Shown piece after piece: positions 1 to 64,000 of a stretch of DNA of 64,000 nt. Position numbers and translations under genes: made by a program. The stretch is taken from the NCBI RefSeq assembly GCF_028682635.1, contig NZ_JANHLK010000010.1, positions 62,001 to 126,000 of the forward strand, given 5' to 3'. The DNA is from Pseudomonas putida (lineage in GTDB: Bacteria; Pseudomonadota; Gammaproteobacteria; Pseudomonadales; Pseudomonadaceae). How positions within the stretch are numbered: position 1 is the first letter of the stretch; every line of letters starts with the position of its first letter. The notes beneath the pieces are model-generated. The model saw only the letters and a list, made by a program, of their open reading frames with translations, was not told where the DNA came from and did no database searches.

Positions 1-2
1 TC

Positions 3-281
3 GAAGGTCGCCCGCGTGACACCGTCGCCCTGGGTTATGGCCGGGCCGTACCTAACCCGCGCAGCCGCGATGTGCAGCAGGACGCCGCGCAGGCCAACGG
101 CACAATGTTGCCGAATCTGGACAGTGCCGAACAATTGGTCGAACTAGGCTACGGCTACCAGGCCACTCCCTGGCTGACGCTGCGCCCGAATATGCAATAC
201 ATCATCGAACCGGGCGCATTTTCCGGGCAGGACATCGACAATGCACTGGTGTTCGGTTTGCAGGTGAAAGCTACGCTCTGA
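3..281 (+). CDS. OprB-family carbohydrate porin, C-terminal fragment
   Basis: The open frame runs in from the left edge, so only about the last 92 codons are present and the start lies outside the window. The visible part alternates short polar and aromatic stretches typical of outer-membrane beta strands (YGYQATPWLTLRPNMQYI, then ALVFGLQVKATL). The order 'PWLTLRPNMQYI.EPG...DNALVFGLQ' is characteristic of the end of OprB/carbohydrate-selective porins. The protein would sit in the outer membrane and pass sugars. Its stop codon overlaps by 11 bases, tail to tail, the end of the kinase-like gene on the other strand. There is no obvious link to the catabolic island that follows. Confidence 0.75.
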   Translation, partial: EGRPRDTVALGYGRAVPNPRSRDVQQDAAQANGTMLPNLDSAEQLVELGYGYQATPWLTLRPNMQYIIEPGAFSGQDIDNALVFGLQVKATL

Positions 282-945
282 ACGGTCGATTTCCATCGCC
301 AGTGGTGGTCACACCATTGGCGGTGAAGTCCCGACCGCCAAGGACTTTATAAATCTCGGAAACCACCTGCATCGTGGCGTCTTCGATCGTTCCTTCATTT
401 CGGCATAAAACCCAGCCGTGATCTGCAACCGCCCGCTCGAACGACTGGGTACAAGCGACCTGTTCTTCCAGCTTATGGATCACCGTACTGCTCAGCCCAC
501 GCCCTCGTGCCGCTGCCCTTGCCCATGAAATATCCGGGTCGGTGACAACGCCGACATGCAGGTCTGGCACTTGCACGTGTCGATCAATGTTCAACTGCAG
601 AATCTCTGCAAACGGGACTATCCGGCGAAACGCGGCATCAGACGGGTACCAGCGATCGATCAGGATGATGCTGCCAGGTGGCTGTTTAGCCAGCACGTGC
701 CGGGAAATCCAGCTACGGCTATCAGCCAGGCGCTCACAAACTTTCAACTCCAGCTCCCGGGTGGGATTTCTGACGAGCTTGTTGACGAGGGCCATTGTTT
801 CACCCCTATGGGGATCGCTTTTTTTCTCGCATAGCCGGATCACCTTTCTGTTGTCTGCCCTCAGTGCTTTCGTAACGGCTTCCAACAGTGTGGTTTTACC
901 GGTTCCCTTGGGCCCATCCAGAGAAACAAACAGCGGACGATTCAT
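271..945 (-). CDS. dTMP kinase-like P-loop nucleoside/nucleotide kinase
   Basis: A 224-residue protein with a Walker A loop GPKGTGKT at residues 11-18 and a DRWYPSD segment at 97-103, which is the DR(Y/W) signature of thymidylate-kinase-like enzymes. The fold would transfer phosphate from ATP to a nucleotide in the cytoplasm. A canonical housekeeping tmk is about 210 residues and has a typical LID segment; here the corresponding region (about 145-155, ARAAARGRG) is arginine-rich, which fits a LID but does not prove dTMP specificity. It is a stand-alone gene converging on the porin fragment. It may be an accessory kinase rather than the essential dTMP kinase. Confidence 0.65.
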   Translation of the reverse strand: MNRPLFVSLDGPKGTGKTTLLEAVTKALRADNRKVIRLCEKKSDPHRGETMALVNKLVRNPTRELELKVCERLADSRSWISRHVLAKQPPGSIILIDRWYPSDAAFRRIVPFAEILQLNIDRHVQVPDLHVGVVTDPDISWARAAARGRGLSSTVIHKLEEQVACTQSFERAVADHGWVLCRNEGTIEDATMQVVSEIYKVLGGRDFTANGVTTTGDGNRPFRA

Positions 946-994
946 TCATCACTTAACGATTGATAGATTGATGAACACTCTAACCTGATTAAAT

Positions 995-1050
995 CAAACG
1001 AGGCTGCGATCTTCTAAAAGCCAGAGCAAAAGATCGCAGCCTGCCGCATC
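995..1050. repeat. Degenerate copy of the 'ACGAGGCTGCGATCTT' palindromic repeat
   Basis: The arms GAGGCTGCGATCTT and AAGATCGCAGCCTGC face each other around a short loop, directly after the acyl-CoA synthetase stop codon. The core matches the palindromes at 12.15 and 38.75 kb, but the outer 'CCCCTGTAGGAGCTG' arms are mostly lost. As a stable hairpin it could end transcription of the minus-strand operon. Confidence 0.7.
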
Positions 1051-1052
1051 TC

Positions 1053-2615
1053 CTACGCAATCCCCCGCGACTGGTTCTGCCAAAACGGTTTGCGAAGCTC
1101 GGTTTTCAACACTTTGCCGACGCTGGATAGCGGCAGTGATTCGCGGAACTCGATGCTGCGGGGGACTTTGTAGCCCGCGATGTACTGACGGCAATGAGCG
1201 ATGATGTCTTCGCCACTGACGCTGCAATCGGGTTTGAGAATGATCACGGCATGCACGGTCTCGCCCCACTTCTGGCAAGGGATACCGATGACCGCGCTTT
1301 GCACCACCGCCGGATGGCGGGCAATGGCCGTCTCGACTTCGGCGCTATAGATGTTTTCGCCGCCGCTGACCACCATGTCCTTGAGCCGGTCACAGACGAA
1401 AACAAACCCCTCGTCGTCCATGTAGCCACCGTCACCGGTATGCATCCAGCCACCGCGCAAGACTTCGGCGGTGGCCTCGGGCTTGTTCCAGTAGCCGAGC
1501 ATCACATTCGGGCCGCGGACGACGATCTCGCCCACTGTGCCACGGGGGACCTCATTGTCCTGGGCATCGACGATACGGATTTCGACGCAGGCCGCTGGCA
1601 GGCCTGCCGAGTACATCCTGCCGTTAGCCTGACACTCGGGTGTGTGATGCTGCACACCCAGGGTGGTCGCGGTGGGTGCCAGTTCGGTCATGCCGTAGTT
1701 TTGCGAGAAACCGGCGTTGAAAAAAACGTTACGCGCGCGGTCTAGCAACGCCGGGGTAATGGATGACGCCCCATAACAGACACGTTTGAGCGATCCGACT
1801 TGCAGTGCATGGTCCTGACTCTGGTACCAGTCCAGAAGCATCTGGACCATCGTGGGAGCCAGCAAAATCTCGGTAACTTTTTCCTGGTCGATGGCCTCAA
1901 GCGCCGCCTTGGGCGTGAAGGACGGCAAGACCACATGGGTGCCGCCGCTGACGAACAAGGCCGCCATCGCGGAGAAGTCGGCCAGGTGAAACATCGGCAT
2001 CGAGTGCAGGAACACCGCATCGGCCCCGCAACGGCCGTGCATCAGGGCATTCATGACCGTGAAAGCGATGTTGTCATGACTGAGCATCACGCCTTTGGGA
2101 AAACCGGTGGTACCGCCGGTGTAGAAGATACCCAGCAGTTGATCGCCACTACGGCGCGCATCCTCAATTGGCTCGCTGGCGGCGATCAGGGTTTCGTAAT
2201 CGAGCATGCCAGCAGGGGTTTCACCGTCACCGGCGTAGATCACCTGGCGCAGGGTTTTCGCCTCTTGCAGGATCCTGGCGCCGAGCGCCTTGTGATGATC
2301 GTCGACAATGAGGATGGTGGTCTCGGAGTCGTCGAGAGAGTAGATGATCTCTGTCGCACTCCAGCGGAAATTCACCGGGTTGAGCACGGCATCGGCCCAG
2401 GGTACCGCCAGAAAATACTCGATATAGCGCTGGCTGTTGAACGAAAGCATGGCCACCCGATCATTGCTCTGGACGCCCAGGCGCTTCAGCGCGCTGGCAA
2501 GGCGGGCAACCCGGTCACCGTATTGCGCGTAAGTGGTGCTACGGCCATCGGCACGAATGGCCACGGCATTGGGACGACTTTGCAGATGACGATGCAGCCC
2601 TTGAGTGATGTACAT
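1053..2615 (-). CDS. AMP-forming acyl-CoA synthetase (copy 1)
   Basis: A 520-residue ANL-superfamily ligase. The P-loop-like motif YTGGTTGFPKG lies at residues 165-175. The adenylate-binding segment GYWNKPEATAEVLRGGWMHTGD follows at about 375-400, the hinge CDRLKDMVVSGGENIY after it, and the C-terminal catalytic lysine context SSVGKVLKTELRKPFW near the end. It should convert a carboxylic acid plus ATP and CoA to acyl-CoA in the cytoplasm. The start has a GGAG six bases upstream. The protein is a close paralogue of the synthetase at 27.8 kb, including the identical opening MYITQGLHRHLQ. It is the last gene of a minus-strand run after the OprD porin. The substrate is unknown; a medium or long, possibly branched acid is likely. 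Confidence 0.88.
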   Translation of the reverse strand: MYITQGLHRHLQSRPNAVAIRADGRSTTYAQYGDRVARLASALKRLGVQSNDRVAMLSFNSQRYIEYFLAVPWADAVLNPVNFRWSATEIIYSLDDSETTILIVDDHHKALGARILQEAKTLRQVIYAGDGETPAGMLDYETLIAASEPIEDARRSGDQLLGIFYTGGTTGFPKGVMLSHDNIAFTVMNALMHGRCGADAVFLHSMPMFHLADFSAMAALFVSGGTHVVLPSFTPKAALEAIDQEKVTEILLAPTMVQMLLDWYQSQDHALQVGSLKRVCYGASSITPALLDRARNVFFNAGFSQNYGMTELAPTATTLGVQHHTPECQANGRMYSAGLPAACVEIRIVDAQDNEVPRGTVGEIVVRGPNVMLGYWNKPEATAEVLRGGWMHTGDGGYMDDEGFVFVCDRLKDMVVSGGENIYSAEVETAIARHPAVVQSAVIGIPCQKWGETVHAVIILKPDCSVSGEDIIAHCRQYIAGYKVPRSIEFRESLPLSSVGKVLKTELRKPFWQNQSRGIA

Positions 2616-2682
2616 GGGGATCTCCGGATGGTTTGGGTTGTTGCCTTGATCTGGAACGGCGTGAAGGCGGATTAATGCGCGG

Positions 2683-3933
2683 TCACCACAGTGGCAGTGA
2701 GTAGCTGAGAATCAGGCGGCTCTCATCGATATCACTGCCAAAGTCAGAACGGGCACTCGCGTTTCGCCACAGCAATGAAAGGTTTTTCAGCGGGCCGCTT
2801 TGAATCGCATAGGCGATATCGGTGTCGCGCTCCCATTCCCGGCCCTCCTCTGCCCTGCCGCTCACCTCGACGTTCTTGCCCTGGACGTAACGCGTCATGA
2901 ACGTCAGGCCCGGCAAGCCCAATGCGGCGAAGTCGTAGTCGTAGCGCAATTGGTACGATCGCTCTTTGGCGGAGCCGAAATCGCTGACCTGCAACAGGTT
3001 GACCAGATAAGGATTGGTCGCGGTGAGGTAGGCGAATCCCGTGTCACCGTCCATTTGTTGATAGTAGAAACCGAAGCGGTGCGTCCGGTAGCTGTAGGTA
3101 AACGCAGCCCCTAGCGCACGATTGTCCACCTCACTGGCACTGCCATCGGCGCTCTCGTGGGACCAGCGCAGATCGGTGCGTAATGCGTGCCCTGGCGCAA
3201 TGGGCCAGCTATGCACCAGCGTCGCCACCTGTTGCTTGTAGACATCCTCCAGAATGCCGTAATGAAGGCCCGTGCTCAGCGCAGGGGTCCATTTGTAGTT
3301 GCCCCCGACAAAATCGAAGCGATCGGAATTGAGCCCCGGGGTGGTACGACTCGCGGACAGGTCCTCGTTATCCGAGGAGTCACGCTGGTTGACCTGGCGC
3401 AACTGGCCGAGGTCCAGGGTCAGGCCGTCGAGCTCTGTGGAGTTCAGCCAGGCACCCTCGAACGTCTGGGGCAACAGGCGGGTGTCGTTGAACATCACCA
3501 ACGGCAAAAGTGGGGTCAACGTACCGACCTTCAGCACGCTGTTCGAAACCTTGAGTTTGGCGGTCAAGCCCAACTCGCCGTATTCATCTTCGGCACGCCG
3601 CGTTTCACGGTCGCGTTGCAACAAACCGGTGCCGCCACTGCGCTCGGGGCTGGAGTCGAGTTTGACGCCCAGCAACCCCAAGGCATCGACCCCCAGGCCG
3701 ACCGCGCCATCGGTGTAGCCGGACTCGGCGCGCAGGATGAAGCCTTGTGCCCACTCCGCAGACAGGTTCTGCGGTGCACCGGCCTGGCGATAATCACGAT
3801 TGAGATAGAAGTTGCGGGTCAGCAGGCTGGCGTGGCTCTGCTGCACAAATTCTGCCCAGGCTGCTGGTGAAGCCAGCAGCGTGCCGAGCAACGCCCCCAA
3901 CGTGGAAAACCAGCACAGTTGCTTTACATGCAT
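2683..3933 (-). CDS. OprD-family outer-membrane porin
   Basis: A 416-residue precursor. I take the ATG at 3933, preceded by AAGAAGAGAT, because the product then begins with a clean signal peptide (MHVKQLCWFSTLGALLG...ASPAAWA). The mature start EFVQQSHASLLTRNFYLNRDY is the OprD-type opening. Internal stretches such as DALGLLGVKLDSS, TLTPLLPLVMFNDTRLLPQTFEGAWL and the terminal RLILSYSLPLW are classic for OprD/OpdK porins, which take up carboxylates. It lies between the MFS transporter and the acyl-CoA synthetase on the same strand. A joint role in acid uptake and activation is inferred. The final residue is Trp rather than the usual Phe. Confidence 0.9.
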   Translation of the reverse strand: MHVKQLCWFSTLGALLGTLLASPAAWAEFVQQSHASLLTRNFYLNRDYRQAGAPQNLSAEWAQGFILRAESGYTDGAVGLGVDALGLLGVKLDSSPERSGGTGLLQRDRETRRAEDEYGELGLTAKLKVSNSVLKVGTLTPLLPLVMFNDTRLLPQTFEGAWLNSTELDGLTLDLGQLRQVNQRDSSDNEDLSASRTTPGLNSDRFDFVGGNYKWTPALSTGLHYGILEDVYKQQVATLVHSWPIAPGHALRTDLRWSHESADGSASEVDNRALGAAFTYSYRTHRFGFYYQQMDGDTGFAYLTATNPYLVNLLQVSDFGSAKERSYQLRYDYDFAALGLPGLTFMTRYVQGKNVEVSGRAEEGREWERDTDIAYAIQSGPLKNLSLLWRNASARSDFGSDIDESRLILSYSLPLW

Positions 3934-3972
3934 TTCAACATCTCTTCTTTTTTGCAGTCCGCAGCAGATTGT

Positions 3973-3995
3973 CCAGGGCCCGTTTCGGTCCCTGG
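3973..3995. promoter_or_regulatory. Inverted repeat upstream of the OprD porin
   Basis: Arms CCAGGG and CCCTGG (in full CCAGGGCCCG...CGGTCCCTGG) lie about 40 bases before the porin start. No T-run follows on the minus strand, so an operator or mRNA hairpin is more likely than a terminator. Confidence 0.35.
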
Positions 3996-4101
3996 TCAAC
4001 TGCCAGTCAGAAATTGCAGATGAGCTGTCTCGCTACCCCTGGAACAGGGACATCGAGTGACCGTTAAAAGTGGATGTGGAACAGAAGCGTCAGAGCCGCT
4101 A

Positions 4102-5424
4102 TCAGCGCTTGAGCCTCAGCAACCGGATTGGCATGCAGGCGAGAAACAGCCCGCAGCCCAGGATGATCAAGACGCCAACAGACGATAAGCCCACACTCAA
4201 ACTGCCCGTCTCGGCCATGATCCATCCCAGCAACGCAGCGGAACCGAAACCGGCGGCCCCGGCGCCGACGCTGCTGATGAACGCGATCCCGGTCGCCGCC
4301 GTGTCCTTGCCCAGATAGGTAGGAGGAATGGTCCAGAATACCGGCGTCGCCGAGTACACGCCCGCCGCGGCCAGGCACAGCATCAAGAGCGTCACCGGCA
4401 CACCGATGTCGGGCAAGCCGAGGACAAGGAAGGCAATTGCCGCCACCAGGGATGGGACAATCACATGCCAGCGCCGCTCCAACAGGCGATCGGAGCTGCG
4501 GCCAACCAGATACATCGTGATGGCCGCCGTCAGATAGGGCAGCATCATCAACATGCCCAGTTGCTTGAGATCCGTGACCCCGGCGCTCTTGAGGATCGAC
4601 GGGCCCCAGGTGCCGATGACCGCCGAGCCTACGCACACCGCGCAATAGACCAGCGCCAGTAGATGAATACGCGGGTCACGCAAGGCGCTGAATGCCCCGC
4701 TATGCCCTTTGGAGGTCTTGAGCGCCTGATCGTTTTGCAGATCCTGGCGAATCAGTTCGCGTTCGGCCGGTGACAACCATTTGGCTTTCTGCGGCGAATC
4801 GTCAAGCACCCAAAACACGGCCAAACCGAGCAATATCGCCGGTATCGCTTCGATCACGAACAACGCCTGCCACCCGCGCAGGCCGAACAAGCCATCGGCC
4901 TCATGCATGATCCAGCCAGATACCAGGCCGCCCAGCAAACCTGCCGTAACGATCGCCATCAACAGGATCGAACTGATGCGCCCGCGGCGCGCCGCCGGGA
5001 ACCAGTAGCTGAGGTACAACACGACACCGGGGAAAAAACCGGCCTCGGCGGCACCGAGGCAGAAACGGGCCACATACAGTTGCATGGGTGTAGTCACCAG
5101 GCACGTCAGCCCTGAAGCCAGACCCCAGATGATCATGATGCGGGTCAGCGTTGCACGTGCACCGATCTTTTGCAGATACAGGTTGCTCGGCACTTCGAAC
5201 AGCAGGTAGGCCAGATAGAACAGCCCCGCGCCCAGGCCATACACCGCTTCGGAGAAGCCCAGATCCTGAGTGAACTGCAACTTGGCGTAACCGATATTGG
5301 CACGGTCGATGTAATTGATGACGTAACAGATAAAAAGAAACGGCAGCAGCCTGAACGTGACTCTGCGGTACAAGGCATCGGCATTGACCACTTCGGGAGG
5401 TGCGACGGTGTTCAGTAAAGTCAT
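4102..5424 (-). CDS. MFS transporter, anion:cation symporter (ACS) type
   Basis: A 440-residue membrane protein with about 12 hydrophobic segments. Family signatures are YVINYIDRANIGYAKLQF in the first membrane hairpin, LFEVPSNLYLQKIGAR, and RFCLGAAEAGFFPGVVLY; together they mark the ACS family, which moves organic anions such as tartrate, hexuronates or phthalate. The start has a GAGG eight bases upstream. The gene follows the CitE-like lyase on the same strand after about 210 bases that carry a G-rich inverted repeat and a half palindrome. It can therefore be read from its own promoter. It is the best candidate importer for itaconate, mesaconate or a related dicarboxylate, replacing the transporter genes found beside this module in other pseudomonads. 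That assignment is inference. Confidence 0.88.
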   Translation of the reverse strand: MTLLNTVAPPEVVNADALYRRVTFRLLPFLFICYVINYIDRANIGYAKLQFTQDLGFSEAVYGLGAGLFYLAYLLFEVPSNLYLQKIGARATLTRIMIIWGLASGLTCLVTTPMQLYVARFCLGAAEAGFFPGVVLYLSYWFPAARRGRISSILLMAIVTAGLLGGLVSGWIMHEADGLFGLRGWQALFVIEAIPAILLGLAVFWVLDDSPQKAKWLSPAERELIRQDLQNDQALKTSKGHSGAFSALRDPRIHLLALVYCAVCVGSAVIGTWGPSILKSAGVTDLKQLGMLMMLPYLTAAITMYLVGRSSDRLLERRWHVIVPSLVAAIAFLVLGLPDIGVPVTLLMLCLAAAGVYSATPVFWTIPPTYLGKDTAATGIAFISSVGAGAAGFGSAALLGWIMAETGSLSVGLSSVGVLIILGCGLFLACMPIRLLRLKR

Positions 5425-5511
5425 GAAATAACCTCGATATTATTATTTTGGTTGTTATCGCTGCACTCACTTGAGCGGCTCGAGGTTACGTCAGGTAAAC
5501 GTCCGGTAAGT

Positions 5512-5530
5512 CCTCCCCCTGCCGGGGGGG
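5512..5530. promoter_or_regulatory. C-rich/G-rich inverted repeat upstream of MFS gene (site 1 of 5)
   Basis: The sequence CCTCCCCCTGCCGGGGGGG lies about 90 bases before the MFS start. It has the C6-N4-G5 layout seen at 11.15, 15.63, 20.94 and 41.97 kb, each upstream of a catabolic gene. It is a candidate activator or repressor site. Confidence 0.4.
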
Positions 5531-5580
5531 TAATGCGCGTCGCATCGCGGGCACGCCAAGCTCCCACAGGTTATGCGCAA

Positions 5581-5634
5581 ACCCTGTAGGAGCTGTCGAG
5601 TGCAACGAGGCTGCGATCTTTTGATCCTTTGATC
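5581..5634. repeat. Half copy of the 'CCCTGTAGGAGCTG' palindromic repeat
   Basis: The left arm ACCCTGTAGGAGCTGTCGAG plus the GAGGCTGCGATCTTTTGAT core matches the full elements at 12.15 and 38.75 kb. The right arm is missing and ends at the stop codon of the CitE-like gene. Confidence 0.7.
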
Positions 5635-5635
5635 T

Positions 5636-6448
5636 CTAGCCCATCGCCAACAACCTGCGCGCCCTCCCCAACACCGGTGCATCGACCATTTCCCCATCCA
5701 CCTTGAACGCGGCCTCGCCGGACTCCGCCGCGCTCACCACCCGTTGCGCCCACGCCATTTCTTCGGCACTGGGTGCCATTGCTGCATGCACAACGGGCAC
5801 CTGGCGCGGATGGATGCACAAGGCACCGCCCATGCCCATGTCGCGGGCACGTCCCATGGCCGCGCCAAGCCCGGCGTCATCCTCGAAACTCGGGTAGACG
5901 CTGTCCAGCGGCGGCGGCAGATGATTGACCCGCGAATGCAGCAACAGCGCAAAACGGGTCTGGTCGAACAGCGTTTCCACGGCGGGACTGCCCACCTTCC
6001 ATCCCAGGTCCAACGCCAGGTCCAGAGCGCCGAACGTCAGGCGCTGCACGCCCTTGCAGGCTGCAATGGCGTCGACCGCGAGCACACCCAGAGCGCTTTC
6101 GATGATGGGCCAGACAGGTTTGCCGCTAGCGGCGACATGGATGACCTGAGCGGCAGACTCGGCCTTGGGCAACAGGATCCCCACCACATCCGGATGCTGG
6201 CGGCACACCTCAAGGTCGGCCTCGTGCTCCGCGGTGCCGGCGGCGTTGATCCGCACCAGCAGCTGCACGCCCCGGTTCCACAGGATGAACTGCGCCAGGT
6301 GCTGGCGCGCTGCTGCTTTTTGCGCGGCGGGCACGGCGTCTTCGAAATCGATGATCACCGCGTCGGCGCCACTGGCGAGCGCCTTGGCAAAACGTTCAGG
6401 ACGATTGCCCGGCACGAACAGCGCCGAGCGAACACACAGACTGGACAT
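5636..6448 (-). CDS. ccl: CitE-like HpcH/HpaI lyase, probable (S)-citramalyl-CoA lyase
   Basis: A 270-residue TIM-barrel lyase. The opening CVRSALFVPGNRPERFAKAL, then ADAVIIDFEDAVP (Mg-binding acidic residues), LLVRINAAGT and LLPKAES are the CitE/HpcH signature. The enzyme would split citramalyl-CoA into pyruvate and acetyl-CoA. I use the ATG at 6448, with GGGAGG seven bases upstream; a longer start at 6478 would overlap the preceding CoA-transferase and lacks a good ribosome site. It is the last enzyme gene of the hydratase/dehydrogenase/PrpD/CoA-transferase run, the same set of families as the itaconate genes of P. aeruginosa PA0878-PA0883. L-malyl-CoA or other CitE-like activity is the alternative. 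Confidence 0.8.
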   Translation of the reverse strand: MSSLCVRSALFVPGNRPERFAKALASGADAVIIDFEDAVPAAQKAAARQHLAQFILWNRGVQLLVRINAAGTAEHEADLEVCRQHPDVVGILLPKAESAAQVIHVAASGKPVWPIIESALGVLAVDAIAACKGVQRLTFGALDLALDLGWKVGSPAVETLFDQTRFALLLHSRVNHLPPPLDSVYPSFEDDAGLGAAMGRARDMGMGGALCIHPRQVPVVHAAMAPSAEEMAWAQRVVSAAESGEAAFKVDGEMVDAPVLGRARRLLAMG

Positions 6449-6461
6449 ACACACGCCTCCC

Positions 6462-7676
6462 TCAACCGTTCTGGACAATGCCTGTTTCGCTCAGGCGCTG
6501 GATATCCATGGCGCTGTAACCCAATTCGGCCAGTAGCCTGTTGCTGTGCTGACCCAGCCCCGGTACGGCCGCCATGCGCGGTGAAAATGCGTTGCTGCTG
6601 GCCGGCGGTAACAGCGTCGGGAGAATGCCCACCGGGCTGGTGACTTCTGTCCAGCGACCTCGCGCCTTGAGCTGAGGATGTTCCCAGACGCCGGACATGT
6701 CGTTGACCTGGGCGTTGGCGATTTGCGCGGCATCGAGCCTGTCGATGACGGTGGCGGCATCCAGCTGGGCAAACACGTCAACGATGATGGCGCGCAAGGC
6801 CTGACGGTTGTCCGAGCGCTTGAAGTTGGCGCTGAAGCGTTCGTCGTCGATCAACTCGGGACGCTGAAGCACCAACTCGCAAAACTGCACCCACTCACGT
6901 TCGTTTTGCAGGCCGATCATGACCGTGCCGCCGTCGCCTGACGGGAATGGGCCATAGGGATAAATCGTCGCGTGGGACGCTCCCGTGCGCTGCGGTGGCT
7001 CGGCGTCCTCGAAGGCGTAGTACATCGGGAAACCCATCCATTCCACCAGGCTTTCCAGCATCGAAATCTCGACACGACTGCCCTGCCCGGTCTTGCCCCG
7101 CAGCAGTAGCGCCGAGAGAATGCCGGTGTAGGCGTACATGCCGGCGGAGATGTCGGCGATCGAACACCCGGCCTTGGCCATGCCCTCCTCCGCGGCGTTA
7201 CCAGTCACGGACAGAAAGCCGCTTTCGCTCTGGATCAGCAGGTCATAGGCCTTCTTGTCTTCGTAGGTGCCACCTTCGCCATACCCGGAAATGTCGCAGA
7301 CAATCAGTCGTGGATAGTCCTTGTGCAACGTCTCGAACGACAGCCCCATCCGCGCGGCGGCGCCCGGTGCAAGGTTCTGTACCAGCACGTCGGCCTGCTG
7401 CAATAGCTGGTCGAGAATGACCTGGGCCTCCTGCTGCTTGAGATCAAGCGCGATGCTTTCCTTGGAGCGATTGGTCCACACGAAATGCGAGGCCATGCCA
7501 CGCACGCGCTGATCATAGCCACGGGCAAAGTCGCCGCTGCCAGGACGCTCGACCTTGATCACCCGTGCGCCCAGATCCGCCAGTTGCCGCGTGCAGAATG
7601 GTGCGGCAATGGCGTGCTCGAGGCTGATCACGGTAATGCCGTCCAGCGGCCGCAGATTGTTTTTTTCATTGCTCAT
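6462..7676 (-). CDS. ict: CaiB/BaiF class III CoA-transferase, probable itaconate CoA-transferase
   Basis: A 404-residue family III CoA-transferase: LDGITVISLEHAIAAPFCTRQLADLGA at the N-terminus, ARVIKVERPGSGDFAR (conserved near the active site), then DLKQ, VLVQNLAPGAAARMGL and KTGQGSRVEISMLES. Such enzymes move CoA between carboxylic acids through an aspartyl intermediate. The start has GGAGAA seven bases upstream and overlaps the preceding MmgE/PrpD gene by 11 bases, so the two are translationally coupled. Its place between a PrpD homologue and a CitE-like lyase matches the ict position in the P. aeruginosa itaconate locus. The substrate (itaconate, mesaconate, citramalate or methylsuccinate) is not determined by sequence. 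Confidence 0.8.
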   Translation of the reverse strand: MSNEKNNLRPLDGITVISLEHAIAAPFCTRQLADLGARVIKVERPGSGDFARGYDQRVRGMASHFVWTNRSKESIALDLKQQEAQVILDQLLQQADVLVQNLAPGAAARMGLSFETLHKDYPRLIVCDISGYGEGGTYEDKKAYDLLIQSESGFLSVTGNAAEEGMAKAGCSIADISAGMYAYTGILSALLLRGKTGQGSRVEISMLESLVEWMGFPMYYAFEDAEPPQRTGASHATIYPYGPFPSGDGGTVMIGLQNEREWVQFCELVLQRPELIDDERFSANFKRSDNRQALRAIIVDVFAQLDAATVIDRLDAAQIANAQVNDMSGVWEHPQLKARGRWTEVTSPVGILPTLLPPASSNAFSPRMAAVPGLGQHSNRLLAELGYSAMDIQRLSETGIVQNG

Positions 7677-9033
7677 GGATGTTCTCCATCAAACCCTTGA
7701 GGTCCAGTGCATCGCGCAACCCCCAGACACGGGCGATCAATACCCCGGCCTGATCGCCATTCAACTGGTCGGCAAACGCCAGCAAGCGGCGGAACTTGTC
7801 TTCCAGTTCGGCGCGCGACAGCGTGTTGTCCGGATCGCCCTTGGGCGAATCGATGGCCCCGTGCAGCACGCGACCGTCGGTGGTATGCACCTCGACACGT
7901 CCCAGCCAGCGCCGGGGGTAGGCGCCATCCACTTCTGCATCCAGTTGCATCAGCACTTTGCCGCGAAATTCGCTGACAGCCGGATCGGTCAAGGCCAGTT
8001 GCTGGAACTCCGGCAGGCCGGCCTTGCCATGCACCGCTATAAGCCCGAGCACGGTGCCCATGGAAAACTTCGCCTGGTGCACGCTCTGTGGCACCGTGAC
8101 CCGACCCAAAACGTCGATGGCGCCCTGATGCACCCGGGTAACGACCCTGGTGATCTGCTGATGCTGCAAGCGTTCGCGTTGCATCAGCGCCTGCAACGCA
8201 TCGGCGGCGGGATGGGTGTGACGGCACGACGCATGGAACTTGAAGGAAGTTTCCAGCAGTGCCCAGCGGCTGCCCAGGCGATCGGACAGGCACTGCGGCT
8301 GCGCATCGCTGGACATACCGGCGGCCATACCCTGCTCGCCCTCGAGGATGTTGCGCGCCCCGGTCAGGCCGTCGCGGGTCAGGTACGCCGCCAGCAATCC
8401 ATCGGCCGCGGCCTTGGCGGTGTGCAACTGCTTGGAATCCGCCGCATCGCGCAGAAACTCCCAGAGCCCGGCGGCCTGGGTGCCGGCGGTGCCGAGCAAG
8501 TTGATGAAGCGTTCTTCGTCAAAGCCCATCAGTTTGCCGACCGCCACCGCTGCGGCGAGGGTGCCGACGGTCGCCGTGGTGTGGAAAATCCGGTAATGGG
8601 AGCGGCCGAGGAATTCACCGATGCGGATGCCGGCTTCATAACCGGCCACGGCGGCCAACAGCAGCTCGGCACCGGACTTGCCCAGGTCCTGGGCGGCCGC
8701 CAGCACGGCGGGAAAGACCACGGTGGCCGGGTGCAGCACGGAGCTGTTGTGCAGGTCGTCCTGCTCGACCAGGTGCGAGGAAGCCCCATTGACCAGCGCG
8801 GCGAAGTACGCCGAGGTACCCTGGCCATTGACCAGCAGGGTTGCCGGGCCGTGGGCCGGGCCCATGGTCGCGGCGTAGCGCTCGAATAAAGGGATCGGGT
8901 GTGCGCCCTGGCTGGCCAGGGCGGATCCCAGCCAGTCGAGGAACAGGTCTTCGGTGCGGGCAACCACCGCTTGCGGCAGGTCGGCATAGCTCAGGCGGGC
9001 GAGAAAGGCTGCCAGCGTACGGGTATGGCTCAT
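7666..9033 (-). CDS. MmgE/PrpD family protein
   Basis: A 455-residue member of the 2-methylcitrate dehydratase/cis-aconitate decarboxylase/iminodisuccinate epimerase superfamily. Recognisable parts are FLDWLGSALASQGAHPIP, the NGASSHLVEQDDLHNSSVLHPA block (the HxxD-like active-site region common to PrpD and IRG1/CadA relatives), and FKFHASCRHTHPAADALQAL. The reaction here is unknown. Proteins of this family adjoin itaconate genes in P. aeruginosa (PA0881). A role in forming or isomerising a C5 or C6 branched dicarboxylate is plausible. AAGGA lies seven bases before the start. It follows the acyl-CoA dehydrogenase by ten bases, in one operon. Confidence 0.85.
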   Translation of the reverse strand: MSHTRTLAAFLARLSYADLPQAVVARTEDLFLDWLGSALASQGAHPIPLFERYAATMGPAHGPATLLVNGQGTSAYFAALVNGASSHLVEQDDLHNSSVLHPATVVFPAVLAAAQDLGKSGAELLLAAVAGYEAGIRIGEFLGRSHYRIFHTTATVGTLAAAVAVGKLMGFDEERFINLLGTAGTQAAGLWEFLRDAADSKQLHTAKAAADGLLAAYLTRDGLTGARNILEGEQGMAAGMSSDAQPQCLSDRLGSRWALLETSFKFHASCRHTHPAADALQALMQRERLQHQQITRVVTRVHQGAIDVLGRVTVPQSVHQAKFSMGTVLGLIAVHGKAGLPEFQQLALTDPAVSEFRGKVLMQLDAEVDGAYPRRWLGRVEVHTTDGRVLHGAIDSPKGDPDNTLSRAELEDKFRRLLAFADQLNGDQAGVLIARVWGLRDALDLKGLMENIHEQ

Positions 9034-9043
9034 CGATTTTTCC

Positions 9044-10204
9044 TTAGAAGCTGCGTGGCAGTTCGAGCAGGTGCTCGGCGACGTAGGACAGGATCAAATT
9101 GGTGGAGATCGGCGCCACCTGGTACAGGCGCGTCTCGCGGAATTTGCGCTCTACGTCGTATTCGCAGGCAAAACCGAAACCGCCGTGGGTTTGCAGGCAG
9201 GCATTGGCCGCTTCCCAGGACGCCTTGGCAGCCAGGTACTTGGCCATGTTGGCGCTGGCGCCGGCGTTGACCCCGCTGTCGTATTCAGCGCAGGCACGCC
9301 AGCGCATCAGGTCGGCGGCTTCGATTTCGATATGCGCCTCGGCAATCGGGAACTGCACGCCCTGGTTCTGTCCGATGGGACGGCCGAATACCACGCGATC
9401 GCGGGCATAGGCGCTGGCTTTCTCGATGAACCAGCGTCCGTCGCCAATGCATTCCGCGGCGATCAGGGTGCGCTCGGCATTCAAGCCGTCGAGGATGTAC
9501 TTGAAGCCCTTGCCCTCCTCGCCAATCAGGCTTTCGGCAGGAATCTCCAGGTTGTCGAAGAACAACTCGTTGGTCTCGTGGTTGACCATGTTGGCGATGG
9601 GCTGCACGGTCAGGCCATTGCCGATGGCTTCGCGCAGATCCACGAGGAAAATCGACATGCCCTCGGACTTTTTCTTCACTTCGGCCAAGGGGGTGGTGCG
9701 GGCCAGCAGGATCATCAGGTCGGAATGCTGGATGCGCGAGATCCACACCTTCTGGCCGTTGATCACGTACTTGTCGCCCTTGCGCACGGCACTGGTCTTG
9801 ATCTTGGTGGTGTCGGTGCCGGTGGTGGGCTCGGTCACGCCCATCGACTGCAGGCGCAGTTCGCCGCTGGCCAGTTTCGGCAGGTAATAGCTTTTCTGTG
9901 CCTCACTGCCGTTACGCAGCAGGGTGAACATGTTGTACATCTGCCCGTGCACGGTGCCGGAGTTGCCGCCGCAGCGGTTCACTTCCTCCAGGATCACCGA
10001 GGCTTCGGCCAGGCCCAGGCCCGAGCCGCCGTATTGCACCGGGATCATCGCCGCCAGCCAACCGGCCTTGGTCAATGCCTCGACGAAGGCTTCCGGGAAG
10101 CCTTTTTGCTCATCGATCCCACGCCAGTAAGCGGCATCGAATTCAGCGCACAACGCGCGCACACCTTCACGGATCGCATTGAGTTCGTCACTGTTGGGGT
10201 TCAT
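9044..10204 (-). CDS. Acyl-CoA dehydrogenase of the itaconate-type operon
   Basis: A 386-residue flavoprotein with the usual dehydrogenase order: N-terminal helices, TEPTTGTDTTKIKTSA (FAD/substrate loop), KYVINGQKVWISRIQHSD, GLNAERTLIAAECIGDG and LQTHGGFGFACEYDVERKFRETRLYQVAP. The C-terminal glycine-rich catalytic-loop motif (YEGT or YGGT) is replaced by VAPIST. The glutamate of NAERTLIA is therefore the only visible candidate base, as in long-chain/isovaleryl-type enzymes. It should oxidise an acyl-CoA to the enoyl-CoA and pass electrons to ETF; methylsuccinyl-CoA-like esters are a guess from the neighbours. GAGGAC lies seven bases before the start. PA0879 occupies the equivalent position in P. 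aeruginosa. Confidence 0.85.
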   Translation of the reverse strand: MNPNSDELNAIREGVRALCAEFDAAYWRGIDEQKGFPEAFVEALTKAGWLAAMIPVQYGGSGLGLAEASVILEEVNRCGGNSGTVHGQMYNMFTLLRNGSEAQKSYYLPKLASGELRLQSMGVTEPTTGTDTTKIKTSAVRKGDKYVINGQKVWISRIQHSDLMILLARTTPLAEVKKKSEGMSIFLVDLREAIGNGLTVQPIANMVNHETNELFFDNLEIPAESLIGEEGKGFKYILDGLNAERTLIAAECIGDGRWFIEKASAYARDRVVFGRPIGQNQGVQFPIAEAHIEIEAADLMRWRACAEYDSGVNAGASANMAKYLAAKASWEAANACLQTHGGFGFACEYDVERKFRETRLYQVAPISTNLILSYVAEHLLELPRSF

Positions 10205-10252
10205 CGGGTGTCCTCGATTGTTGTTATGGGGCTGCCAGGGAAAGGCAGGAAA

Positions 10253-11089
10253 TCAGTCGAAAATCAGTTCGGCGCGCTGGGCGATTCCGCCGTCGTCGCC
10301 GGCCCAGAGCTCGGCCCTGCCGGGGGCATACAGGCGTCCACCGACCATGAAGGGCTGTGGCGAGATCAACGGGCGGATGCCGCGATACTCAAAGCGCCGG
10401 ATTCGCGCCTGCGGGTGGGCGCGGCGAAAGGCGTGCAGGTTGAGCGTGGCAATCAACGGTCCCTGCACCACCAGGCCGGGATAGCCCTCGGCTTCGGTGA
10501 CATAGGGCCAGTCGTAGTGGATGCGATGACCGTTGAAGGTCACGGCGCTGTAGCGAAACAGCAGGGTCGGGCTGGGTGTTATCGATTCTTGCCAACCGGC
10601 CAGGGGCAAGGCTTCGCCACTGGCGAGTTTGGGTGGGGTCGGGTCGCGATAGACGATGTCCTGCTCCTCGCGAATCGCCAGGCGTCCTTCCTGCGTATAG
10701 TCGTGACGCAGGGTCGCGAACAACAGCGAACCGCTGCGCCCGGATTTTTCCTCGATGTTCAGGACGGTGGTGGTGCGCGTCGCCGGGGCATCCACCCGCA
10801 GCGCCTCGAAGAATTCCACCCGTCCGCCCGCCCACATCCGATTGCGATTGTGGGTCGGTGGCAGGAGCTCGCTGTGGGCCGGGTGACCGTCCTGGCCGAG
10901 CCCGGTCTCTTCTACCACGGGCTGGAAGAATGCCCAGTGCCAGAGCGCGGGCAATGGCTGGCCCGGTTCAGGGGCGACATCACCCAGGGTTGCGGCGATA
11001 CGCTTGACCAAGCTCGAACTCAAATGCTCGGTGGTGTGCTCGCTGCGCCCGATCCAGGCGGCGTAAGGGGAATCACTCGGGGCTGTCAT
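10253..11089 (-). CDS. ich: MaoC/FAS1-like dehydratase, probable itaconyl-CoA hydratase
   Basis: A 278-residue double hot-dog protein resembling mesaconyl-C4-CoA hydratase. It has LPALWHWAFFQP and GHPAHSELLPP near residues 45-75, NRMWAGGRVEF, and in the second half RYSAVTFNGHRIHYDWPYVTEAEGYPGLVVQGPL, which carries the catalytic Asn/His/Tyr-type hydratase-2 residues. It should hydrate a C5 dicarboxylyl-CoA to citramalyl-CoA, the substrate of the downstream CitE-like lyase. I chose the ATG at 11089, with AGGA nine bases upstream, over an upstream in-frame start. It is the first gene of the operon. A G-rich inverted repeat and the promoter block described at 11.32 kb lie upstream. No LysR regulator is adjacent. 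Confidence 0.8.
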   Translation of the reverse strand: MTAPSDSPYAAWIGRSEHTTEHLSSSLVKRIAATLGDVAPEPGQPLPALWHWAFFQPVVEETGLGQDGHPAHSELLPPTHNRNRMWAGGRVEFFEALRVDAPATRTTTVLNIEEKSGRSGSLLFATLRHDYTQEGRLAIREEQDIVYRDPTPPKLASGEALPLAGWQESITPSPTLLFRYSAVTFNGHRIHYDWPYVTEAEGYPGLVVQGPLIATLNLHAFRRAHPQARIRRFEYRGIRPLISPQPFMVGGRLYAPGRAELWAGDDGGIAQRAELIFD

Positions 11090-11150
11090 GCACAAAATCC
11101 TGTCAGGGCGCGTGAGCCCCATGCTCGGATGTTTGCTGGCCCCCGCAGAA

Positions 11151-11168
11151 CTCCCCGCATCGGGGGGG
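11151..11168. promoter_or_regulatory. C-rich/G-rich inverted repeat upstream of ich-like gene (site 2 of 5)
   Basis: CTCCCCGCATCGGGGGGG, about 60 bases before the hydratase start, has C4-GCAT-C-G7 symmetry. It is one of five similarly built sites that sit 60-100 bases before catabolic genes. Confidence 0.45.
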
Positions 11169-11220
11169 CATCAGTTAGCTGGAATAAAGAGGTTTGTAGG
11201 GTGAGCGCGGCGACCTTGAG

Positions 11221-11272
11221 ATCATCGCGAGCAGGCTCGCTCCCACAGTTGATCGCATTCCCCTGCTCGCGA
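11221..11272. repeat. REP palindrome pair
   Basis: ATCATCGCGAGCAGGCTCGC followed by TCCCACAG, then a partial second copy CCCTGCTCGCGATGGTCGTT. This is the common pseudomonad REP unit, in the gap between the ich-like gene and the luxR remnant. Confidence 0.85.
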
Positions 11273-11319
11273 TGGTCGTTAACGATGACACGTGGCATCT
11301 GGATAAACAGAGTCTCGAC

Positions 11320-11384
11320 GTTCGAAGGAATGAAGCCGAGGATGAAGTTGACCGCGTCCAAAGGAACGTACGCTGGAGGGAGAT
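11320..11384 (-). promoter_or_regulatory. Shared promoter block, copy a (upstream of the itaconate-type operon)
   Basis: On the plus strand it contains GTTCGAAGGAATG at 11320 and CGTCCAAAGGAACG at 11355, followed by TGGAGGGAG. The same two motifs with the same spacing (about 35 bases) and the same TGGAGGGAG tail occur at 33762-33821, and in opposite orientation at 34000-34066. In all three cases the block points toward a catabolic transcription unit. Here it is about 230 bases from the ich-like start, with a REP element in between. Confidence 0.5.
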
Positions 11385-11432
11385 TGGCACCAGCGATTTT
11401 GCTACTCCCCGACCGCCACGAAACAGAGGATC

Positions 11433-12140
11433 GTGGCTCAATTTACCGGGATCACTGTCATGCCTGGCCTGTTGCGCGATACGCTCACCGCCCTTGCGCT
11501 GTATGAACACGGTGAACTGCATGAGGCCGGGCAGCGACTGGCAGACCTCCTGCCCCAAGCCCGGCAGATCGCCGCAGCCGATAGCCTGGTCATCAGCCAC
11601 GTGCTGATGGCTCGCCTGGCCCTGGTGCGTGGCGAGCGAGAAACCTGGTTGCGCCACTTGATCGAGCTTGAGCGGTTCGGGCAAAAGACAGGCTGCACGC
11701 AAGCCCAGTCCGTGGCCTGGCTGGAACGCAGCCGGGTGGCGACCCTGAACAACCAGCTGGACGTCGCGCAGGTGGCCTTGCAAACAGCGCAAAGCATCAG
11801 CGGCCGACGGTCTTCCAAATTGGCAGAGCACCCTCGCTTGGGCGGTTTCTTGCAGTGTTTAATCGACGAAGGTGAACCCTTGGCGGCGCTGCTGGGACGT
11901 TGGGGCGAGCAGCGATGCGCGCATTCCGATAAGACCATCGCCCCCATAAGCCTTACCACAAGGGAAATACAGGTATTGCATCTGTTGGCCGCCGGGTATC
12001 GCAACCGTACGATCGCCCAGAAATTGTTCCTCAGCGAATCCACGGTCAAGACTCACCTGCACAAAATCAACGTCAAGCTCGGTGCCCGAAGCCGCACCCA
12101 GGCCCTGGCCATTGCCCGCACGCGGGGATGGCTGGACTGA
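11433..12140 (+). pseudogene. Remnant of a LuxR/MalT-type (LAL) regulator
   Basis: The 235-codon frame matches only the C-terminal third of the 835-917-residue LAL regulators in this window. The N-terminal ATPase is absent. The TPR segment (ALYEHGELHEAGQRLADLLP ... SHVLMARLALVRGERETWLRH ... VAWLERSRVATLNNQLDVAQ) aligns with the paralogue at 55.1 kb. The text then jumps from TAQSIS straight to LAEHPRLGGFLQCLIDEGEP, skipping about 95 residues present in the intact paralogues. The LuxR helix-turn-helix is intact (LTTREIQVLHLLAAGYRNRTIAQKLFLSESTVKTHLHKIN). It diverges from the itaconate-type operon, the same arrangement as the intact regulators and their targets. A short DNA-binding protein could still be made. 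Confidence 0.8.
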
Positions 12141-12147
12141 TCACTTG

Positions 12148-12249
12148 AACCCCTGTAGGAGCTGTCGAGTGAAACGAGGCTGCGATCTTTTGATTTTGTT
12201 TTAAAAGCCAATCAGAAGATCGCAGCCTGCGGCAGCTCCTACAGGGGTT
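12148..12249. repeat. Long palindromic repeat (CCCCTGTAGGAGCTG type), full copy
   Basis: A 102-base imperfect palindrome with termini AACCCCTGTAGGAGCTG and CAGCTCCTACAGGGGTT and inner arms GAGGCTGCGATCTTTTGAT and ATCAGAAGATCGCAGCCTGC. It lies between the convergent luxR remnant and DUF1329 gene. It probably also ends transcription from both sides. A second full copy is at 38.75 kb and partial ones at 1.0 and 5.6 kb. Confidence 0.85.
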
Positions 12250-12265
12250 GCGTTGGGATGAGGAT

Positions 12266-13633
12266 CTAGCGAATACCGGCGTTACGCAGCGCCGCCGGGG
12301 TGAAGTCGGCCATGGTGGGCTTATAGCTGTAGTCAGTGCCGCGCTTGTTTTCGTTACCCAGGTTCGACACCAGGTAACGCCCGGCGATCAGGTCATAGAT
12401 GCCGATCCCGGCGTAGACCGCCACGCCTTGCTGGTAATCGTTGACCAGATGCCCCTCGCTGACCCGCCACAGTTGACCGCGACCGTCGTACTGGTCGATT
12501 TCCACCGCTGCCCAGGTGTCCTCGTCGAAGTACATATGACGCTTGGCGTAGATGTGGCGCTCACCCGGGCGCAACGTGCCCTCCACTTCCCACACCCGAT
12601 GCAGCTCATAGCGGGTCAGGTCCTGGTTGATATGGCCGGGCTTGATGATGTCGGCGTATTTGAGCTTCGGCGATTGCAGCTGGTAGTTGTTGTACGGGAT
12701 GTACATCTCCTTCTTGCCGATCAGTTTCCAGTCATAGCGGTCCGGCGCGCCGTTGTACATGTCGGCGTTGTCCGCCACACGCATGCCGTCGGCGGCGGTG
12801 CCCGGGCCGTCATAGGCCACTTGCGGAGCCCGGCGCACGCGGCGCTGGCCGGCATTGTAGGCCCAGGCCATGCGCGGCTCCTTGACCTGGTCGAGGGTCT
12901 CGTGGATCAGCAGCACACTGCCCGCCATCCGTGCCGGCGCGGTCACCGTCTGCTTGGCAAAGAACAGGATGTTGGCGGTGTCCTCGGGCTTGGCGTCGAC
13001 CATTTTCCACGGCAAACCCGCCGCGATCTCGATGTCGACGATGGTGTAGTCACCATTGGTTTGCGGCGTGGCCTGGGCCTGGCGGTTGATGAAGTTGGTA
13101 CCCCGTGAACGGGTCAGGTGGTTCCACACCACCTCCAGGCCGTTTTTGGGAATCGGGAACGCGTAGTAGTGCGATTGTTCGAAGTTCTTCAGCGCGTAAC
13201 CGCCGTTGACCGCCTCGGTGGTCACCGCGCTTTTCTTCGCTGCGTCGTAGACTTCCTGGGGCGCCGATGCCGTGCGTTGGGTCTTGTACACCGGAATCCT
13301 GTAGGTGTCGGGATAACGCACGAACATTGCCAGCTGCCCGGGGGTGAGCTTGTCCTTGTACTGCGCGGCATTGGCGGCGGTGATCACGAACTGCGGCTTC
13401 TCCCCTTCGAAGGGGTTGCCGAGAAAGTCGTTGGTCATCGCCGCGGCGCCGGGTTTCAGGCCGCCGGTCCAGGCGGGAATGGTGCCGCTGGCATTGCCGG
13501 CCTTTTCCCCGCCCAGGGGCGTCAGGCTGGTGCCCAGTTTGGCCGCCTCCTGCGCCGACACCGCTGCCATGATGCTGGTGGATAGCAGACTCAGCGCCAG
13601 GGTGCCGCATGCAACAAGAATGATTTTTTTCAT
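12266..13633 (-). CDS. DUF1329 periplasmic/outer-membrane-associated protein (copy 1)
   Basis: A 455-residue precursor with a signal peptide (MKKIILVACGTLALSLLSTSIMAAVSAQ). The body shows LGTSLTPLGGEKAGNASGTIPAWTGGL, PDTYRIPVYKTQRTASAP and RGTDYSYKPTMADFTPAALRNAGIR, diagnostic of DUF1329. This family has a LolA-like fold and is repeatedly found with DUF1302 proteins in gene sets for hydrophobic substrates such as steroids, terpenoids and esters. The exact function is unproven; a periplasmic carrier of a lipophilic compound is the usual proposal. AAGGA lies eight bases before the start. It follows the DUF1302 gene on the same strand. The copy at 24.5 kb is nearly the same protein over most of its length, so the pair is a duplication. 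Confidence 0.9.
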   Translation of the reverse strand: MKKIILVACGTLALSLLSTSIMAAVSAQEAAKLGTSLTPLGGEKAGNASGTIPAWTGGLKPGAAAMTNDFLGNPFEGEKPQFVITAANAAQYKDKLTPGQLAMFVRYPDTYRIPVYKTQRTASAPQEVYDAAKKSAVTTEAVNGGYALKNFEQSHYYAFPIPKNGLEVVWNHLTRSRGTNFINRQAQATPQTNGDYTIVDIEIAAGLPWKMVDAKPEDTANILFFAKQTVTAPARMAGSVLLIHETLDQVKEPRMAWAYNAGQRRVRRAPQVAYDGPGTAADGMRVADNADMYNGAPDRYDWKLIGKKEMYIPYNNYQLQSPKLKYADIIKPGHINQDLTRYELHRVWEVEGTLRPGERHIYAKRHMYFDEDTWAAVEIDQYDGRGQLWRVSEGHLVNDYQQGVAVYAGIGIYDLIAGRYLVSNLGNENKRGTDYSYKPTMADFTPAALRNAGIR

Positions 13634-13659
13634 GGTCTTGATCCTTTGCAGTTGGGCTA

Positions 13660-15567
13660 TCAGAAGTTCACGCCGAGGCTCAAGGCCACGTAGTCGCGAT
13701 CGCCGTTGGAGTTGAAATGGCCGCCAAAGAAATCCGTGTAGCTGAGGCTGGCGGTGTAGAGGTTGGCGTAGTCGGCATCCACCCCGACGCTGACGGCCTT
13801 GAGGCCTTCCTCGAAGTTCGGGCCGTTACCCTCGACGTCATGGGACCAGGCGATGTTCGGCGCCAGGTTCACCCCGGCAAACACGTTCGGATAATCAAGT
13901 CGACCGCGCAGTCGATAGCCCCAGGAATCGGTGGTGTAGAAACCGTGGCTGTTGCACTCCTGTTGCGGGTTGCTCGGCCGGGTCACCCCGGCTGCCGCAC
14001 CTGGTACCTGGCTTGGCGCGCCGGCGCAGGTTTGCGCACCGGTGGGGCCGGCCCCCGCGCCTGTTGTCAGTACGCCTGCGCCGAAAATCGTGCTGCGACC
14101 GAAACGCACGTCGCTGCCGTCGGCGTCGCCCAGGCCGTTGATGCGGTTGTAACCCACCTCGCCCACCAGGGTCAGGCGGCTGGCCCCCATCACCTGATCG
14201 AAGAAACGCGTGGCGCTGAATTGGGTTTGCAGTACCGGCATCCGCACATAGCCGTCCAGTGGTGCACCCGCGACGTTCTGCGAAAGCCCCGCGACAAACG
14301 ACGGTGAGTTCTTGTTGCCCGTGGCCGCCAGGTTGAGGTCGGCACCGTTGAGTTGCAGTGGCATGTTTGGCCGGTAGCTGATCTCACCCCCCAGCGAGGT
14401 ACCGAGGGCATTGGTCGCGAAGCTCAGGCCGTAGAGTCGAATGTCCTCGGGGTAGACCACGTGGTACGTCGCGGTGCGGATCGAGCTGATCGCGCCTGGC
14501 ACGGTCGCCAGGCCGGCGCCGGTATTGGTGATCACGGTGGCGCGGGTGAAGTCGAGGTTGGGGTTACGGCTGTGGTAGTTGAGGAAATAGGCCCCGAACT
14601 CGGTGTCATTCAGGTCAGGCGCGAACCAGCGCAACGCCACGCCGAACTGGCCGCTGTCGCGGGCATCCTTGGTTTTGGTACGCGTCACATAGGCATCATC
14701 GACGCCGCCGCCCTGAGCGCCGGTGCCTGCCACTTGCAGGCCTGAGCCGGTGTTGCTGCCAACTCCGGGTGGCAGATCCAGACCGGCGATTACGGCGCGA
14801 TCGTTACAGCCTTCCGGCGTCACGTCGTTGCCGAAGAAGGTGCCGCAGTTGTCAATTACCGACGGCGCCCACTCGATCTGGTAGAAGGCTTCGGCGGTGA
14901 CGTTCTCGGAAAGGCCCTGCGAGACGTACAGCATGTTCACCGGAATCAGGCCTTCCTTGACCTCGGCACCGGGACGGCGCAGCGCGGCGACGTCAATCGG
15001 GTTGATGCTGTTGATCGAGTTGCCGATGAAGGTGCTTTCGCCCCAGCTCACCACCTGCTTGCCAAGGCGCACGTTGCCCTGCAATTCGTCGATCGTGTAG
15101 TTGTGGTAGACGAAACTGTCGAGGAACATCGCGCCGGATGATTTCGCGGCACGCTGGCGGCCGTGATCGTCGATGTCGTAGAACGGACGGCTCTCGTCCA
15201 TCAGTTCGAAGTCGTACCAGTACTTGCCGCGCACGAAGGCGCCGCTGTCGCCGTATTTCAGCTCCAGGTCATGCACGCCCTTGAAGATCTTCGAAAAGGT
15301 TTCACCCTTCTTGAAGTTCAACCGACCGTCATCGTTGGTGCGGGCTGAGGCGTTGCCACGAACTCCCTGCGAGTTGAAGTTGGAGATGAAATCCGGGTCC
15401 GGTCCACGTACCGCCCAACTGGCCCCCACCGACAGCGATGAATCGAAACTGCCCTCAATCTCACCCATATCGAAATTTACAGCGCAAGCCTGCGCGCTAA
15501 TCTCCAGTGCAACGGCTGCTGCCAGCAGGTGCGGTTGAAAGATTGCGCACTTTGTTGTTTTTGTCAT
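13660..15567 (-). CDS. DUF1302 outer-membrane beta-barrel protein (copy 1)
   Basis: A 635-residue precursor with an N-terminal export signal and a C-terminal Phe (DYVALSLGVNF), typical of outer-membrane barrels. DUF1302 signatures include SFDSSLSVGASWAVRGPDPD, LKYGDSGAFVRGKYWYDFEL, LGKQVVSWGESTFI and GINPID-like SINSINPIDVAALRRPG. It probably allows hydrophobic substrates across the outer membrane together with the DUF1329 partner encoded 26 bases downstream; that role is inferred. GGGGAG lies five bases before the start. A central stretch is almost identical in DNA to the second copy at 27 kb while the flanks differ, which points to gene conversion. It is divergent from the LAL regulator at 16.08 kb. 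Confidence 0.9.
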   Translation of the reverse strand: MTKTTKCAIFQPHLLAAAVALEISAQACAVNFDMGEIEGSFDSSLSVGASWAVRGPDPDFISNFNSQGVRGNASARTNDDGRLNFKKGETFSKIFKGVHDLELKYGDSGAFVRGKYWYDFELMDESRPFYDIDDHGRQRAAKSSGAMFLDSFVYHNYTIDELQGNVRLGKQVVSWGESTFIGNSINSINPIDVAALRRPGAEVKEGLIPVNMLYVSQGLSENVTAEAFYQIEWAPSVIDNCGTFFGNDVTPEGCNDRAVIAGLDLPPGVGSNTGSGLQVAGTGAQGGGVDDAYVTRTKTKDARDSGQFGVALRWFAPDLNDTEFGAYFLNYHSRNPNLDFTRATVITNTGAGLATVPGAISSIRTATYHVVYPEDIRLYGLSFATNALGTSLGGEISYRPNMPLQLNGADLNLAATGNKNSPSFVAGLSQNVAGAPLDGYVRMPVLQTQFSATRFFDQVMGASRLTLVGEVGYNRINGLGDADGSDVRFGRSTIFGAGVLTTGAGAGPTGAQTCAGAPSQVPGAAAGVTRPSNPQQECNSHGFYTTDSWGYRLRGRLDYPNVFAGVNLAPNIAWSHDVEGNGPNFEEGLKAVSVGVDADYANLYTASLSYTDFFGGHFNSNGDRDYVALSLGVNF

Positions 15568-15630
15568 GCGGCTCCCCGAACTACGGTTTGTGTTGGAGCG
15601 CCAACAGTAGGGACTGTGCCATCACGGTGA

Positions 15631-15647
15631 CATTCCCTGATGGGGTG
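15631..15647. promoter_or_regulatory. Inverted repeat upstream of DUF1302 copy 1 (site 3 of 5, degenerate)
   Basis: CATTCCCTGATGGGGTG about 65 bases before the DUF1302 start resembles the C-N4-G inverted repeats at the other catabolic promoters, but with shorter arms. A G-run (AGGGGGGGTGG) follows at about 15674. Confidence 0.3.
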
Positions 15648-15749
15648 ATTTCGGGTTACCCGTGTGGGTGATTAGGGGGGGTGGTGTCGATACGGGAAGT
15701 AACGCAGTCCAGGGGAGCGCTGCGGGGCCTGGGTTGCACCCCGATCCTT

Positions 15750-15922
15750 GTGTGCGAGCCTGCTCGCGATGGTCGTCAACGATATCGCGCACTGTCTGGA
15801 TGAACGCGGGGGCCGGACGTTATTCGCGAGCAGGCTCGCTCCCACAGTGGATAGGGTACAGGCGTGAGAGATGAGTCGGGTGTCAGGCCGTCATCGCCAG
15901 CAAGCCGGCTCCTACAGTAGAT
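15750..15922. repeat. REP palindromes in the DUF1302-LAL divergent region
   Basis: GTGTGCGAGCCTGCTCGCGA and, inverted, TCGCGAGCAGGCTCGCTCCC flank about 50 bases. A third, variant unit (CATCGCCAGCAAGCCGGCTC) lies at 15892. They occupy most of the 512-base gap between DUF1302 and the LAL regulator. Apart from these repeats and the inverted repeat at 15631 I see no gene here. Confidence 0.8.
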
Positions 15923-16079
15923 CGGGCACGGCCGCGAGAGTTGGGTCGACTGTCAGGCCGCCATGGCAGGCAAGGGCCGAGCGCTCTTTTCAACCGAAAA
16001 GGGTATTGCCGGCGATGGCCAGGCTGCGGATGCTGTGGGCCGAACGCCAGAGCATCGCCCAAAGGCCCGGGAGAACGAC

Positions 16080-18587
16080 ATGTCGCAGTCCCTTTCACCC
16101 CTCTCTCTTGAAGCCTGCAAACCGGTCAGCCTGGACGCCGAAGTACCCACGCTTTCCACACAATGGTTGCCGCGCCAACATCTGGCAGCGCAGTTGCTGG
16201 AAAAACCGCAACGACTGCGCCTGCTATGCGCACCGGCAGGTTATGGCAAGACCTCGTTGATCAGACAATGCATGACCCGTTGCGTACCGGCACCGCGAAT
16301 CCTGCAACTCAATCTGGCAGGACAACCCCTGACCCTGGCCCGGTTTTGCACACGCATCGCCGAGCAGTTCAGCCATCTGGCGCAGCCCGTCAATACGCCG
16401 GTCGCATTGCTCGATTGGCTTGAGGGATTGAAAGAGCCTTGCACCCTGATCCTTGACGATTATCCGGCAAAGGCCGATATCGCACTCGATGCCTGGATCG
16501 ACCACCTGTTGCTGCATTCCCCCGCCACCATCGAACTGTGGGTCAGTTGCCGACAACGCCCGGCCTGGAACCTGCCGCGCCTGATGCTCGAGGGTGAACT
16601 ACTGGAACTCGATAGCCGGGCGCTAGCCTTTTCCCGTCAGGAGTCCGACGATCTGGTGCGCCGGTTCGCCCCGACAACCGGCGATGCGGGCCGCGAGGCG
16701 ATCTGGCAGCAGGCGGCGGGTTGGTGCGCGGGCACACGTCTGCTGGTCAACTCGGCAACTGGCGCACGAGCGATGCTGTACGACTATCTGGAACGTGAAT
16801 TGCTGGCACACCTGAATGCAGAACAATGCAACCTGCTGAGCGGCCTGGCCTATTTGCCACGGTTTAGCGAAGCCCTTTGCGCCGAGCTGTGGGAGGAGCT
16901 CCACGACACGTCATCCCTGCGCGAAATGCTGCGCGCCCATACGTACTTCCAGCCGCTGGACAGCGAGGGTCAATGGTATTGCATCCTGCCGGCCGTGGCG
17001 CAGGCCCTGCAGGGAAGAATCGACCTCAACCCACTCAATCGACTGCGCCTGCGCGCCTGCCGGGGCTTGAGTGCGGCGGGCTTCATCGAAGATGCCATCG
17101 ACCTGGCCTTAAGTGCCGGCCGCGCCGATGTGGCTGCCAATTACATGGCCACCCTCAATCCGGGCTGGCTGTTGTCCGGGCGCAATCTGTCACGCCTGCT
17201 CGACTGGCATGGGCGCTTGCCTGCCGGCTTGCTGACCAGCACGCCGCAACTGGTGGTCCTTATTGCCTGCGCCCTGATGATGAATGTCCGTCTGGATGAA
17301 GCGCAGGTTTGCCTGGCGCACTTGAACCGCTTCCTGCCACAACCCACAGCCGAACAGAACCGGCGCCTACTGGCACGCTGGCAAGCCTTGTGGGGCGTCA
17401 TCAACGGCCTGCAGGGCAACTGCACGCTGGCCACCGAGTACTGCCAGGCGGCACTCAATCACTTGGGTGACGATGAACGACACATGTCGTTCGTCTGCAC
17501 GTTCATCCTTGCGCGACTGGCCATGAGCAGCGGTGAAACCGCCCAGGCCCAGCAGATGCTGATGCTCGCCGTCGAGCAGGCCCGCCGCCAGGGTTGCCTG
17601 GTCCGGGAAGTACAGGTCAACATCCAGCGCATCTGCCTGATGATGCTGTGCGGTGAGAGCGATATGGCCGACCGCCTGTTGCAGCACAACCTTTCATTGT
17701 TAGAGGCCGACGGCAACCGGCATGTGATGTTGCTTGGACGCTTGCGGGTGTTGCAGGGCAAACTGCATTTGCAGCGCGCAGAACTCGATGAATGCGAGCG
17801 CCTCCTGCATCAGGCCATGCAATTGGCCGGCGGTCATCACCTGTCCACCCTGCAAGCCCTGATGGGCCTGTCACAAGTGGCCGCCTGCCGGGGGGATTTC
17901 CAACAGGCCTGCGCTTTCCTGCAAGACGCAGAGCGCCATATGCAATGCGCCAATGTCCAGGAAAGCAGCTACCGCGCAGTGCTCAATCTGCAGACGCTGA
18001 GCGTATTGATCCTGCAAGGGAACTGGAAGCAGGCCCTGCTCATGGCGCAGATGACCGAGCAATATCTGCGCGGCTCTGCCGCACGGCTGACCCGCGTGCA
18101 GGTGCCGTCTTTGCCGGTGCACAGTCAGCTGCTACTGGCCATTGTCGAACAGGCCGTGGGGCAAACCCGGGATGCCTGCAGGCGCCTGGATACGGCACTG
18201 CGCGAATGCCAACGCCTGAACTTCCATGGGCTTGAAGCCAAGGCGTTGCGCCTGTTGGAACATTTCTCCCAGGACGCTGGTGCAGCCCAATCGACCTGGC
18301 CGTCGAAGACGAACGCCGGCGCCTTCAACCTGGTGGTCAGCGAAGCCCGGTTGGCCCCGCCAGGTAAACCCACGGTCAATAGCAAACGCGATGAACGGCT
18401 CACGGGCCGGGAGATGGCGGTGCTGGAATTGCTTGCCGAAGGGTTTTCAAACCGTGAGATCAGCGAGCGCCTGTACATCTCGACCAATACGGTCAAGGCA
18501 CACATCAAGCACATTAACGAAAAACTCGGCGTTACCCGGCGCGCCCAGGCCGTGATGCGGGCCAAGGCGACCGGTGTGCTGCTCTGA
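16080..18587 (+). CDS. LuxR-family LAL (MalT-like) transcriptional activator
   Basis: An 835-residue regulator. The Walker A motif APAGYGKTS lies at residues 51-59, a TPR-rich middle follows, and a LuxR helix-turn-helix ends the protein (LTGREMAVLELLAEGFSNRE, ISERLYISTNTVKAHIKHIN). LAL proteins bind ATP and a small inducer and activate transcription as oligomers; no autoinducer-binding domain is present, so it is not a quorum sensor. I use the ATG at 16080, with GGGAGA six bases upstream. It diverges from the DUF1302-DUF1329 pair, its likely target. Its 3' end overlaps a truncated LAL gene on the other strand by 141 bases, because that gene has lost its normal stop. Confidence 0.88.
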   Translation: MSQSLSPLSLEACKPVSLDAEVPTLSTQWLPRQHLAAQLLEKPQRLRLLCAPAGYGKTSLIRQCMTRCVPAPRILQLNLAGQPLTLARFCTRIAEQFSHLAQPVNTPVALLDWLEGLKEPCTLILDDYPAKADIALDAWIDHLLLHSPATIELWVSCRQRPAWNLPRLMLEGELLELDSRALAFSRQESDDLVRRFAPTTGDAGREAIWQQAAGWCAGTRLLVNSATGARAMLYDYLERELLAHLNAEQCNLLSGLAYLPRFSEALCAELWEELHDTSSLREMLRAHTYFQPLDSEGQWYCILPAVAQALQGRIDLNPLNRLRLRACRGLSAAGFIEDAIDLALSAGRADVAANYMATLNPGWLLSGRNLSRLLDWHGRLPAGLLTSTPQLVVLIACALMMNVRLDEAQVCLAHLNRFLPQPTAEQNRRLLARWQALWGVINGLQGNCTLATEYCQAALNHLGDDERHMSFVCTFILARLAMSSGETAQAQQMLMLAVEQARRQGCLVREVQVNIQRICLMMLCGESDMADRLLQHNLSLLEADGNRHVMLLGRLRVLQGKLHLQRAELDECERLLHQAMQLAGGHHLSTLQALMGLSQVAACRGDFQQACAFLQDAERHMQCANVQESSYRAVLNLQTLSVLILQGNWKQALLMAQMTEQYLRGSAARLTRVQVPSLPVHSQLLLAIVEQAVGQTRDACRRLDTALRECQRLNFHGLEAKALRLLEHFSQDAGAAQSTWPSKTNAGAFNLVVSEARLAPPGKPTVNSKRDERLTGREMAVLELLAEGFSNREISERLYISTNTVKAHIKHINEKLGVTRRAQAVMRAKATGVLL

Positions 18588-19706
18588 GTCAAAGGCTTCG
18601 GTTGGGCAATCCAGCAACCCCCGCGCCCTGGCGATAGCGACAGCTTGTGCCTGGCCATGGGCGTGCAGCTTGCGGTAAAGATTGCGCAGGTGGACCTTTA
18701 CCGTGTGCGCGGACAGCTGCAAGTGCTCGGCAACCGTGCTGATCGGGTGGCCGCGGGCAACCAGACGAATCACCTGACACTCACGCTCCGTCAGAGCCGC
18801 GCTTTTAGACGGCGTGCCATTGCGTTCTGCAAAGCACTTGAGCAGGTCGTCGACGAATCCCTGCACTTGCTTTGGCAGCGTCCGACGATGCAGCAACGCA
18901 GCCAGTCGGGGACCCTCTTCGACAAAGGTGCTGCGCCAGCCCTCCTCGCAGGCGAACGGCAACACACCGGTCAACTGCGCCATCGCCGCATCGTGTCGTC
19001 CCTTGCCATCAAGGGCCATGGCCAACAGCAGGCGCAGCTTGAGTGTACGACGCAAACGGCCGCGCTGCCGTGCGTACTGAATGTCTGGTTGCAACGCTGC
19101 AATGGCCTGGTCGAAACGGCCCTGGGCGATGTGCAGGCGCACGTGGGCGATGGTTGGGGTGTCGACGTCGTTGGCGACGAAAAACCGCTCCGTATTGGCC
19201 CAATCGCCATATCTGTCCACTTGAGTCAGCGCTTGCGCCGCCGCTTCGGCGCGACCGTCCAGTGTCGCGACACGGGCACGCTCGATCCACACGGAACACT
19301 GGATGCGATGGCAAGCCCTCTCCCGCCCGGTCTGCTCTAGTACGGCGAGGTGACGGTGGCTGATCGAATGTTCACCCCGGGACCAGGCGATACGCGCCAT
19401 GAGCATATGGCTGAGGATCCACGCATCCGCTGGCGATTCGTCAGGCCTGCCTGATCGGTTTTGCGTGAGCACGCGTTGCGCTTGCGCAAGCTCGCCACTC
19501 TCATAGAGCACCAGGGCACGCACACTATCGGCTTGCGTGCCAGCCGGGGCAAAACACTCCAGGCGCAGGCGCGCCGTCGCCAGGCATCCCTGGCTCAGGT
19601 CGATGAGGCTTTCCAGCGCCGTCGCCGCGCAGGCCAGGTCATCCACACCCTGCCCGATCGCCAGGGACAGCCTGCACCTTGCCTCGTCGAACCGCCCGAG
19701 GGCCAT
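18447..19706 (-). pseudogene. 5'-truncated LAL regulator with C-terminal read-through
   Basis: A 419-codon frame covers only the TPR half and HTH of a LAL regulator (LTERECQVIRLVARGHPIST, VAEHLQLSAHTVKVHLRNLY). The ATPase half is missing. Upstream of the first ATG the same frame stays open, with TPR-like sequence (LRAASRLMALGRFDEA), right up to TAA at 19749. That TAA is also the stop of the racemase-like gene, so the truncation point coincides with the end of that gene. At the other end the usual family terminus ARARGLLD is followed by TGC where paralogues stop. The frame then reads about 50 more codons antisense to the 16.08 kb regulator. It is probably a non-functional relic, though the HTH could be expressed. 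Confidence 0.75.
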
Positions 19707-19748
19707 CAGGCGCGAGGCCGCCCGCAGGGTGATGGCGACGTCCAGAGG

Positions 19749-20864
19749 TTACGGCTTCCAGACGGCCGCAAGATCGCCGACGTCGAGTGCGCTCATGATC
19801 CCTGCCGTGTGCTCGCCACGGGCCGGGATCGAACCTGGCACCTGGACCCGACCATCGAACCGTGGCGCGGGACTGGTTTGCAACAAGCCGTCGCGTTCGA
19901 AGTACACGCCCCGCTCCACCATATGGGGGTGCTGCGAGGCCTCGCGGGGGCTCAGGACCGGGGCGAAACACACGTCGGTGCCTTCGAGCAGGTCGCACCA
20001 GTGTTCCTGCGGCTGGCTGGCAAACACTTCGGCCAGCAACCCGCGCAGTTCCTCCCAGCGGCTCATGTCCCACTGTTTGGCGAAACGCGGGTCATCCTCC
20101 AGGCCCAGCTTGTTCAGCAGCAGTGCATGGAATTGCGACTCCATCGAGCCCAAGGCCACGTACTTGTCGTCCGCGCAGCGATAGGTGGCATAGAAATGCG
20201 AGCCGTCATGCACGCTCTTGCCGCGCTGTTCCTTGAGCAACCCGCGGCCCTGCAGCGACAGCATCAACTGCATCATGTGCGCCGAGCCGTCGACGATGGC
20301 CGCGTCGACCACCGTGCCCTTGCCGGTCTGCCGCGCATTGAGCACACCGGCCAGGATGCCGATCGTCAGGTACAGCGCACCACCGCCGATATCACCGATC
20401 AGGGTGATGGGAGACGACGGCGCTTCGTTGGCGGTGCCGCTGTGATAGAGCGCACCCGACAGGGCAATGTAATTGTTGTCATGACCCGCGACATGGGCCA
20501 TCGGACCGTCCTGGCCCCAACCGGTCATGCGCCCGTAGACCAGACGCGGATTTCGCGCCTGGCAGTCCTGCGGACCGAGACCCAGGCGCTCCATGACGCC
20601 CGGGCGCATGCCTTCGATCAGGACGTCGGCGCTTTCGATCAGTTTCAGGACCAGATCGCGGCCTTCCGGGCTTTTCAGGTCAGCGACCACCGAACGCTTG
20701 CCGCGGTGAATCGGGTTGGCCGGTGGCTTGCCCGTCATGCCGAGCGGCAGCGCATTTTCGCGTTCGACCGCGATCACATCCGCGCCCAGGTCCGCCAGGT
20801 GCATGGCACAAAACGGCCCTGGGCCGATCCCGCAAATTTCTACAATCTTGATACCTGAAAGCAT
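19749..20864 (-). CDS. CaiB/BaiF family protein, alpha-methylacyl-CoA racemase-like
   Basis: A 371-residue class III CoA-transferase fold in the AMACR/Mcr branch: MLSGIKIVEICGIGPGPFCAMHLADLGADVIAVER, KRSVVADLKSPEGRDL, ADVLIEGMRPGVMERLGLGP and YGRMTGWGQDGP, then VVDAAIVDGSAHM. AMACR enzymes interconvert 2R- and 2S-methylacyl-CoA so that methyl-branched chains can enter beta-oxidation, and they need no CoA acceptor. The ATG at 20864 has GGAGGG six bases upstream and fits the family start; an upstream in-frame start does not. It is divergent from the secreted protein at 21.03 kb. Its presence is the best sign in this window that the substrate has methyl branches. Another acyl-CoA transferase is the alternative. 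Confidence 0.82.
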   Translation of the reverse strand: MLSGIKIVEICGIGPGPFCAMHLADLGADVIAVERENALPLGMTGKPPANPIHRGKRSVVADLKSPEGRDLVLKLIESADVLIEGMRPGVMERLGLGPQDCQARNPRLVYGRMTGWGQDGPMAHVAGHDNNYIALSGALYHSGTANEAPSSPITLIGDIGGGALYLTIGILAGVLNARQTGKGTVVDAAIVDGSAHMMQLMLSLQGRGLLKEQRGKSVHDGSHFYATYRCADDKYVALGSMESQFHALLLNKLGLEDDPRFAKQWDMSRWEELRGLLAEVFASQPQEHWCDLLEGTDVCFAPVLSPREASQHPHMVERGVYFERDGLLQTSPAPRFDGRVQVPGSIPARGEHTAGIMSALDVGDLAAVWKP

Positions 20865-20932
20865 TTCTTTCCCTCCGGACTGCGACTGCGCCTTGTATGG
20901 AGGACACGCTAGCAAAGCCCGCCACGAAGCAT

Positions 20933-20954
20933 GGCCCCCCGCTACGGGGGGCTC
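20933..20954. promoter_or_regulatory. G-rich inverted repeat between racemase and secreted-protein genes (site 4 of 5)
   Basis: CCCCCCGCTACGGGGGG has perfect six-base arms and is centred in the 162-base divergent gap, about 70 bases from each start. It is the strongest of the five similar sites and could serve both genes. Confidence 0.5.
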
Positions 20955-21026
20955 GGGACGGAACCCCGGGTTGGTTACTCTAAGACTTAATCCTCAAGCC
21001 ATAACAACAATAGAAAGGAAGAACAC

Positions 21027-22739
21027 ATGTTTGCTCTACGTTCCCATTGGACACTGCTGGCGGGACTGCTGACGGTTCCGACGCTGGCCCTGGCCCAGGT
21101 CGCACCGGCCAACCCTTATCTGGCGCAGTCCTACAACAACCAGACCCATTGGAACGATGGGGCCTCGGACAGCACCGACATCGCCGTGCCGCGCGGTGCG
21201 TACAAAATGACCCCGGACGCCTACCGCGTAATGCCCAATGAATCGGGCAGCCTGGTGCAGTACAGCGACAAGGTCGGCGATACCGACCTGTACTGGTTCT
21301 GGGCCGGCTTTTCCCTGCGCAAGGTGAAGATCGAGGACGACTTCAAGTTCACCGAAGTGGCCCGGGTCGATCTGCCGGTCAAACTGCCCAATTACCAGCC
21401 GATCACCCCTGAGCAGCGTCTGGAGCAAGCCGCGCAAACCCGCAAATTTCTCGAGGCCAGGGACGAGAAAGGTTTGCTCGATTACATGAATGCGCAACCG
21501 AACCGCATGCTGACCGGCACCACCGACCAACTGTTGGGCGGCGCGATCTATTCACTGCTGACCCGCGACGATGCCTTCATTGGTGCCAGCGCCCGCCGGG
21601 TGTTCCGCATTGACCAGAACGATCACAAGGACCCGACCTCCGGCATGAAGCTCACCCGGGAAGTGCAGCTTCCGGATGAACTGTTCAACAATGAAAAGAC
21701 CAAAAACGGTGTTGGCGTGCCGATGGACACCACCTTTGGCATGGGCATGACCCCCAACGGCTTCCTGGTGGTCAACACCATGGGCGGGACCGTCGCCACC
21801 CTCGACCGCACCACACTGAAACTGATCGACAGCTACCGCGTGGAAGGCAGCGACGAATTGTTCCTCAACTCCTTCGCCACCGGCCCGGAAGTCGATGGCG
21901 GCGCGGTGTATGTCGCGTCCAACCAGAACATGTACCGCCTGGTGGTCGACAAGCAGGGCAAGATCCACGCCGACGAAGCCAGCGGTGCCTGGAAGGCCCC
22001 TTACGAGCGCGGGCCACGCTTCACGTCGATCAAGATTGCCGACGGCACCGGCTCCACGCCGACCCTGATGGGCTACGGTCCGGAGGAAGACAAACTGGTG
22101 GTGTTCACCGACGGCGCGAAAAAGATGAACATCGTCGCCATGTGGCGCGACAAGATCCCGGCCGGCTGGAAGCAGAAGCCCGGCACTTCGTCGCCGCGGG
22201 TGGCCGACCAGCGTGTCGTCGACATGGGCCCGAACGTGCCTACCGTGCAATCGGAACAATCGGTGGCGGTGTATGACGGCCACGCGTTCGTGGTGAACAA
22301 CATCCCTGCCGTGGAAAAACCGGTGCTGGCCAGGTCCGGCTACTACGTGACCATGCTCAACGGCATGACCCGCCCTGCCCCGAGCGGCGTGGCGATGTTC
22401 AAGTGGGATAATGCCAAGGACCAGTGGAGCACCTTGTGGACCCGTGACGACGTGGGTTCGATCTCGATCGTGCCGATGATCAGCGGCGGCAGCCGCATGG
22501 CGTTGATCAACGGTTTCTACGCCGGTCGACTGGGTGAAGGCTTCCACATCGGCATGGACCTGGATACCGGCAAGACCGTACTGGAAATCGCCACCGGCAG
22601 CGACCCCGTGTTCAACGGCATGTACGCGCCGATGAAGGTCGATAAGCAGGGCCGCCTGATGTATGGCATGGCCTTCGGCATGGTGCTGATGGACACCAAC
22701 CGCATGCAGAAAGTCGAACAGGTGGCCAAGAGCGAGTAA
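21027..22739 (+). CDS. Secreted protein of unknown function, probable beta-propeller
   Basis: A 570-residue precursor with a signal peptide (MFALRSHWTLLAGLLTVPTLALA). I do not recognise the family. From about residue 210 the chain has repeated short-strand, glycine and asparagine-rich segments such as NGFLVVNTMGGTVATLDRTT, GGAVYVASNQNMYRLVVDKQ and GRLMYGMAFGMVLMDTNRMQ. These look like blades of a YVTN/PQQ-type propeller. No CXXCH haem motif was found. It would be periplasmic or secreted. AAAGGAAG precedes the start. It is transcribed alone, divergent from the racemase-like gene, and followed by a strong terminator. Possible roles are substrate binding or a periplasmic oxidoreductase; neither is demonstrated. 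Confidence 0.7.
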   Translation: MFALRSHWTLLAGLLTVPTLALAQVAPANPYLAQSYNNQTHWNDGASDSTDIAVPRGAYKMTPDAYRVMPNESGSLVQYSDKVGDTDLYWFWAGFSLRKVKIEDDFKFTEVARVDLPVKLPNYQPITPEQRLEQAAQTRKFLEARDEKGLLDYMNAQPNRMLTGTTDQLLGGAIYSLLTRDDAFIGASARRVFRIDQNDHKDPTSGMKLTREVQLPDELFNNEKTKNGVGVPMDTTFGMGMTPNGFLVVNTMGGTVATLDRTTLKLIDSYRVEGSDELFLNSFATGPEVDGGAVYVASNQNMYRLVVDKQGKIHADEASGAWKAPYERGPRFTSIKIADGTGSTPTLMGYGPEEDKLVVFTDGAKKMNIVAMWRDKIPAGWKQKPGTSSPRVADQRVVDMGPNVPTVQSEQSVAVYDGHAFVVNNIPAVEKPVLARSGYYVTMLNGMTRPAPSGVAMFKWDNAKDQWSTLWTRDDVGSISIVPMISGGSRMALINGFYAGRLGEGFHIGMDLDTGKTVLEIATGSDPVFNGMYAPMKVDKQGRLMYGMAFGMVLMDTNRMQKVEQVAKSE

Positions 22740-22759
22740 ACGCGATCCTTCAGCCAGCG

Positions 22760-22796
22760 ACGCCGGCCCTTCTTTGAGGGGCCGGCGTTTTTTATG
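22760..22796 (+). terminator. Rho-independent terminator after the secreted protein
   Basis: Stem CGCCGGCCC / GGGGCCGGCG with loop TTCTTTGA, followed by TTTTTTT. It begins 21 bases after the stop codon. Confidence 0.9.
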
Positions 22797-22844
22797 CAAT
22801 CAACATATCCCCGCGTTCCTCCATACGGCCCGCGTCATCGTTGA

Positions 22845-23080
22845 CGACCATCGCGAGCAGGCTCCCACATTTTGATCGGTGTCATGCACAAGATCTGTGT
22901 TCGCCGCAGATCTACTGTGGGAGCGGGCTTGCTCGCGAAAGCGGTGGGTCAGGCGATATCTCTATCAACGGGTCGGCCGTCATCGCGAGCAGGCTCACTC
23001 CCACATTTTGATCGGTGTCATGCACAAGATCTGTGTTCGCCGCAGATCTACTGTGGGAGCGAGCCTGCTCGCGATGAGGG
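22845..23080. repeat. Tandem REP/BIME array with two near-identical units
   Basis: Two units of about 98 bases, starting near 22851 and 22981, each run from ATCGCGAGCAGGCTC through CCCACATTTTGATCGGTGTC and GTTCGCCGCAGATCTACTGT to an inverted REP arm (GTGGGAGCG..GCTCGCGA). They are separated by about 32 bases. They fill the gap between the secreted-protein terminator and the thiolase; no gene is seen in it. Confidence 0.85.
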
Positions 23081-23136
23081 CGTGTCAGTCGACATATTCC
23101 TTTCAGGTGTACCGCTTTCAGGTGCAAACGGCATAA

Positions 23137-23158
23137 CAAAACCGGGCGCGTGGCCCGG
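23137..23158 (-). terminator. Rho-independent terminator of the long beta-oxidation operon
   Basis: Read on the minus strand, CCGGGC-CACGC-GCCCGG is followed by TTTTGTT, about 45 bases after the thiolase stop codon. It closes the operon that starts at 33.66 kb. Confidence 0.7.
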
Positions 23159-23201
23159 CGAAACAAGGAGCATGGTTGGGCGGCATGCGCCGCCGGCTGT
23201 A

Positions 23202-24389
23202 TCAGGCGCGACCGTAGAGGGTCACCACACAAGCACCACCCAGCCCCAGGTTGTGCGCCAGTGCCAGGTTGACGCCTTCGACCTGACGCTTGTCGGCATT
23301 GCCGCGCAGCTGTTGGGTCAGCTCGAAGCATTGCGCCAGGCCGGTCGCCCCCAGTGGGTGCCCCTTGGACAGCAGGCCGCCGGACGGGTTGGTCACCACC
23401 TGGCCGCCGTAGGTGTTGTTGCCGTCGATGATGAACTGCTCGGCGCAGCCGACATCGCACAGGCCCAGGGATTCATAGGTCAGCAGCTCGTTATGGGCAA
23501 AGCAGTCGTGCATTTCGGCGACGCGAATGTCCTGCGGGTCGACGCCGGCCTTCTCGTAGACTGCCCTGGCCGCCCGCTGCGCCATGTCGAAACCGACCAC
23601 TTCGATCATCGAACGGCTTTCGAAGCAGACCGGTTTGTCGGTGGTCAGCGATTGCGCGAGGATCACCACGTCCGTGCGCAGGCCATGTTTTTTAGCGAAA
23701 GCTTCGGAGCAGATGATCGCCGCCGCCGCGCCGCACGTTGGTGGGCAAGCCATCAGGCGGGTCATCACTCCCGGCCACATCACCATGTCGTTCATGACGT
23801 CTTCAGTGGTCACGACTTTGCGGAACAGCGCCAGCGGGTTGTTGGCGGCGTGACGGCTGGCCTTCGCGCGGATCGCGGCGAAGGTGCTCATCTGCGTGCC
23901 GTACTTTTGCATGTGCTCGCGACCGGCTCCGCCGAACATCCGCAGGGCACTCGGGATTTCGATATCAGAGGTCAGCTCGTCAATCACCGACTGGGTCATG
24001 TGCGTGGTCGCACGTGGGCGATCGTCCCAGTTGCCTTTCAGGGCGCCGGGTTGCATCTGCTCGAAACCAAATGCCAAGGCACATTCGACTGCCCCGCTTT
24101 CCACGGCCTGGCGTGCCAGGAACAGGGCACTGGAACCGGTGGCGCAGTTGTTGTTGACGTTGATTACCGGGATACCACTCATGCCTACTTCATAGAGCGC
24201 GGCCTGGCCGCTGGTGGAATCGCCATACACGTAGCCGGCATAGGCCTGCTGTACCAGGCGGTAGTCCACGCCGGCGTCTTGCAGCGCCAGGCGAATCGCC
24301 TGGGACCCCATTTCAATGTAGGTACCGCTGGTACCCGGTTTGACAAACGGAATCATGCCCACGCCGACAACGTAAGGTTTTTGCGACAT
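23202..24389 (-). CDS. SCP-x/lipid-transfer-type thiolase (copy 1)
   Basis: A 395-residue thiolase of the SCP-x (Ltp) branch. The nucleophile is C82 in VNNNCATGS. The other active-site motifs are MHDCFAHNE near 295, KGHPLGATG near 345 and LGLGGACVV close to the C-terminus. It should cleave a 3-ketoacyl-CoA, often one with a 2-methyl branch or a bulky ring, with CoA. In steroid side-chain pathways such enzymes may act as aldolases with a DUF35 partner, but none is encoded here. It is the last gene of the operon, after DUF1329 copy 2. Paralogues lie at 32.5 and 39.5 kb. Confidence 0.9.
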   Translation of the reverse strand: MSQKPYVVGVGMIPFVKPGTSGTYIEMGSQAIRLALQDAGVDYRLVQQAYAGYVYGDSTSGQAALYEVGMSGIPVINVNNNCATGSSALFLARQAVESGAVECALAFGFEQMQPGALKGNWDDRPRATTHMTQSVIDELTSDIEIPSALRMFGGAGREHMQKYGTQMSTFAAIRAKASRHAANNPLALFRKVVTTEDVMNDMVMWPGVMTRLMACPPTCGAAAAIICSEAFAKKHGLRTDVVILAQSLTTDKPVCFESRSMIEVVGFDMAQRAARAVYEKAGVDPQDIRVAEMHDCFAHNELLTYESLGLCDVGCAEQFIIDGNNTYGGQVVTNPSGGLLSKGHPLGATGLAQCFELTQQLRGNADKRQVEGVNLALAHNLGLGGACVVTLYGRA

Positions 24390-24472
24390 TGCTTCTCTCC
24401 AGATTCAGTGAACAGGACGCAGGGGGAAGCCGTTCGCGCTCATCGAGGGCGAACGGCAATGGTTCGATTGGC

Positions 24473-25840
24473 TTAGCGAATGCCGGCGTTACGCAGCGCG
24501 GCCGGGGTGAAATCGCCCATGGTCGGTTGATAGGCGTAATCGGTGCCGCGCTTGTTCTCGTTGCCCAGGTTGGACACCAGGTAGCGGCCTGCCAACAGGT
24601 CGTACACGCCCATCGCGGCATACACGGCGACGCCCTGCTTGTAATCGTTGACCAGGTAGCCTTCGCTCACACGCCACAGCGCACCACGACCGTCGTACTG
24701 GTCGATTTCCACGGCAGCCCAGGTGTCTTCATCGAAGTACATGTGACGCTTGGCGTAGATGTGGCGCTGGCCTGGCTTGAGCGTGCCCTCCACTTCCCAA
24801 ACGCGGTGCAGTTCGTAGCGGGTCAAGTCCTGGTTGATATGGCCCGGCTTGATGATGTCGGCATACTTCAACTTCGGCGATTGCAGCAGATAGTTGTTGT
24901 AGGGGACGTACACCTCTTTCTTGCCGATCAGCTTCCAGTCATAGCGATCCGGCGCACCATTGTACATGTCGGCGTTATCGGCCACGCGCATGCCGTCCGC
25001 CGCAGTGCCCGGGCCGTCATAGGCCACTTGTGGCGCACGCCGTACACGGCGCTGGCCGGCGTTGTAGGCCCAGGCCATGCGTGGTTCCTTGATCTGATCG
25101 AGGGTTTCATGGATCAGCAGCACGCCACCGGCCAGACGCGCCGGCGCGGTCACGGTTTGCTTGGTATAGAACAGGATGTTGGCGCTGTCCTCAGGCTTGG
25201 CGTCGCTCATTTTCCATGGCAGCCCCGTGGCGAACTCGATCTCCACCGGGGTGTAGTCTCCGTTGACCTGTGGCGTAGCCTGGATTTGACGACTGATGAA
25301 GTTGGTGCCACGAGAGCGGGTCAGATGGTTCCACACCACTTCCAAGCCAGTCTTGGGAATCGGGAATGCGTAGTAGTGCGACTGCTCGAAGTTTTTCAAC
25401 GAGTAGCCATCATTGGCCGACTCGGTGGTCACCGCGCTTTTCTTCACCGCGTCGTAGACCTCCTGGGGCGCCGATGCCGTGCGCTGGGTCTTGTACACCG
25501 GGATCTTGTAGGTGTCGGGGTAGCGCTGGAACAACGCCAGTTGCCCGGCGGTCAGGTTGGCCTTGTACTGCGCGGCATTGGCGGCGGTGATCACGAACTG
25601 CGGCTTTTCCCCTTCGAAGGGGTTGCCGAGAAAGTCGTTGGTCATTGGCGCGGCACCCGGCTTGAGGCCACCGGTCCAGGCGGGAATGGTACCGCTGGCA
25701 TTACCGGCCTTTTCCCCACCCAGGGGTGTTAGCGTGGTGCCCAGTTGCGCCGCTTCCTGGGGAGAAACCGCGGCCATCACGCTGGAAGCGATCAGGCTCA
25801 GGGTCAAGGTGCAGGCTTTAATCAGAGTGCTCGATTGCAT
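24473..25840 (-). CDS. DUF1329 protein (copy 2)
   Basis: A 455-residue exported protein (signal MQSSTLIKACTLTLSLIASSVMA) with the same length and nearly the same sequence as the copy at 12.3 kb, for example LGTTLTPLGGEKAGNASGTI and PTMGDFTPAALRNAGIR. Most differences fall in the signal peptide and a few surface positions. The start has GGAG nine bases upstream. It follows DUF1302 copy 2 by 25 bases and precedes the thiolase by 83. A periplasmic carrier for the hydrophobic substrate is the working idea from the family's LolA-like fold. Unlike copy 1, this pair is embedded in the beta-oxidation operon itself. Confidence 0.9.
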   Translation of the reverse strand: MQSSTLIKACTLTLSLIASSVMAAVSPQEAAQLGTTLTPLGGEKAGNASGTIPAWTGGLKPGAAPMTNDFLGNPFEGEKPQFVITAANAAQYKANLTAGQLALFQRYPDTYKIPVYKTQRTASAPQEVYDAVKKSAVTTESANDGYSLKNFEQSHYYAFPIPKTGLEVVWNHLTRSRGTNFISRQIQATPQVNGDYTPVEIEFATGLPWKMSDAKPEDSANILFYTKQTVTAPARLAGGVLLIHETLDQIKEPRMAWAYNAGQRRVRRAPQVAYDGPGTAADGMRVADNADMYNGAPDRYDWKLIGKKEVYVPYNNYLLQSPKLKYADIIKPGHINQDLTRYELHRVWEVEGTLKPGQRHIYAKRHMYFDEDTWAAVEIDQYDGRGALWRVSEGYLVNDYKQGVAVYAAMGVYDLLAGRYLVSNLGNENKRGTDYAYQPTMGDFTPAALRNAGIR

Positions 25841-25865
25841 TTTTATTATCTCCGTCTGACCGGTG

Positions 25866-27686
25866 TCAGAAGTTCACGCCGAAGCTGAGGGCGACGTAGT
25901 CGCGATCAGTGTTGGTATTCCACTTGCCGCCGAAGTAATCGGTGTAACTGAGACTCGCGGTGTAGGTGTTCATGTAGTCGGCATCCACGCCCAGGCTGAT
26001 GGCCTTGTCGCCTTCCTCGAAGTTGGGACCCACGCCATTGACGTCATGGGACCAGGCGAGGTTGGGCGACAGGTTGATGCCGGCAATCACGTTGGGGTAT
26101 TCGAGCTTGCCGCGCAGGCGATAGCCCCAGGAGTCGCTGGTATAGAAACCGTGGCTGTTGCATTCCTGCTGCGGGTTGCTCGGTCGGGTCACGCCAGGCT
26201 GGCCGGGCACCGGTGTGGCCTGGCCGGCGCAGACTGCCTGATTGACCAGTTGGCCTGCGCCGAATGCAGTGTTGCGACCGAAACGTTCCTCGCTACCGTC
26301 GCTTGCGCCCAGGCCGTTGATGTGGTTGTAGCCCACCTCGCCCACCAGGGTCAGGCGCTCGGAACCGAGTACCTGGTCGAAGAATCGGGTGGCGCTCATC
26401 TGCGCCTGCAGCACCGGCATGCGCTTGTAGCCCTCGACGCTGGCTCCCGCGACATTGGCGGACTGGCCACTGACGAACAGCGGCGAAGCGGCGTTGCCCA
26501 CGGCCGCCAGGTTGATGTCGGCGCCGTTGAGGTTCAACGGCATGTTCGGCCGGAAGCTCACCTCGCCGCCCAGCGAAGTACCCATCGCGTTGGTGGCGAA
26601 GCTCAGGCCATACAGGCGCACATCTTCGGGGTAGACCACGTTGTAGCTGGCGCTGCGAATCGCCGTCACCGCGTTGGCGGTGTTGGTCGCGCGGGTGAAG
26701 TTCAGGCTCGGGTTGCGGCTGTGATAGTTCATGGCGTAGGCGCCGAACTCGGTGTCGTTGAGTTCTGGCGCGTACCAGCGCAGGGCCAGGCCGAACTGGC
26801 CGCTGTCCCGGGCGTCCTTGGTCTTGGTGCGCGGGATGTAGGCGTCGTCCGCAAGGCCTGGGGCCCCGGTGTTGTTGGCCACGCCCGGTGGCAGATCGAG
26901 ACCTGCCAGCACGGCACGGTCGTTGCAGCCTTCGGGCGTGACGTCGTTGCCGAAGAAAGTGCCGCAGTTGTCGATCACCGACGGCGCCCACTCGATCTGG
27001 TAGAACGCCTCGGCGGTGAGGTTTTCCGTCAGGCCCTGGGACACGTACAGCATGTTCACCGGGATCAGGCCTTCCTTCACCTCGGCCCCCGGACGGCGCA
27101 GCGCCGCCACATCGATCGGGTTGATGCTGTTTATCGAGTTACCGATGAAGGTGCTTTCGCCCCAGCTCACCACCTGCTTGCCAAGGCGCACGTTGCCCTG
27201 CAATTCGTCGATCGTGTAGTTGTGGTAGACGAAGCTGTCGAGGAACATCGCGCCGGATGACTTCGCGGCACGCTGGCGGCCGTGATCGTCGATGTCGTAG
27301 AACGGACGGCTTTCATCCATCAGCTCGAAGTCATACCAGTATTTGCCGCGCACAAACGCGCCGCTGTCGCCGTATTTCAGCTCCAGGTCATGCACGCCCT
27401 TGAAGATCTTCGAGAAGGTCTCGCCCTTCTTGAAGTTCAGGCGGTTGTCATCGTTGGTGCGCGCCGATGCATTGCCCCGCACGCCCTGGGAATTGAAGTT
27501 GGAAATGAAATCCGGGTCCGGTCCGCGTACCGCCCAACTGGCGCCAACCGATAGCGCGGAATCGAAACTGCCTTCGATTTCACCAATGCTGAAATCCTTG
27601 GCAAAAGCCTGTGGGGTGACTGCCGCAGCGACGGCGACTGCCAGCAGGTTTGGGTAGCAAGCTCTACGCAATCTCGTAATGCTCAT
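25866..27686 (-). CDS. DUF1302 outer-membrane protein (copy 2)
   Basis: A 606-residue precursor. A much longer frame is open upstream, but I take the ATG at 27686 because CGGAGG lies just before it and the product then begins with a proper signal peptide (MSITRLRRACYPNLLAVAVAAAVTPQAFA). The mature part matches copy 1 (SFDSALSVGASWAVRGPDPD, LGKQVVSWGESTFI) and ends with NF like other barrels. It is about 30 residues shorter than copy 1, mostly in the surface loop near residues 270-300 and the Gly/Ala-rich loop near 500. Variable loops on a conserved barrel suggest the two copies may admit different ligands. It is in the operon between the acyl-CoA synthetase and DUF1329. Confidence 0.9.
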   Translation of the reverse strand: MSITRLRRACYPNLLAVAVAAAVTPQAFAKDFSIGEIEGSFDSALSVGASWAVRGPDPDFISNFNSQGVRGNASARTNDDNRLNFKKGETFSKIFKGVHDLELKYGDSGAFVRGKYWYDFELMDESRPFYDIDDHGRQRAAKSSGAMFLDSFVYHNYTIDELQGNVRLGKQVVSWGESTFIGNSINSINPIDVAALRRPGAEVKEGLIPVNMLYVSQGLTENLTAEAFYQIEWAPSVIDNCGTFFGNDVTPEGCNDRAVLAGLDLPPGVANNTGAPGLADDAYIPRTKTKDARDSGQFGLALRWYAPELNDTEFGAYAMNYHSRNPSLNFTRATNTANAVTAIRSASYNVVYPEDVRLYGLSFATNAMGTSLGGEVSFRPNMPLNLNGADINLAAVGNAASPLFVSGQSANVAGASVEGYKRMPVLQAQMSATRFFDQVLGSERLTLVGEVGYNHINGLGASDGSEERFGRNTAFGAGQLVNQAVCAGQATPVPGQPGVTRPSNPQQECNSHGFYTSDSWGYRLRGKLEYPNVIAGINLSPNLAWSHDVNGVGPNFEEGDKAISLGVDADYMNTYTASLSYTDYFGGKWNTNTDRDYVALSFGVNF

Positions 27687-27796
27687 GCGTCCTCCGATTG
27701 AATTGACACAAGGAGACCCGTGCGCACCGGTGGATGCGCTTGAGTTCCTGGCGTTGGAAATAAGATGCGCGGCCGCAACGACCGCGCGACACTGGT

Positions 27797-29362
27797 TCAG
27801 GCGATCCCGCGCTGCTGGTTTTCCCAGAAGGGTTTGCGCAGTTCGGTCTTCAGCACTTTGCCGACGCTGGTCAGCGGCAGTGCTTCGCGGAACTCGACAC
27901 TGCGCGGCACCTTGTAGCCAGCAATCCGCTCGCGGCAGTGGGCAATGATTTCTTCGCTGCTGGCCTTGATGCCAGGCTTGAGAATGATCACCGCATGCAC
28001 GGACTCGCCCCATCTCTGGCAGGGGATGCCGATCACGGCACTTTGTGCCACGGCGGGATGGCTGCCGATGGCCGCCTCAACTTCCCCGCAGTAGACGTTT
28101 TCGCCGCCACTGACCACCATGTCCTTGAGACGGTCGCAGATGTAGATGAAGCCGTCCTCGTCCATGTAGCCGCCGTCACCGGTGTGCATCCAGCCGCCGC
28201 GCAGCGCCTCGGCAGTGGCCTCGGGTTTTTTCCAGTAACCGAGCATCACGTTCGGGCCGCGCACGATGATTTCGCCCACGGTGCCGCGCGGCACTTCGTT
28301 GTCGTTGGCGTCTACCACTCGTATTTCCACGCACTGTACCGGCAGGCCGGCCGAGTACATCTTGCCGCTCGCCTGGTGCTCCGCGCTGTGATACTCGCTG
28401 TCGAGGATCGCCGCTGCCGGGGCCAGTTCGGTCATGCCGTAGCCTTGGGAGAAATCGGCATCGGTGAACACCGCGCGTGCCCGGTCCAGCAAGGCCGGGG
28501 TTATGGTGGAAGCGCCGTAGATGATGCGATTGAGCGAGCTAAGATCCAGGTCCCGACCCTGTGCCTGGTGCCAGTCAAGCACCATCTGGATCATGGTTGG
28601 CGCGAGCAGCACCTCATTGGCTTTCTCCTGGTCAATGGCATGCAGAACGCCTTGCGCGGTAAAGGTCTGCAAAACCGCATGGGTCGCGCCACTGATGAAA
28701 CAGGCCGTCATCGCGGCGAAGTCCGCCAGGTGGAACATCGGCATCGCGTGGAGAAATGTCGAACCCGCGCTGCAACGGCCGGCGATCAAGGAGTTCATCG
28801 CCGAGAACGCCACGTTGCTGTGGCTGAGCATCACGCCTTTAGGCTGGCCGGTGGTGCCGCCGGTGTAGAAAATGCCAAGCAAGGCATCACCGCTGCGGCG
28901 CGCATCTTCCACCGGCTCGCTGATCTCGATCAGGGTTTCGTAGTTGAGCATCCCCGGTGGTGTTTCGCCGTCACCGGCGTAGATCACCACACGTACGGTT
29001 TTCGCCTGTTCCTGCACCTTGGCGCCCAGTGCCTTGTGGTGATCGTCGACGATCAGCACGGTGGTTTCTGAGTCGTCCAGCGAATAGACGATCTCCGCCA
29101 GGCTCCAGCGAAAGTTCACCGGATTGACCACGGCATCGGCCCACGGCACAGCCTGGTAATACTCGATGAAGCGTTGCGAGTTGAAGGACAGCATGGCCAC
29201 GCGATCACCACTGCCGACATCCAGGCCTTTCAATGCACTGGCCAGGCGCGCGACGCGATCACCGAATTCGGCGTAGGTGATGCTGTGGCCGCCCTGAGAG
29301 CGGATGGCCACGGCATTGGGACGTTGCTGCAGATGACGGTGCAGCCCTTGAGTGATGTACAT
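27797..29362 (-). CDS. AMP-forming acyl-CoA synthetase (copy 2)
   Basis: A 521-residue ANL ligase, a close paralogue of the 1.05 kb gene. Visible motifs are YTGGTTGQPKG (about 166-176), GYWKKPEATAEALRGGWMHT, the hinge CDRLKDMVVSGGENVY and the C-terminal SVGKVLKTELRKPFW, whose lysine is essential in the family. GGAG lies six bases before the start. It follows the acyl-CoA dehydrogenase at 29.45 kb, with 90 bases between, and sits upstream of the DUF1302/DUF1329 pair. It should supply the acyl-CoA that the same operon oxidises. Two paralogous ligases suggest either two substrates or two activation steps, such as side chain and residual acid. Confidence 0.9.
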   Translation of the reverse strand: MYITQGLHRHLQQRPNAVAIRSQGGHSITYAEFGDRVARLASALKGLDVGSGDRVAMLSFNSQRFIEYYQAVPWADAVVNPVNFRWSLAEIVYSLDDSETTVLIVDDHHKALGAKVQEQAKTVRVVIYAGDGETPPGMLNYETLIEISEPVEDARRSGDALLGIFYTGGTTGQPKGVMLSHSNVAFSAMNSLIAGRCSAGSTFLHAMPMFHLADFAAMTACFISGATHAVLQTFTAQGVLHAIDQEKANEVLLAPTMIQMVLDWHQAQGRDLDLSSLNRIIYGASTITPALLDRARAVFTDADFSQGYGMTELAPAAAILDSEYHSAEHQASGKMYSAGLPVQCVEIRVVDANDNEVPRGTVGEIIVRGPNVMLGYWKKPEATAEALRGGWMHTGDGGYMDEDGFIYICDRLKDMVVSGGENVYCGEVEAAIGSHPAVAQSAVIGIPCQRWGESVHAVIILKPGIKASSEEIIAHCRERIAGYKVPRSVEFREALPLTSVGKVLKTELRKPFWENQQRGIA

Positions 29363-29452
29363 GAAAACTCCAAATTGCTTTTTTATTATTCAATCGATTT
29401 GGAACTATCGACGTGGCTGTCGGGCCGACCACAGTCGGAGTCAGCCCTGTTG

Positions 29453-30595
29453 TCACAGCGAACGCGCAACGACCTCGCGCTGAATCTCGTTGGAGCCACC
29501 GTAGATGCGTGCCACCCGTGCATCGGCCCACATCCGCCCGATCGGGTACTCGTTCATGTAGCCGTAGCCACCGAACAGTTGCAGGCAGCGATCGAGCACT
29601 TCACCCTGGCGTTCGGTCAGCCAGAACTTGCCCATCGACGCCAGCGTGGTGTCGAGGGTGCCGTCGATCCAACGCTGGATGATCAGGTCGACGAAGGTCC
29701 TGGCCGCCATGACCGTCGCCTTGGCGTCCGCCAGCACGAAGCGGCTGTTCTGGAAGTCGATCACCGGTTTGCCGAAGGCCTTGCGATCCTTGGTGTATTC
29801 CACGGTCAGGCGCAGGGCGCGCTCCATTACCGCCACAGCGCCAACGCCGATCTGCGCGCGCTCGTATGGCAGCTGGCTCATCAGGGTGTAGAACCCTTGT
29901 CCTTCCACTTCGCCCAACAGGCAATCGGCGGGCACTTCAACGTCGTCGAAGAACATCTCCGAAGTGTCCTGGGCATGCATGCCGACTTTGCTCAGCAGCT
30001 TGCCGCGACGGAAACCCGGGGTGTTGGTGTCGACCATGAACAGCGAAACGCCCTTGGCGCCCTGGGTGATGTCGGTCTTGGCGATCACCAGCACCATGTC
30101 GCAGGTCTGGCCATTGCTGATAAAGGTCTTGGCGCCATTGATGACGTATTTGTCGCCCCGCTTCACGGCGCGGGTGCGAACTGATTGCAGGTCCGAGCCG
30201 GCACCGGGTTCTGTCATGGCGATGGCGCAGATCATCTCGCCGGAACCGATCTTCGGCAGCCAGTGCTTCTTCTGCGCTTCGGTGCCGGATTCGAGGATGT
30301 AATGAGCGACGATGTGGCTCAGGCCAAGGCCCAGGCCGCCACCGAAGGTGCTCATCGCGTTGCACACGCACACGTAGTGGCCGATGTCGCCCCCCGCACC
30401 GCCGTACTCCTGCGAGACATCCGGAAGAATAAGACCCAATTCACCGGCCTTGAGCCACGCAGAACGATCGGCGAAGTGCTGCTCACGCCACTTCAGTTCA
30501 TTGGGCTCCATGTATTCCTTGCCGAAGCGCATGACCATGTCGTTGAACGACTCCAGGTCCTCGGTCATCCACGGGGAGCGGTAATTTTCCAGCAT
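29453..30595 (-). CDS. Acyl-CoA dehydrogenase (long-chain/isovaleryl type)
   Basis: A 380-residue FAD enzyme with complete landmarks: MTEPGAGSDLQSVRTRA, KYVINGAKTFISNGQTCD, GMHAQDTSEMFFDDVEVP, LFGGYGYMNEYPIGRMWADA and IYGGSNEIQREVVARSL. The base in the C-terminal loop is Gly (YGGS), so the glutamate of LPYERAQIG is the likely catalytic base, as in LCAD and IVD. It introduces a 2,3-double bond and reduces ETF. The ATG at 30595 has GAGG eight bases upstream; the GTG nine bases earlier is less likely. It is third last before the outer-membrane genes in the operon and follows the SDR by 97 bases. Confidence 0.9.
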   Translation of the reverse strand: MLENYRSPWMTEDLESFNDMVMRFGKEYMEPNELKWREQHFADRSAWLKAGELGLILPDVSQEYGGAGGDIGHYVCVCNAMSTFGGGLGLGLSHIVAHYILESGTEAQKKHWLPKIGSGEMICAIAMTEPGAGSDLQSVRTRAVKRGDKYVINGAKTFISNGQTCDMVLVIAKTDITQGAKGVSLFMVDTNTPGFRRGKLLSKVGMHAQDTSEMFFDDVEVPADCLLGEVEGQGFYTLMSQLPYERAQIGVGAVAVMERALRLTVEYTKDRKAFGKPVIDFQNSRFVLADAKATVMAARTFVDLIIQRWIDGTLDTTLASMGKFWLTERQGEVLDRCLQLFGGYGYMNEYPIGRMWADARVARIYGGSNEIQREVVARSL

Positions 30596-30692
30596 TGCAA
30601 ACACCTCAAGTTCTTGGGCTTGTTACCCGCGGGCGGGCAACAAGCTCGACGAATCGTTGGCCCTGCTTACCAGGGCACACGCCGCAACAGCC

Positions 30693-31526
30693 TTAGAAAT
30701 TCGAACCTGGACCGCCGCCGCAGAAGATGACCTGGCCGGAGCAGAAGTTGGATTCCGGCAGGCAGAACATCACTACTGCACCCGCGGCTTCTTCTGGTTT
30801 GCCGACACGACCCAACGGGATGGTGGCGGCCACACCGTCGAGACGCGCCTGCTGCACGCCGACCTTGATTTCGCGACCTTCAATGTTCACGGTCTTGCTG
30901 TCCTCGCCAGCCAGGGCCTGGGTCAGGCGCGTGTCGATCAAACCGAACGCGACGGCGTTGACGTTGACTTTCAGGCGGCCCCACTCCTTGGACAGGGTCT
31001 TGGTCAGGCCCAGAATCCCGGATTTGCCCGAGGAATAGTTGGACTGGCCGACGTTGCCACCAGCAGCGCCGGAGGAAATGTTCACCACCTTGCGCAGCAC
31101 TTCTCGGCCTTCGGCGGCTTCTTTCTTGGCCATGGCGCTGATGATCGGCTGGGCGGCACGCAGGATGCGGAACGGCGCGGTCAGGTGGCAGTCGATGACC
31201 GCGTACCACTGCTCGTCGCTCATCTTCTGGATCACGTTGTCCCAGGTGAAACCGGCGTTGTTGATGATGATGTCGATGGAGCCATAGCTCTTGACGGCGG
31301 TCTGCACGAAACGGTCGGCGAAGTCCGGCGCGGTGACGCTGCCTACGCACGCCACGGCTTCGCCGCCAGCGGCGCGAATTTCGGCGACTACTTCTTCAGC
31401 CGGTGCAGCGTCCAGGTCGTTGACCACGACTTTCGCGCCGTAGGCGGCCAGTTGCAGAGCGACTTCACGACCAATGCCACGGCCGGAACCGGTGACCAGA
31501 GCGACTTTGCCTTCAAGCTTTTTCAT
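30693..31526 (-). CDS. SDR-family 3-hydroxyacyl-CoA dehydrogenase
   Basis: A 277-residue short-chain dehydrogenase/reductase. The cofactor motif TGSGRGIG is at residues 12-19 and NNAG at 89-92. The catalytic triad is Ser151 or Ser152, Tyr164 and Lys168 (YSSGK). In a beta-oxidation operon it most likely oxidises the 3-hydroxyacyl-CoA to the 3-keto form with NAD+. FabG-like reductase activity cannot be excluded. The C-terminal FCGGGPGSNF is unusual, with a glycine run where SDRs usually have VDGG. It follows the MaoC-type genes and precedes the dehydrogenase gene. AGGAACAATAAAAA precedes the start with long spacing. Confidence 0.88.
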   Translation of the reverse strand: MKKLEGKVALVTGSGRGIGREVALQLAAYGAKVVVNDLDAAPAEEVVAEIRAAGGEAVACVGSVTAPDFADRFVQTAVKSYGSIDIIINNAGFTWDNVIQKMSDEQWYAVIDCHLTAPFRILRAAQPIISAMAKKEAAEGREVLRKVVNISSGAAGGNVGQSNYSSGKSGILGLTKTLSKEWGRLKVNVNAVAFGLIDTRLTQALAGEDSKTVNIEGREIKVGVQQARLDGVAATIPLGRVGKPEEAAGAVVMFCLPESNFCSGQVIFCGGGPGSNF

Positions 31527-31560
31527 TTTTTATTGTTCCTGAGTGAGGGATTCAAGGAGT

Positions 31561-31995
31561 TCAGGCCAGGGCCACGACGGCTTCGCCGACGAGCTTTTCT
31601 TCGCCGTACTGGTTGGCGCAACGGATCTGCAGGCGCACGCGCTTCTCACCGTTTTCTTCGAATTTTTCGGTAATGGTGCCGGTGCAGGTCGGGATGTGCC
31701 CCAGATGGGTAATGCCGGTGAAACGGATCGACAGGCTGCGCACTTGCTGCTGTGGTACCCATTGGGTCAACAGGCGACCCAGGTAGGCGGCCGACAACAT
31801 GCCGTGGGCGAACACGTCGGGCATGCGCGATTTGCGGGCGAAATCGATGTCGATATGGATCGGGTTGTGATCACCCGACGCGCCGCAGTACAGCGCCAGG
31901 GTGGTGCGGTTAACCGGTTGCAGTTTGAGAAGCGGGATCACATCGCCAATCTGGACATCGGAGAATTGCGCGTGGGTGGTGTTGGAGAGCGTCAT
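31561..31995 (-). CDS. MaoC-like enoyl-CoA hydratase, catalytic subunit
   Basis: A 144-residue single hot-dog protein. It carries the hydratase-2 motif YCGASGDHNPIHIDIDFA, with the catalytic Asp/His pair in GDHNPIH, and the following AHGMLSAAYLGRLLTQW helix. I choose the ATG at 31995, which has AGGA seven bases upstream and leaves ten bases to the preceding gene; a longer frame would overlap it. It should act with the product of the gene just upstream as a two-subunit R-specific enoyl-CoA hydratase, as HadAB-type and steroid side-chain hydratases do. It lies between that subunit and the SDR, which handles the next step. Confidence 0.87.
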   Translation of the reverse strand: MTLSNTTHAQFSDVQIGDVIPLLKLQPVNRTTLALYCGASGDHNPIHIDIDFARKSRMPDVFAHGMLSAAYLGRLLTQWVPQQQVRSLSIRFTGITHLGHIPTCTGTITEKFEENGEKRVRLQIRCANQYGEEKLVGEAVVALA

Positions 31996-32005
31996 CGACA
32001 TTTCC

Positions 32006-32443
32006 TCAGCGCTGTACGAGGGACGAGCGGACATCGGCGATATGCACGCCGTCCTGGTTGGTTACCCGTGATTCCATGACCACGAATTGCAGGGCCCCGC
32101 CCTTTTTCTCGTAGACATCGGTGATGCTGGCGTTGAAGGTCAGCACGTCGCCGGCATAGGCCATGGCGTGGTACACGAAGGACTGCTCGGCGTGCAGGAT
32201 GCGGCCCAGGTCAAAGTTGCACAGCTTGAGGAAAGCGGTCAGGTCGCGACCTTCACCTTCCAGGCACTTGAGAAAGGTCGGCGGTACCGGCAAGGCCTTG
32301 TGGCCCGCGGCGATGGCCGCCGCCTCGCTGGTGTACACCGGATCGGTTTCACCAATCGCCTTGGCGAAGAAGCGCAGGCGGCCCTTCTCCACATCGACGC
32401 TGAATTTATCGAGCTTGTGCCCGATCAGGCTCTTGTCAGCCAT
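32006..32443 (-). CDS. MaoC/FAS1-like dehydratase, non-catalytic partner subunit
   Basis: A 145-residue hot-dog protein that starts MADKSLIGHKLDKFSVDVEKGRL and continues AKAIGETDPVYTSEAAA, VPPTFLKCLEGEGRD, DLGRILHAEQSFVYHAMAYA. It has the fold of the N-terminal MaoC dehydratase family (PF13452 type) but no DxxxxH catalytic pair, so a heterodimer with the downstream subunit is expected. The ATG at 32443 has GAGGAG eight bases upstream; the GTG three codons earlier is less likely. It follows the thiolase of copy 2 by 32 bases and precedes its partner by ten, in one transcript. Confidence 0.85.
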   Translation of the reverse strand: MADKSLIGHKLDKFSVDVEKGRLRFFAKAIGETDPVYTSEAAAIAAGHKALPVPPTFLKCLEGEGRDLTAFLKLCNFDLGRILHAEQSFVYHAMAYAGDVLTFNASITDVYEKKGGALQFVVMESRVTNQDGVHIADVRSSLVQR

Positions 32444-32475
32444 GTGTCTCACTCCTCTTGTTGTTATGGAAAAAC

Positions 32476-33660
32476 TCAGTTGCGCCCGTACATCGTGACC
32501 ACGCAGGCGCCGCCCAGGCCGAGGTTGTGTTGCAAGGCGATGTTCAGGTCTTCGACCTGGCGTTTGTCGGCGGTGCCGCGCAGCTGATGGGTCAGCTCAT
32601 AGCACTGGGCAAGGCCCGTGGCGCCCAATGGGTGGCCCTTGGAAAGCAGGCCGCCGGACGGGTTGGTTACCACCTGGCCGCCGAAGGTGTTGTCGCCATC
32701 GAGGACGAACTGTTCGCCGCCACCGACGGCACACAGGCCCAGGCCTTCGTAGGTCAGCAGCTCGTTGTGTGCGAAGCAGTCATGCAGCTCCACGGCGCGC
32801 ACGTCCTGAGGACCGACGCCGGCCTGCTCGTAAACCAGCTGCGCGGCGCGTTGGGTCATGTGGAAGCCGGCATAGGCGATCATTGATGGCGGATCGAAGG
32901 ACTCCACCGGATCGGTGACCATCGACTGCGCGAGGATCACCACGTCACTGCGCAGGCCGTGTTTCTTGGCGAAGGCCGGCGAGCAGATGATCGCCGCCGC
33001 CGCGCCACAGGTCGGCGGGCAAGCCATCAGGCGAGTCATCACGCCCGGCCACAGCAGCTGGTCATTCATCACGTCTTCTGTGGTCAGTACTTTCTTGAAC
33101 AGCGCCAACGGGTTGTTCGCGGCATGACGGCTGGCCTTGGCGCGGATGGCGGCGAAGGTTTCCATACGGGTGCCGTACTTCTGCATGTGTTCGCGACCGG
33201 CACCGCCGAAAGTCTTCAGTGCACGCGGCAGGTCGACGTCGCGGGTCAGGCCTTCCAGCACGTGGACCACACTGGCCCGGGTCTGTGGACGGTCATCCCA
33301 GTGCGACTTGAGTGCGCCAGCCTGCATCTGCTCGAAACCCAGGGCCAGCACGCACTCCGCCTGACCGCTCTGCACGGCAGCGCGGGCCAGGTACAGCGCG
33401 GTGGAACCGGTGGAGCAGTTGTTGTTGACGTTGACGATCGGGATGCCGGTGCGGCCCACTTCATACAGGGCGGTCTGGCCGCAGGTGGAGTCGCCAAACA
33501 CGTAACCGGTGAAGGCCATCTGCACCTTGTCGTACGTTATGCCGGCGTCCTTCAGGGCCAGGCGCACGGCTTCGGCGCCCATGTCGGTGTAGCTGGGGCT
33601 GGCACCCGGCTTGGCGAAGGGGATCATGCCGACCCCGGCGACTACGACTTTTTCACTCAT
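32476..33660 (-). CDS. SCP-x/lipid-transfer-type thiolase (copy 2), first gene of the operon
   Basis: A 394-residue paralogue of the 23.2 kb thiolase, with VNNNCSTGS (nucleophile Cys), LHDCFAHNE, KGHPLGATG and LGLGGACVV. The ATG at 33660 has AAGGAAA about seven bases upstream; a longer frame begins 48 codons earlier, but that part has no thiolase character. It opens the minus-strand operon of thiolase, hydratase subunits, SDR, dehydrogenase, ligase, DUF1302, DUF1329 and thiolase. An 18-base near-palindrome (ACCTGCCGG/CCGGTAGGT) and the shared promoter block lie upstream. Confidence 0.9.
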   Translation of the reverse strand: MSEKVVVAGVGMIPFAKPGASPSYTDMGAEAVRLALKDAGITYDKVQMAFTGYVFGDSTCGQTALYEVGRTGIPIVNVNNNCSTGSTALYLARAAVQSGQAECVLALGFEQMQAGALKSHWDDRPQTRASVVHVLEGLTRDVDLPRALKTFGGAGREHMQKYGTRMETFAAIRAKASRHAANNPLALFKKVLTTEDVMNDQLLWPGVMTRLMACPPTCGAAAAIICSPAFAKKHGLRSDVVILAQSMVTDPVESFDPPSMIAYAGFHMTQRAAQLVYEQAGVGPQDVRAVELHDCFAHNELLTYEGLGLCAVGGGEQFVLDGDNTFGGQVVTNPSGGLLSKGHPLGATGLAQCYELTHQLRGTADKRQVEDLNIALQHNLGLGGACVVTMYGRN

Positions 33661-33698
33661 GGATGAATTTCCTTTTGGCATACACGTTCGGTTGTCGT

Positions 33699-33716
33699 AC
33701 CTGCCGGCCGGTAGGT
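33699..33716. promoter_or_regulatory. Near-palindrome before the long operon
   Basis: ACCTGCCGG and CCGGTAGGT form an 18-base dyad with one mismatched pair, 39 bases before the thiolase ATG. It is close enough to overlap the promoter or transcription start. Confidence 0.35.
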
Positions 33717-33761
33717 TCTTGTGGGGATTCATCCTAGGTTTGCCCATGGCGGTGCTACGAC

Positions 33762-33821
33762 CGTCGAAGGGATGAAGTTGCGGAGGTAGTGGGAGGCGTT
33801 CCAAGGAACGTTTGGAGGGAG
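33762..33821 (-). promoter_or_regulatory. Shared promoter block, copy b (upstream of the thiolase operon)
   Basis: On the plus strand CGTCGAAGGGATG at 33762 and CGTTCCAAGGAACG at 33797 (six-base arms CGTTCC/GGAACG) are followed by TTTGGAGGGAG. It is the clearest copy of the block shared with 11320-11384 and 34000-34066. It lies about 100 bases upstream of the thiolase start and points toward it. Confidence 0.55.
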
Positions 33822-33848
33822 TAAATCGATGAGGACAGGAGACTCAAC

Positions 33849-33938
33849 TGTAGGAGCTGGCTTGCCAGCGAAGGCGGTGTGTCAGGCGAAATGAATGTCG
33901 GATGTGCCGCCCCCATCGCTGGCAGGCCAGCTCCCACA
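33849..33938. repeat. REP palindrome (CTGGCTTGCCAGCG variant)
   Basis: CTGTAGGAGCTGGCTTGCCA and, inverted, ATCGCTGGCAGGCCAGCTCC flank about 45 bases. It lies between the two facing promoter blocks in the 466-base divergent gap; no gene is seen in this gap. Confidence 0.85.
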
Positions 33939-33999
33939 ATGATCTCGGGTAGCCGCAGGTTTTGCGTTCAGCCGCTCTCACAGGTGAGTGCCTGACTAC

Positions 34000-34066
34000 T
34001 CCCCCGGACCATCCCTTCGAACGATCCCCCGCCTACTCCGCAGCATCATCCCTTCGGCGCTCGCTG
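34000..34066 (+). promoter_or_regulatory. Shared promoter block, copy c (upstream of the 34.1 kb dehydrogenase)
   Basis: ATCCCTTCGAACG at 34011 and ATCCCTTCGGCGC at 34048 are direct repeats 37 bases apart, preceded by ACTCCCCC. Between them, CTACTCCGCAGCATC matches the CTACCTCCGCAACTTC of copy b read on the other strand. It lies about 60 bases before the dehydrogenase ATG and points toward it. Confidence 0.5.
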
Positions 34067-34126
34067 AAAATTTGCACCACGCCCAGCATTACAAGAGTCC
34101 CTGTCCCTGACCTACCGAGGATTCAC

Positions 34127-35275
34127 ATGAGCGAATACAGACCCGCATGGCTGACCGAAGACCTGGCGATCTTCCAGGAATCGGTTCGTCGTTTTACCGC
34201 CGAGGAACTGGTGCCCCACGAAGAGCGCTGGGCCAAACAGCAGCACGTGGACCGTGAGACCTGGCTGAAGGCCGGCGAGATGGGCATGCTGTGTCCTGCG
34301 ATCCCGGAAGAATACGGCGGCGGCGGTGGCAGCCACGCGCACAACGCGATCATCGGCTACGAACTGGCCCGTGAGATCGCCACCAGCCTGGGCACCAACG
34401 TCCATAGCGCCATCTGCGCGCACTACATCCTGCGTTACGCCAGCGAAGAGCAGAAACAGCGCTGGTTGCCGAAAATGGCCACCGGCGAAATGGTCGCCGC
34501 CATTGCCATGACCGAACCCGGCGCCGGCACTGACCTGCAGAACGTCAAGACCAAGGCCATCCGTGAGGGTGATCACTACGTCATCAACGGCTCCAAAACC
34601 TTCATCACCAATGGCTTCCACGCCGACCTGGTGCTGCTGGTGTGCAAGACCGACCCCTCCCTGGGTGCCAAGGGCATGTCGATCATTGGCCTTGAGGTCA
34701 AGGATCTGCCGGGCTTCCGCCGTGGAAGGATCCTCGACAAGATCGGCCAGAAAGGCCAGGACACCTCGGAGTTGTTCTTCGATGATGTGCGCGTGCCGGT
34801 GGCCAACCTGCTCGGCCCGGAAGAAGGCAAGGGTTTCATCCAGCTGATGCAGCAACTGCCCGAAGAACGCATGTTCATCACCATGAACGCCTTGGGCTCC
34901 ATGGAGCGCGCGGTCGAGGAAACCATCAGATACACCAATGACCGTAAGCTGTTCGGCAAGCCATTGCTGGACATGCAGAACACCCGCTTCAAACTGGCGG
35001 AAATGCAGACCACCGTGACCATTGCCCGCACCTTTGTCTTCGATTGCCTGGACAAGATGGTCAAGCATGAACTGGACCCGACCACGGCCGCCATGGCCAA
35101 GTGGTGGACCTCCACGCAAGCCTGCCAGATCATCGACGAATGCCTGCAATTGCACGGCGGCTACGGCTACATGATGGAGTACCCGATCGCCCGGTTGTAC
35201 GTGAACACCCGGCCGATGCGCATCTATGGCGGCTCCAATGAAGTCATGAAAGAGCTGATTGCGCGCACGCTATAA
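34127..35275 (+). CDS. Acyl-CoA dehydrogenase
   Basis: A 382-residue dehydrogenase of the same type as the 29.45 kb gene: EEYGGGGGSHAHNA, MTEPGAGTDLQNVKTKA, HYVINGSKTFITNGFHAD, GQKGQDTSELFFDDVRVP, LHGGYGYMMEYPIARLYVNT and IYGGSNEVMKELIARTL. The probable base is the Glu in LPEERMFIT. GAGG lies six bases before the ATG at 34127; an earlier in-frame start precedes the conserved part and crosses the promoter block. It is transcribed divergently from the long operon, with a REP element and a thioesterase gene after it. Electron transfer to the EtfBA encoded at 46-48 kb is expected. Confidence 0.9.
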   Translation: MSEYRPAWLTEDLAIFQESVRRFTAEELVPHEERWAKQQHVDRETWLKAGEMGMLCPAIPEEYGGGGGSHAHNAIIGYELAREIATSLGTNVHSAICAHYILRYASEEQKQRWLPKMATGEMVAAIAMTEPGAGTDLQNVKTKAIREGDHYVINGSKTFITNGFHADLVLLVCKTDPSLGAKGMSIIGLEVKDLPGFRRGRILDKIGQKGQDTSELFFDDVRVPVANLLGPEEGKGFIQLMQQLPEERMFITMNALGSMERAVEETIRYTNDRKLFGKPLLDMQNTRFKLAEMQTTVTIARTFVFDCLDKMVKHELDPTTAAMAKWWTSTQACQIIDECLQLHGGYGYMMEYPIARLYVNTRPMRIYGGSNEVMKELIARTL

Positions 35276-35292
35276 GCCCATCCACCACCCCC

Positions 35293-35385
35293 CTTGTGGG
35301 AGCGGGCTTGCTCGCGAAAGCGGAGTGTCAGGCGACTTCTATATTGACTGTGCCTACGCCTTCGCGAGCAAGCCCGCTCCCACAG
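35293..35385. repeat. REP palindrome pair (GTGGGAGCGGGCTTGCTCGCG)
   Basis: TGTGGGAGCGGGCTTGCTCG and its inverted partner TTCGCGAGCAAGCCCGCTCC flank about 45 bases. It ends six bases before the thioesterase start, so it may affect that gene's expression. Confidence 0.9.
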
Positions 35386-35390
35386 AGCAC

Positions 35391-35861
35391 ATGCCAATGA
35401 ATTCGATTCCTGAACCCTTTGAAGCTGCCGCCCACGAGGACAAACCGCTCGCCGGTTTCGTGCCGATGGGGCGCGTCGGTTTCGTGGTGCATTGCACCGG
35501 CCTTTACGTCAATGAGGAACGCTCGGTACTGGCCGCGCGCATTCGCCCCGAACACCTGAACCCGCTGGGCATCGCCCACGGCGGTTTTCTTGCGACCTTG
35601 GCGGATACGGCATTCGGCCGGGCATTGCGCCTGGCGGCAGCGACCGACCTACCCCCCGCGACCATCAACCTGAGCATGGACTACCTCAGCCCGGCCAATC
35701 TGGGCGCATGGGTCGAAGCTCACGTTCAGATTCACCGGATCGGGCGCTCGTTGTCCCATGCCAGCCTCGACCTGCTCGATGGCGAACGCCTGGTGGCCCG
35801 GGGCAAGGCGACATTTATCGGCAATACCCCAAGCCTGCACGGCAAGCCACGCCAGGGCTGA
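35391..35861 (+). CDS. PaaI-type hot-dog acyl-CoA thioesterase
   Basis: A 156-residue single hot-dog protein: LNPLGIAHGGFLATLADTAFGRAL contains the HGG motif and the helix that supplies the active acid, and TINLSMDYLSPANLG the conserved strand. It would hydrolyse an acyl-CoA, perhaps to free CoA from dead-end intermediates of the pathway. I place the start at 35391 or 35397 (MPMNS or MNS). No strong ribosome site is visible because a REP element abuts the gene; the longer frame is translated REP sequence and should be rejected. Its stop codon directly abuts that of the convergent LAL regulator, with no spacer base. Confidence 0.8.
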   Translation: MPMNSIPEPFEAAAHEDKPLAGFVPMGRVGFVVHCTGLYVNEERSVLAARIRPEHLNPLGIAHGGFLATLADTAFGRALRLAAATDLPPATINLSMDYLSPANLGAWVEAHVQIHRIGRSLSHASLDLLDGERLVARGKATFIGNTPSLHGKPRQG

Positions 35862-38615
35862 TCAAACCTGCGGGTTGCCGGGAAGCTTCAGTTCCAGGTC
35901 GCGTACCTTGGCGATGGCCTCGTCGCGCCCGGTGACCTCCAGCTTGTAGAAAATATTCTTCATGTGCCATTTCACCGTTTCCGGTGACAGGTTCAGCACC
36001 CGGGCGATCTTCTTGTTGGGCAGCGCCTGGGCCACCAGAGCCATCACGTCAAGTTCGCGAATGCTCAGCACACTGGCGGTTTCGGTGTCCGGCGCCTGCT
36101 GGCTGCTGGCGTCAGCTGTACGAGCGACGTCGAGAAGGCGTTGCGCGTAGAACGTCAACACCGGGTCCAGGACATGCTCGGCCATCAGCGCTTCGAGCAG
36201 CGCAGCAACCCCCGACCCCGCATCCAGCAGGCTGCGCACCAGCCCCAGGCGATGGCCCTGGCGCAACGCTTCGATCAATTGCTCGCGAGCCTGATCCACG
36301 TGCCCCCTGCCCTGCTCGATCACGGCCATTTGCACACGCATCGCCACCACCCGCCGCCATCGGCGGTTATGCTGTGACGCCTCGATCAGCGCCGGCAATG
36401 GCTCGGCCGCCGCCGAAAAATCCTCGGCATGCAGGGACCGTTCAATCGCGGCCCGGCGCGCGATGATCCGCACTTCCAGCTCAGTGCCCGATTGCGCCGC
36501 CTGGTGTGGTTGCGCCGTCTGGAGGATGCGTTGCAACGCGCCGTCCGCCGCGGATTCATCGCCGATCTGCTGCAACCAGCGCATGCGCACCAGCAGCGCA
36601 CAGACCAATAGACGGTCCAGGTCATAACGGCTCGCATACTGTTCCAGGCGGTCCAGACAGCCCATGGCTTCGGTGTGCCGCCCGGCCAGCCAATGGGCCA
36701 TGGCCAGCGTCTGCATGCATTGCAACACGGTGTCGGGGATCGCCACCTGCTCCAGCAGTTTCATCCGTGGCTCGAGCAACTGGCAGGCGGCGTGGTAATC
36801 GCCCTGCTCGTACAACGCCGTACCGAGCAAACCGGCGGCCATGGTGCTGACCACCAGATAGGCCACCCCATGTTTTTCGGCCTCCTCCAGCACTTCACGG
36901 TAGAGGTGCTCGGCCTGGGTGGCGCGGCCTTCGAGCGCCAGGCTCATGCCACTCATGCAGCGCCCGAGCAGGCTGCGGCGCGGCGAACCGAATGGCCGCT
37001 CGCCGCCCTCGAGGACCTCCCGCGCTTTCTCGAATTCGCCCTGGTACATGTACAGCCAGGCCAGGGTGTTGCTGCGCCCCGACCAGGAAAAGTCGTCGGC
37101 ATCGTCCGGGATCGCCAGCAAGTCAGGGAGGATCGCCAACATCGCCGCGGTGTCGTCCTGATGAATCGCCTGGCTGCCCTTGAGCACGGTCACTGCATGG
37201 CGCTGCCGGGGGTCAAGCCTTTCGTGGTGGGCTTGCAGATGCTGCAAGGTCTGCTGCAACGCCTGGAAATTACGCGAGTACAGTTGCAGATGAGCCATCA
37301 CCACCTGCAAGCCGAAACGTTCGGCAGTCTGTTCCGCCGGCAAGCCCTTGAGCAAACCGGAGATCTGGCTGAGGTTGCCCTTGGCCAGCAAGTCATAGGC
37401 GCAGGCTTCAACGATATCGGCCGCCGCTTCGCAATCACCGGCGCGCACTGCGTGGCGCACCGCTTCATCGAGGTGCTCGTGTTCGGTGAACCAGCCCCGC
37501 GCAACGGCGTGCAGCACCTGTTCCTGCTGCGGTCGCGCCGCCAGCCGGGCACGCAATACGCTGCCCAGCAACGGATGCAGGCGGTACCAGGTTTCACGGT
37601 CGTGGCTCTTGACCTGGGTGATGAACAGATTGTCGCCATCGAGGCGGGCAAGCTGGGTCATCATGCCGGCGATGGCGTGGGGCTGGCCAAGCAGGGTCGC
37701 GCACAACGAAGCGCAGAACCGTTCGCAGATCGATGCGCAGGTGAGCAGGCGCAGATCTTCCGGCTCCAGGCGCACCAGCACTTCGCGTTCGAAATAGTCG
37801 GCAAAGCCGATGGCATCGCGAATCTGCACCCGGTCGAAGCGAGTCATCTGCTTGGCCTTGAGGTCGACGGCGAACAATTGCAGGCCGGCGACCCAGCCAT
37901 CGGTCAGCTCGTGCAGCGTCGCCGCGTCGCGGGCATCGATGGCGCCCAGGTGTTCACGCAGGAACAGCTGCGATTCGCTGCGACTGAAGCGCAGGTCGCG
38001 CAGGTCGAATTCGCTGACTTGACCCCGCGCGCGCAAGGCGGCCAGCGGAAATGGCAGTGCTGCCCGTGTGCCGAATACCAGGTGCAGGTTTTGCGGGGCG
38101 TAGTCGATCAGCCATTGCAATGCCTGGACGATTCGCGGCTCCTGCAGATGCTGCATGTCATCGAGCATCAGCACCAGTTCGCGCGAATGCTGGGCGATGC
38201 CCTGGACCAGGGTGATGACCCAGTGCTCGACCGCCATGTCCTGATTATCGCGACCGAGCAGAATGCCGGCATCGCGGACCTGCTCCGGCAGCACTTGCGC
38301 CAAGCTCGCTTGCAGGCAATGGCAGAAGCGGCCAGGTTCGTCGTCTTCGGCTCCCAGCGACAGCCAGGCCACGTCGAAATTCATCGCCAACAGTTCCCGG
38401 CGCCAGGCCAGCAAAGTGCTGGTCTTGCCACACCCGGCAGGGCCCTGGATCACCACGCAACGTTGGCGCCGGACCTCTTGCAGGCGTAGCAACAGGCTCT
38501 CCCGAGGCACTAGCCGACGGGCCCCGCGCGGCGGTACGACCTTGGTATCGGCAATCGAGTGGTCAGCGTCCGGTGAGGAACGAGCGTCGGTGTCTTTGAG
38601 GGGCGGTAACGACAT
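35862..38615 (-). CDS. LuxR-family LAL (MalT-like) transcriptional activator
   Basis: A 917-residue regulator. The Walker A motif GPAGCGKTS is at residues 58-66 and a Walker B-like ELVLMLDDMQHL near 140. A TPR-rich middle follows, then a C-terminal HTH (LSIRELDVMALVAQALPNKK, IARVLNLSPETVKWHMKNIF). The ATG at 38615 has GGAAG about nine bases upstream; the longer frame is not LAL-like. It is the most divergent of the four intact LALs here (RELDVMALVAQALPNKKIA rather than the LAxGxxNxEIA type). It is also the only one not divergent from a catabolic gene. A full palindromic repeat separates it from the DUF2889 gene. Its target is unknown. Confidence 0.87.
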   Translation of the reverse strand: MSLPPLKDTDARSSPDADHSIADTKVVPPRGARRLVPRESLLLRLQEVRRQRCVVIQGPAGCGKTSTLLAWRRELLAMNFDVAWLSLGAEDDEPGRFCHCLQASLAQVLPEQVRDAGILLGRDNQDMAVEHWVITLVQGIAQHSRELVLMLDDMQHLQEPRIVQALQWLIDYAPQNLHLVFGTRAALPFPLAALRARGQVSEFDLRDLRFSRSESQLFLREHLGAIDARDAATLHELTDGWVAGLQLFAVDLKAKQMTRFDRVQIRDAIGFADYFEREVLVRLEPEDLRLLTCASICERFCASLCATLLGQPHAIAGMMTQLARLDGDNLFITQVKSHDRETWYRLHPLLGSVLRARLAARPQQEQVLHAVARGWFTEHEHLDEAVRHAVRAGDCEAAADIVEACAYDLLAKGNLSQISGLLKGLPAEQTAERFGLQVVMAHLQLYSRNFQALQQTLQHLQAHHERLDPRQRHAVTVLKGSQAIHQDDTAAMLAILPDLLAIPDDADDFSWSGRSNTLAWLYMYQGEFEKAREVLEGGERPFGSPRRSLLGRCMSGMSLALEGRATQAEHLYREVLEEAEKHGVAYLVVSTMAAGLLGTALYEQGDYHAACQLLEPRMKLLEQVAIPDTVLQCMQTLAMAHWLAGRHTEAMGCLDRLEQYASRYDLDRLLVCALLVRMRWLQQIGDESAADGALQRILQTAQPHQAAQSGTELEVRIIARRAAIERSLHAEDFSAAAEPLPALIEASQHNRRWRRVVAMRVQMAVIEQGRGHVDQAREQLIEALRQGHRLGLVRSLLDAGSGVAALLEALMAEHVLDPVLTFYAQRLLDVARTADASSQQAPDTETASVLSIRELDVMALVAQALPNKKIARVLNLSPETVKWHMKNIFYKLEVTGRDEAIAKVRDLELKLPGNPQV

Positions 38616-38749
38616 GGGAGAACACTTCCGAATGGCGAGCCAGGCGACAAACGATGTAGGACTGAGACTGTCCCGGCTGCATGAAATTTCGCAGCACATT
38701 GTAGGGCCTGACGCGGCATTTGCCGATACGGCTTTCGTCCGACACATTC

Positions 38750-38848
38750 CCCTGTAGGAGCTGTCGAGTGCAACGAGGCTGCGATCTTTTGATCTTGTTT
38801 TTAGAAGCAAAGATCAAAAGATCGCAGCCTGCGGCAGCTCCACAGGGG
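38750..38848. repeat. Long palindromic repeat (CCCCTGTAGGAGCTG type), second full copy
   Basis: CCCCTGTAGGAGCTGTCGAG at the left and GCGGCAGCTCCACAGGGG at the right, with inner arms GAGGCTGCGATCTTTTGATC and AAAGATCGCAGCCTGC. It is nearly the same as the element at 12148, but the right arm has lost a TA pair. Confidence 0.85.
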
Positions 38849-38861
38849 GATCGAGTGTTGA

Positions 38862-39434
38862 TCAGGCCTTGGGTACGCCTTCGGGCCACAACAGCTTCAC
38901 GGCATCGCCCTCTTCTCGATAGGCATGACAGGTGCCGATCACCCATGGGCGCACCGCGATGACCTGCTGCGCGCCCGTTTCCCGACGGCGAGAGGCCTCA
39001 GCCCGGTAGGTGGAAAACAGCGTCTGCATCGCCACGTTGGCCATGCGTTCAAGCAGTTCGGTGAGGTGGGTGCAACCGATTGCGCCACCGACGATGGCTT
39101 TCATGTTCTTTTTGAAGCCTGCGGCAATCTTCAGCCCCACCAAACCTGAGTAAACGGCCGCCGCTTCACCACAGAACTGGCTGGCACCGGTCGCTGTCAC
39201 GGCTGCTATGTGCTGGATCACCATGTCGGCGTCGATGGTCATCACCAGGCGCATGTCGTGGATCGTTCCGCCTTGGGGCACCCGGTGGAACGGCAGGTCG
39301 GTCGGTTCGTTGGTCAGGTCCTGCAGGCGTCCTTCGATGTCGTACATACCATCGCTGCGCTGATAGCCCTTGCAGATGATTTCGCGGGTGTGCAGCAGTG
39401 TGCGAGTGGGCGAGTCGACAGGTTCGGTGGTCAT
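38862..39434 (-). CDS. DUF2889 family protein
   Basis: A 190-residue cytoplasmic protein. The motifs LLHTREIICKGYQRSDGMYDIEGRL, HDMRLVMTIDADMVI and GLVGLKIAAGFKKN, with the conserved CTHLTELL segment, identify DUF2889 (PF11136). No enzymatic activity is established for this family. It is often found beside genes for acyl-CoA or aromatic degradation. The ATG at 39434 has AAGGA about nine bases upstream. It follows the third thiolase on the same strand after about 110 bases, so it is likely co-transcribed with the acyl-CoA dehydrogenase and thiolase upstream. Confidence 0.85.
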   Translation of the reverse strand: MTTEPVDSPTRTLLHTREIICKGYQRSDGMYDIEGRLQDLTNEPTDLPFHRVPQGGTIHDMRLVMTIDADMVIQHIAAVTATGASQFCGEAAAVYSGLVGLKIAAGFKKNMKAIVGGAIGCTHLTELLERMANVAMQTLFSTYRAEASRRRETGAQQVIAVRPWVIGTCHAYREEGDAVKLLWPEGVPKA

Positions 39435-39546
39435 CAATGAATTCCTTCTTGCTGCATCGCAAAAGCGTTTGAAACAGGCCGGGTACAGGTCCCCGACCGT
39501 TGTTTTCGGGTGAGTCAGCCGTGCCTGGCACGGCCGCTCAGATCAC

Positions 39547-40734
39547 TCAGTTCTTGCCGTACAGCGTGACCACACAGGCGCCGCCCAGCCCGAGGTTGTG
39601 CTGCAAGCCATGGCGCAAACCTTCGACCTGTCGCGCACCCGCGGTGCCGCGCAGTTGGTGGGTCAGCTCATAGCACTGCGCCAGGCCTGTGGCGCCCAGC
39701 GGATGGCCTTTGCACAACAGGCCGCCGGACGGGTTAGTGACGACGCGACCGCCGTAGGTGTTATCGCCATCGAGCACGAACTGCTCGGCGCCACCCACCG
39801 GGCACAGGCCCAGGGCTTCATAGGTCAACAGTTCGTTGTGGGCAAAGCAGTCGTGCAATTCGACCACGCGAATATCCTGGGGACCGACGCCGGCCTTTTC
39901 GTACACCGCACCGGCGGCCCGTTCGGCCATGTGCGCGCCGACGAAACCGATCATGGTTTTCGGCTCGAAGGACTCCACCGGATCGGTCACCAGCGACTGG
40001 GCGAGAATCGCCACGTCAGTGCGCAGGCCGTGCTTCTTCGCGAACGCCGGCGAGCAGATGATCGCGGCGGCGGCACCGCAGGTCGGCGGGCAGGCCATCA
40101 TCCGGGTCATGACCCCTTCCCACATCAACTGGTCATTCATGACCTCTTCGGTGGTGACGATCTTCTTGAACAAGGCCAGCGGGTTGTTGGCGGCATGGCG
40201 GCTGGCCTTGGCGCGGATCGCGGCGAAGGTGCTCATCTGCGTGCCGTATTTGCGCATGTGCTCACGGCCGGCACCGCCGAAGGTGATCAGGTTGCGCGGG
40301 ATGTCACCGGCGTCGCCACACAGTTCATCCTGAATCGGCAAGTAATCGCCACGGGGCAACGGACGGTCATCGAAGTTGGAGCGGGTCGGCCCCGGACGCA
40401 TCTGCTCGAAGCCGACCGCCAGGGCGCATTCGACCTGGCCGCTTTCGACGGCGGCACGGGCCAGGAACAGCGCGCTGGAGCCGGTGGCGCAGGCATTGTT
40501 GACGTTGAACACCGGAATCGCCGTGCGGCCCACCCGGTACAACACGGCCTGGCCGCAGGTGGTATCGCCGTACACGTAACCGGCAAACGCCATCTGCACC
40601 TGGTCATAGCTCAGGCCGGCATCGGCCAGTGCCAGGCGTACCGCTTCGGCCCCCATGTCGATGTAGCTCGGGCTCGCGCCCGGTTTGCTGAACGGGATCA
40701 TGCCGACGCCGGCTACTAATGCATTTTGACTCAT
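39547..40734 (-). CDS. SCP-x/lipid-transfer-type thiolase (copy 3)
   Basis: A 395-residue paralogue of the thiolases at 23.2 and 32.5 kb. It has VNNACATGS (Cys nucleophile), LHDCFAHNE, KGHPLGATG and LGLGGACVV. Differences cluster in the segment around residues 115-145 (RPGPTRSNFDDRPLPRGDYL), the loop that lines the acyl pocket in this family, so the chain specificity may differ. AAGGA lies eight bases before the start. It follows the acyl-CoA dehydrogenase at 40.76 kb by 28 bases and precedes DUF2889. No DUF35 protein, the usual partner of Ltp2-type aldolases, is present. Confidence 0.9.
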   Translation of the reverse strand: MSQNALVAGVGMIPFSKPGASPSYIDMGAEAVRLALADAGLSYDQVQMAFAGYVYGDTTCGQAVLYRVGRTAIPVFNVNNACATGSSALFLARAAVESGQVECALAVGFEQMRPGPTRSNFDDRPLPRGDYLPIQDELCGDAGDIPRNLITFGGAGREHMRKYGTQMSTFAAIRAKASRHAANNPLALFKKIVTTEEVMNDQLMWEGVMTRMMACPPTCGAAAAIICSPAFAKKHGLRTDVAILAQSLVTDPVESFEPKTMIGFVGAHMAERAAGAVYEKAGVGPQDIRVVELHDCFAHNELLTYEALGLCPVGGAEQFVLDGDNTYGGRVVTNPSGGLLCKGHPLGATGLAQCYELTHQLRGTAGARQVEGLRHGLQHNLGLGGACVVTLYGKN

Positions 40735-40762
40735 GACGATGTCCTTGCTGGTTTGAGGGGTG

Positions 40763-41869
40763 TCACAGCGCTTGTGCGATGATTTCGTGCATGGCCTTGC
40801 CGGTCATGCCGTGTTCGACCGTGGCATGGGCAATGGAATGAGTGCGCAGGCGGCCTTGGGTGGCGCGCAGGCGTGCCAGTTCCTCGGTGCATTTGCGCAG
40901 GGTGTCGCTGGCATACAGATAGGCGATCGCCGTGTGCTCAGCGCTCAATGGATGGCGCATGCGCCGCTCCAGATAGTGATCGACGAGTACCCGCAAGGCG
41001 ACGGCGCGGGCCTTGATATCGGCGACTTTTTTGCGGGTGTGCTGCAGATCCCACGAACAATGTCCGCTGGTATCGGGCTGACGCAGATGGTCCAGGGTCA
41101 GGTCCAGCAGGTGTTCGAGGCGGCTGGCGGCCGCAATCGCCGCCAACAGGCGCTCCTGCGCTCCTGCCTGGCTCAAGTAATCCAGGCCCCTGCCCGCTTC
41201 GCCCAGCAGGTTGCCCGCCGGTACACGCACGTTGTCCAAGTGCAATTCGGCGGCACTCGGTTGCGCGCAGCCTGGCGCACTACGGATGCGCTGCACGCCC
41301 GGGCGACCGGTTTCAACCATGATCAGGCTGACACCCGATTCACCGTTATTGCCGTCGGTACGGCACGCGAGCAGGATCAGGTCGGCGGCGATGCCGTTGC
41401 CGACCGCGGTTTTGCTGCCCTTGATCAGGTAATCAGCGCCATGGCGCACGGCGTGAGTACGCAAGCTCCCGGGTTTGCCGCCGGGTTCGGTGACGGCCAG
41501 GGCCAGCACCACCTCGCCGCTGCAAACGCCTGGCAGCCAGCGACGCTTCTGTTCGTCGCTGGCCAACTGGGCGATGCACGGTGCGATGACGTCCGAGTGC
41601 AGTGACATCGCCCGGTCACAGGCCCCTGCCCGGGCAAACTCCTCGCGCAGCACCGCGGCATGACCCACGTCACCACCACCGCCAAATTGCGCCGGCAGGG
41701 TCACGCACAACAGCCCTTCACGACCGGCCTTCAGCCAGACCCGCCGTTCAACATCACCGGTATTTTCCCGACCCGTCAGGCGAGGCAAGTCTTCGCGCTC
41801 GAGAAAGCGTCGCACGGCGGTGCGAAACATCTCATGGTCTTCGCGGTAGAGAGTGCGTTGAACGTCCAT
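40763..41869 (-). CDS. Divergent acyl-CoA dehydrogenase lacking the C-terminal glycine motif
   Basis: A 368-residue dehydrogenase-like protein. It keeps ALAVTEPGGKPGSLRTHAVRH, DYLIKGSKTAVGNGIAAD and AQERLLAAIAAASRL, including the likely catalytic Glu. The C-terminus is different: the QxxGGYGYxxEYPxxR block and the YGGS loop are replaced by RLRATQGRLRTHSIAHATVEHGMTGKAMHEII. FAD and tetramer contacts usually made there may be lost. The ATG at 41869 has AAGG six bases upstream, and the upstream extension of the frame lacks dehydrogenase character. It is divergent from the LAL regulator at 42.18 kb and followed by thiolase copy 3. It may be inactive or need a partner. Confidence 0.8.
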   Translation of the reverse strand: MDVQRTLYREDHEMFRTAVRRFLEREDLPRLTGRENTGDVERRVWLKAGREGLLCVTLPAQFGGGGDVGHAAVLREEFARAGACDRAMSLHSDVIAPCIAQLASDEQKRRWLPGVCSGEVVLALAVTEPGGKPGSLRTHAVRHGADYLIKGSKTAVGNGIAADLILLACRTDGNNGESGVSLIMVETGRPGVQRIRSAPGCAQPSAAELHLDNVRVPAGNLLGEAGRGLDYLSQAGAQERLLAAIAAASRLEHLLDLTLDHLRQPDTSGHCSWDLQHTRKKVADIKARAVALRVLVDHYLERRMRHPLSAEHTAIAYLYASDTLRKCTEELARLRATQGRLRTHSIAHATVEHGMTGKAMHEIIAQAL

Positions 41870-41968
41870 CCGGAACCTTTGGCCATCGCCCGATTGCATG
41901 GAAAAAAACGGGAAAACCCGTTCCAGTTTGTCGAGGCAATCGTTGCATGGGACGCGGTGCATCGAGAG

Positions 41969-41990
41969 CCACCCTCACAGGGGGGGCGGG
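41969..41990. promoter_or_regulatory. C-rich/G-rich inverted repeat upstream of the 41.87 kb dehydrogenase (site 5 of 5)
   Basis: CCACCCTCACAGGGGGGGCG, about 100 bases before the dehydrogenase start and about 190 before the LAL start, in the divergent gap. Its arms are shorter than at 20.94 kb. Nothing else of note is seen in the 309-base gap. Confidence 0.35.
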
Positions 41991-42178
41991 TTTGCAAGAC
42001 GCTGTGCGTGCACAATAATCGGGCAAGCTCAATGAATGACGCCGCCGCTTAACGGCGCGCCCTGAGGGTTGCGTTAGACCAAAGTCTCGGGCAACGGCCA
42101 GACGTGGCAATATGGCCGCACTTACAAGAATAAAAAGATCACATTGCCAGGCGAGTGATCTGTTTGGAGGTACTTTCA

Positions 42179-44914
42179 ATGCCAGTTCACTGGGACAATT
42201 CAATGGTCGGGCCTGCCGGCCCTGCGCTCACTGCCGCCCCGAGTGAGCCGTCAGCCTCGAGAAGTGGCTCTATCAAGTTCGCCAGTCCCAAATCGGCCGA
42301 CAGCCACCTGTCGCGTTCGCGCCTGCTTCAGCAAATGGCCGACGCCGATGCGGCCCGCCTGATCCTGATTCGTGCAGCCGCAGGTTTCGGTAAAACCACG
42401 CTCATGCAGCAATACCGCGAGCACTGTCTGGCCAGCGGCAAGCGAGCGCTGTGGATCAACCTGGAGCCCGCCGACAACGACTTGCAACGTTTCGTCAACC
42501 TGTTGGACAAGGGCCTCGGCCTGCTGCCCGTGTCCGCCCGGCAGTCTGAGCGCAACGATCCGCCCTGTGCCGAGGACCTGCTGCAACTCATGGTCAGCAG
42601 CCCCTTGCCCTTTGCCGTCCTGCTCGACGAAGTCGAAGTCATCCAGAACCCCGAAGTGCTCGAGTTTCTCCAGCAACTGGTCGAGCAACTGCCCTCCGGC
42701 AGCGTCCTGGTGATGGCGTCACGCTCAACGCCGGGCATCGGCCTGGGGCGGATTCGCGCCCGTGGACAACTGCTGGAAATCCGCCCGCAGGATCTGCGTT
42801 TCACGCTTGAAGAATCCATGGCGTTCATTCGCGGCAAACGGCAGATCCCGCTGCATGACGATGAGCTGGCCACGCTGTACCGGCGCACCGAGGGCTGGAT
42901 CGCCGGGCTTTACCTGGCCAGCCTGTCGCTCAAGGACCGGGACGATCACGGCGCCTTCATTTCGTCTTTTTCCGGCTCCAACCTGGAACTGGCCGAATAC
43001 CTCACCGAAGACATCCTGGCGCGACAGACCGAGGACTGCCGGGTATTCCTGATGCAGACCAGCATCCTCGAGCAGTTCTGCGTGCCGCTGTGTGAAGCGG
43101 TGACCGGGCGCAAGGACAGCCGCGCCATGATTGACCACCTCGACCGCACCAACCTGTTCCTGGTGCCGGTCGACAGCCAGCAGCAATGGTTCCGTTATCA
43201 CCACCTGTTCGCCAGCTTCTTGCGCCACGCCCTGGATCGCCTGTACCCGGGCATGGCACAAACCCTTCATGAAACCGCTGCGCATTGGTTCTTCGATGCC
43301 GGGCAACCGATCCCCGGCGTCGAACACCTGTTCAATGCCGGTCTCCTCGATGAAGCCGCCGACGGTTTGAACCGTCACCTCGATACCCTGATCGACAGTG
43401 GCCGCACACGCCTGCTGCTGCGTTGGCTGGATCGGATTCCAGAGGCGACTCGCGACCGCTATCCGCTACTCAACCAGGCCTACGCCTGGCTGCTGGCAAG
43501 CACGACACGCCTCAAGGACGCGATGCACGTGGCCGAACGTCTGGCGCACCAGTCGGGGCCGGCCTATGCCTATGTGCCGAAGGTCGTGGAATGTTTGCGC
43601 CTTGGGGTGACCGATCAGGCCGAAGCCTGTTGCCGCAGGGGCGTCGAACTGCTTGAGTGCATGCCTGCCGACGAAGTGCATTTATACATCGTGCTGGCCA
43701 ATTCGGTGGCGATGAACATGGTTGCCAGCGGTCGCTACGATGAAGCACGCAACCTGTTGTCCAGTGCATTGCAACGTGACTCGCGGGTTCATTCGAGTTT
43801 TCTGCGCCACATCTTCCGGGTCAACGAGAGCACCCTGGACCTGATCCAGGGCCGCTTGAGCAATGCCCTGGTGCGCATGCACAGCACGCCGGAGCGAACG
43901 CAAAACACCGGCCAGGGCAAACCACACGAAGCCAAGCTGTCGCTGGATATCCTTCATGGCCTGCTGCTGTACGAGAACGGCAACTTTGCGCAGGCGCAAA
44001 AGTATCTCTCACGCTGCCTGTTTTTTGCCAAGCAGGTCAGTTCCCCCGAGAACCAGATCATCACCCACGTGCTGACCGCACGTATCGCCTACAGCCAGGG
44101 CGATCGCACCACCTGGACCCGCTGCCTGGTGGAGCTCGAGCAGATCGGCCGCCAGGTCGGCTCACACCGCGTCCAGTGCTCTGCCTGGCTGGAGCGAGCC
44201 CGAGTGGCGTTGCTCGAACAGCGCCTGGACACGGCGCTGCAAGCCCTGCATTCAGCTGACCTTGCCGGCGATTGGGACCGTCCCGACTTCATCCGCATCG
44301 CCAACGACGTGGACACCCCGAGTATCGCCCGACAACGCTTGCGCATTGTCCAGGGTGAAGGTGCGGCGGCAGCCAAGGCCTTGCGCACGGCGATCGAGCA
44401 GGCGCGGCACTGGCAACATCACCGCCGCGAACTGAAGCTGCAGATTCTCCTGGCGCTCGCATTGGACAGCCTCCAGCAACCACAGGAGGCCTTTCAAGCG
44501 CTCGGTGAAGCGCTGCGCCTGGCCAGCCATGACGGCTTCTTCGCCACGTTCATCGAAGAAGGCGAGCGCATGGCCGGGCTGTTGCAACGCTGGGCCACGA
44601 CCGGCAAGGCACGCTGCAAGGAGCTGGGGATCGACTGCGGATTCGTCGACAGGCTGATGCAACTGTTGGATGTCAGCGACGGCAACATGGAAGATGCGCG
44701 CAAGGACAACGGCGCCCACGAAGTGCTGACGGTGCGCGAATATCAGATCCTGCAACTGCTGGCTGCCGGGCATCGTAACCGCGAGATCGCCGAGAAGGTG
44801 TTTCTCTCCGAGTTCACGGTCAAATCGCACCTGCAGAAGATCTACGCGAAACTGGAGGCCAAGGGGCGCACGGAAACCCTGGCCATTGCCCGCACGCGGG
44901 GCTGGATCACCTGA
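42179..44914 (+). CDS. LuxR-family LAL (MalT-like) transcriptional activator
   Basis: A 911-residue regulator. The Walker A motif AAAGFGKTT lies at residues 66-74 and FAVLLDEVEVI near 140. Long TPR repeats follow (HGLLLYENGNFAQAQKYLSR, WLERARVALLEQRLDTALQA). The HTH contains LTVREYQILQLLAAGHRNRE, IAEKVFLSEFTVKSHLQKIY. The ATG at 42179 has GGAGG eight bases upstream and is preferred to an earlier in-frame ATG. It is divergent from the dehydrogenase-thiolase-DUF2889 group, presumably its target, and convergent with the MFS transporter. Its TPR and HTH regions are the closest in style to those of the 11.4 kb remnant and the 55.1 kb regulator. Confidence 0.9.
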   Translation: MPVHWDNSMVGPAGPALTAAPSEPSASRSGSIKFASPKSADSHLSRSRLLQQMADADAARLILIRAAAGFGKTTLMQQYREHCLASGKRALWINLEPADNDLQRFVNLLDKGLGLLPVSARQSERNDPPCAEDLLQLMVSSPLPFAVLLDEVEVIQNPEVLEFLQQLVEQLPSGSVLVMASRSTPGIGLGRIRARGQLLEIRPQDLRFTLEESMAFIRGKRQIPLHDDELATLYRRTEGWIAGLYLASLSLKDRDDHGAFISSFSGSNLELAEYLTEDILARQTEDCRVFLMQTSILEQFCVPLCEAVTGRKDSRAMIDHLDRTNLFLVPVDSQQQWFRYHHLFASFLRHALDRLYPGMAQTLHETAAHWFFDAGQPIPGVEHLFNAGLLDEAADGLNRHLDTLIDSGRTRLLLRWLDRIPEATRDRYPLLNQAYAWLLASTTRLKDAMHVAERLAHQSGPAYAYVPKVVECLRLGVTDQAEACCRRGVELLECMPADEVHLYIVLANSVAMNMVASGRYDEARNLLSSALQRDSRVHSSFLRHIFRVNESTLDLIQGRLSNALVRMHSTPERTQNTGQGKPHEAKLSLDILHGLLLYENGNFAQAQKYLSRCLFFAKQVSSPENQIITHVLTARIAYSQGDRTTWTRCLVELEQIGRQVGSHRVQCSAWLERARVALLEQRLDTALQALHSADLAGDWDRPDFIRIANDVDTPSIARQRLRIVQGEGAAAAKALRTAIEQARHWQHHRRELKLQILLALALDSLQQPQEAFQALGEALRLASHDGFFATFIEEGERMAGLLQRWATTGKARCKELGIDCGFVDRLMQLLDVSDGNMEDARKDNGAHEVLTVREYQILQLLAAGHRNREIAEKVFLSEFTVKSHLQKIYAKLEAKGRTETLAIARTRGWIT

Positions 44915-44926
44915 AAGACCGGCGTT

Positions 44927-44949
44927 CATCGCGGGGGTGGCCCGCGATG
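44927..44949. terminator. Hairpin between convergent LAL and MFS genes
   Basis: CATCGCGGG and CCCGCGATG are perfect nine-base arms around GGTGG, 13 bases after the LAL stop. There is no T-run, so it is terminator-like only. Confidence 0.35.
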
Positions 44950-44964
44950 AGCCGATCAGGAGGG

Positions 44965-46299
44965 CTACGGCTTGATGCGCTCCTTCAGGTGACTGGCCGG
45001 AATGGCGACCAGCAACACCACCGCACCCACCACCAACACACCCGCGATCACATCGAACGCCAGGTACAGGTCCCCGGTCGCCGTCTTGATCGCGCCTACG
45101 ACAACCTGGCTGATAACGCCGGCAAGGCCGCCAATGCAGCTGATGACCGCAATGCCCACCGCCGCCGCCGAAGGTGACAGCAAGGCCGGTGGAATACTCC
45201 AGAACAGCGACAGCGCGGACATGGCGGCGGCGGCACCGATACTCATGAACACCAGCGACAGCAGCAGATGATCCTGGACCGGGCCCAGCAGGAAGAAGCA
45301 AATTGCGCTGAGCAGCAGGGTCAGGCTCACATGCCAGCGACGTTCCAGGCGTTTGTCCGAGCTGCGGGCCAGCAAGTACATGCCGATCAAGGCACCGGCA
45401 TAAGGCACGCTGGCCAACAGGCCGATGGTTTTCAGGTCATGCACACCGAATCCGCGAATCAATGTCGGCATCCAGTAAGACACCGTATTGGAGCCACTGT
45501 AGATGCAGAAGAACACCAGCCCGGCGACGTACACCCGGGGATTGCGCAGCACTTGCGCCAGGCTGGCATTGGGCATGTCTGCCGGGCGCCCCTGGGCAAG
45601 ACTCGCCGCCAGGAGGTGTTTTTCCTGCGGCGTGAGCCAGCGTGCATCGTCCGGTTTATCGACCAGCCAGAACCAGCCGAACAGCCCCAGCAGCATCGCC
45701 GGGACGCCTTCGAGTACAAACAGCACCTGCCAGTCGCGCAGGCCCAGCCAGCCATGGAAATGGCTCATGATGATCCCGGCGAGCGGCCCGCTGACGATGC
45801 CGGCAATCATCGCCGCCATCAGGAACACCGCGGTGATGCGCGCACGCAGTGCGGGCGGGAACCAGTACGTCAGGTACAGGATGACGCCGGGGAAGAAACC
45901 GGCCTCGGCCACGCCCAGCAGAAACCGCGCGACAATCAACTGGTTCGCCGTGGTGACAAAGGCCGTGGCCACCGTGACCATGCCCCACAGCACCATGATG
46001 CGAGTGAGCGTGGCCCGGGCACCAATGCGCTGCAGGTACAGGTTGCTCGGCACTTCGAACAGGATGTACCCCAGGTAAAAAATACCGGCGCCGATGCCGT
46101 AGGCGGCATCCGTCAACCCGATGTCTTCGGCCATGCGTAACTTGGCAAAGGATACGTTGAGCCGGTCGATGGTATTGATGGCGTAGGCCAGGACCAGGTA
46201 CGGCAACAATCGCAGGATGACCTTGCGGTAAACCGCACGGGTTTCCTCGACCGAATAATCGGCTGTCGCCGGCAGGTAGTGCTCTGCTGCGTGGCTCAT
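44965..46299 (-). CDS. MFS transporter, anion:cation symporter (ACS) type
   Basis: A 444-residue permease, a paralogue of the 4.1 kb gene. Motifs are YAINTIDRLNVSFAKLRM, LFEVPSNLYLQRIGARATLT and RFLLGVAEAGFFPGVILY, with about 12 membrane segments. It probably imports an organic acid by proton symport. AAAGGAG lies six bases before the start. It is separated from etfA, the preceding gene on this strand, by about 160 bases containing a REP pair. It may therefore be weakly coupled to the operon that contains the sulfatase and EtfBA. The cargo is unknown; a sulfated or carboxylated substrate or a pathway intermediate is possible. Confidence 0.88.
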   Translation of the reverse strand: MSHAAEHYLPATADYSVEETRAVYRKVILRLLPYLVLAYAINTIDRLNVSFAKLRMAEDIGLTDAAYGIGAGIFYLGYILFEVPSNLYLQRIGARATLTRIMVLWGMVTVATAFVTTANQLIVARFLLGVAEAGFFPGVILYLTYWFPPALRARITAVFLMAAMIAGIVSGPLAGIIMSHFHGWLGLRDWQVLFVLEGVPAMLLGLFGWFWLVDKPDDARWLTPQEKHLLAASLAQGRPADMPNASLAQVLRNPRVYVAGLVFFCIYSGSNTVSYWMPTLIRGFGVHDLKTIGLLASVPYAGALIGMYLLARSSDKRLERRWHVSLTLLLSAICFFLLGPVQDHLLLSLVFMSIGAAAAMSALSLFWSIPPALLSPSAAAVGIAVISCIGGLAGVISQVVVGAIKTATGDLYLAFDVIAGVLVVGAVVLLVAIPASHLKERIKP

Positions 46300-46330
46300 G
46301 TGGCGCTCCTTTCCATGGTTGAAAACACCT

Positions 46331-46437
46331 CCCCTGTAGGAGCGAGCTTGCTCGCGAAGAACGCAAGGACAACGCGATTATTCAGAAAGAACGCGTCATC
46401 GTTGACGTCCATCGCGAGCAAGCTCGCTCCTACAGGG
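46331..46437. repeat. REP palindrome pair downstream of etfA
   Basis: CCCCTGTAGGAGCGAGCTTG and, inverted, ATCGCGAGCAAGCTCGCTCC flank about 50 bases. The internal segment (ACGCGTCATCGTTGACGTCC) is nearly the same as in the element at 48182. Confidence 0.9.
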
Positions 46438-46458
46438 TGTTGGGGGGGACGGTGTTTT

Positions 46459-47400
46459 TTAGAGGGCTTGTTCGAGTTCCGGGACCGCTTCGAACAGGTC
46501 CGCCACCAGGCCATAGTCCGCCACCTGGAAGATCGGGGCCTCTTCGTCCTTGTTGATGGCGACGATGATTTTCGAGTCTTTCATACCGGCCAGATGCTGG
46601 ATCGCCCCGCTGATGCCGACCGCGATGTACAACTGCGGCGCGACAATCTTGCCGGTCTGGCCGACCTGCATGTCGTTGGGCACGAAACCTGCGTCGACTG
46701 CGGCACGGGAAGCCCCGACCCCGGCGCCGAGTTTGTCGGCGAGGCTGTACAGGTATTGGAAGTTGTCGCCGTTTTGCATGCCTCGCCCGCCGGACACGAC
46801 GATCTTCGCGGCGGTCAGTTCCGGACGATCGGATTTGGCCAGCGCTTCGCTCGCGAAAGCGCTGACGCCAGCCTCGTGGACGGCCCCAACGACTTCAATG
46901 GCAGCGTTGCCACCCTCGGCGGCCACTGGGTCGAAACCGGTGGCACGTACGGTGATCACCTTGACTGCGGCACTCGATTGCACGGTGGCGATGGCGTTGC
47001 CCGCGTAGATCGGGCGCCTGAAGGTGTCAGCGCTCTCCACCGAAATGATTTCGGAGATCTGGTCGACGTCCAGCGCAGCCGCTACGCGCGGCAGGATGTT
47101 CTTGCCGTTGGAGGTCGCCGGCGCCAGGACGTGGCTGTAGATGGTGTGTTGCTCGATCACCTGGCTGACCACCAGTGGCGCGATGTTTTCCGGCAGTTGA
47201 TGGGCGTAGGCCGGGTTGTCGGCCAGCAGCACTTTGGCCACACCGGCGATTTCAGCGGCGCTTTCAGCCAGGGCGCCAATACCCTGCCCCGCTACCAGCA
47301 CATGGATGTCGCCGCCGATTTGAGCAGCTGCAGCCACGGTATTGAGCGTGGCCGTGGCAATGGAGTTGTTGTCGTGCTCAGCGATTACCAGGATTGCCAT
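46459..47400 (-). CDS. etfA: Electron transfer flavoprotein alpha subunit
   Basis: A 313-residue ETF alpha subunit. The C-terminal FAD-binding signature is complete: [20 protein letters not shown], then [49 protein letters not shown] and [20 protein letters not shown]. With EtfB it accepts electrons from acyl-CoA dehydrogenases and passes them to ETF:ubiquinone oxidoreductase. Its start codon follows the etfB stop codon with no spacer, and the ribosome site (GAAGG) lies inside the end of etfB. The presence of a dedicated ETF inside a cluster with at least eight dehydrogenase subunits suggests it is the private acceptor of this pathway, in addition to a housekeeping copy. Confidence 0.95.
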
Positions 47401-48150
47401 TCAGATCACCTTCGCTTCGTTCTTCAGTTTTTCGACCAGTTCAGCCACCGACTTGACCTTGATGCCGGCGCTGCGTGTGGCAGGCGCCTGGACTTTCACG
47501 GTCTGGTTGGTGGAAACCGTGGACACGCCCAGGGCCTCGGGGGTCAAGGTTTCAAGCGGCTTTTTCTTGGCCTTCATGATGTTTGGCAAAGAGGCGTAGC
47601 GCGGCTCGTTCAAGCGCAGGTCGGTGGTGACGATGGCCGGCAGCTTCAGCGCGACGGTTTGCATGCCGCTGTCGATTTCCCGGGCAACGATCACCTGGTC
47701 GCCAGCGATCTCGACGTTCGAGGCGAAGGTGCCCTGGGCGAAACCGGTGAGTGCGGCGAGCATCTGCCCGGTCTGGTTGTTATCGCTGTCGATGGCTTGC
47801 TTGCCGAGGATCACCAGTTGCGGTTGCTCCTGGTCGACCACGGCCTTGAGCAGCTTGGCCACAGGCAGCGAACTCAGCTCGTCATTGCACTCGATCAGGA
47901 TGGCGCGGTCGGCGCCCAGTGCCAGCGCGGTGCGCAACTGTTCCTGCGCGGCAACAGGACCGACACTGACCACCACGACTTCGGTGGCAATGCCCTGCTC
48001 TTTCAAGCGTACGGCTTCTTCCACGGCAATTTCGCAGAAGGGGTTGAGGGCCATTTTGACGTTGGCGAGGTCAATGCCGGACTGGTCCGCCTTGACGCGA
48101 ACCTTGACGTTGAAATCGACCACGCGCTTGACGGCTACGAGGACTTTCAT
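47401..48150 (-). CDS. etfB: Electron transfer flavoprotein beta subunit
   Basis: A 249-residue ETF beta subunit: [20 protein letters not shown] at the start, [16 protein letters not shown] and [13 protein letters not shown] for AMP binding, and the recognition-loop region [22 protein letters not shown]. The last segment ([10 protein letters not shown]) contains the leucine of the loop that docks with dehydrogenases. GGAG lies seven bases before the start. It is first of the etfBA pair and directly follows a REP pair; the arylsulfatase gene lies upstream on the same strand. It would bind the heteromeric and homomeric dehydrogenases of this island. Confidence 0.95.
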
Positions 48151-48181
48151 CAGATAACTCCAAAAAGTGGATAGCTTCTTT

Positions 48182-48283
48182 TTGTAGGAGCGAGCTTGCT
48201 CGCGAAAAACTTGAGAACGACGCGTTTAATCAGGACGCACGCGTTATCGTTGACGTCCATCGCGAGCAAGCTCGCTCCTGCAG
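48182..48283. repeat. REP palindrome pair upstream of etfB
   Basis: TTGTAGGAGCGAGCTTGCTC and CATCGCGAGCAAGCTCGCTC flank a segment like that of the element at 46331. It occupies most of the 169-base gap between the sulfatase stop and etfB. Confidence 0.9.
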
Positions 48284-48319
48284 TTGTTGTGCGTTGACCG
48301 CAATACCTGCGAATACCGA

Positions 48320-49885
48320 TCAATTGGCAGGTGCAGGCTTCTGCAGCCCCATCAGCGCTTTCTTCACCGCCAGGCTCTGGTAGTTGATATTGCCGGGGTT
48401 CAGGCTGACGCCTTCCTGGAACGGGTACTGGCCCAGCGTGGCCATGAAGGCCTTGACCTTGGCCTGGATCGGCACCAGCAACCACGCCTGGTCCGCGGCC
48501 CAGCGCTTGGCCATTGGCGATTCCTTGCGCGCCGTCTGGAACGGGTCGGCCAGCAGGTTGGTCAACACCGGCACGTTGGTGACCTTGCGCGTAGCGCTGG
48601 CGAAATCCCCGGTCATTTGCGCGAACGCCAGCCTCCACTCGCGCCAGCGGATCGCATCCAGGTCACCGCCCATGCTGAAGTAGAAATATTCCTCGCGCGG
48701 ACTGTCCTTGACCTCGCCCTTGAAGAACGGCAGGAAGTCATAGCCATCCAGATGCACACGGAACTGCTTGCCGTTGAGCTGAGTGCCCTTGGCCAGGTCC
48801 GCCACCAGGTTCGGTGCGCCCGCCGCCGCGGCCAGGGTCGGCATCCAGTCGTTGTGGGCAATCAGGTTGTTCATATGGGTGCCGGGCTTGAGTACCTTCG
48901 GCCACTTGACCAGCAACGGCACACGATGCCCGCCTTCATTGGAGGTGCCCTTCTCGCCGGCGAACGGTGACGTGCCGCCATCGGGCCAACTGAATTTCTC
49001 CGCGCCGTTGTCGGTGGTGTAGATCACGATGGTGTTGTCGGCGATGCCCAGGTCATCGAGCTTCTTGAGCAACTGACCGACCTGCCCGTCATGCTCGACC
49101 ATGCCGTCGGGGTACAGGCCGACGCCGGTCTTGCCTTCGGACTCTTGCTTGAGGTGGGTCCAGATGTGCATGCGGGTGGCGTTGAACCAGACAAAGAACG
49201 GCTTGTCGGCCTTGTGCGCCTTGTCGATGAAGTTGTTGGTGGCCTGCACCAACTCGTCATCGATGGTTTCCATGCGTTTGCGGGTCAGGGGACCGGTGTC
49301 TTCGATCTTGCCGTCGGCATAGGAATGGATCACACCGCGCGGCCCGTATTGCTTCCTGAACGCCGGGTCCTTGGGGTAGTAGTAGGTTTCCGGCTCTTCC
49401 TCGGCGTTCATGTGGTACAGGTTGCCGAAGAACTCGTCGAAGCCATGGTTGGTCGGCAGGTGCTTGTCCCGATCGCCCAGGTGGTTCTTGCCGAACTGTC
49501 CGGTGGTGTAGCCCTGTTGCTTCATCGCGTCGCCGATGGTCGGTGCCCAATCGGGAATGCCGTGATCGGAACCGGGCATGCCGATGGTCAGCAGGCCGGT
49601 ACGGAACGGGTGTTCGCCCAGGGCAAACGCTGCGCGACCTGCGGTGCAGGACTGCTCGCCATAGGCATGGGTAAACAGCACGCCTTCCTTGGCGATACGG
49701 TCGATGCTGGGCGTTTCATAGCCCATCATGCCCTGGTTGTAGGCGCTGATATTGAAGATGCCGATGTCATCGCCAAAGATGACCAGCACATTCGGTTTGT
49801 CGGCGGCAGAACTGCAGACCGACACGGCCAGCAACGTGCTCGCGACGCTCAGGTCGCGCAGCCAACGCCATGATCTCGTCATCAT
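48320..49885 (-). CDS. Secreted type I (formylglycine) arylsulfatase
   Basis: A 521-residue sulfatase with a signal peptide (MMTRSWRWLRDLSVASTLLAVSVCSSAA). The metal-binding FGDD lies at residues 37-40. The active-site motif is CTAGR with the nucleophile precursor Cys80, a variant of C-x-P/A-x-R that is oxidised to formylglycine. Further family motifs are TIGMPGSDHGIPDWAPTIGD, TTGQFGKNHLGDRDKHLP and IVIYTTDNGAEKFSWPDGG. It would hydrolyse a sulfate ester in the periplasm, giving an alcohol plus sulfate. GGAG lies six bases before the start. It follows the acyl-CoA dehydrogenase pair on the same strand. No formylglycine-generating or radical-SAM maturase gene is seen nearby. Confidence 0.9.
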   Translation of the reverse strand: MMTRSWRWLRDLSVASTLLAVSVCSSAADKPNVLVIFGDDIGIFNISAYNQGMMGYETPSIDRIAKEGVLFTHAYGEQSCTAGRAAFALGEHPFRTGLLTIGMPGSDHGIPDWAPTIGDAMKQQGYTTGQFGKNHLGDRDKHLPTNHGFDEFFGNLYHMNAEEEPETYYYPKDPAFRKQYGPRGVIHSYADGKIEDTGPLTRKRMETIDDELVQATNNFIDKAHKADKPFFVWFNATRMHIWTHLKQESEGKTGVGLYPDGMVEHDGQVGQLLKKLDDLGIADNTIVIYTTDNGAEKFSWPDGGTSPFAGEKGTSNEGGHRVPLLVKWPKVLKPGTHMNNLIAHNDWMPTLAAAAGAPNLVADLAKGTQLNGKQFRVHLDGYDFLPFFKGEVKDSPREEYFYFSMGGDLDAIRWREWRLAFAQMTGDFASATRKVTNVPVLTNLLADPFQTARKESPMAKRWAADQAWLLVPIQAKVKAFMATLGQYPFQEGVSLNPGNINYQSLAVKKALMGLQKPAPAN

Positions 49886-49922
49886 GTCTTGCTCCTTGTT
49901 TTTATCGTCTTGTCTGGATCGA

Positions 49923-49949
49923 GCGCGCCTGGCTGGAAAACAGGCGCGC
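49923..49949. other. Intercistronic hairpin before the sulfatase gene
   Basis: GCGCGCCTG and CAGGCGCGC are perfect nine-base arms around GCTGGAAAA, between the dehydrogenase stop (49960) and the sulfatase start. No T-run follows, so it may be a processing or attenuation site. Confidence 0.5.
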
Positions 49950-49959
49950 GGCGTGAGTG

Positions 49960-51102
49960 TCAGGCGTCCTGCATGAGCGCGCTGTAGGCCTGCAAGTGAT
50001 GGTCGTCGTCACCGAACTGGCGGGCGATCATCAGCAAGTGCTTGGCGTGGTGCGACAGCACGTATTCCCAGGTCAGGCCGATGCCGCCGTGCAACTGGAT
50101 GCCTTGATCGGCGACGAAGCGCGCGGCACGGCAGACGGTGTATTTGGCGGCGGCCAGGGTGCGGTTGCGTTCTTCGCTGTCCGGCTCGTTAGCCACACAG
50201 GCAGCGAGCAGGGTCATGGAAGTCGCCTGGTCGAGCTCGATGTACATGTCGACCATGCGGTGCTGCAGGGCCTGGAATTTGCCGATGACCTGGCCAAATT
50301 GCTTGCGTGTCTTGAGGTAATCCAGCGTCAGCGCGCAGGTGGCTTGCAGGCTGCCGACGGCTTCGGCACATTGTGCGGCGATGGCCCGGCCCTGCTGGTA
50401 ACGCAACGCATCCAGGGCCTTGCCCTGTTCGCCCAGTACCGCGGCGCTGCTGACGAACACGTTGTCCAGGAACAGGTCGCACGCCCGGCGGCCGTCCATG
50501 GTCGGGTATTCGCGCACACTCACGCCCGGGGTGGACGGATCGACCAGGAACAGGCTGATGCCCGCCTCGTCACGCACATCCCCGGACGACCGCGCCGAGA
50601 CCAGGATCAGCCCTGCACTCTGCCCGCCCACCACCACCGACTTGCGCCCGTTGAGGGACCAGCCGCCGGTGGCCGCTTCGGCGCGGGTCTGTACATCGTG
50701 CAGTTGGTAGTGGCTGTGCGGCTCTTCGACGGCCACCGCCAGTTGCAAATCGGCGCTGGCCACCTGCGGCAGCAGTTCACTCTTTTGCGTCGGGCTGCCC
50801 AGTTGATCGATCAGGCCACCGGCAAAGATCACCGAATGCAGCCAGGGCTCCAGGCACAGGCCGCGTCCCAGTTCCTGGGCCACCAGCATCACATCCACGC
50901 CATTGCCACCGAAACCGCCGACGTCCTCGGCGAACGGCACCGACGTCAGCCCCAGTTCGCCCATCTGTTGCCAGAACTCGCCACTGAAGCCCTTGGCGCT
51001 GTCGCGAAACTGCTCGCGCTGCTCGAACGTGTAGGTGTCGCGCACCAGCCGTGCGGCGGTGTCTTGCAGCATTTGCTGCTCTTCTGAAAGTTTGAAGTCC
51101 AT
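49960..51102 (-). CDS. Acyl-CoA dehydrogenase, non-catalytic-type subunit of a heteromeric pair
   Basis: A 380-residue dehydrogenase-fold protein: MDFKLSEEQQMLQDTAARLV, GGFGGNGVDVMLVAQELGRGL and the C-terminal LHGGIGLTWEYVLSHHAKHLLMIARQFGDDDHHLQ. This end, without YEGT/YGGS and with the 'LHGGIGxTWE' block, is typical of the beta partner in alpha2beta2 dehydrogenases such as the FadE28/FadE29 type of steroid and bile acid pathways. The complementing subunit is encoded just upstream at 51113, ten bases away. AAGGGG lies six bases before the start. It likely contributes part of the FAD pocket while the other subunit supplies the base. Confidence 0.87.
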   Translation of the reverse strand: MDFKLSEEQQMLQDTAARLVRDTYTFEQREQFRDSAKGFSGEFWQQMGELGLTSVPFAEDVGGFGGNGVDVMLVAQELGRGLCLEPWLHSVIFAGGLIDQLGSPTQKSELLPQVASADLQLAVAVEEPHSHYQLHDVQTRAEAATGGWSLNGRKSVVVGGQSAGLILVSARSSGDVRDEAGISLFLVDPSTPGVSVREYPTMDGRRACDLFLDNVFVSSAAVLGEQGKALDALRYQQGRAIAAQCAEAVGSLQATCALTLDYLKTRKQFGQVIGKFQALQHRMVDMYIELDQATSMTLLAACVANEPDSEERNRTLAAAKYTVCRAARFVADQGIQLHGGIGLTWEYVLSHHAKHLLMIARQFGDDDHHLQAYSALMQDA

Positions 51103-51112
51103 GGACTGCCCC

Positions 51113-52309
51113 TTAGAGTTCGAGAATCATCTTGGCGATGATGTTCTTCTGGATTTCAGTGGAACCGCCGTAGACCGAGGCTTTGCGCATGTCCAGGTAC
51201 TGGCAGGTGGAGGAATTGCTGAACTCGCTGTGCAGCAGTTCACCTTCATGGTCGTAACCCAACTCGTCCTTGAGGAACGGGTTGGCATAGGCCCCCACGG
51301 CTTTGGTCAGCAGGTAGGTGATGGCCTGGCGAATCTCGGTGCCCTTGATTTTCAGGATCGAGCTTTCCGAACCGGGAACACCGCCCTCCTGGGCCGAGGC
51401 GAGGATGCGCAGGTTGCTCATGCCGATGGCCATCAACTGGATTTCCACGTCGGCGATCTGCGCACGAAAGTGCGGATCTTCGATCAGTGGCTTGCCGTTG
51501 CGCCGCTCTGCCCGGGCCACCGCTTTGAGCCGCGACAACATGGCCTTGGCGATGCCGATCCCGGCGATCGTCGTGCGTTCGTGGGTCAGCAGGTACTTGG
51601 CGCAGGTCCAGCCCTCGTTTTCGCGGCCCACCAGGTTCTTCACCGGCACCCGCACGTTGTCGAGGAACACTTCGTTGACGTAATGCCCACCGTCGAGGGT
51701 GATGATCGGCCGCACGGTGATGCCCGGGCTCTTCATGTCGATCAGCAGGAAGGAAATGCCCCGTTGCTGCTGCGCCTCGGCATCGGTGCGCACCAGGCAG
51801 AACATCCAGTCGGCCATGTGACCGGTGGACGTCCAGGTCTTCTGGCCGTTGACCACGTAGTCGTCGCCGTCACGCACCGCACGGGTACGCAGGCTGGCCA
51901 GGTCAGAACCGGCGCCCGGCTCGGAATAACCCTGGCACCACCAGTCGTCGCAATTGAGGATGCGCGGCAGGTAATGGGCCTTTTGTTCTTCGGTGCCAAA
52001 CTTGATGATCACCGGGCCGACCATGTTGATGCCGAACGGCACGATCCGTGGCGCACCGGCGACCGAGCACTCTTCGTCGAAAATATGCTTCTGCACGGCA
52101 GTCCAGCCGGTGCCGCCCTGCTCCACCGGCCAGCTCGCCGCCAGCCAGCCCTGGTCATTCAGGGTGCGCATCCACAGCACCTGGTCGGCTTTGCACACCG
52201 ATTTGCCCTGGTTGATCCGGTCCGCGATGTCTTGCGGCAGATTGGCCTTGAGAAATGCGCGCACTTGCTCGCGGAACGCCACTTCCTCGGCGCTGAAATG
52301 AATATCCAT
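51113..52309 (-). CDS. Acyl-CoA dehydrogenase, catalytic-type subunit of a heteromeric pair
   Basis: A 398-residue dehydrogenase that starts MDIHFSAEEVAFREQVRAFL and carries QGYSEPGAGSDLASLRTRA, DYVVNGQKTWTSTGHMAD, LLTHERTTIAGIGIAK and SVYGGSTEIQKNIIAKMI. The chain layout, with the 'W(C/A)QGYSEPGAGSDLA' loop, is that of the FadE-type catalytic partner in two-subunit dehydrogenases. The ATG at 52309 has GAGG about six bases upstream and is supported by homology; the upstream extension is not. The gene follows the alcohol dehydrogenase after about 100 bases with a hairpin. The pair likely oxidises a bulky or branched acyl-CoA. Confidence 0.88.
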   Translation of the reverse strand: MDIHFSAEEVAFREQVRAFLKANLPQDIADRINQGKSVCKADQVLWMRTLNDQGWLAASWPVEQGGTGWTAVQKHIFDEECSVAGAPRIVPFGINMVGPVIIKFGTEEQKAHYLPRILNCDDWWCQGYSEPGAGSDLASLRTRAVRDGDDYVVNGQKTWTSTGHMADWMFCLVRTDAEAQQQRGISFLLIDMKSPGITVRPIITLDGGHYVNEVFLDNVRVPVKNLVGRENEGWTCAKYLLTHERTTIAGIGIAKAMLSRLKAVARAERRNGKPLIEDPHFRAQIADVEIQLMAIGMSNLRILASAQEGGVPGSESSILKIKGTEIRQAITYLLTKAVGAYANPFLKDELGYDHEGELLHSEFSNSSTCQYLDMRKASVYGGSTEIQKNIIAKMILEL

Positions 52310-52377
52310 CTGATACCTCGATGATGAGTCGCCAGCCTGGGGCCGGTCTTGTGGGAGGACGACTGAATGGGCGTGCC

Positions 52378-52399
52378 GTCGCCGGCATGAGCCGGCGAC
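52378..52399. other. Intercistronic hairpin between alcohol dehydrogenase and dehydrogenase pair
   Basis: GTCGCCGGC and GCCGGCGAC are perfect arms around ATGA, 11 bases from the end of the alcohol dehydrogenase gene. Without a T-run it is more likely an mRNA-stabilising hairpin or a weak attenuator. Confidence 0.5.
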
Positions 52400-52409
52400 G
52401 ACGGCGCAG

Positions 52410-53495
52410 TCATTGATCGAAGACGATGACCGAGCGTGCCAGCTCACCACGGCGCAATTCGTCGAAGGCCTCGTTGATCTGCTCGAGCTTGATGCGCTGG
52501 GAGATCATTTCGTCGAGCTTGAGCCGGCCCTGCATGTAGAAGTCGGTCAGGCGCGGCAAGTCCACGGGGAAACGGTTGGACCCCATGAACGAACCCTGGA
52601 TGCGGCGCTCGTGCAACATGGCCATGGGGTCCAGCTCCAGTTTTACCCCGGGTTTGATCATGCCGATGATGGTTGCGGTGCCGCCCCGGGCAAGCATGCC
52701 GAAAGCCTGTTCGGCGGTTTGCTTGAGGCCGATGCACTCGAACGCGTGATGCACGCCGCCTCGGGTCAACTCCAGCACCTGCGCAACGGCGCTGCCGTCC
52801 TTGGCATTGACCACATCGGTGGCGCCAAACTGCCTGGCCAGTTCCAGCTTCGAATCGAGCATGTCGATGGCGATGATTCGCCCGGCACCCGCCAGCGCCG
52901 CGCCGTTGATGGTGGACAGGCCGATACCGCCGCAGCCGATCACCGCGACCGTTTCACCCGGGCGCACCTTGGCGGTATTGAACACCGCGCCGGTGCCGGT
53001 GGTGACCGCGCAACCGAGCAGCGCCGCGCGGTCGAGCGGCATGTCGCGGCGAATGGCGACCAGCGCGTTCTCATGCACCAGCATCTGTTCGGCATAGGCC
53101 GACAGGTTGATGAACTGCGTCATCGGTTTCTGCACGTAGGTCAGGCGTGACTCTTCATCGGCACGACGCTTGGTGTCCGGGGACACGCACAGCGACAGGT
53201 GCCCGGTGACGCAATGCTCGCAGTGGCCGCAATAGGCTGACAGGCAGGTCACCACATGATCGCCCGGCTTGACCGTACGCACTTCGCAGCCCACTTGCTC
53301 GACGATGCCGGACGCTTCGTGACCGAGCACCACCGGCATCGGGTACGGATAGGCGCCATCGACGAAATGCAGGTCGGAGTGGCAAACGCCCACCGCAACT
53401 GTGCGCACCAGCACTTCCCGTGGGCCGGGCTTGCTGATACCGACCTCTTCGATGATCAGTGGCGTACCGGGGGCATGTAGAACGGCAGCTTTCAT
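52410..53495 (-). CDS. Zinc-dependent alcohol dehydrogenase (MDR family)
   Basis: A 361-residue medium-chain dehydrogenase. Catalytic zinc ligands are C38 (VCHSDLH) and H59-E60 (LGHEASG). The structural zinc site is intact (C89, C92, C95, C103). The NAD-binding GCGGIGLSTINGAALAGAGR follows, then MLDSKLELARQFGATDVV. It should oxidise an alcohol to an aldehyde with NAD+, and sits directly beside the aldehyde dehydrogenase gene. The relation is to the aryl/long-chain alcohol and class III-like enzymes; the substrate is not deducible. The start has a weak AAGAGAAT upstream. In the operon it follows the aldehyde dehydrogenase by 69 bases. Confidence 0.9.
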   Translation of the reverse strand: MKAAVLHAPGTPLIIEEVGISKPGPREVLVRTVAVGVCHSDLHFVDGAYPYPMPVVLGHEASGIVEQVGCEVRTVKPGDHVVTCLSAYCGHCEHCVTGHLSLCVSPDTKRRADEESRLTYVQKPMTQFINLSAYAEQMLVHENALVAIRRDMPLDRAALLGCAVTTGTGAVFNTAKVRPGETVAVIGCGGIGLSTINGAALAGAGRIIAIDMLDSKLELARQFGATDVVNAKDGSAVAQVLELTRGGVHHAFECIGLKQTAEQAFGMLARGGTATIIGMIKPGVKLELDPMAMLHERRIQGSFMGSNRFPVDLPRLTDFYMQGRLKLDEMISQRIKLEQINEAFDELRRGELARSVIVFDQ

Positions 53496-53564
53496 ATTTT
53501 TATTCTCTTTTTAAGCAGGATGTGGCCGGCGATGGCGAACGCATCCGCCATGCCAGTGGTTGTC

Positions 53565-54977
53565 TTAGCGCTTGATCATCGAACCGACGAACTGACGTAC
53601 CTGTTCGCTGTACGGAGGACGCATCGCGTCCGGCCCATCGACAGCGCGCAGTACCGATTTGCCGTGGCTGAAGGTGCGGAAGCCGTCAATGCCGTGGTAG
53701 CAGCCCATGCCGCTGTTGCCGACGCCACCGAATGGCAAGGTCTCGACACCACCATGGCGCAGCACGTCGTTGAGGGTGACGCCACCGGAGGTGGTGCGAT
53801 TCAGTACGAACGCCTCTTCGCCGGCATCGTTGCCGAAGTAGTACAGGCCCAACGGACGCGGACGCGAATTGATGTAGCTGACCACTTCGGCGAAGGAGTT
53901 GTAGGTCTTGAACGGCAACAGCGGGCCGAAGATCTCGTCCTGCATGACCTGCAGTTCATCACCGGGGTTGCGCAGCAGGGTCGGCACCATCTTGTGGTGC
54001 GGCTGGCCACTGAAATCCTCATCGGCCGGGTTCAGCTCGATCAATTCGACGCCTGCTTCGCGTGCCTCGTTGAGGTAACCGTGCAGGCGCTCGAAGTGTC
54101 GGGCGTTGATCAGCGAGGTGTAATCCGGGTTTTCGAGCAAGGTCGGGAACAGGGTGGCAACCACTTCGCGGACCGTTGCAATGAACGCTTCCTGTTGCTC
54201 CTCGGGCACGAATATATAGTCCGGCGCCAGGCAGATCTGCCCGGCGTTGTGCAGCTTGCCGGTGAGGATTTTAGTGACAGCGACTTTGAGGTCGGCGGTG
54301 CGCGAAATGATGGTCGGCGACTTGCCGCCCAGCTCCAGCGTGACCGGCACCAGGTTCTCGGCGGCGGCGCGCATGACGTGCTTGCCGATGCTGCTGGCAC
54401 CGGTGAACAACAGGTGGTCGAAGGGTTGCTGGCTGAAGGCGTGGCCAATGTCAGGGCCACCGGTGATGATCGCCACTTCGTCTTCGGCATAGACTTCGCG
54501 GAAGATCCGCGCCAGCAACGCCGAGGTTTTCGGGTTGTATTCCGACACCTTGATCATCACCCGGTTGCCGGCGGCCAGGGCACCGGCCAGTCCGTTGAAG
54601 ACCATGTTCCCGGGGAAGTTCCAGGCCGTGAGAATGCCCACCACGCCCAACGGCTGGTACTGCACCCAGGCCTCGCCGCGGTCGGTGGCCCTCTGGTCCG
54701 GCTGCATCCATTCGGCAATTTTGGCCTTGGTATACTTCAACGATGCCAATGGCCCCAGAACATCGAGCATGCGCGAGAAATCGGGGCTGCGATGACCGAA
54801 GTCCGCCGACAGGGCTTCGATGATGTCGTCCTGGTAATCGACCAGCAAGCCGATGGCCCGGTCGATCAATTCGCAGCGTTGCTCGGCCGTCCACGGCTCA
54901 CTGGCAAGGCTTGCGGCACGTTGCTTGTCCAGGATCACGCGAATATCGGCAGCCTTCAGGTTTTCGTTGGCACTCAT
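53565..54977 (-). CDS. Aldehyde dehydrogenase, coniferyl-aldehyde dehydrogenase-like
   Basis: A 470-residue NAD(P)+-dependent aldehyde dehydrogenase. Glu215 lies in LELGGKSP, the catalytic Cys249 in GQICLAPDY, and the cofactor loop FTGASSIGKHVM near 191-202. The 'AGQICLAPDY' form and the short length place it with coniferyl-aldehyde/fatty-aldehyde dehydrogenases (CalB type) rather than betaine-aldehyde enzymes. It would turn the alcohol dehydrogenase product into the acid. The ATG at 54977 has GGAAG about ten bases upstream; an open upstream extension is not homologous. It is first gene of the operon with the alcohol dehydrogenase, heteromeric dehydrogenase, sulfatase and EtfBA, and divergent from a LAL regulator. 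Confidence 0.88.
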   Translation of the reverse strand: MSANENLKAADIRVILDKQRAASLASEPWTAEQRCELIDRAIGLLVDYQDDIIEALSADFGHRSPDFSRMLDVLGPLASLKYTKAKIAEWMQPDQRATDRGEAWVQYQPLGVVGILTAWNFPGNMVFNGLAGALAAGNRVMIKVSEYNPKTSALLARIFREVYAEDEVAIITGGPDIGHAFSQQPFDHLLFTGASSIGKHVMRAAAENLVPVTLELGGKSPTIISRTADLKVAVTKILTGKLHNAGQICLAPDYIFVPEEQQEAFIATVREVVATLFPTLLENPDYTSLINARHFERLHGYLNEAREAGVELIELNPADEDFSGQPHHKMVPTLLRNPGDELQVMQDEIFGPLLPFKTYNSFAEVVSYINSRPRPLGLYYFGNDAGEEAFVLNRTTSGGVTLNDVLRHGGVETLPFGGVGNSGMGCYHGIDGFRTFSHGKSVLRAVDGPDAMRPPYSEQVRQFVGSMIKR

Positions 54978-55033
54978 GGTGTTCGGACTTCCATGCAAGG
55001 GTGGGCGGTTGGGGAGCTGCCAATCCGGTGTTG

Positions 55034-55052
55034 GCCCGCTACACTGGCGGGC
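55034..55052. promoter_or_regulatory. Inverted repeat between aldehyde dehydrogenase and LAL genes
   Basis: GCCCGC and GCGGGC around TACACTG in the 158-base divergent gap. The text GCCCGCTACACTGGCGGGCT resembles the GCCCCCCGCTACGGGGGGCT site at 20.93 kb with a longer centre, so it may be a sixth, weaker member of that group. Confidence 0.4.
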
Positions 55053-55135
55053 TCGAACCATGAATCGGGTGTCGCTCATGACAGGCGATACTAGAAAGGG
55101 CCGCACCGGCGCGACGACAACCAAAGGTAGGATGC

Positions 55136-57823
55136 ATGGAAGGTTTTGAACGTAGTTCCAACGAACCAGCACAGGGAGCAACGCCGCCCATTCGCGCGGG
55201 TAAATTCCTCGCGCCGGCCAACCTGCCGGGTCAATTGGAACGTTCGACCTTGCTTGACCAGCTGCAACCCCGGGATGGTTTGCGGCTTGTCCTGATCAGT
55301 GCTGGCCCCGGCTACGGCAAGACCACGCTGTTGCAGCAATACCGCGAACGTTGCCTGGCCGAAGGCCGGCGCGTGTTGTGGTGCAACCTCGACGCCTTGG
55401 ACAATGATCCGCAGCGCTTGACCCAGGTACTGCTCACCGGCCTGCGCGATATCGGCTTGATCGAGGCTGGCGACACCCCCCCGGCCGACAGCAGTCCGGC
55501 GCAACGTGAGCATTGGCTGCTCGAGCACATCGCCGCGAGCAATGGGGCGTTCACCCTGCTGATGGACGAATTCGAAGTCCTTGATCAGCCGCCGGCCCTC
55601 GAATTTATCCAGCAGCTGCTCAAGGCGTTACCCATGGGCGCGACCCTGGCCATCGCATCGCGCACTACCCCGGACATCAATCTGGGCCGATTGCGCGCCC
55701 GGGGCGAACTGTTGGAGATCGGCACCGATTCGCTGTGCCTGAGCGCTGACGAGACCGCCACCTACATCTTGCAAAAGCGCCAATTGCCCCTGGACCTGGC
55801 CGATATCGACAACCTGCACGAGCGCACCGAAGGCTGGATTTCCGGGATTTTCCTGGCCACCCTGTCCTTGCAAAGACACGGCGATCCTGCCGCGTTCATC
55901 GCCTCCTACAACGGTTCGAACCCGGCATTGGCGGAGTATTTCGGCGAAGACGTGCTGGCCCGGCAAACCGGGCAATTGCAGCAATTCCTGTTAGAGACCA
56001 GCGTCCTGACACGATTCTGTCCAGCCTTGTGCGATGCCGTCACAGGTCGCCACGACAGCCAGTCGATGATCGAGGCACTGGAGCGGGCGAACCTGTTCGT
56101 GATCGCAACGGACGACCAGCGCCAATGGTTTCGCTATCACCCGCTGTTCGCCGATTTCCTCCTGCAAACCCTCAAGCGCCACCCGAACCAGTTCGAGCAG
56201 CAGCATCAAAAGGCCGCAAGTTGGTACTTCGCCAATGAGCGGCCGGTAGAAGCCCTTGAACATCTGTTCACCGCCCATGCCGTTGACGAAGCTGCCACGC
56301 AACTGGTGCTGCACATCGACGAACTGGTGGAAAACGGCCATGCCAGTCTGTTGATGCGCTGGCTTTCGCGCATTCCCGTGGAGATCCGCGATGTGCATCC
56401 GCGCCTGGGCATTGCCTACGCCTGGGCACTGCTGCATGCGCGTCGCCACAAGGACGCATTGCAGGTCCTGGAAAACCCGGCGCTGGCGGCAGAGCACCAC
56501 TATGTTCACCCACTGTTGCTGTTGATCGGCGACCGTGTCGATGAAGCCCTGGTGGCGGCTACCGAGCTGTTGATGCAGCTGGGTCCTGAGGACAAATTGC
56601 AGTATCGAGTCACGGCGTTTGTGCAAATCTGCTCGCTGTTCTACACCGGCCACTTCGACGAAGCGCGCAAAAAGCTCGGCAGTGCCGGGCTGCGCGAAGC
56701 TCAACAGGAGTCGACCTACCTGCGCGATGTCACCGATGCGCTGCAAGCGATGCTCGACCTGACCCAGGGGCAACTCGACAGCGCCCTGACCCGCGCGGAC
56801 ACGGCCATGCGCCGCAGTCGCGAGACCCTGGCGGGTACGCCACCGGTGGGGTATCCGGTCCTGCAGACCATCCATTGCGTGGTGCTCTACGAAACGGACG
56901 CGGTCGACGAAGCGCGGCGACGACTCACGGAATTGCTGCCCTATGCCCGGGAGCACGCGGCACCGGATTCGTTGATCAGCACCCATGTGCTATTGGCCCG
57001 CCTCGCCTACCTGCACGGCGACCGTCCGGCCTGGATGCGTTATCTGGCCGACCTCGATCAGTTGGGCCAGTTAGCCGGTTCAACGCGCATCCTCTGTTCG
57101 ACCTGGCTGGAACGAGCGCGTGTCGCCACCCTGGAAAATCGCCTGGATACCGCCGATCACGCGATGCGCGCCGCCGAGCAGCTGAGTGACTGGGAACAAC
57201 CGGGCGTGACATTGAGCGCCAATGATGTCGACACGCCTTTCATCGCGCGTCAGCGCCTGCGTATCGCGCAAGGTGATACCGCTTGCGTCGAAACCTTGCG
57301 TCAGGCCATGGATCAAGCACTTCAACGACACCAGCATCGTCGGGCCTTGAAGCTGCGTTTGTTGCTGATCCTCGCACTCGACGGCGCGAAACAGCACAAA
57401 GAGGCGCTTGAACATTTGACGGCAGCCTTGCGCTTGGCCAGCCACGTCGGGTTTATCCGCACCTTTCTCGATGAAGGCGCACCGTTGGCGGCTGTGCTGG
57501 AGCGTTGGTCGGTGACCTTTCATGGCCAGGAAGAGGCGTTGGGTATTCGCCCAGGCTTCGTCGCCCAGTTGTTGCAGGGTGAGAGCAGCAGCAAGAAAGC
57601 CGAGGCCAAGCGCGAAGACGAGGCACAAACCAACCTCTCGAACCGTGAACTGCAGGTGGTGCGCTTGCTGGCGCTGGGTTACCGCAACCGGGAAATCGCC
57701 GAAAAGATGTTTCTCTCAGAGCTGACGGTGAAATCACACTTGCGCAAGATCAACAGCAAACTCGGTGCCGGTGGCCGCACCGAAGCGGTATCGATCGCCC
57801 GGGCCCAGGGCCTGCTGGACTGA
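55136..57823 (+). CDS. LuxR-family LAL (MalT-like) transcriptional activator
   Basis: An 895-residue regulator. The Walker A motif AGPGYGKTT lies at residues 56-64 and LLMDEFEVLDQP is the Walker B-like strand. The TPR middle contains LLYLHGD-like LLARLAYLHGDRPAWMRY and WLERARVATLENRLDTADH. The C-terminal HTH includes LSNRELQVVRLLALGYRNRE, IAEKMFLSELTVKSHLRKIN. The ATG at 55136 is preceded by AAAGGTAGG. It is divergent from the aldehyde dehydrogenase operon and convergent with the TetR gene. This strongly suggests it controls the alcohol/aldehyde/sulfatase operon; the ligand is unknown. It is the best intact match to the remnant at 11.4 kb. Confidence 0.9.
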   Translation: MEGFERSSNEPAQGATPPIRAGKFLAPANLPGQLERSTLLDQLQPRDGLRLVLISAGPGYGKTTLLQQYRERCLAEGRRVLWCNLDALDNDPQRLTQVLLTGLRDIGLIEAGDTPPADSSPAQREHWLLEHIAASNGAFTLLMDEFEVLDQPPALEFIQQLLKALPMGATLAIASRTTPDINLGRLRARGELLEIGTDSLCLSADETATYILQKRQLPLDLADIDNLHERTEGWISGIFLATLSLQRHGDPAAFIASYNGSNPALAEYFGEDVLARQTGQLQQFLLETSVLTRFCPALCDAVTGRHDSQSMIEALERANLFVIATDDQRQWFRYHPLFADFLLQTLKRHPNQFEQQHQKAASWYFANERPVEALEHLFTAHAVDEAATQLVLHIDELVENGHASLLMRWLSRIPVEIRDVHPRLGIAYAWALLHARRHKDALQVLENPALAAEHHYVHPLLLLIGDRVDEALVAATELLMQLGPEDKLQYRVTAFVQICSLFYTGHFDEARKKLGSAGLREAQQESTYLRDVTDALQAMLDLTQGQLDSALTRADTAMRRSRETLAGTPPVGYPVLQTIHCVVLYETDAVDEARRRLTELLPYAREHAAPDSLISTHVLLARLAYLHGDRPAWMRYLADLDQLGQLAGSTRILCSTWLERARVATLENRLDTADHAMRAAEQLSDWEQPGVTLSANDVDTPFIARQRLRIAQGDTACVETLRQAMDQALQRHQHRRALKLRLLLILALDGAKQHKEALEHLTAALRLASHVGFIRTFLDEGAPLAAVLERWSVTFHGQEEALGIRPGFVAQLLQGESSSKKAEAKREDEAQTNLSNRELQVVRLLALGYRNREIAEKMFLSELTVKSHLRKINSKLGAGGRTEAVSIARAQGLLD

Positions 57824-57885
57824 ACGCGCCAACGATGACGCGTATTGTCTGAATGACCGAGTCGCTTGCGCGCTTTTCGTCGGAG

Positions 57886-57914
57886 CGCCGCCCGGAGCAA
57901 GCTCGCTCCTACAG
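57886..57914. repeat. Partial REP element overlapping the end of tetR
   Basis: GGAGCAAGCTCGCTCCTACA is one REP arm without its inverted partner. It overlaps the tetR stop codon. Confidence 0.7.
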
Positions 57915-58565
57915 GGGGGTGCGCAAGGTATTCGCCAATGCATGCTCGATGAAGGCCAACATCTGCGTGTGCACCAACTCCAGGTCAACGGCCGATGGGT
58001 TCAGCAGGATCTGGAGCATCATGCCGCGCAAAACGCCCAGGAACAGCAAGGCCCCCGTCATGGGGTCCACGTCCGGGCGGATCTCGCCCTTATCGATGCC
58101 TTCGCTGATGTAGCGCGCCAGATGCTTTTGCACCGAGAGGTTGTACTCGGCGAGGACCTGCACGGTTTCCGAGTCCTGGGTCACGGCCTCCGACATCAGG
58201 GCCAACAGCGCACGGGTATTGACCCAGTCGCCGTCCGGGCGCGCCAGATAGACACTGACAAATCCCTTGAGCGCATCTATCCCCGGGCGCCACTGCGGCG
58301 ACCGGGCCTGCACCAGTTCCATGAATGTCGAATTGACGAAACCCGCCAGGGCACGCAGCAGACCGGCCTTGTTGCCGAAATGGTGAGTCGCCAGACCACG
58401 GCTGTAGCCCGCCTCCTCGCCCACCTCCGATAGCGTCATGCCGACCCAACCCTTGCGCGCGACGATTTGTCGGGCAGCGATCAGCAGCCGCTGTTCGGCT
58501 TCGGCGCGACGCTCCAGTTGAGTGCGCCGCGACGTCGGCTGGGTGGTTTTTTCAACGGGTTCCAT
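57909..58565 (-). CDS. TetR-family transcriptional regulator
   Basis: A 218-residue repressor. The N-terminal HTH is clear: AEQRLLIAARQIVARKGWVGMTLSEVGEEAGYSRGLATHHFGNKAGLL, at about residues 23-70. The C-terminal part (from about 80) should bind an acyl-CoA or related ligand. I use the ATG at 58565; a longer frame lacks TetR character. It lies 11 bases after the enoyl-CoA hydratase stop in the same direction, so the two are co-transcribed. The inverted repeat at 59436-59461 in the divergent promoter is the likely operator. TetR control of acyl-CoA genes, with an acyl-CoA inducer, is common in bacteria; here it is inferred from position. Confidence 0.87.
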   Translation of the reverse strand: MEPVEKTTQPTSRRTQLERRAEAEQRLLIAARQIVARKGWVGMTLSEVGEEAGYSRGLATHHFGNKAGLLRALAGFVNSTFMELVQARSPQWRPGIDALKGFVSVYLARPDGDWVNTRALLALMSEAVTQDSETVQVLAEYNLSVQKHLARYISEGIDKGEIRPDVDPMTGALLFLGVLRGMMLQILLNPSAVDLELVHTQMLAFIEHALANTLRTPL

Positions 58566-58576
58566 CGGGCAATTCC

Positions 58577-59362
58577 TTACTGTCCTGTAAACACGGGCGT
58601 GCGACGTTCCGCCATGGCGCGGGTGCCTTCGGCAAAATCGGCGCTGACGATCTGCCATTCCTGCTCGGACGCCTCGCGATCGATAATCCGGTCAACCGCA
58701 TCGGCCAGGCCCATGCGCAGGGTTTCGCGACTGGACATGACCGCGCCCGGTGCCGACGCGGCGATTTCCTCGGCTAGCTCACGAGCCTTTTGCCGCTCCG
58801 TGCCCGGCTCTGCCAACACATCGGCCAAACCGATTCGCACCGCTTCACGGCCATCGATGCGGCGTCCGGTGGCGATCAGCAGCGAGGCCATTTGCGGGCC
58901 GACCAGACGCGGCATGGTAACCGAAATCCCGAAGCCTTGATGAATGCCCAACCGGTTGAAATTGGCCGAGAACCGCGCTTTTTCGCTGGTGACGCGAAAG
59001 TCCGCGACCAGCGCCAAGCCCAGGCCTCCGCCGATCGCGGCGCCCTCGACCACACAGATCAGCGGCTTGCGATTGCGAAACAGGCGCACGGCCGACTTGT
59101 AGACACGGCGCGGGTATTGCGGGTCGCGCTGGTCGGCGCCAGAGAAATCCGCGCCGGCGCAAAACACCTTGCCTTCAGCCTGTAGCACGACCACCCGGCA
59201 CTGCGGCAAGTCATCGAGATATTGCAGGGCGTCGGCCAGGTCATTGATCAGTTCGGCATCGAAAAAATTCAGTGGCGGACGATTGAAATCGAGGGTCGCG
59301 ACATGGCCTTCAAGGCCCAGTGTCAGGCCGCGGCCGGGGGTAAAGGAGGTATCGGTCGACAT
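58577..59362 (-). CDS. Enoyl-CoA hydratase/isomerase family protein
   Basis: A 261-residue crotonase-fold protein. The oxyanion region KPLICVVEGAAIGGGLGLALVADF, then SEKARFSANFNRLGIHQGFGISVTMPRLVG, is complete. In the second motif the residue expected to be the catalytic Glu (GLIPGxGGT context) is replaced by His-Gln (GIHQGFGIS), so ordinary hydratase chemistry may be altered; isomerase, hydrolase or lyase activity is possible. GGAG lies five bases before the start. It is divergent from the two-subunit dehydrogenase and followed by tetR. Confidence 0.82.
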   Translation of the reverse strand: MSTDTSFTPGRGLTLGLEGHVATLDFNRPPLNFFDAELINDLADALQYLDDLPQCRVVVLQAEGKVFCAGADFSGADQRDPQYPRRVYKSAVRLFRNRKPLICVVEGAAIGGGLGLALVADFRVTSEKARFSANFNRLGIHQGFGISVTMPRLVGPQMASLLIATGRRIDGREAVRIGLADVLAEPGTERQKARELAEEIAASAPGAVMSSRETLRMGLADAVDRIIDREASEQEWQIVSADFAEGTRAMAERRTPVFTGQ

Positions 59363-59435
59363 GAAAGCTCCGGATCTTGGCGGTCTTCAAGGGTGGCAGC
59401 GGCTTGATTCGCTGCCAAGGTTGCTGTTAGCTTAT

Positions 59436-59461
59436 TTACTTGTTGGGCGTTCAGCAAGTAA
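59436..59461. promoter_or_regulatory. Candidate TetR operator in the divergent hydratase-dehydrogenase promoter
   Basis: TTACTTG and CAAGTAA are perfect seven-base arms 12 bases apart; in full TTACTTGTTG and CAGCAAGTAA match at nine of ten positions. It is centred in the 142-base gap between the enoyl-CoA hydratase (minus) and dehydrogenase (plus), and the tetR gene is directly downstream of the hydratase. Confidence 0.55.
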
Positions 59462-59504
59462 GAAAAACAAGACCATCAACCACTTTCCACATGAGCGAAA
59501 AGCC

Positions 59505-60647
59505 ATGCAGGCACTCGATATCCGTCCCTGTCAATTGGACGCCAAAACCCTGGCTTTACGGACCGAAGTGCGCGAATTCATCGCCGAGGCACTAAAGGAC
59601 TACCCGGCCCACGAACGGGCGAAAAACTGGAATGGCGCCGACCCTGAATTCAGCCGCAAGCTGGGCGAGCGCGGATGGCTGGGCATGACTTGGCCCAAGC
59701 GCTATGGCGGCCACGAACGCAGTGCCCTGGAGCGTTATGTGGTGCTTGAGGAGCTGCTCGCCGCCGGCGCGCCGGTCAATGCGCACTGGATCGCCGAGCG
59801 TCAATCGGGTCCGCTGCTGATGAAGTTTTCCCCGGATGTGCTGGCGCCACGGCTGATGCCGGCCATCGCACGCGGCGAGCTGCTGTTCTGCATTGGCATG
59901 AGCGAGCCGAATGTCGGCTCCGACCTGGCGTCGGTCCAGACCCGGGCGGTCAAGACCGAAGGCGGCTGGGTCGTCAACGGCAGCAAGGTCTGGACCACCG
60001 GTGCCCACCGCTGCCACTACATGGTCACCCTCCTGCGAACCGGGCCCAGGGATGACAGCAATCGCCATGGGGGCCTGTCGCAACTGTTGATCGACATGCG
60101 CGCCCCCGGCGTCACGGTTCGCCCGATCTACAACATGCTGGGTGAGCACGACTTCAACGAAGTGTTCCTCGATGACGTGTTTGTTCCCGACGACTTCGTC
60201 ATCGGTCAGCCTGGCGATGGCTGGAAGCAGGTCGGTGCCGAACTGGCGCTCGAACGCAGCGGGCCGGAACGCTACCTGAGCAGCACCCAGTTGTACCTGG
60301 AAATGCTCGACGCCGCCGATCCACAGAACTCGCGCCACAGCGTCAGCCTCGGTCGCGTCGCCGCGCGCTACGCGGTGCTGCGGCAGATGTCGCTGGGCGT
60401 CGCCGGCATGCTCGCCCGTGGCGACAACCCGGCGACCCCGGCAGCGCTGGTCAAGGACCAGGGTGCCTTGCTCGAACAATCCCTGCCCGACCTCGCCCAT
60501 GACCTGTTTGGCGGCACCCGCCAACCCGGTTCCCGACTTGACCAGGTGATGCGTTACCTGACCCAGACCGCCCCGTCGTTTTCCCTGCGTGGCGGCACCC
60601 GCGAAATTCTTCGCGGCATCATTGCCAGAGGATTAGGACTGCGATGA
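59505..60647 (+). CDS. Acyl-CoA dehydrogenase, catalytic-type subunit of a second heteromeric pair
   Basis: A 380-residue dehydrogenase-fold protein. Characteristic parts are LGMTWPKRYGGHERSALERYVVLEELLAAG, GMSEPNVGSDLASVQTRA, WVVNGSKVWTTGAHRCHYMV, FNEVFLDDVFVPDDFVIGQP and SLRGGTREILRGIIARGL. The 'MSEPNxGSDLASxxTxA' loop and terminal 'RGGTxEIxRxIIARxLGLR' are typical of the FadE-type member of two-subunit dehydrogenases. I use the ATG at 59505, where the homologous part begins; the ribosome site is weak (GAGCGAAAAGCC). Its stop overlaps the start of the next subunit (ATGA), so the pair is translationally coupled. Confidence 0.87.
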   Translation: MQALDIRPCQLDAKTLALRTEVREFIAEALKDYPAHERAKNWNGADPEFSRKLGERGWLGMTWPKRYGGHERSALERYVVLEELLAAGAPVNAHWIAERQSGPLLMKFSPDVLAPRLMPAIARGELLFCIGMSEPNVGSDLASVQTRAVKTEGGWVVNGSKVWTTGAHRCHYMVTLLRTGPRDDSNRHGGLSQLLIDMRAPGVTVRPIYNMLGEHDFNEVFLDDVFVPDDFVIGQPGDGWKQVGAELALERSGPERYLSSTQLYLEMLDAADPQNSRHSVSLGRVAARYAVLRQMSLGVAGMLARGDNPATPAALVKDQGALLEQSLPDLAHDLFGGTRQPGSRLDQVMRYLTQTAPSFSLRGGTREILRGIIARGLGLR

Positions 60648-61765
60648 ACCAGGCCACCCACTATCAAGCGATGGACGACAGCGCTCCATCGCAATTGCAA
60701 TCGATCATCGCCGACAGCGTCGAGCGCCTGTTCGCCGAACAGATCACCTCTGAGGTGCTGGCCCGTTTCGATGCCGGGCACGCCGCGACAGCGTTGTGGC
60801 AACAGGTGGTCGAGCAAGGCCTGCCTGGCGCCTTGATGGCCGAAGAAGCCGGGGGCAGCGCGGCCAGTTGGCTGGAAGTCAGTCCGGTACTGCGGGCCAT
60901 TGGTTACTGGAACGCACCCCTGCCGTTGAGCGAAACCATGCTCGCTTCGATGCTGCTGGCCCGAGCTGGCCTGCAAGTGCCCGAAGAGCCCATCACGCTG
61001 ATTCAGAACGGTCGCCTCGGTGAGCTGGCCTTGTCTGCGGATGGCCATCTCGACGGCCGCATATTCAATGTGCCGTGGGCCCGCAGCTGTCGCTGGGCCG
61101 TGGTAGCCGATGGCACGGGACAAGTTGCGCTGGTGGACCTGCGTCAGGCCAATGTCAGCCTGGAGGCCGGCAGCAATTTTGCCGGCGAAGAGCGCGATAC
61201 CCTGCACTTCGCCAACGCTCGCGTTCACACCAGCGGCCAATTGCAGATAGCGGATGTGCAGGAACCTGTCTGGGTGTTTGGTGCATTGATCCGAGCTTGC
61301 GCGTTGGTCGGTGCATTGGAGTCGAGCCTGGACAAGGCTGTCAGCTACGCCAACGAGCGCGTCCAGTTCGGCAAGGCCATCGGTAAATTCCAGGCGATCC
61401 AGCAGCAATTGGCGCAGATGGCCGGTGCCATTGGTGCCGCGCGCATGGCGACTCAAGTGGCGTTGCGCAGCGCTTGCGACGCCTTGCAGGCCGAACCCGG
61501 ATGCCGTAGCAGCCTCGCGTTCGATGTAGCGGTGGCCAAAGTCTGCGCCGGCGAGGCCGCCACCCTGGCTACCTCGATTGCGCATCAGGTTCATGGCGCC
61601 ATCGGCTTCACCCACGAGCACACCCTGCATTTCAGCACCCGGCGCCTGTGGTCGTGGCGCGATGAATTCGGCAGCGATTCGCAGTGGGCTGAAGTCCTCG
61701 GCCAAGCGGCGATAGCGGCCGGTGGCAAGGGCTTCTGGGCAGGACTGACACAGCGCCAGTTCTGA
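60644..61765 (+). CDS. Acyl-CoA dehydrogenase, partner subunit of the second heteromeric pair
   Basis: A 373-residue partner subunit: LVEQGLPGALMAEEAGGSAASWLEVSPVLRAIG, RVQFGKAIGKFQAIQQQLAQMAG, and HGAIGFTHEHTLHFSTRRLWSWRDEFG at the C-terminus. The 'VHGAIGFTxEHxLHxxTRRLW' block is diagnostic of the FadE29-like beta subunit, which has no C-terminal catalytic loop. It overlaps the gene before it by four bases (ATGA). Together they would oxidise a bulky or branched acyl-CoA. The protein ends where a perfect hairpin (61771-61796) begins. Confidence 0.88.
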   Translation: MNQATHYQAMDDSAPSQLQSIIADSVERLFAEQITSEVLARFDAGHAATALWQQVVEQGLPGALMAEEAGGSAASWLEVSPVLRAIGYWNAPLPLSETMLASMLLARAGLQVPEEPITLIQNGRLGELALSADGHLDGRIFNVPWARSCRWAVVADGTGQVALVDLRQANVSLEAGSNFAGEERDTLHFANARVHTSGQLQIADVQEPVWVFGALIRACALVGALESSLDKAVSYANERVQFGKAIGKFQAIQQQLAQMAGAIGAARMATQVALRSACDALQAEPGCRSSLAFDVAVAKVCAGEAATLATSIAHQVHGAIGFTHEHTLHFSTRRLWSWRDEFGSDSQWAEVLGQAAIAAGGKGFWAGLTQRQF

Positions 61766-61770
61766 CAACA

Positions 61771-61796
61771 GGCATTGCCCGGCGACGGGCAATGCC
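61771..61796. terminator. Bidirectional hairpin after the dehydrogenase pair
   Basis: GGCATTGCCCG and CGGGCAATGCC form perfect 11-base arms around GCGA, between convergent genes (stops at 61765 and 61807). The T-run is poor, but the stability makes a terminator likely. Confidence 0.55.
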
Positions 61797-61806
61797 CCTC
61801 ACACGC

Positions 61807-62595
61807 TCACTTCGCGACCGGCCATTGATACAGTGCCGGTTCTTTGCGCATGAACCGTGCGGCGGCTTGCTGGACATACGGCGAACTCATTGCCACGGCC
61901 TGGGCGTTCGTTTCGGCATCCAGCTGCGCCGCCAGGTCAACCTCGAAGGAGCGCGACAGCAAGCGTTTAGTCAGGCCAAACGCGACTGTCGACAGATTGC
62001 TCATGCTGCGCGCCAGTTCTTCTGCACGGGCGCGAAACCGGTCGGCGGGATGCACTTCAAGGGCAATACCCAGCGCCAGTGCCTCTTGCGCGCAAACTTC
62101 GCGCGCGGAATAGATAATTTCCCTGGCCTTGGGCAGGCCAACGATGCGCGGCAAGGTATGGGTCGCGCCCAGATCCGGGACCAGGCCGATCCGGGCAAAG
62201 GCCATGCAGAAGCGTGCCCGTTGCGAAGCGATCACAAAATCTGCGGCCAGCGCCAGGCTGAAGCCGGCACCGAATGCGACGCCATCGACCGCTGCGATCA
62301 CGGGTCGATCGAAGTTTGCCAATTCGCCAAGCAAGCGGTTGTAATGATCCATGCGCTGGAGAACATCGATCGCTGCGAAGCCGTCACCCATCTTGCTGAC
62401 GTCGGCACCCGAACAGAAATCGCTACCGGCGCCCGTCAACAACAACGCCTTGACCTCTGGATTGGTGCGAAGGCTCACCAGCACTTCGCGTAACTCATCG
62501 GCCATCTGCCCAGTGAGTGCATTCTTACGCTCGGCTCGCATCAATGTCAGGGTCGCCAGGCCATCTTCTATGGATAATTCAAGGGTATTGGACAT
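61807..62595 (-). CDS. Enoyl-CoA hydratase/isomerase family protein (PaaG-like)
   Basis: A 262-residue crotonase-fold protein. The oxyanion stretch RPVIAAVDGVAFGAGFSLALAADF is complete. The second motif is FARIGLVPDLGATHTLPRIVG, with Asp where hydratases have Glu (GLVPD). That replacement is typical of PaaG-like isomerases and some enoyl-CoA hydratases of aromatic or terpenoid pathways. The ATG at 62595 starts the conserved part (MSNTLELSIEDGLATLTLMR); the frame upstream is mostly repeat-derived and not homologous. It is convergent with the dehydrogenase pair. It likely hydrates or isomerises an enoyl-CoA of this pathway. Confidence 0.85.
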   Translation of the reverse strand: MSNTLELSIEDGLATLTLMRAERKNALTGQMADELREVLVSLRTNPEVKALLLTGAGSDFCSGADVSKMGDGFAAIDVLQRMDHYNRLLGELANFDRPVIAAVDGVAFGAGFSLALAADFVIASQRARFCMAFARIGLVPDLGATHTLPRIVGLPKAREIIYSAREVCAQEALALGIALEVHPADRFRARAEELARSMSNLSTVAFGLTKRLLSRSFEVDLAAQLDAETNAQAVAMSSPYVQQAAARFMRKEPALYQWPVAK

Positions 62596-62810
62596 GTGAT
62601 CCCATTGGGCCCGCGCGGTTTGCAGGTCGCGCTCGAGCTCATCTGTGGTTTGGATGGACCGCTTGCAACGTTGCCGGGAAAATCGGCATCCGTTGCCAGC
62701 CAATGAAGTGCTGTCAAACGGTAAGGAGCGAATGCGTCGAGCAGTACTCCCTGAAAAGGGTGGGAGCATTGATTTGCCCCCGCCTGCCCCACCCCGCTGG
62801 TCACTCAATT

Positions 62811-63074
62811 TGGATGTTGAAGCTGATGCCCTCATCCCCAGCAAGCTAGCTCCCACAGGGGATCTGTAGTGGCTGCAGGACTTGCGTACGCTGAAGATCA
62901 CACTGTGGGAGCCAGCCTGCTGGCGATGGCGTCGGGTCAGTCAACCTGGATGTTGAAGCTGATGCCCTCATCCCCAGCAAGCTAGCTCCCACAGGGATCT
63001 GTGGTGGCTGCAGGACTTGCGTACGCTGTAGATCACACTGTGGGAGCCAGCCTGCTGGCGAGGCGTCGGGTCAA
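62811..63074. repeat. Two tandem units of about 136 and 128 bases containing REP arms
   Basis: Units start at 62811 and 62947 with TGGATGTTGAAGCTGATGCC. Each carries CATCCCCAGCAAGCTAGCTC, then TGGCTGCAGGACTTGCGTAC, then an inverted arm GTGGGAGCCAGCCTGCTGGC. The second differs by a few substitutions and single-base losses. It makes up half of the 558-base gap between the hydratase and DUF1206 genes; I see no gene in the other half (62596-62810). Confidence 0.85.
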
Positions 63075-63153
63075 CATCGTCGAAACGAGTCGGTTTATCG
63101 AACCCCTCCCGAAGCGAAAGGTCTGATCCTGTATACCTCCTCGGAATAATCCA

Positions 63154-63969
63154 ATGTCCGCTCAACACACCCTTGTCGTACTCGCTCGGGGCGGATATGC
63201 CGCTCGGGGCGTCCTGTATCTGATCATAGGTATCTTCGCTCTGCTGGCGGCTCAAGACTCGACAAAACCCAAGGACAGTCACAAAAGCCTGGAAGCGTTG
63301 TTAAGCCAGCCTTTCGGTTATGTGCTGGTAGGACTGGTTGTGGCGGGCCTGATCGCCTTCGCCGGGTGGCGAGTATTGCAAGCCATTCGCGACGTCGATC
63401 ATCACGGTACGAGACTCAAGGGGCTGGTGATTCGTGCAGGTTTGTTGGCGGGAGGTTTGATCAACGGCGCTCTTGCGTTTTTTGCATTGGGCCTGCTCAT
63501 CAGCGGCGTCAGAAGCTCAGGCAATTCCGCAGGTGGGGAGACAAAGGATCTACTGGCCCATCTTTTGTCCTGGGATCACTCAAACGTGCTGGTCTACCTC
63601 GTGGCGCTGGTCCCACTCGGCGTAGGCATTGCTCACATCATCAAGGGATGGAAGGCCTCGTTCGAGAAGTATTTTGAGGCTGATGAGGACGTGATGCGCT
63701 ACGTACGACCGGTGGCTCGTTTCGGACTCATAGCCCGAGGCGTGGTGTTTATCGAGATAGCTCTGCTGCTGGCAATCAGCGGCTCCCGTTATAAAACCGC
63801 TGATCCTCCAGGCATGAAGGAGGCCCTTGATGCGCTCCAGAACCTGCCAGCCGGGGTTTTGATCCTGATGGTGATGGCATTTGGTTTGATTGCCTTTTCG
63901 GCTTACAGCTTTTCCGAGGCTGCCTGGCGCAAGATAAACATGGATGTGCCGGGAGTATCGGGATCCTAA
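63154..63969 (+). CDS. DUF1206 integral membrane protein
   Basis: A 271-residue protein with about six membrane segments. Its three related halves each contain the RGxxARGxxx(Y/F)xxIG pattern: LARGGYAARGVLYLIIGIFAL at residues 10-30, VIRAGLLAGGLINGALAFFALG near 95, and VARFGLIARGVVFIEIALLL near 190. This repeated two-helix unit is the DUF1206 (PF06724) arrangement. The function is unknown; no link to the catabolic genes is apparent. It has a weak ribosome site (CGGAATAATCC). It ends just before the right edge of the window. Confidence 0.87.
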   Translation: MSAQHTLVVLARGGYAARGVLYLIIGIFALLAAQDSTKPKDSHKSLEALLSQPFGYVLVGLVVAGLIAFAGWRVLQAIRDVDHHGTRLKGLVIRAGLLAGGLINGALAFFALGLLISGVRSSGNSAGGETKDLLAHLLSWDHSNVLVYLVALVPLGVGIAHIIKGWKASFEKYFEADEDVMRYVRPVARFGLIARGVVFIEIALLLAISGSRYKTADPPGMKEALDALQNLPAGVLILMVMAFGLIAFSAYSFSEAAWRKINMDVPGVSGS

Positions 63970-64000
63970 TCGCTACGGGATGGCAATTCAGAAGGAGGTA

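Follow-up and report, generated by a model that had tools for sequence, protein, structure and literature searches.

The window, which is the whole 64,000-nucleotide stretch of Pseudomonas putida DNA analysed here, quite probably contains a small regulon of activator-dependent promoters under one clade of MalT-type (LAL) regulators, represented by LAL3 and LAL4, in which three promoter blocks (b, c, and d) would be intact and a fourth (a) would be a relic. Sequence comparison supports the blocks as promoter elements common to separate catabolic units, and the three fatty-acid-like degradation units that follow b, c, and d are probably activated jointly, given that they share the same two-site block, most likely bound by the MalT-like activators of the cluster. 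The earlier note had described three copies, and these lie where it placed them, b and c within a divergent gap of 466 bases (33661-34126). A fourth copy, d, had been missed and was recovered with R1, one of the two search models (R1 and R2) used. The blocks and the units behind them are as follows.

5636-11122, minus strand: itaconate-type operon ich-acad1-mmgE-ict-ccl (Pfam).
11310-11382, minus strand: block a, upstream of ich (ATG about 11122), found with R1 and R2; proximal site 11316-11334, distal site 11355-11367, conserved -10 place empty.
11433-12140, plus strand: C-terminal piece (235 aa) of a LAL3-clade regulator, beside a and divergent from ich (GerE and weak TPR_MalT).
23202-33660, minus strand: unit behind b, of putative operon extent, with thl1, two hydratase-type genes, an SDR gene, acad2, a CoA ligase gene, a DUF1302/DUF1329 pair, and thl2 (Pfam).
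33727-33826, minus strand: block b, predicted promoter of the thl1 operon (thiolase ATG 33660), found with R1 and R2 and kept in relatives; proximal site 33758-33776, distal site 33797-33809, -10-like CCTAGGAT 33731-33738.
33992-34093, plus strand: block c, predicted promoter of acad3-tes (acad3 ATG 34127), found with R1 and R2 and kept in relatives; distal site 34011-34023, proximal site 34045-34063, -10-like CCCAGCAT 34082-34089.
34127-35861, plus strand: unit behind c, with acad3 and a thioesterase-like gene (Pfam).
46459-54979, minus strand: unit behind d, of putative operon extent, with aldh, adh, acad6, acad5, sulfatase, and an ETF pair (Pfam, start codon options).
55084-55187, minus strand: block d, predicted promoter of aldh-adh-acad6-acad5-sulfatase-etf (likely aldh ATG 54977), found with R1 (independently) and R2; proximal site 55115-55133, distal site 55154-55166, -10-like TCTAGTAT 55088-55095.

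It is clear that the block is genuine and far above chance. The 13-mer CGAAGGRATGAWG has five exact matches in the 6.76-Mb genome, three of which are a, b, and c, and at the other two (L004 and L005) the second motif is absent by inspection. With one mismatch allowed, 43 matches were obtained in the same genome versus 5 for a reversed control pattern. R1, trained on eight blocks from four other species and on nothing from the window, retrieved from the whole genome b (E = 4.5e-17), c (3.6e-13), a (3.1e-7), and d (7.0e-5; 55086-55184, minus strand), the next match having 0.189, all of these being approximate values according to the search tool's own warning. R2, whose training set includes d, recovered the same four blocks and gives E = 1.0e-7 for block a, which is absent from both training sets. 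These four are all the copies in this genome, and each lies immediately 5' of genes. A chance origin was dismissed by the 13-mer counts against the control, by the genome scans with R1 and R2, and by a scan of 398 genomes; the random genome-wide occurrence for which the earlier note had allowed is not what the whole-genome scans gave.

On the coding strand, the order toward the gene is tail, distal site, proximal site, -10, and gene, and a single bipartite site is repeated in it, in tandem and in the same direction (CTCC ... GTTCnTTCGAAC and CTCC ... TTCATCCCTTCG). What had been described as a tail forms the CTCC half of the distal unit, and given that this half has a counterpart before the proximal site, the block is read as a repeat of one bipartite site. 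When the two sites were aligned in 29 of the 42 blocks collected (near-identical copies and odd spacings removed), the in-register direct repeat scored 4.24, versus a mean of 0.04 and a standard deviation of 1.34 over all registers and orientations. In the order given originally, with TCGAAGGRATG first and the tail last, the block points away from its gene and not toward it. The cores are 35-37 bp apart in 38 of the 42 blocks and one turn closer in a few copies. The -10-like CCTAGNAT, which had been overlooked, is carried by b, c, and d and is missing at the conserved place in a; it stands at a fixed offset of 37-38 in 38 of 42 blocks, a count that takes the best match to the consensus and comes from models that favour copies with a -10. 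The 42 blocks include jinj_fadD (L194), which is probably no true block, and leave aside the R1 matches L184 and L185, judged to be noise.

No sigma-70-type -35/-10 pair was found in any of the three promoter regions scanned (0.0-0.2 expected), which fits activator-dependent promoters. The MalT core GGATGA is part of the proximal site in b and c, has one mismatch in a, and is absent from d; of the MalT box pattern, a GGA(T/G)GA core in direct repeat near -35, the direct repeat is supported by the alignment of the two sites, and the place near -35 is a predicted one. Between the window and P. putida ASAD, b, c, and d have the same operators (0 of 96 bases changed) and the same -10, conservation being limited to the sites and the -10 while the adjoining bases turn over. 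The block is also present at the thiolase and dehydrogenase promoters of related species, where the earlier note had proposed to look for it, and block d, which overlaps the predicted start (55136) of the divergent LAL4 gene, is conserved 5' of aldh in six other genomes.

The single regulon that had been proposed for b, c, and the itaconate unit is supported for the promoters of b and c and weakened for the itaconate unit, whose place at the end of the same pathway would be a hypothesis of the earlier note. From its sequence, block a looks like a damaged remnant; co-regulation of the itaconate operon seems to be ancestral and, in this strain, doubtful. The link is weakened here because a lacks the -10 at the place where 38 of 42 blocks keep it, because its operators change faster (5 of 32 bases differ from P. 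putida ASAD, versus 0 of 96 in b-d), and because the adjoining LAL is a C-terminal piece, which clusters, on a long branch, with G400_C17 and G401_C47b. The copy of this block in a relative, G372, does carry a -10 at the conserved place. It is conceivable, though unlikely, that block a still works as a LAL promoter for ich through another -10, such as TTTATC near the block or GAGCAT before ich, given that both of its operators are still recognisable by R1 and that the stretch just 5' of ich is common to the window, G372, and ASAD; nonetheless, 11123-11432 contains no sigma-70-type promoter pattern, and the empty -10 place, the altered operators, and the fragmentary LAL all speak for the relic. 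As separate observations, the LAL match beside the block in G372 is likewise a C-terminal part only, and a metallo-beta-lactamase-like frame lies there, and not in the window, between block and ich.

The product of ich matches the solved itaconyl-CoA hydratase 8khg at 2.3e-125, and ccl resembles RipC below the cut-off (152 of 375 bits). What the window has in common with the Pseudomonas itaconate operons (ict/ich/ccl with a LysR gene) is this homology of ich; it differs in that a LAL block and a LAL fragment, and no LysR gene, adjoin ich, the best LysR match in the genome (41%) lying on another contig. Among 29 other ich loci, sampled from the 57 outside the window, 22 show a LysR signature and none has the block. 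A two-motif regular expression run on 30 ich loci was too crude, given that it returned one chance-looking match and missed block a.

The regulators are most likely members of one MalT-type clade, here LAL3 and LAL4, which are the candidate binders among the regulators of the region.

15963-18587: LAL1.
35862-38810: LAL2.
42155-44914, plus strand: LAL3, MalT-type, clade member, candidate activator of b and c (TPR_MalT and GerE domains).
55136-57823, plus strand: LAL4, MalT-type, candidate activator of d and possibly of itself (TPR_MalT and GerE domains, MalT 8bob match).
57909-58658: TetR-like protein.

Both LAL3 (919 aa, GerE 857-909) and LAL4 (895 aa, GerE 833-888) carry the C-terminal LuxR-type HTH of LAL proteins and a MalT-like TPR region (TPR_MalT 101.2 and 84.1 bits, cut-off 45). 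The strict Walker A G....GK[ST] was not found in either, and the MalT-like variants AAAGFGKT and AGPGYGKT mark their N-terminal NTPase; AAA_22 reaches 27.1 bits in LAL3 (cut-off 27), while residues 23-428 of LAL4 match MalT 8bob at 8.5e-39 with Pfam NTPase matches under cut-off. The clade members here stay below the NCBIfam MalT cut-off (317 of 537 bits for LAL4).

The clade occurs in 10 of 398 Pseudomonas genomes, and R1 blocks outside long reading frames were found in 8 of these 10 versus 0 of the 388 genomes without the clade, the blocks being orthologues and not independent, and one of the genomes (G285) being the same assembly as L064, a source of R1. R2 adds a ninth genome (G027), and G264 has the clade and no block above noise. 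Five R1 matches in genomes without the clade (G295, G106, G094, G207, and G057) were left out for their stop-free frames of 762-791 codons, for a missing -10 layout, and after reading by eye; frame length alone cannot separate true blocks, because 6 of the 18 kept blocks are also spanned by stop-free frames, of 443-570 codons, and with the five restored the comparison becomes 8 of 10 versus 5 of 388. A block lies within 3 kb upstream of 12 of 35 full-length clade LALs (23 have none) versus 0 of 25 other LALs, in a table that covers 60 of 65 LAL rows, with five partial LALs excluded and LAL1 and LAL2 absent as under the score threshold, and that uses blocks with E <= 0.001 in one scan and E <= 0.05 in the other. 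Co-occurrence and adjacency point to a MalT-type activator as the best candidate, as the earlier note had suggested.

Blocks often lie beside a divergent clade LAL gene, Burkholderiales included. Block d abuts LAL4, as it does the orthologue in four other genomes, and no block lies upstream of LAL3. The layout of LAL, block, and fadD is unchanged in Cupriavidus numazuensis and Paraburkholderia unamae; in Cupriavidus pauculus, a clade LAL is present and the block was not found. Somewhat tentatively, a paralogous LAL family may share a common operator code that extends from Pseudomonas into Burkholderiales and may move as LAL-block-operon cassettes, one of which would have displaced LysR at the itaconate operon, with the promoter complete in G372 and decaying in the lineage of the window and P. 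putida ASAD.

Position alone would also fit LAL2, because in L061-L064, the four relatives in which it was detected, it adjoins the b/c units and is the neighbour of tes in the acad3 unit. That the operators are real and bound instead by LAL2, LAL1, or the TetR-like protein is nonetheless rather improbable, given that LAL1 and LAL2 fall outside the LAL3/LAL4 clade in the tree (on long branches) and have different recognition helices, that no non-clade LAL of the 25 has an adjacent block, and that fadD-type blocks elsewhere adjoin clade LALs. LAL1 and LAL2 were set aside as main regulator on these grounds, LAL2 still being a possible one. Finally, a dispersed repeat or chance likeness without regulatory role is a hardly credible reading: REP-like repeats do lie beside a, and also between b and c, but the blocks number only four, each just 5' of genes, their sites and -10 are conserved amid changing surroundings, and the only five other R1 matches in 398 genomes are those in long stop-free frames of genomes without the clade.

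Under regulation by the LAL3/LAL4 clade, we infer that a LAL, presumably with inducer and ATP bound, would bind both units of the tandem bipartite repeat. The proximal site would have its centre close to -41.5 and cover the -35 region, the distal site would have its centre close to -78, and in this position the LAL would bring RNA polymerase to the CCTAGNAT -10. The intact b, c, and d would be switched on together, LAL3 being the more likely partner of b and c and LAL4 that of d. Block a would be the relic of a fourth such promoter, which formerly belonged to a LAL-block-operon cassette in the position taken by a LysR gene at most other ich genes of Pseudomonas.

The MalT regulons of Escherichia coli and Klebsiella maltose genes and of the Actinoplanes MalT region (PMC7567727) have in common with the promoters described here a LAL regulator (a candidate one here), asymmetric direct-repeat sites, one of them over the -35 region (a predicted one here), and the TCATCC (GGATGA) core, found here in the proximal sites of b and c. 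The sites described here differ in being longer and bipartite, with the distal one nearly palindromic, in their core distance of 36-37 bp (one turn less in a few copies), and in their targets, which are CoA-ester catabolism genes. The tetramethylpyrazine promoter of Rhodococcus jostii, activated by the LAL protein TpdR, is also catabolic and has two upstream direct repeats, one overlapping the -35 (PMC6099782); it differs in its 15-bp repeats, in having an inverted pair as well, and in organism and pathway. No description of an operator of this kind, or of a LAL regulator of such a cluster, was found in the literature searched, subscription papers being mostly outside the search.

An operator with fixed geometry is now proposed for a MalT-type clade that had no described site in that literature. 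From the four-promoter regulon one can read which genes in a large catabolic island ought to act jointly, and the substrate of the cluster becomes testable because a single inducer should activate b, c, and d alike. At the itaconate copy, regulators may have been swapped in nature, and complete and broken versions of this promoter can be compared.

The presence in the window of the three promoter blocks that the earlier note had described, ahead of the itaconate-type operon (block a), the thiolase unit (b) and acad3 (c), was confirmed. The 13-mer CGAAGGRATGAWG has five exact occurrences in the genome, three of which are a, b and c, and at the remaining two the second motif was not found. R1, a sequence model of the block trained on eight aligned promoters from P. 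vranovensis, P. jinjuensis, Pseudomonas sp. H9 and P. schmalbachii, with no window sequence included, retrieved from the whole genome b (E = 4.5e-17), c (3.6e-13), a (3.1e-7) and one copy absent from the earlier note, d (7.0e-5, window 55086-55184), the next-best match having E = 0.189; the E-values of both models used here are only rough, as the search tool itself notes. Blocks b and c are orthologous to training sequences of R1, and a and d are independent finds. The second model, R2, trained on 33 blocks with b, c and d included and a excluded, recovered the same four blocks in the window, with the score dropping from 34 to 6 bits after them, and gave no fifth block below E = 0.47 in this genome.

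Promoter blocks in the window
33727-33826: block b, facing thl1 (ATG 33660)
33992-34093: block c, facing acad3 (ATG 34127)
55084-55187: block d, facing aldh (likely ATG 54977) and overlapping the predicted start of the divergent gene for LAL4, a MalT-type (LAL) regulator
Block a: upstream of ich

Block d contains, between its proximal and distal sites, the predicted LAL4 start codon (55136), so a LAL bound there could repress LAL4 itself while activating aldh. In other species, blocks are also found upstream of a fadD-acad3 operon and, in P. vranovensis, upstream of a sulfatase gene, and a weak copy precedes a DUF1329 gene in P. jinjuensis.

On the coding strand the elements of the block follow in the order CTCC, some 13 bases, GTTCnTTCGAACG, some 20 bases that include a second CTCC, TTCATCCCTTCGacGGTCG, 18 or 19 bases, and CCTAGNAT. 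What the earlier note called the tail is one half, CTCC, of the distal unit. The two TTCG cores lie at a distance of 35, 36 or 37 bp in 38 of the 42 collected blocks, and in 38 of 42 the -10-like element starts 37 or 38 bases past the start of the proximal site. In two blocks, L166 (genome G320) and L187 (P. jinjuensis), the core distance is 26 and 24 respectively rather than 36-37, approximately one helical turn less, as expected if helical phasing matters. The two sites form an in-register direct repeat (score 4.24; mean 0.04, sd 1.34; next best 2.47), and the distal site is nearly palindromic (score 3.67), with the proximal site less markedly so (1.99). Assuming that +1 lies seven bases past the -10 hexamer, the core centres of block c fall at about -41.5 (proximal) and -78.5 (distal), positions that a class II activator would occupy. 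No sigma-70-type hexamer pair was found in the three promoter regions.

As in the MalT regulon, there would be a LAL activator and direct-repeat sites, one of them over the -35 position, here predicted from sequence. The MalT box core, GGATGA according to PMC7567727, occurs within the proximal site in b and in c but is missing from d, and, unlike the MalT box, the operator here is longer and bipartite. LAL3 (42155-44914, plus strand) and LAL4 (55136-57823, plus strand) fall within the LAL domain definition; the regulators are classed as LALs, and the putative operator as MalT-like only.

In the tree, LAL3, LAL4 and the LALs adjoining fadD-type blocks form one clade, and LAL1 and LAL2 lie outside it on long branches. 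This clade is present in 10 of 398 Pseudomonas genomes (LAL4 query, E <= 1e-150), and R1 has matches at E <= 0.001 in 13 of the 398. Real blocks occur in eight of these 13, all among the ten clade-bearing genomes; the eight include G285, the H9 assembly, which contributed to the training set of R1. The other five genomes lack the clade, and their matches fall within stop-free frames that run for 762-791 codons. R2 adds a ninth clade genome, G027, with the block 2.2 kb from the LAL, and gives no block above noise in clade-bearing G264. Across 12 genomes, a block lies within 3 kb upstream of 12 of 35 full-length clade LALs versus 0 of 25 other LALs, a comparison for which, as for the co-occurrence of block and clade across genomes, Fisher values are a guide only, given that orthologues are not independent; LAL3 itself has no block within that distance upstream. 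The LAL-block-fadD layout recurs in Cupriavidus numazuensis and Paraburkholderia unamae; in Cupriavidus pauculus a clade LAL is present and the block was not detected. The d-type blocks of seven genomes have a variant of their own, CCTACCTTTGG, and a clade LAL adjoins them in six of the seven, which hints that each LAL may prefer its own version of the block. By eye, LAL3-clade genes seem to share GTGGCAnnAT before the start (window 42155, L199, L201, L206, L209), and the fadD-type regulators L206 and L209 have additional CTAGTTCGnnnGAAC-like sites there.

The host genome measures 6.76 Mb, the window being positions 62001-126000 of its contig C2, and P. putida ASAD is a close relative (acad3 99% identical). 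The window carries a catabolic island in which several LAL regulators accompany itaconate-type genes, two DUF1302/DUF1329 pairs, an ETF pair and a sulfatase; the island also encodes several acyl-CoA dehydrogenases together with SCP2-type thiolases, MaoC-type hydratases and CoA ligases.

Further features of the island
12266-15567 and 24473-28013, minus strand: DUF1329/DUF1302 gene pairs, two copies (domain search)
49960-52450, minus strand: two neighbouring acyl-CoA dehydrogenases, one of them acad6
21027-22739, plus strand: open frame of 570 codons, GC-rich at third positions, for which neither Pfam nor NCBIfam gave a match at the thresholds applied

In this strain, neither DUF1329/DUF1302 pair has its own block. 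Of the PDB entries, 6wy8 (Tcur3483) and 4x28, known as heteromeric steroid side-chain enzymes, come closest to acad6; together with an SCP2-type thiolase, this is a hint that the acyl substrate may be branched or steroid-like.

In genome G372 the a-type block is complete, with CATAGCAT at offset 37; after it come a frame that matches metallo-beta-lactamase weakly (22.6 bits against a cut-off of 22.7) and then ich. Window and ASAD differ from G372 between the -10 place and the bases immediately before ich, and REP-like sequence is present in that interval; the bases immediately before ich are common to all three. Given that nearly all blocks carry a -10, its loss from a in the window and ASAD lineage is the simpler reading. 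Between window and ASAD, 5 of 32 operator bases differ in block a, against 0 of 96 in b, c and d together. The LAL gene adjoining a is a 235-aa C-terminal piece, and the LAL match beside the G372 block is likewise C-terminal only. A second truncated LAL of the island, a 419-aa frame (18447-19706, minus strand), corresponds to the C-terminal half of a clade regulator with an odd extension past the HTH.

A LysR signature is found at 22 of 29 other Pseudomonas ich loci and the block at none of the 29, and no close copy of that LysR exists in the window genome or G372 (best 41%); ASAD has a 70% copy of this LysR elsewhere in its genome. Control by LysR has thus probably given way to a LAL cassette in this lineage, and the cassette would later have lost its -10 in the window strain.
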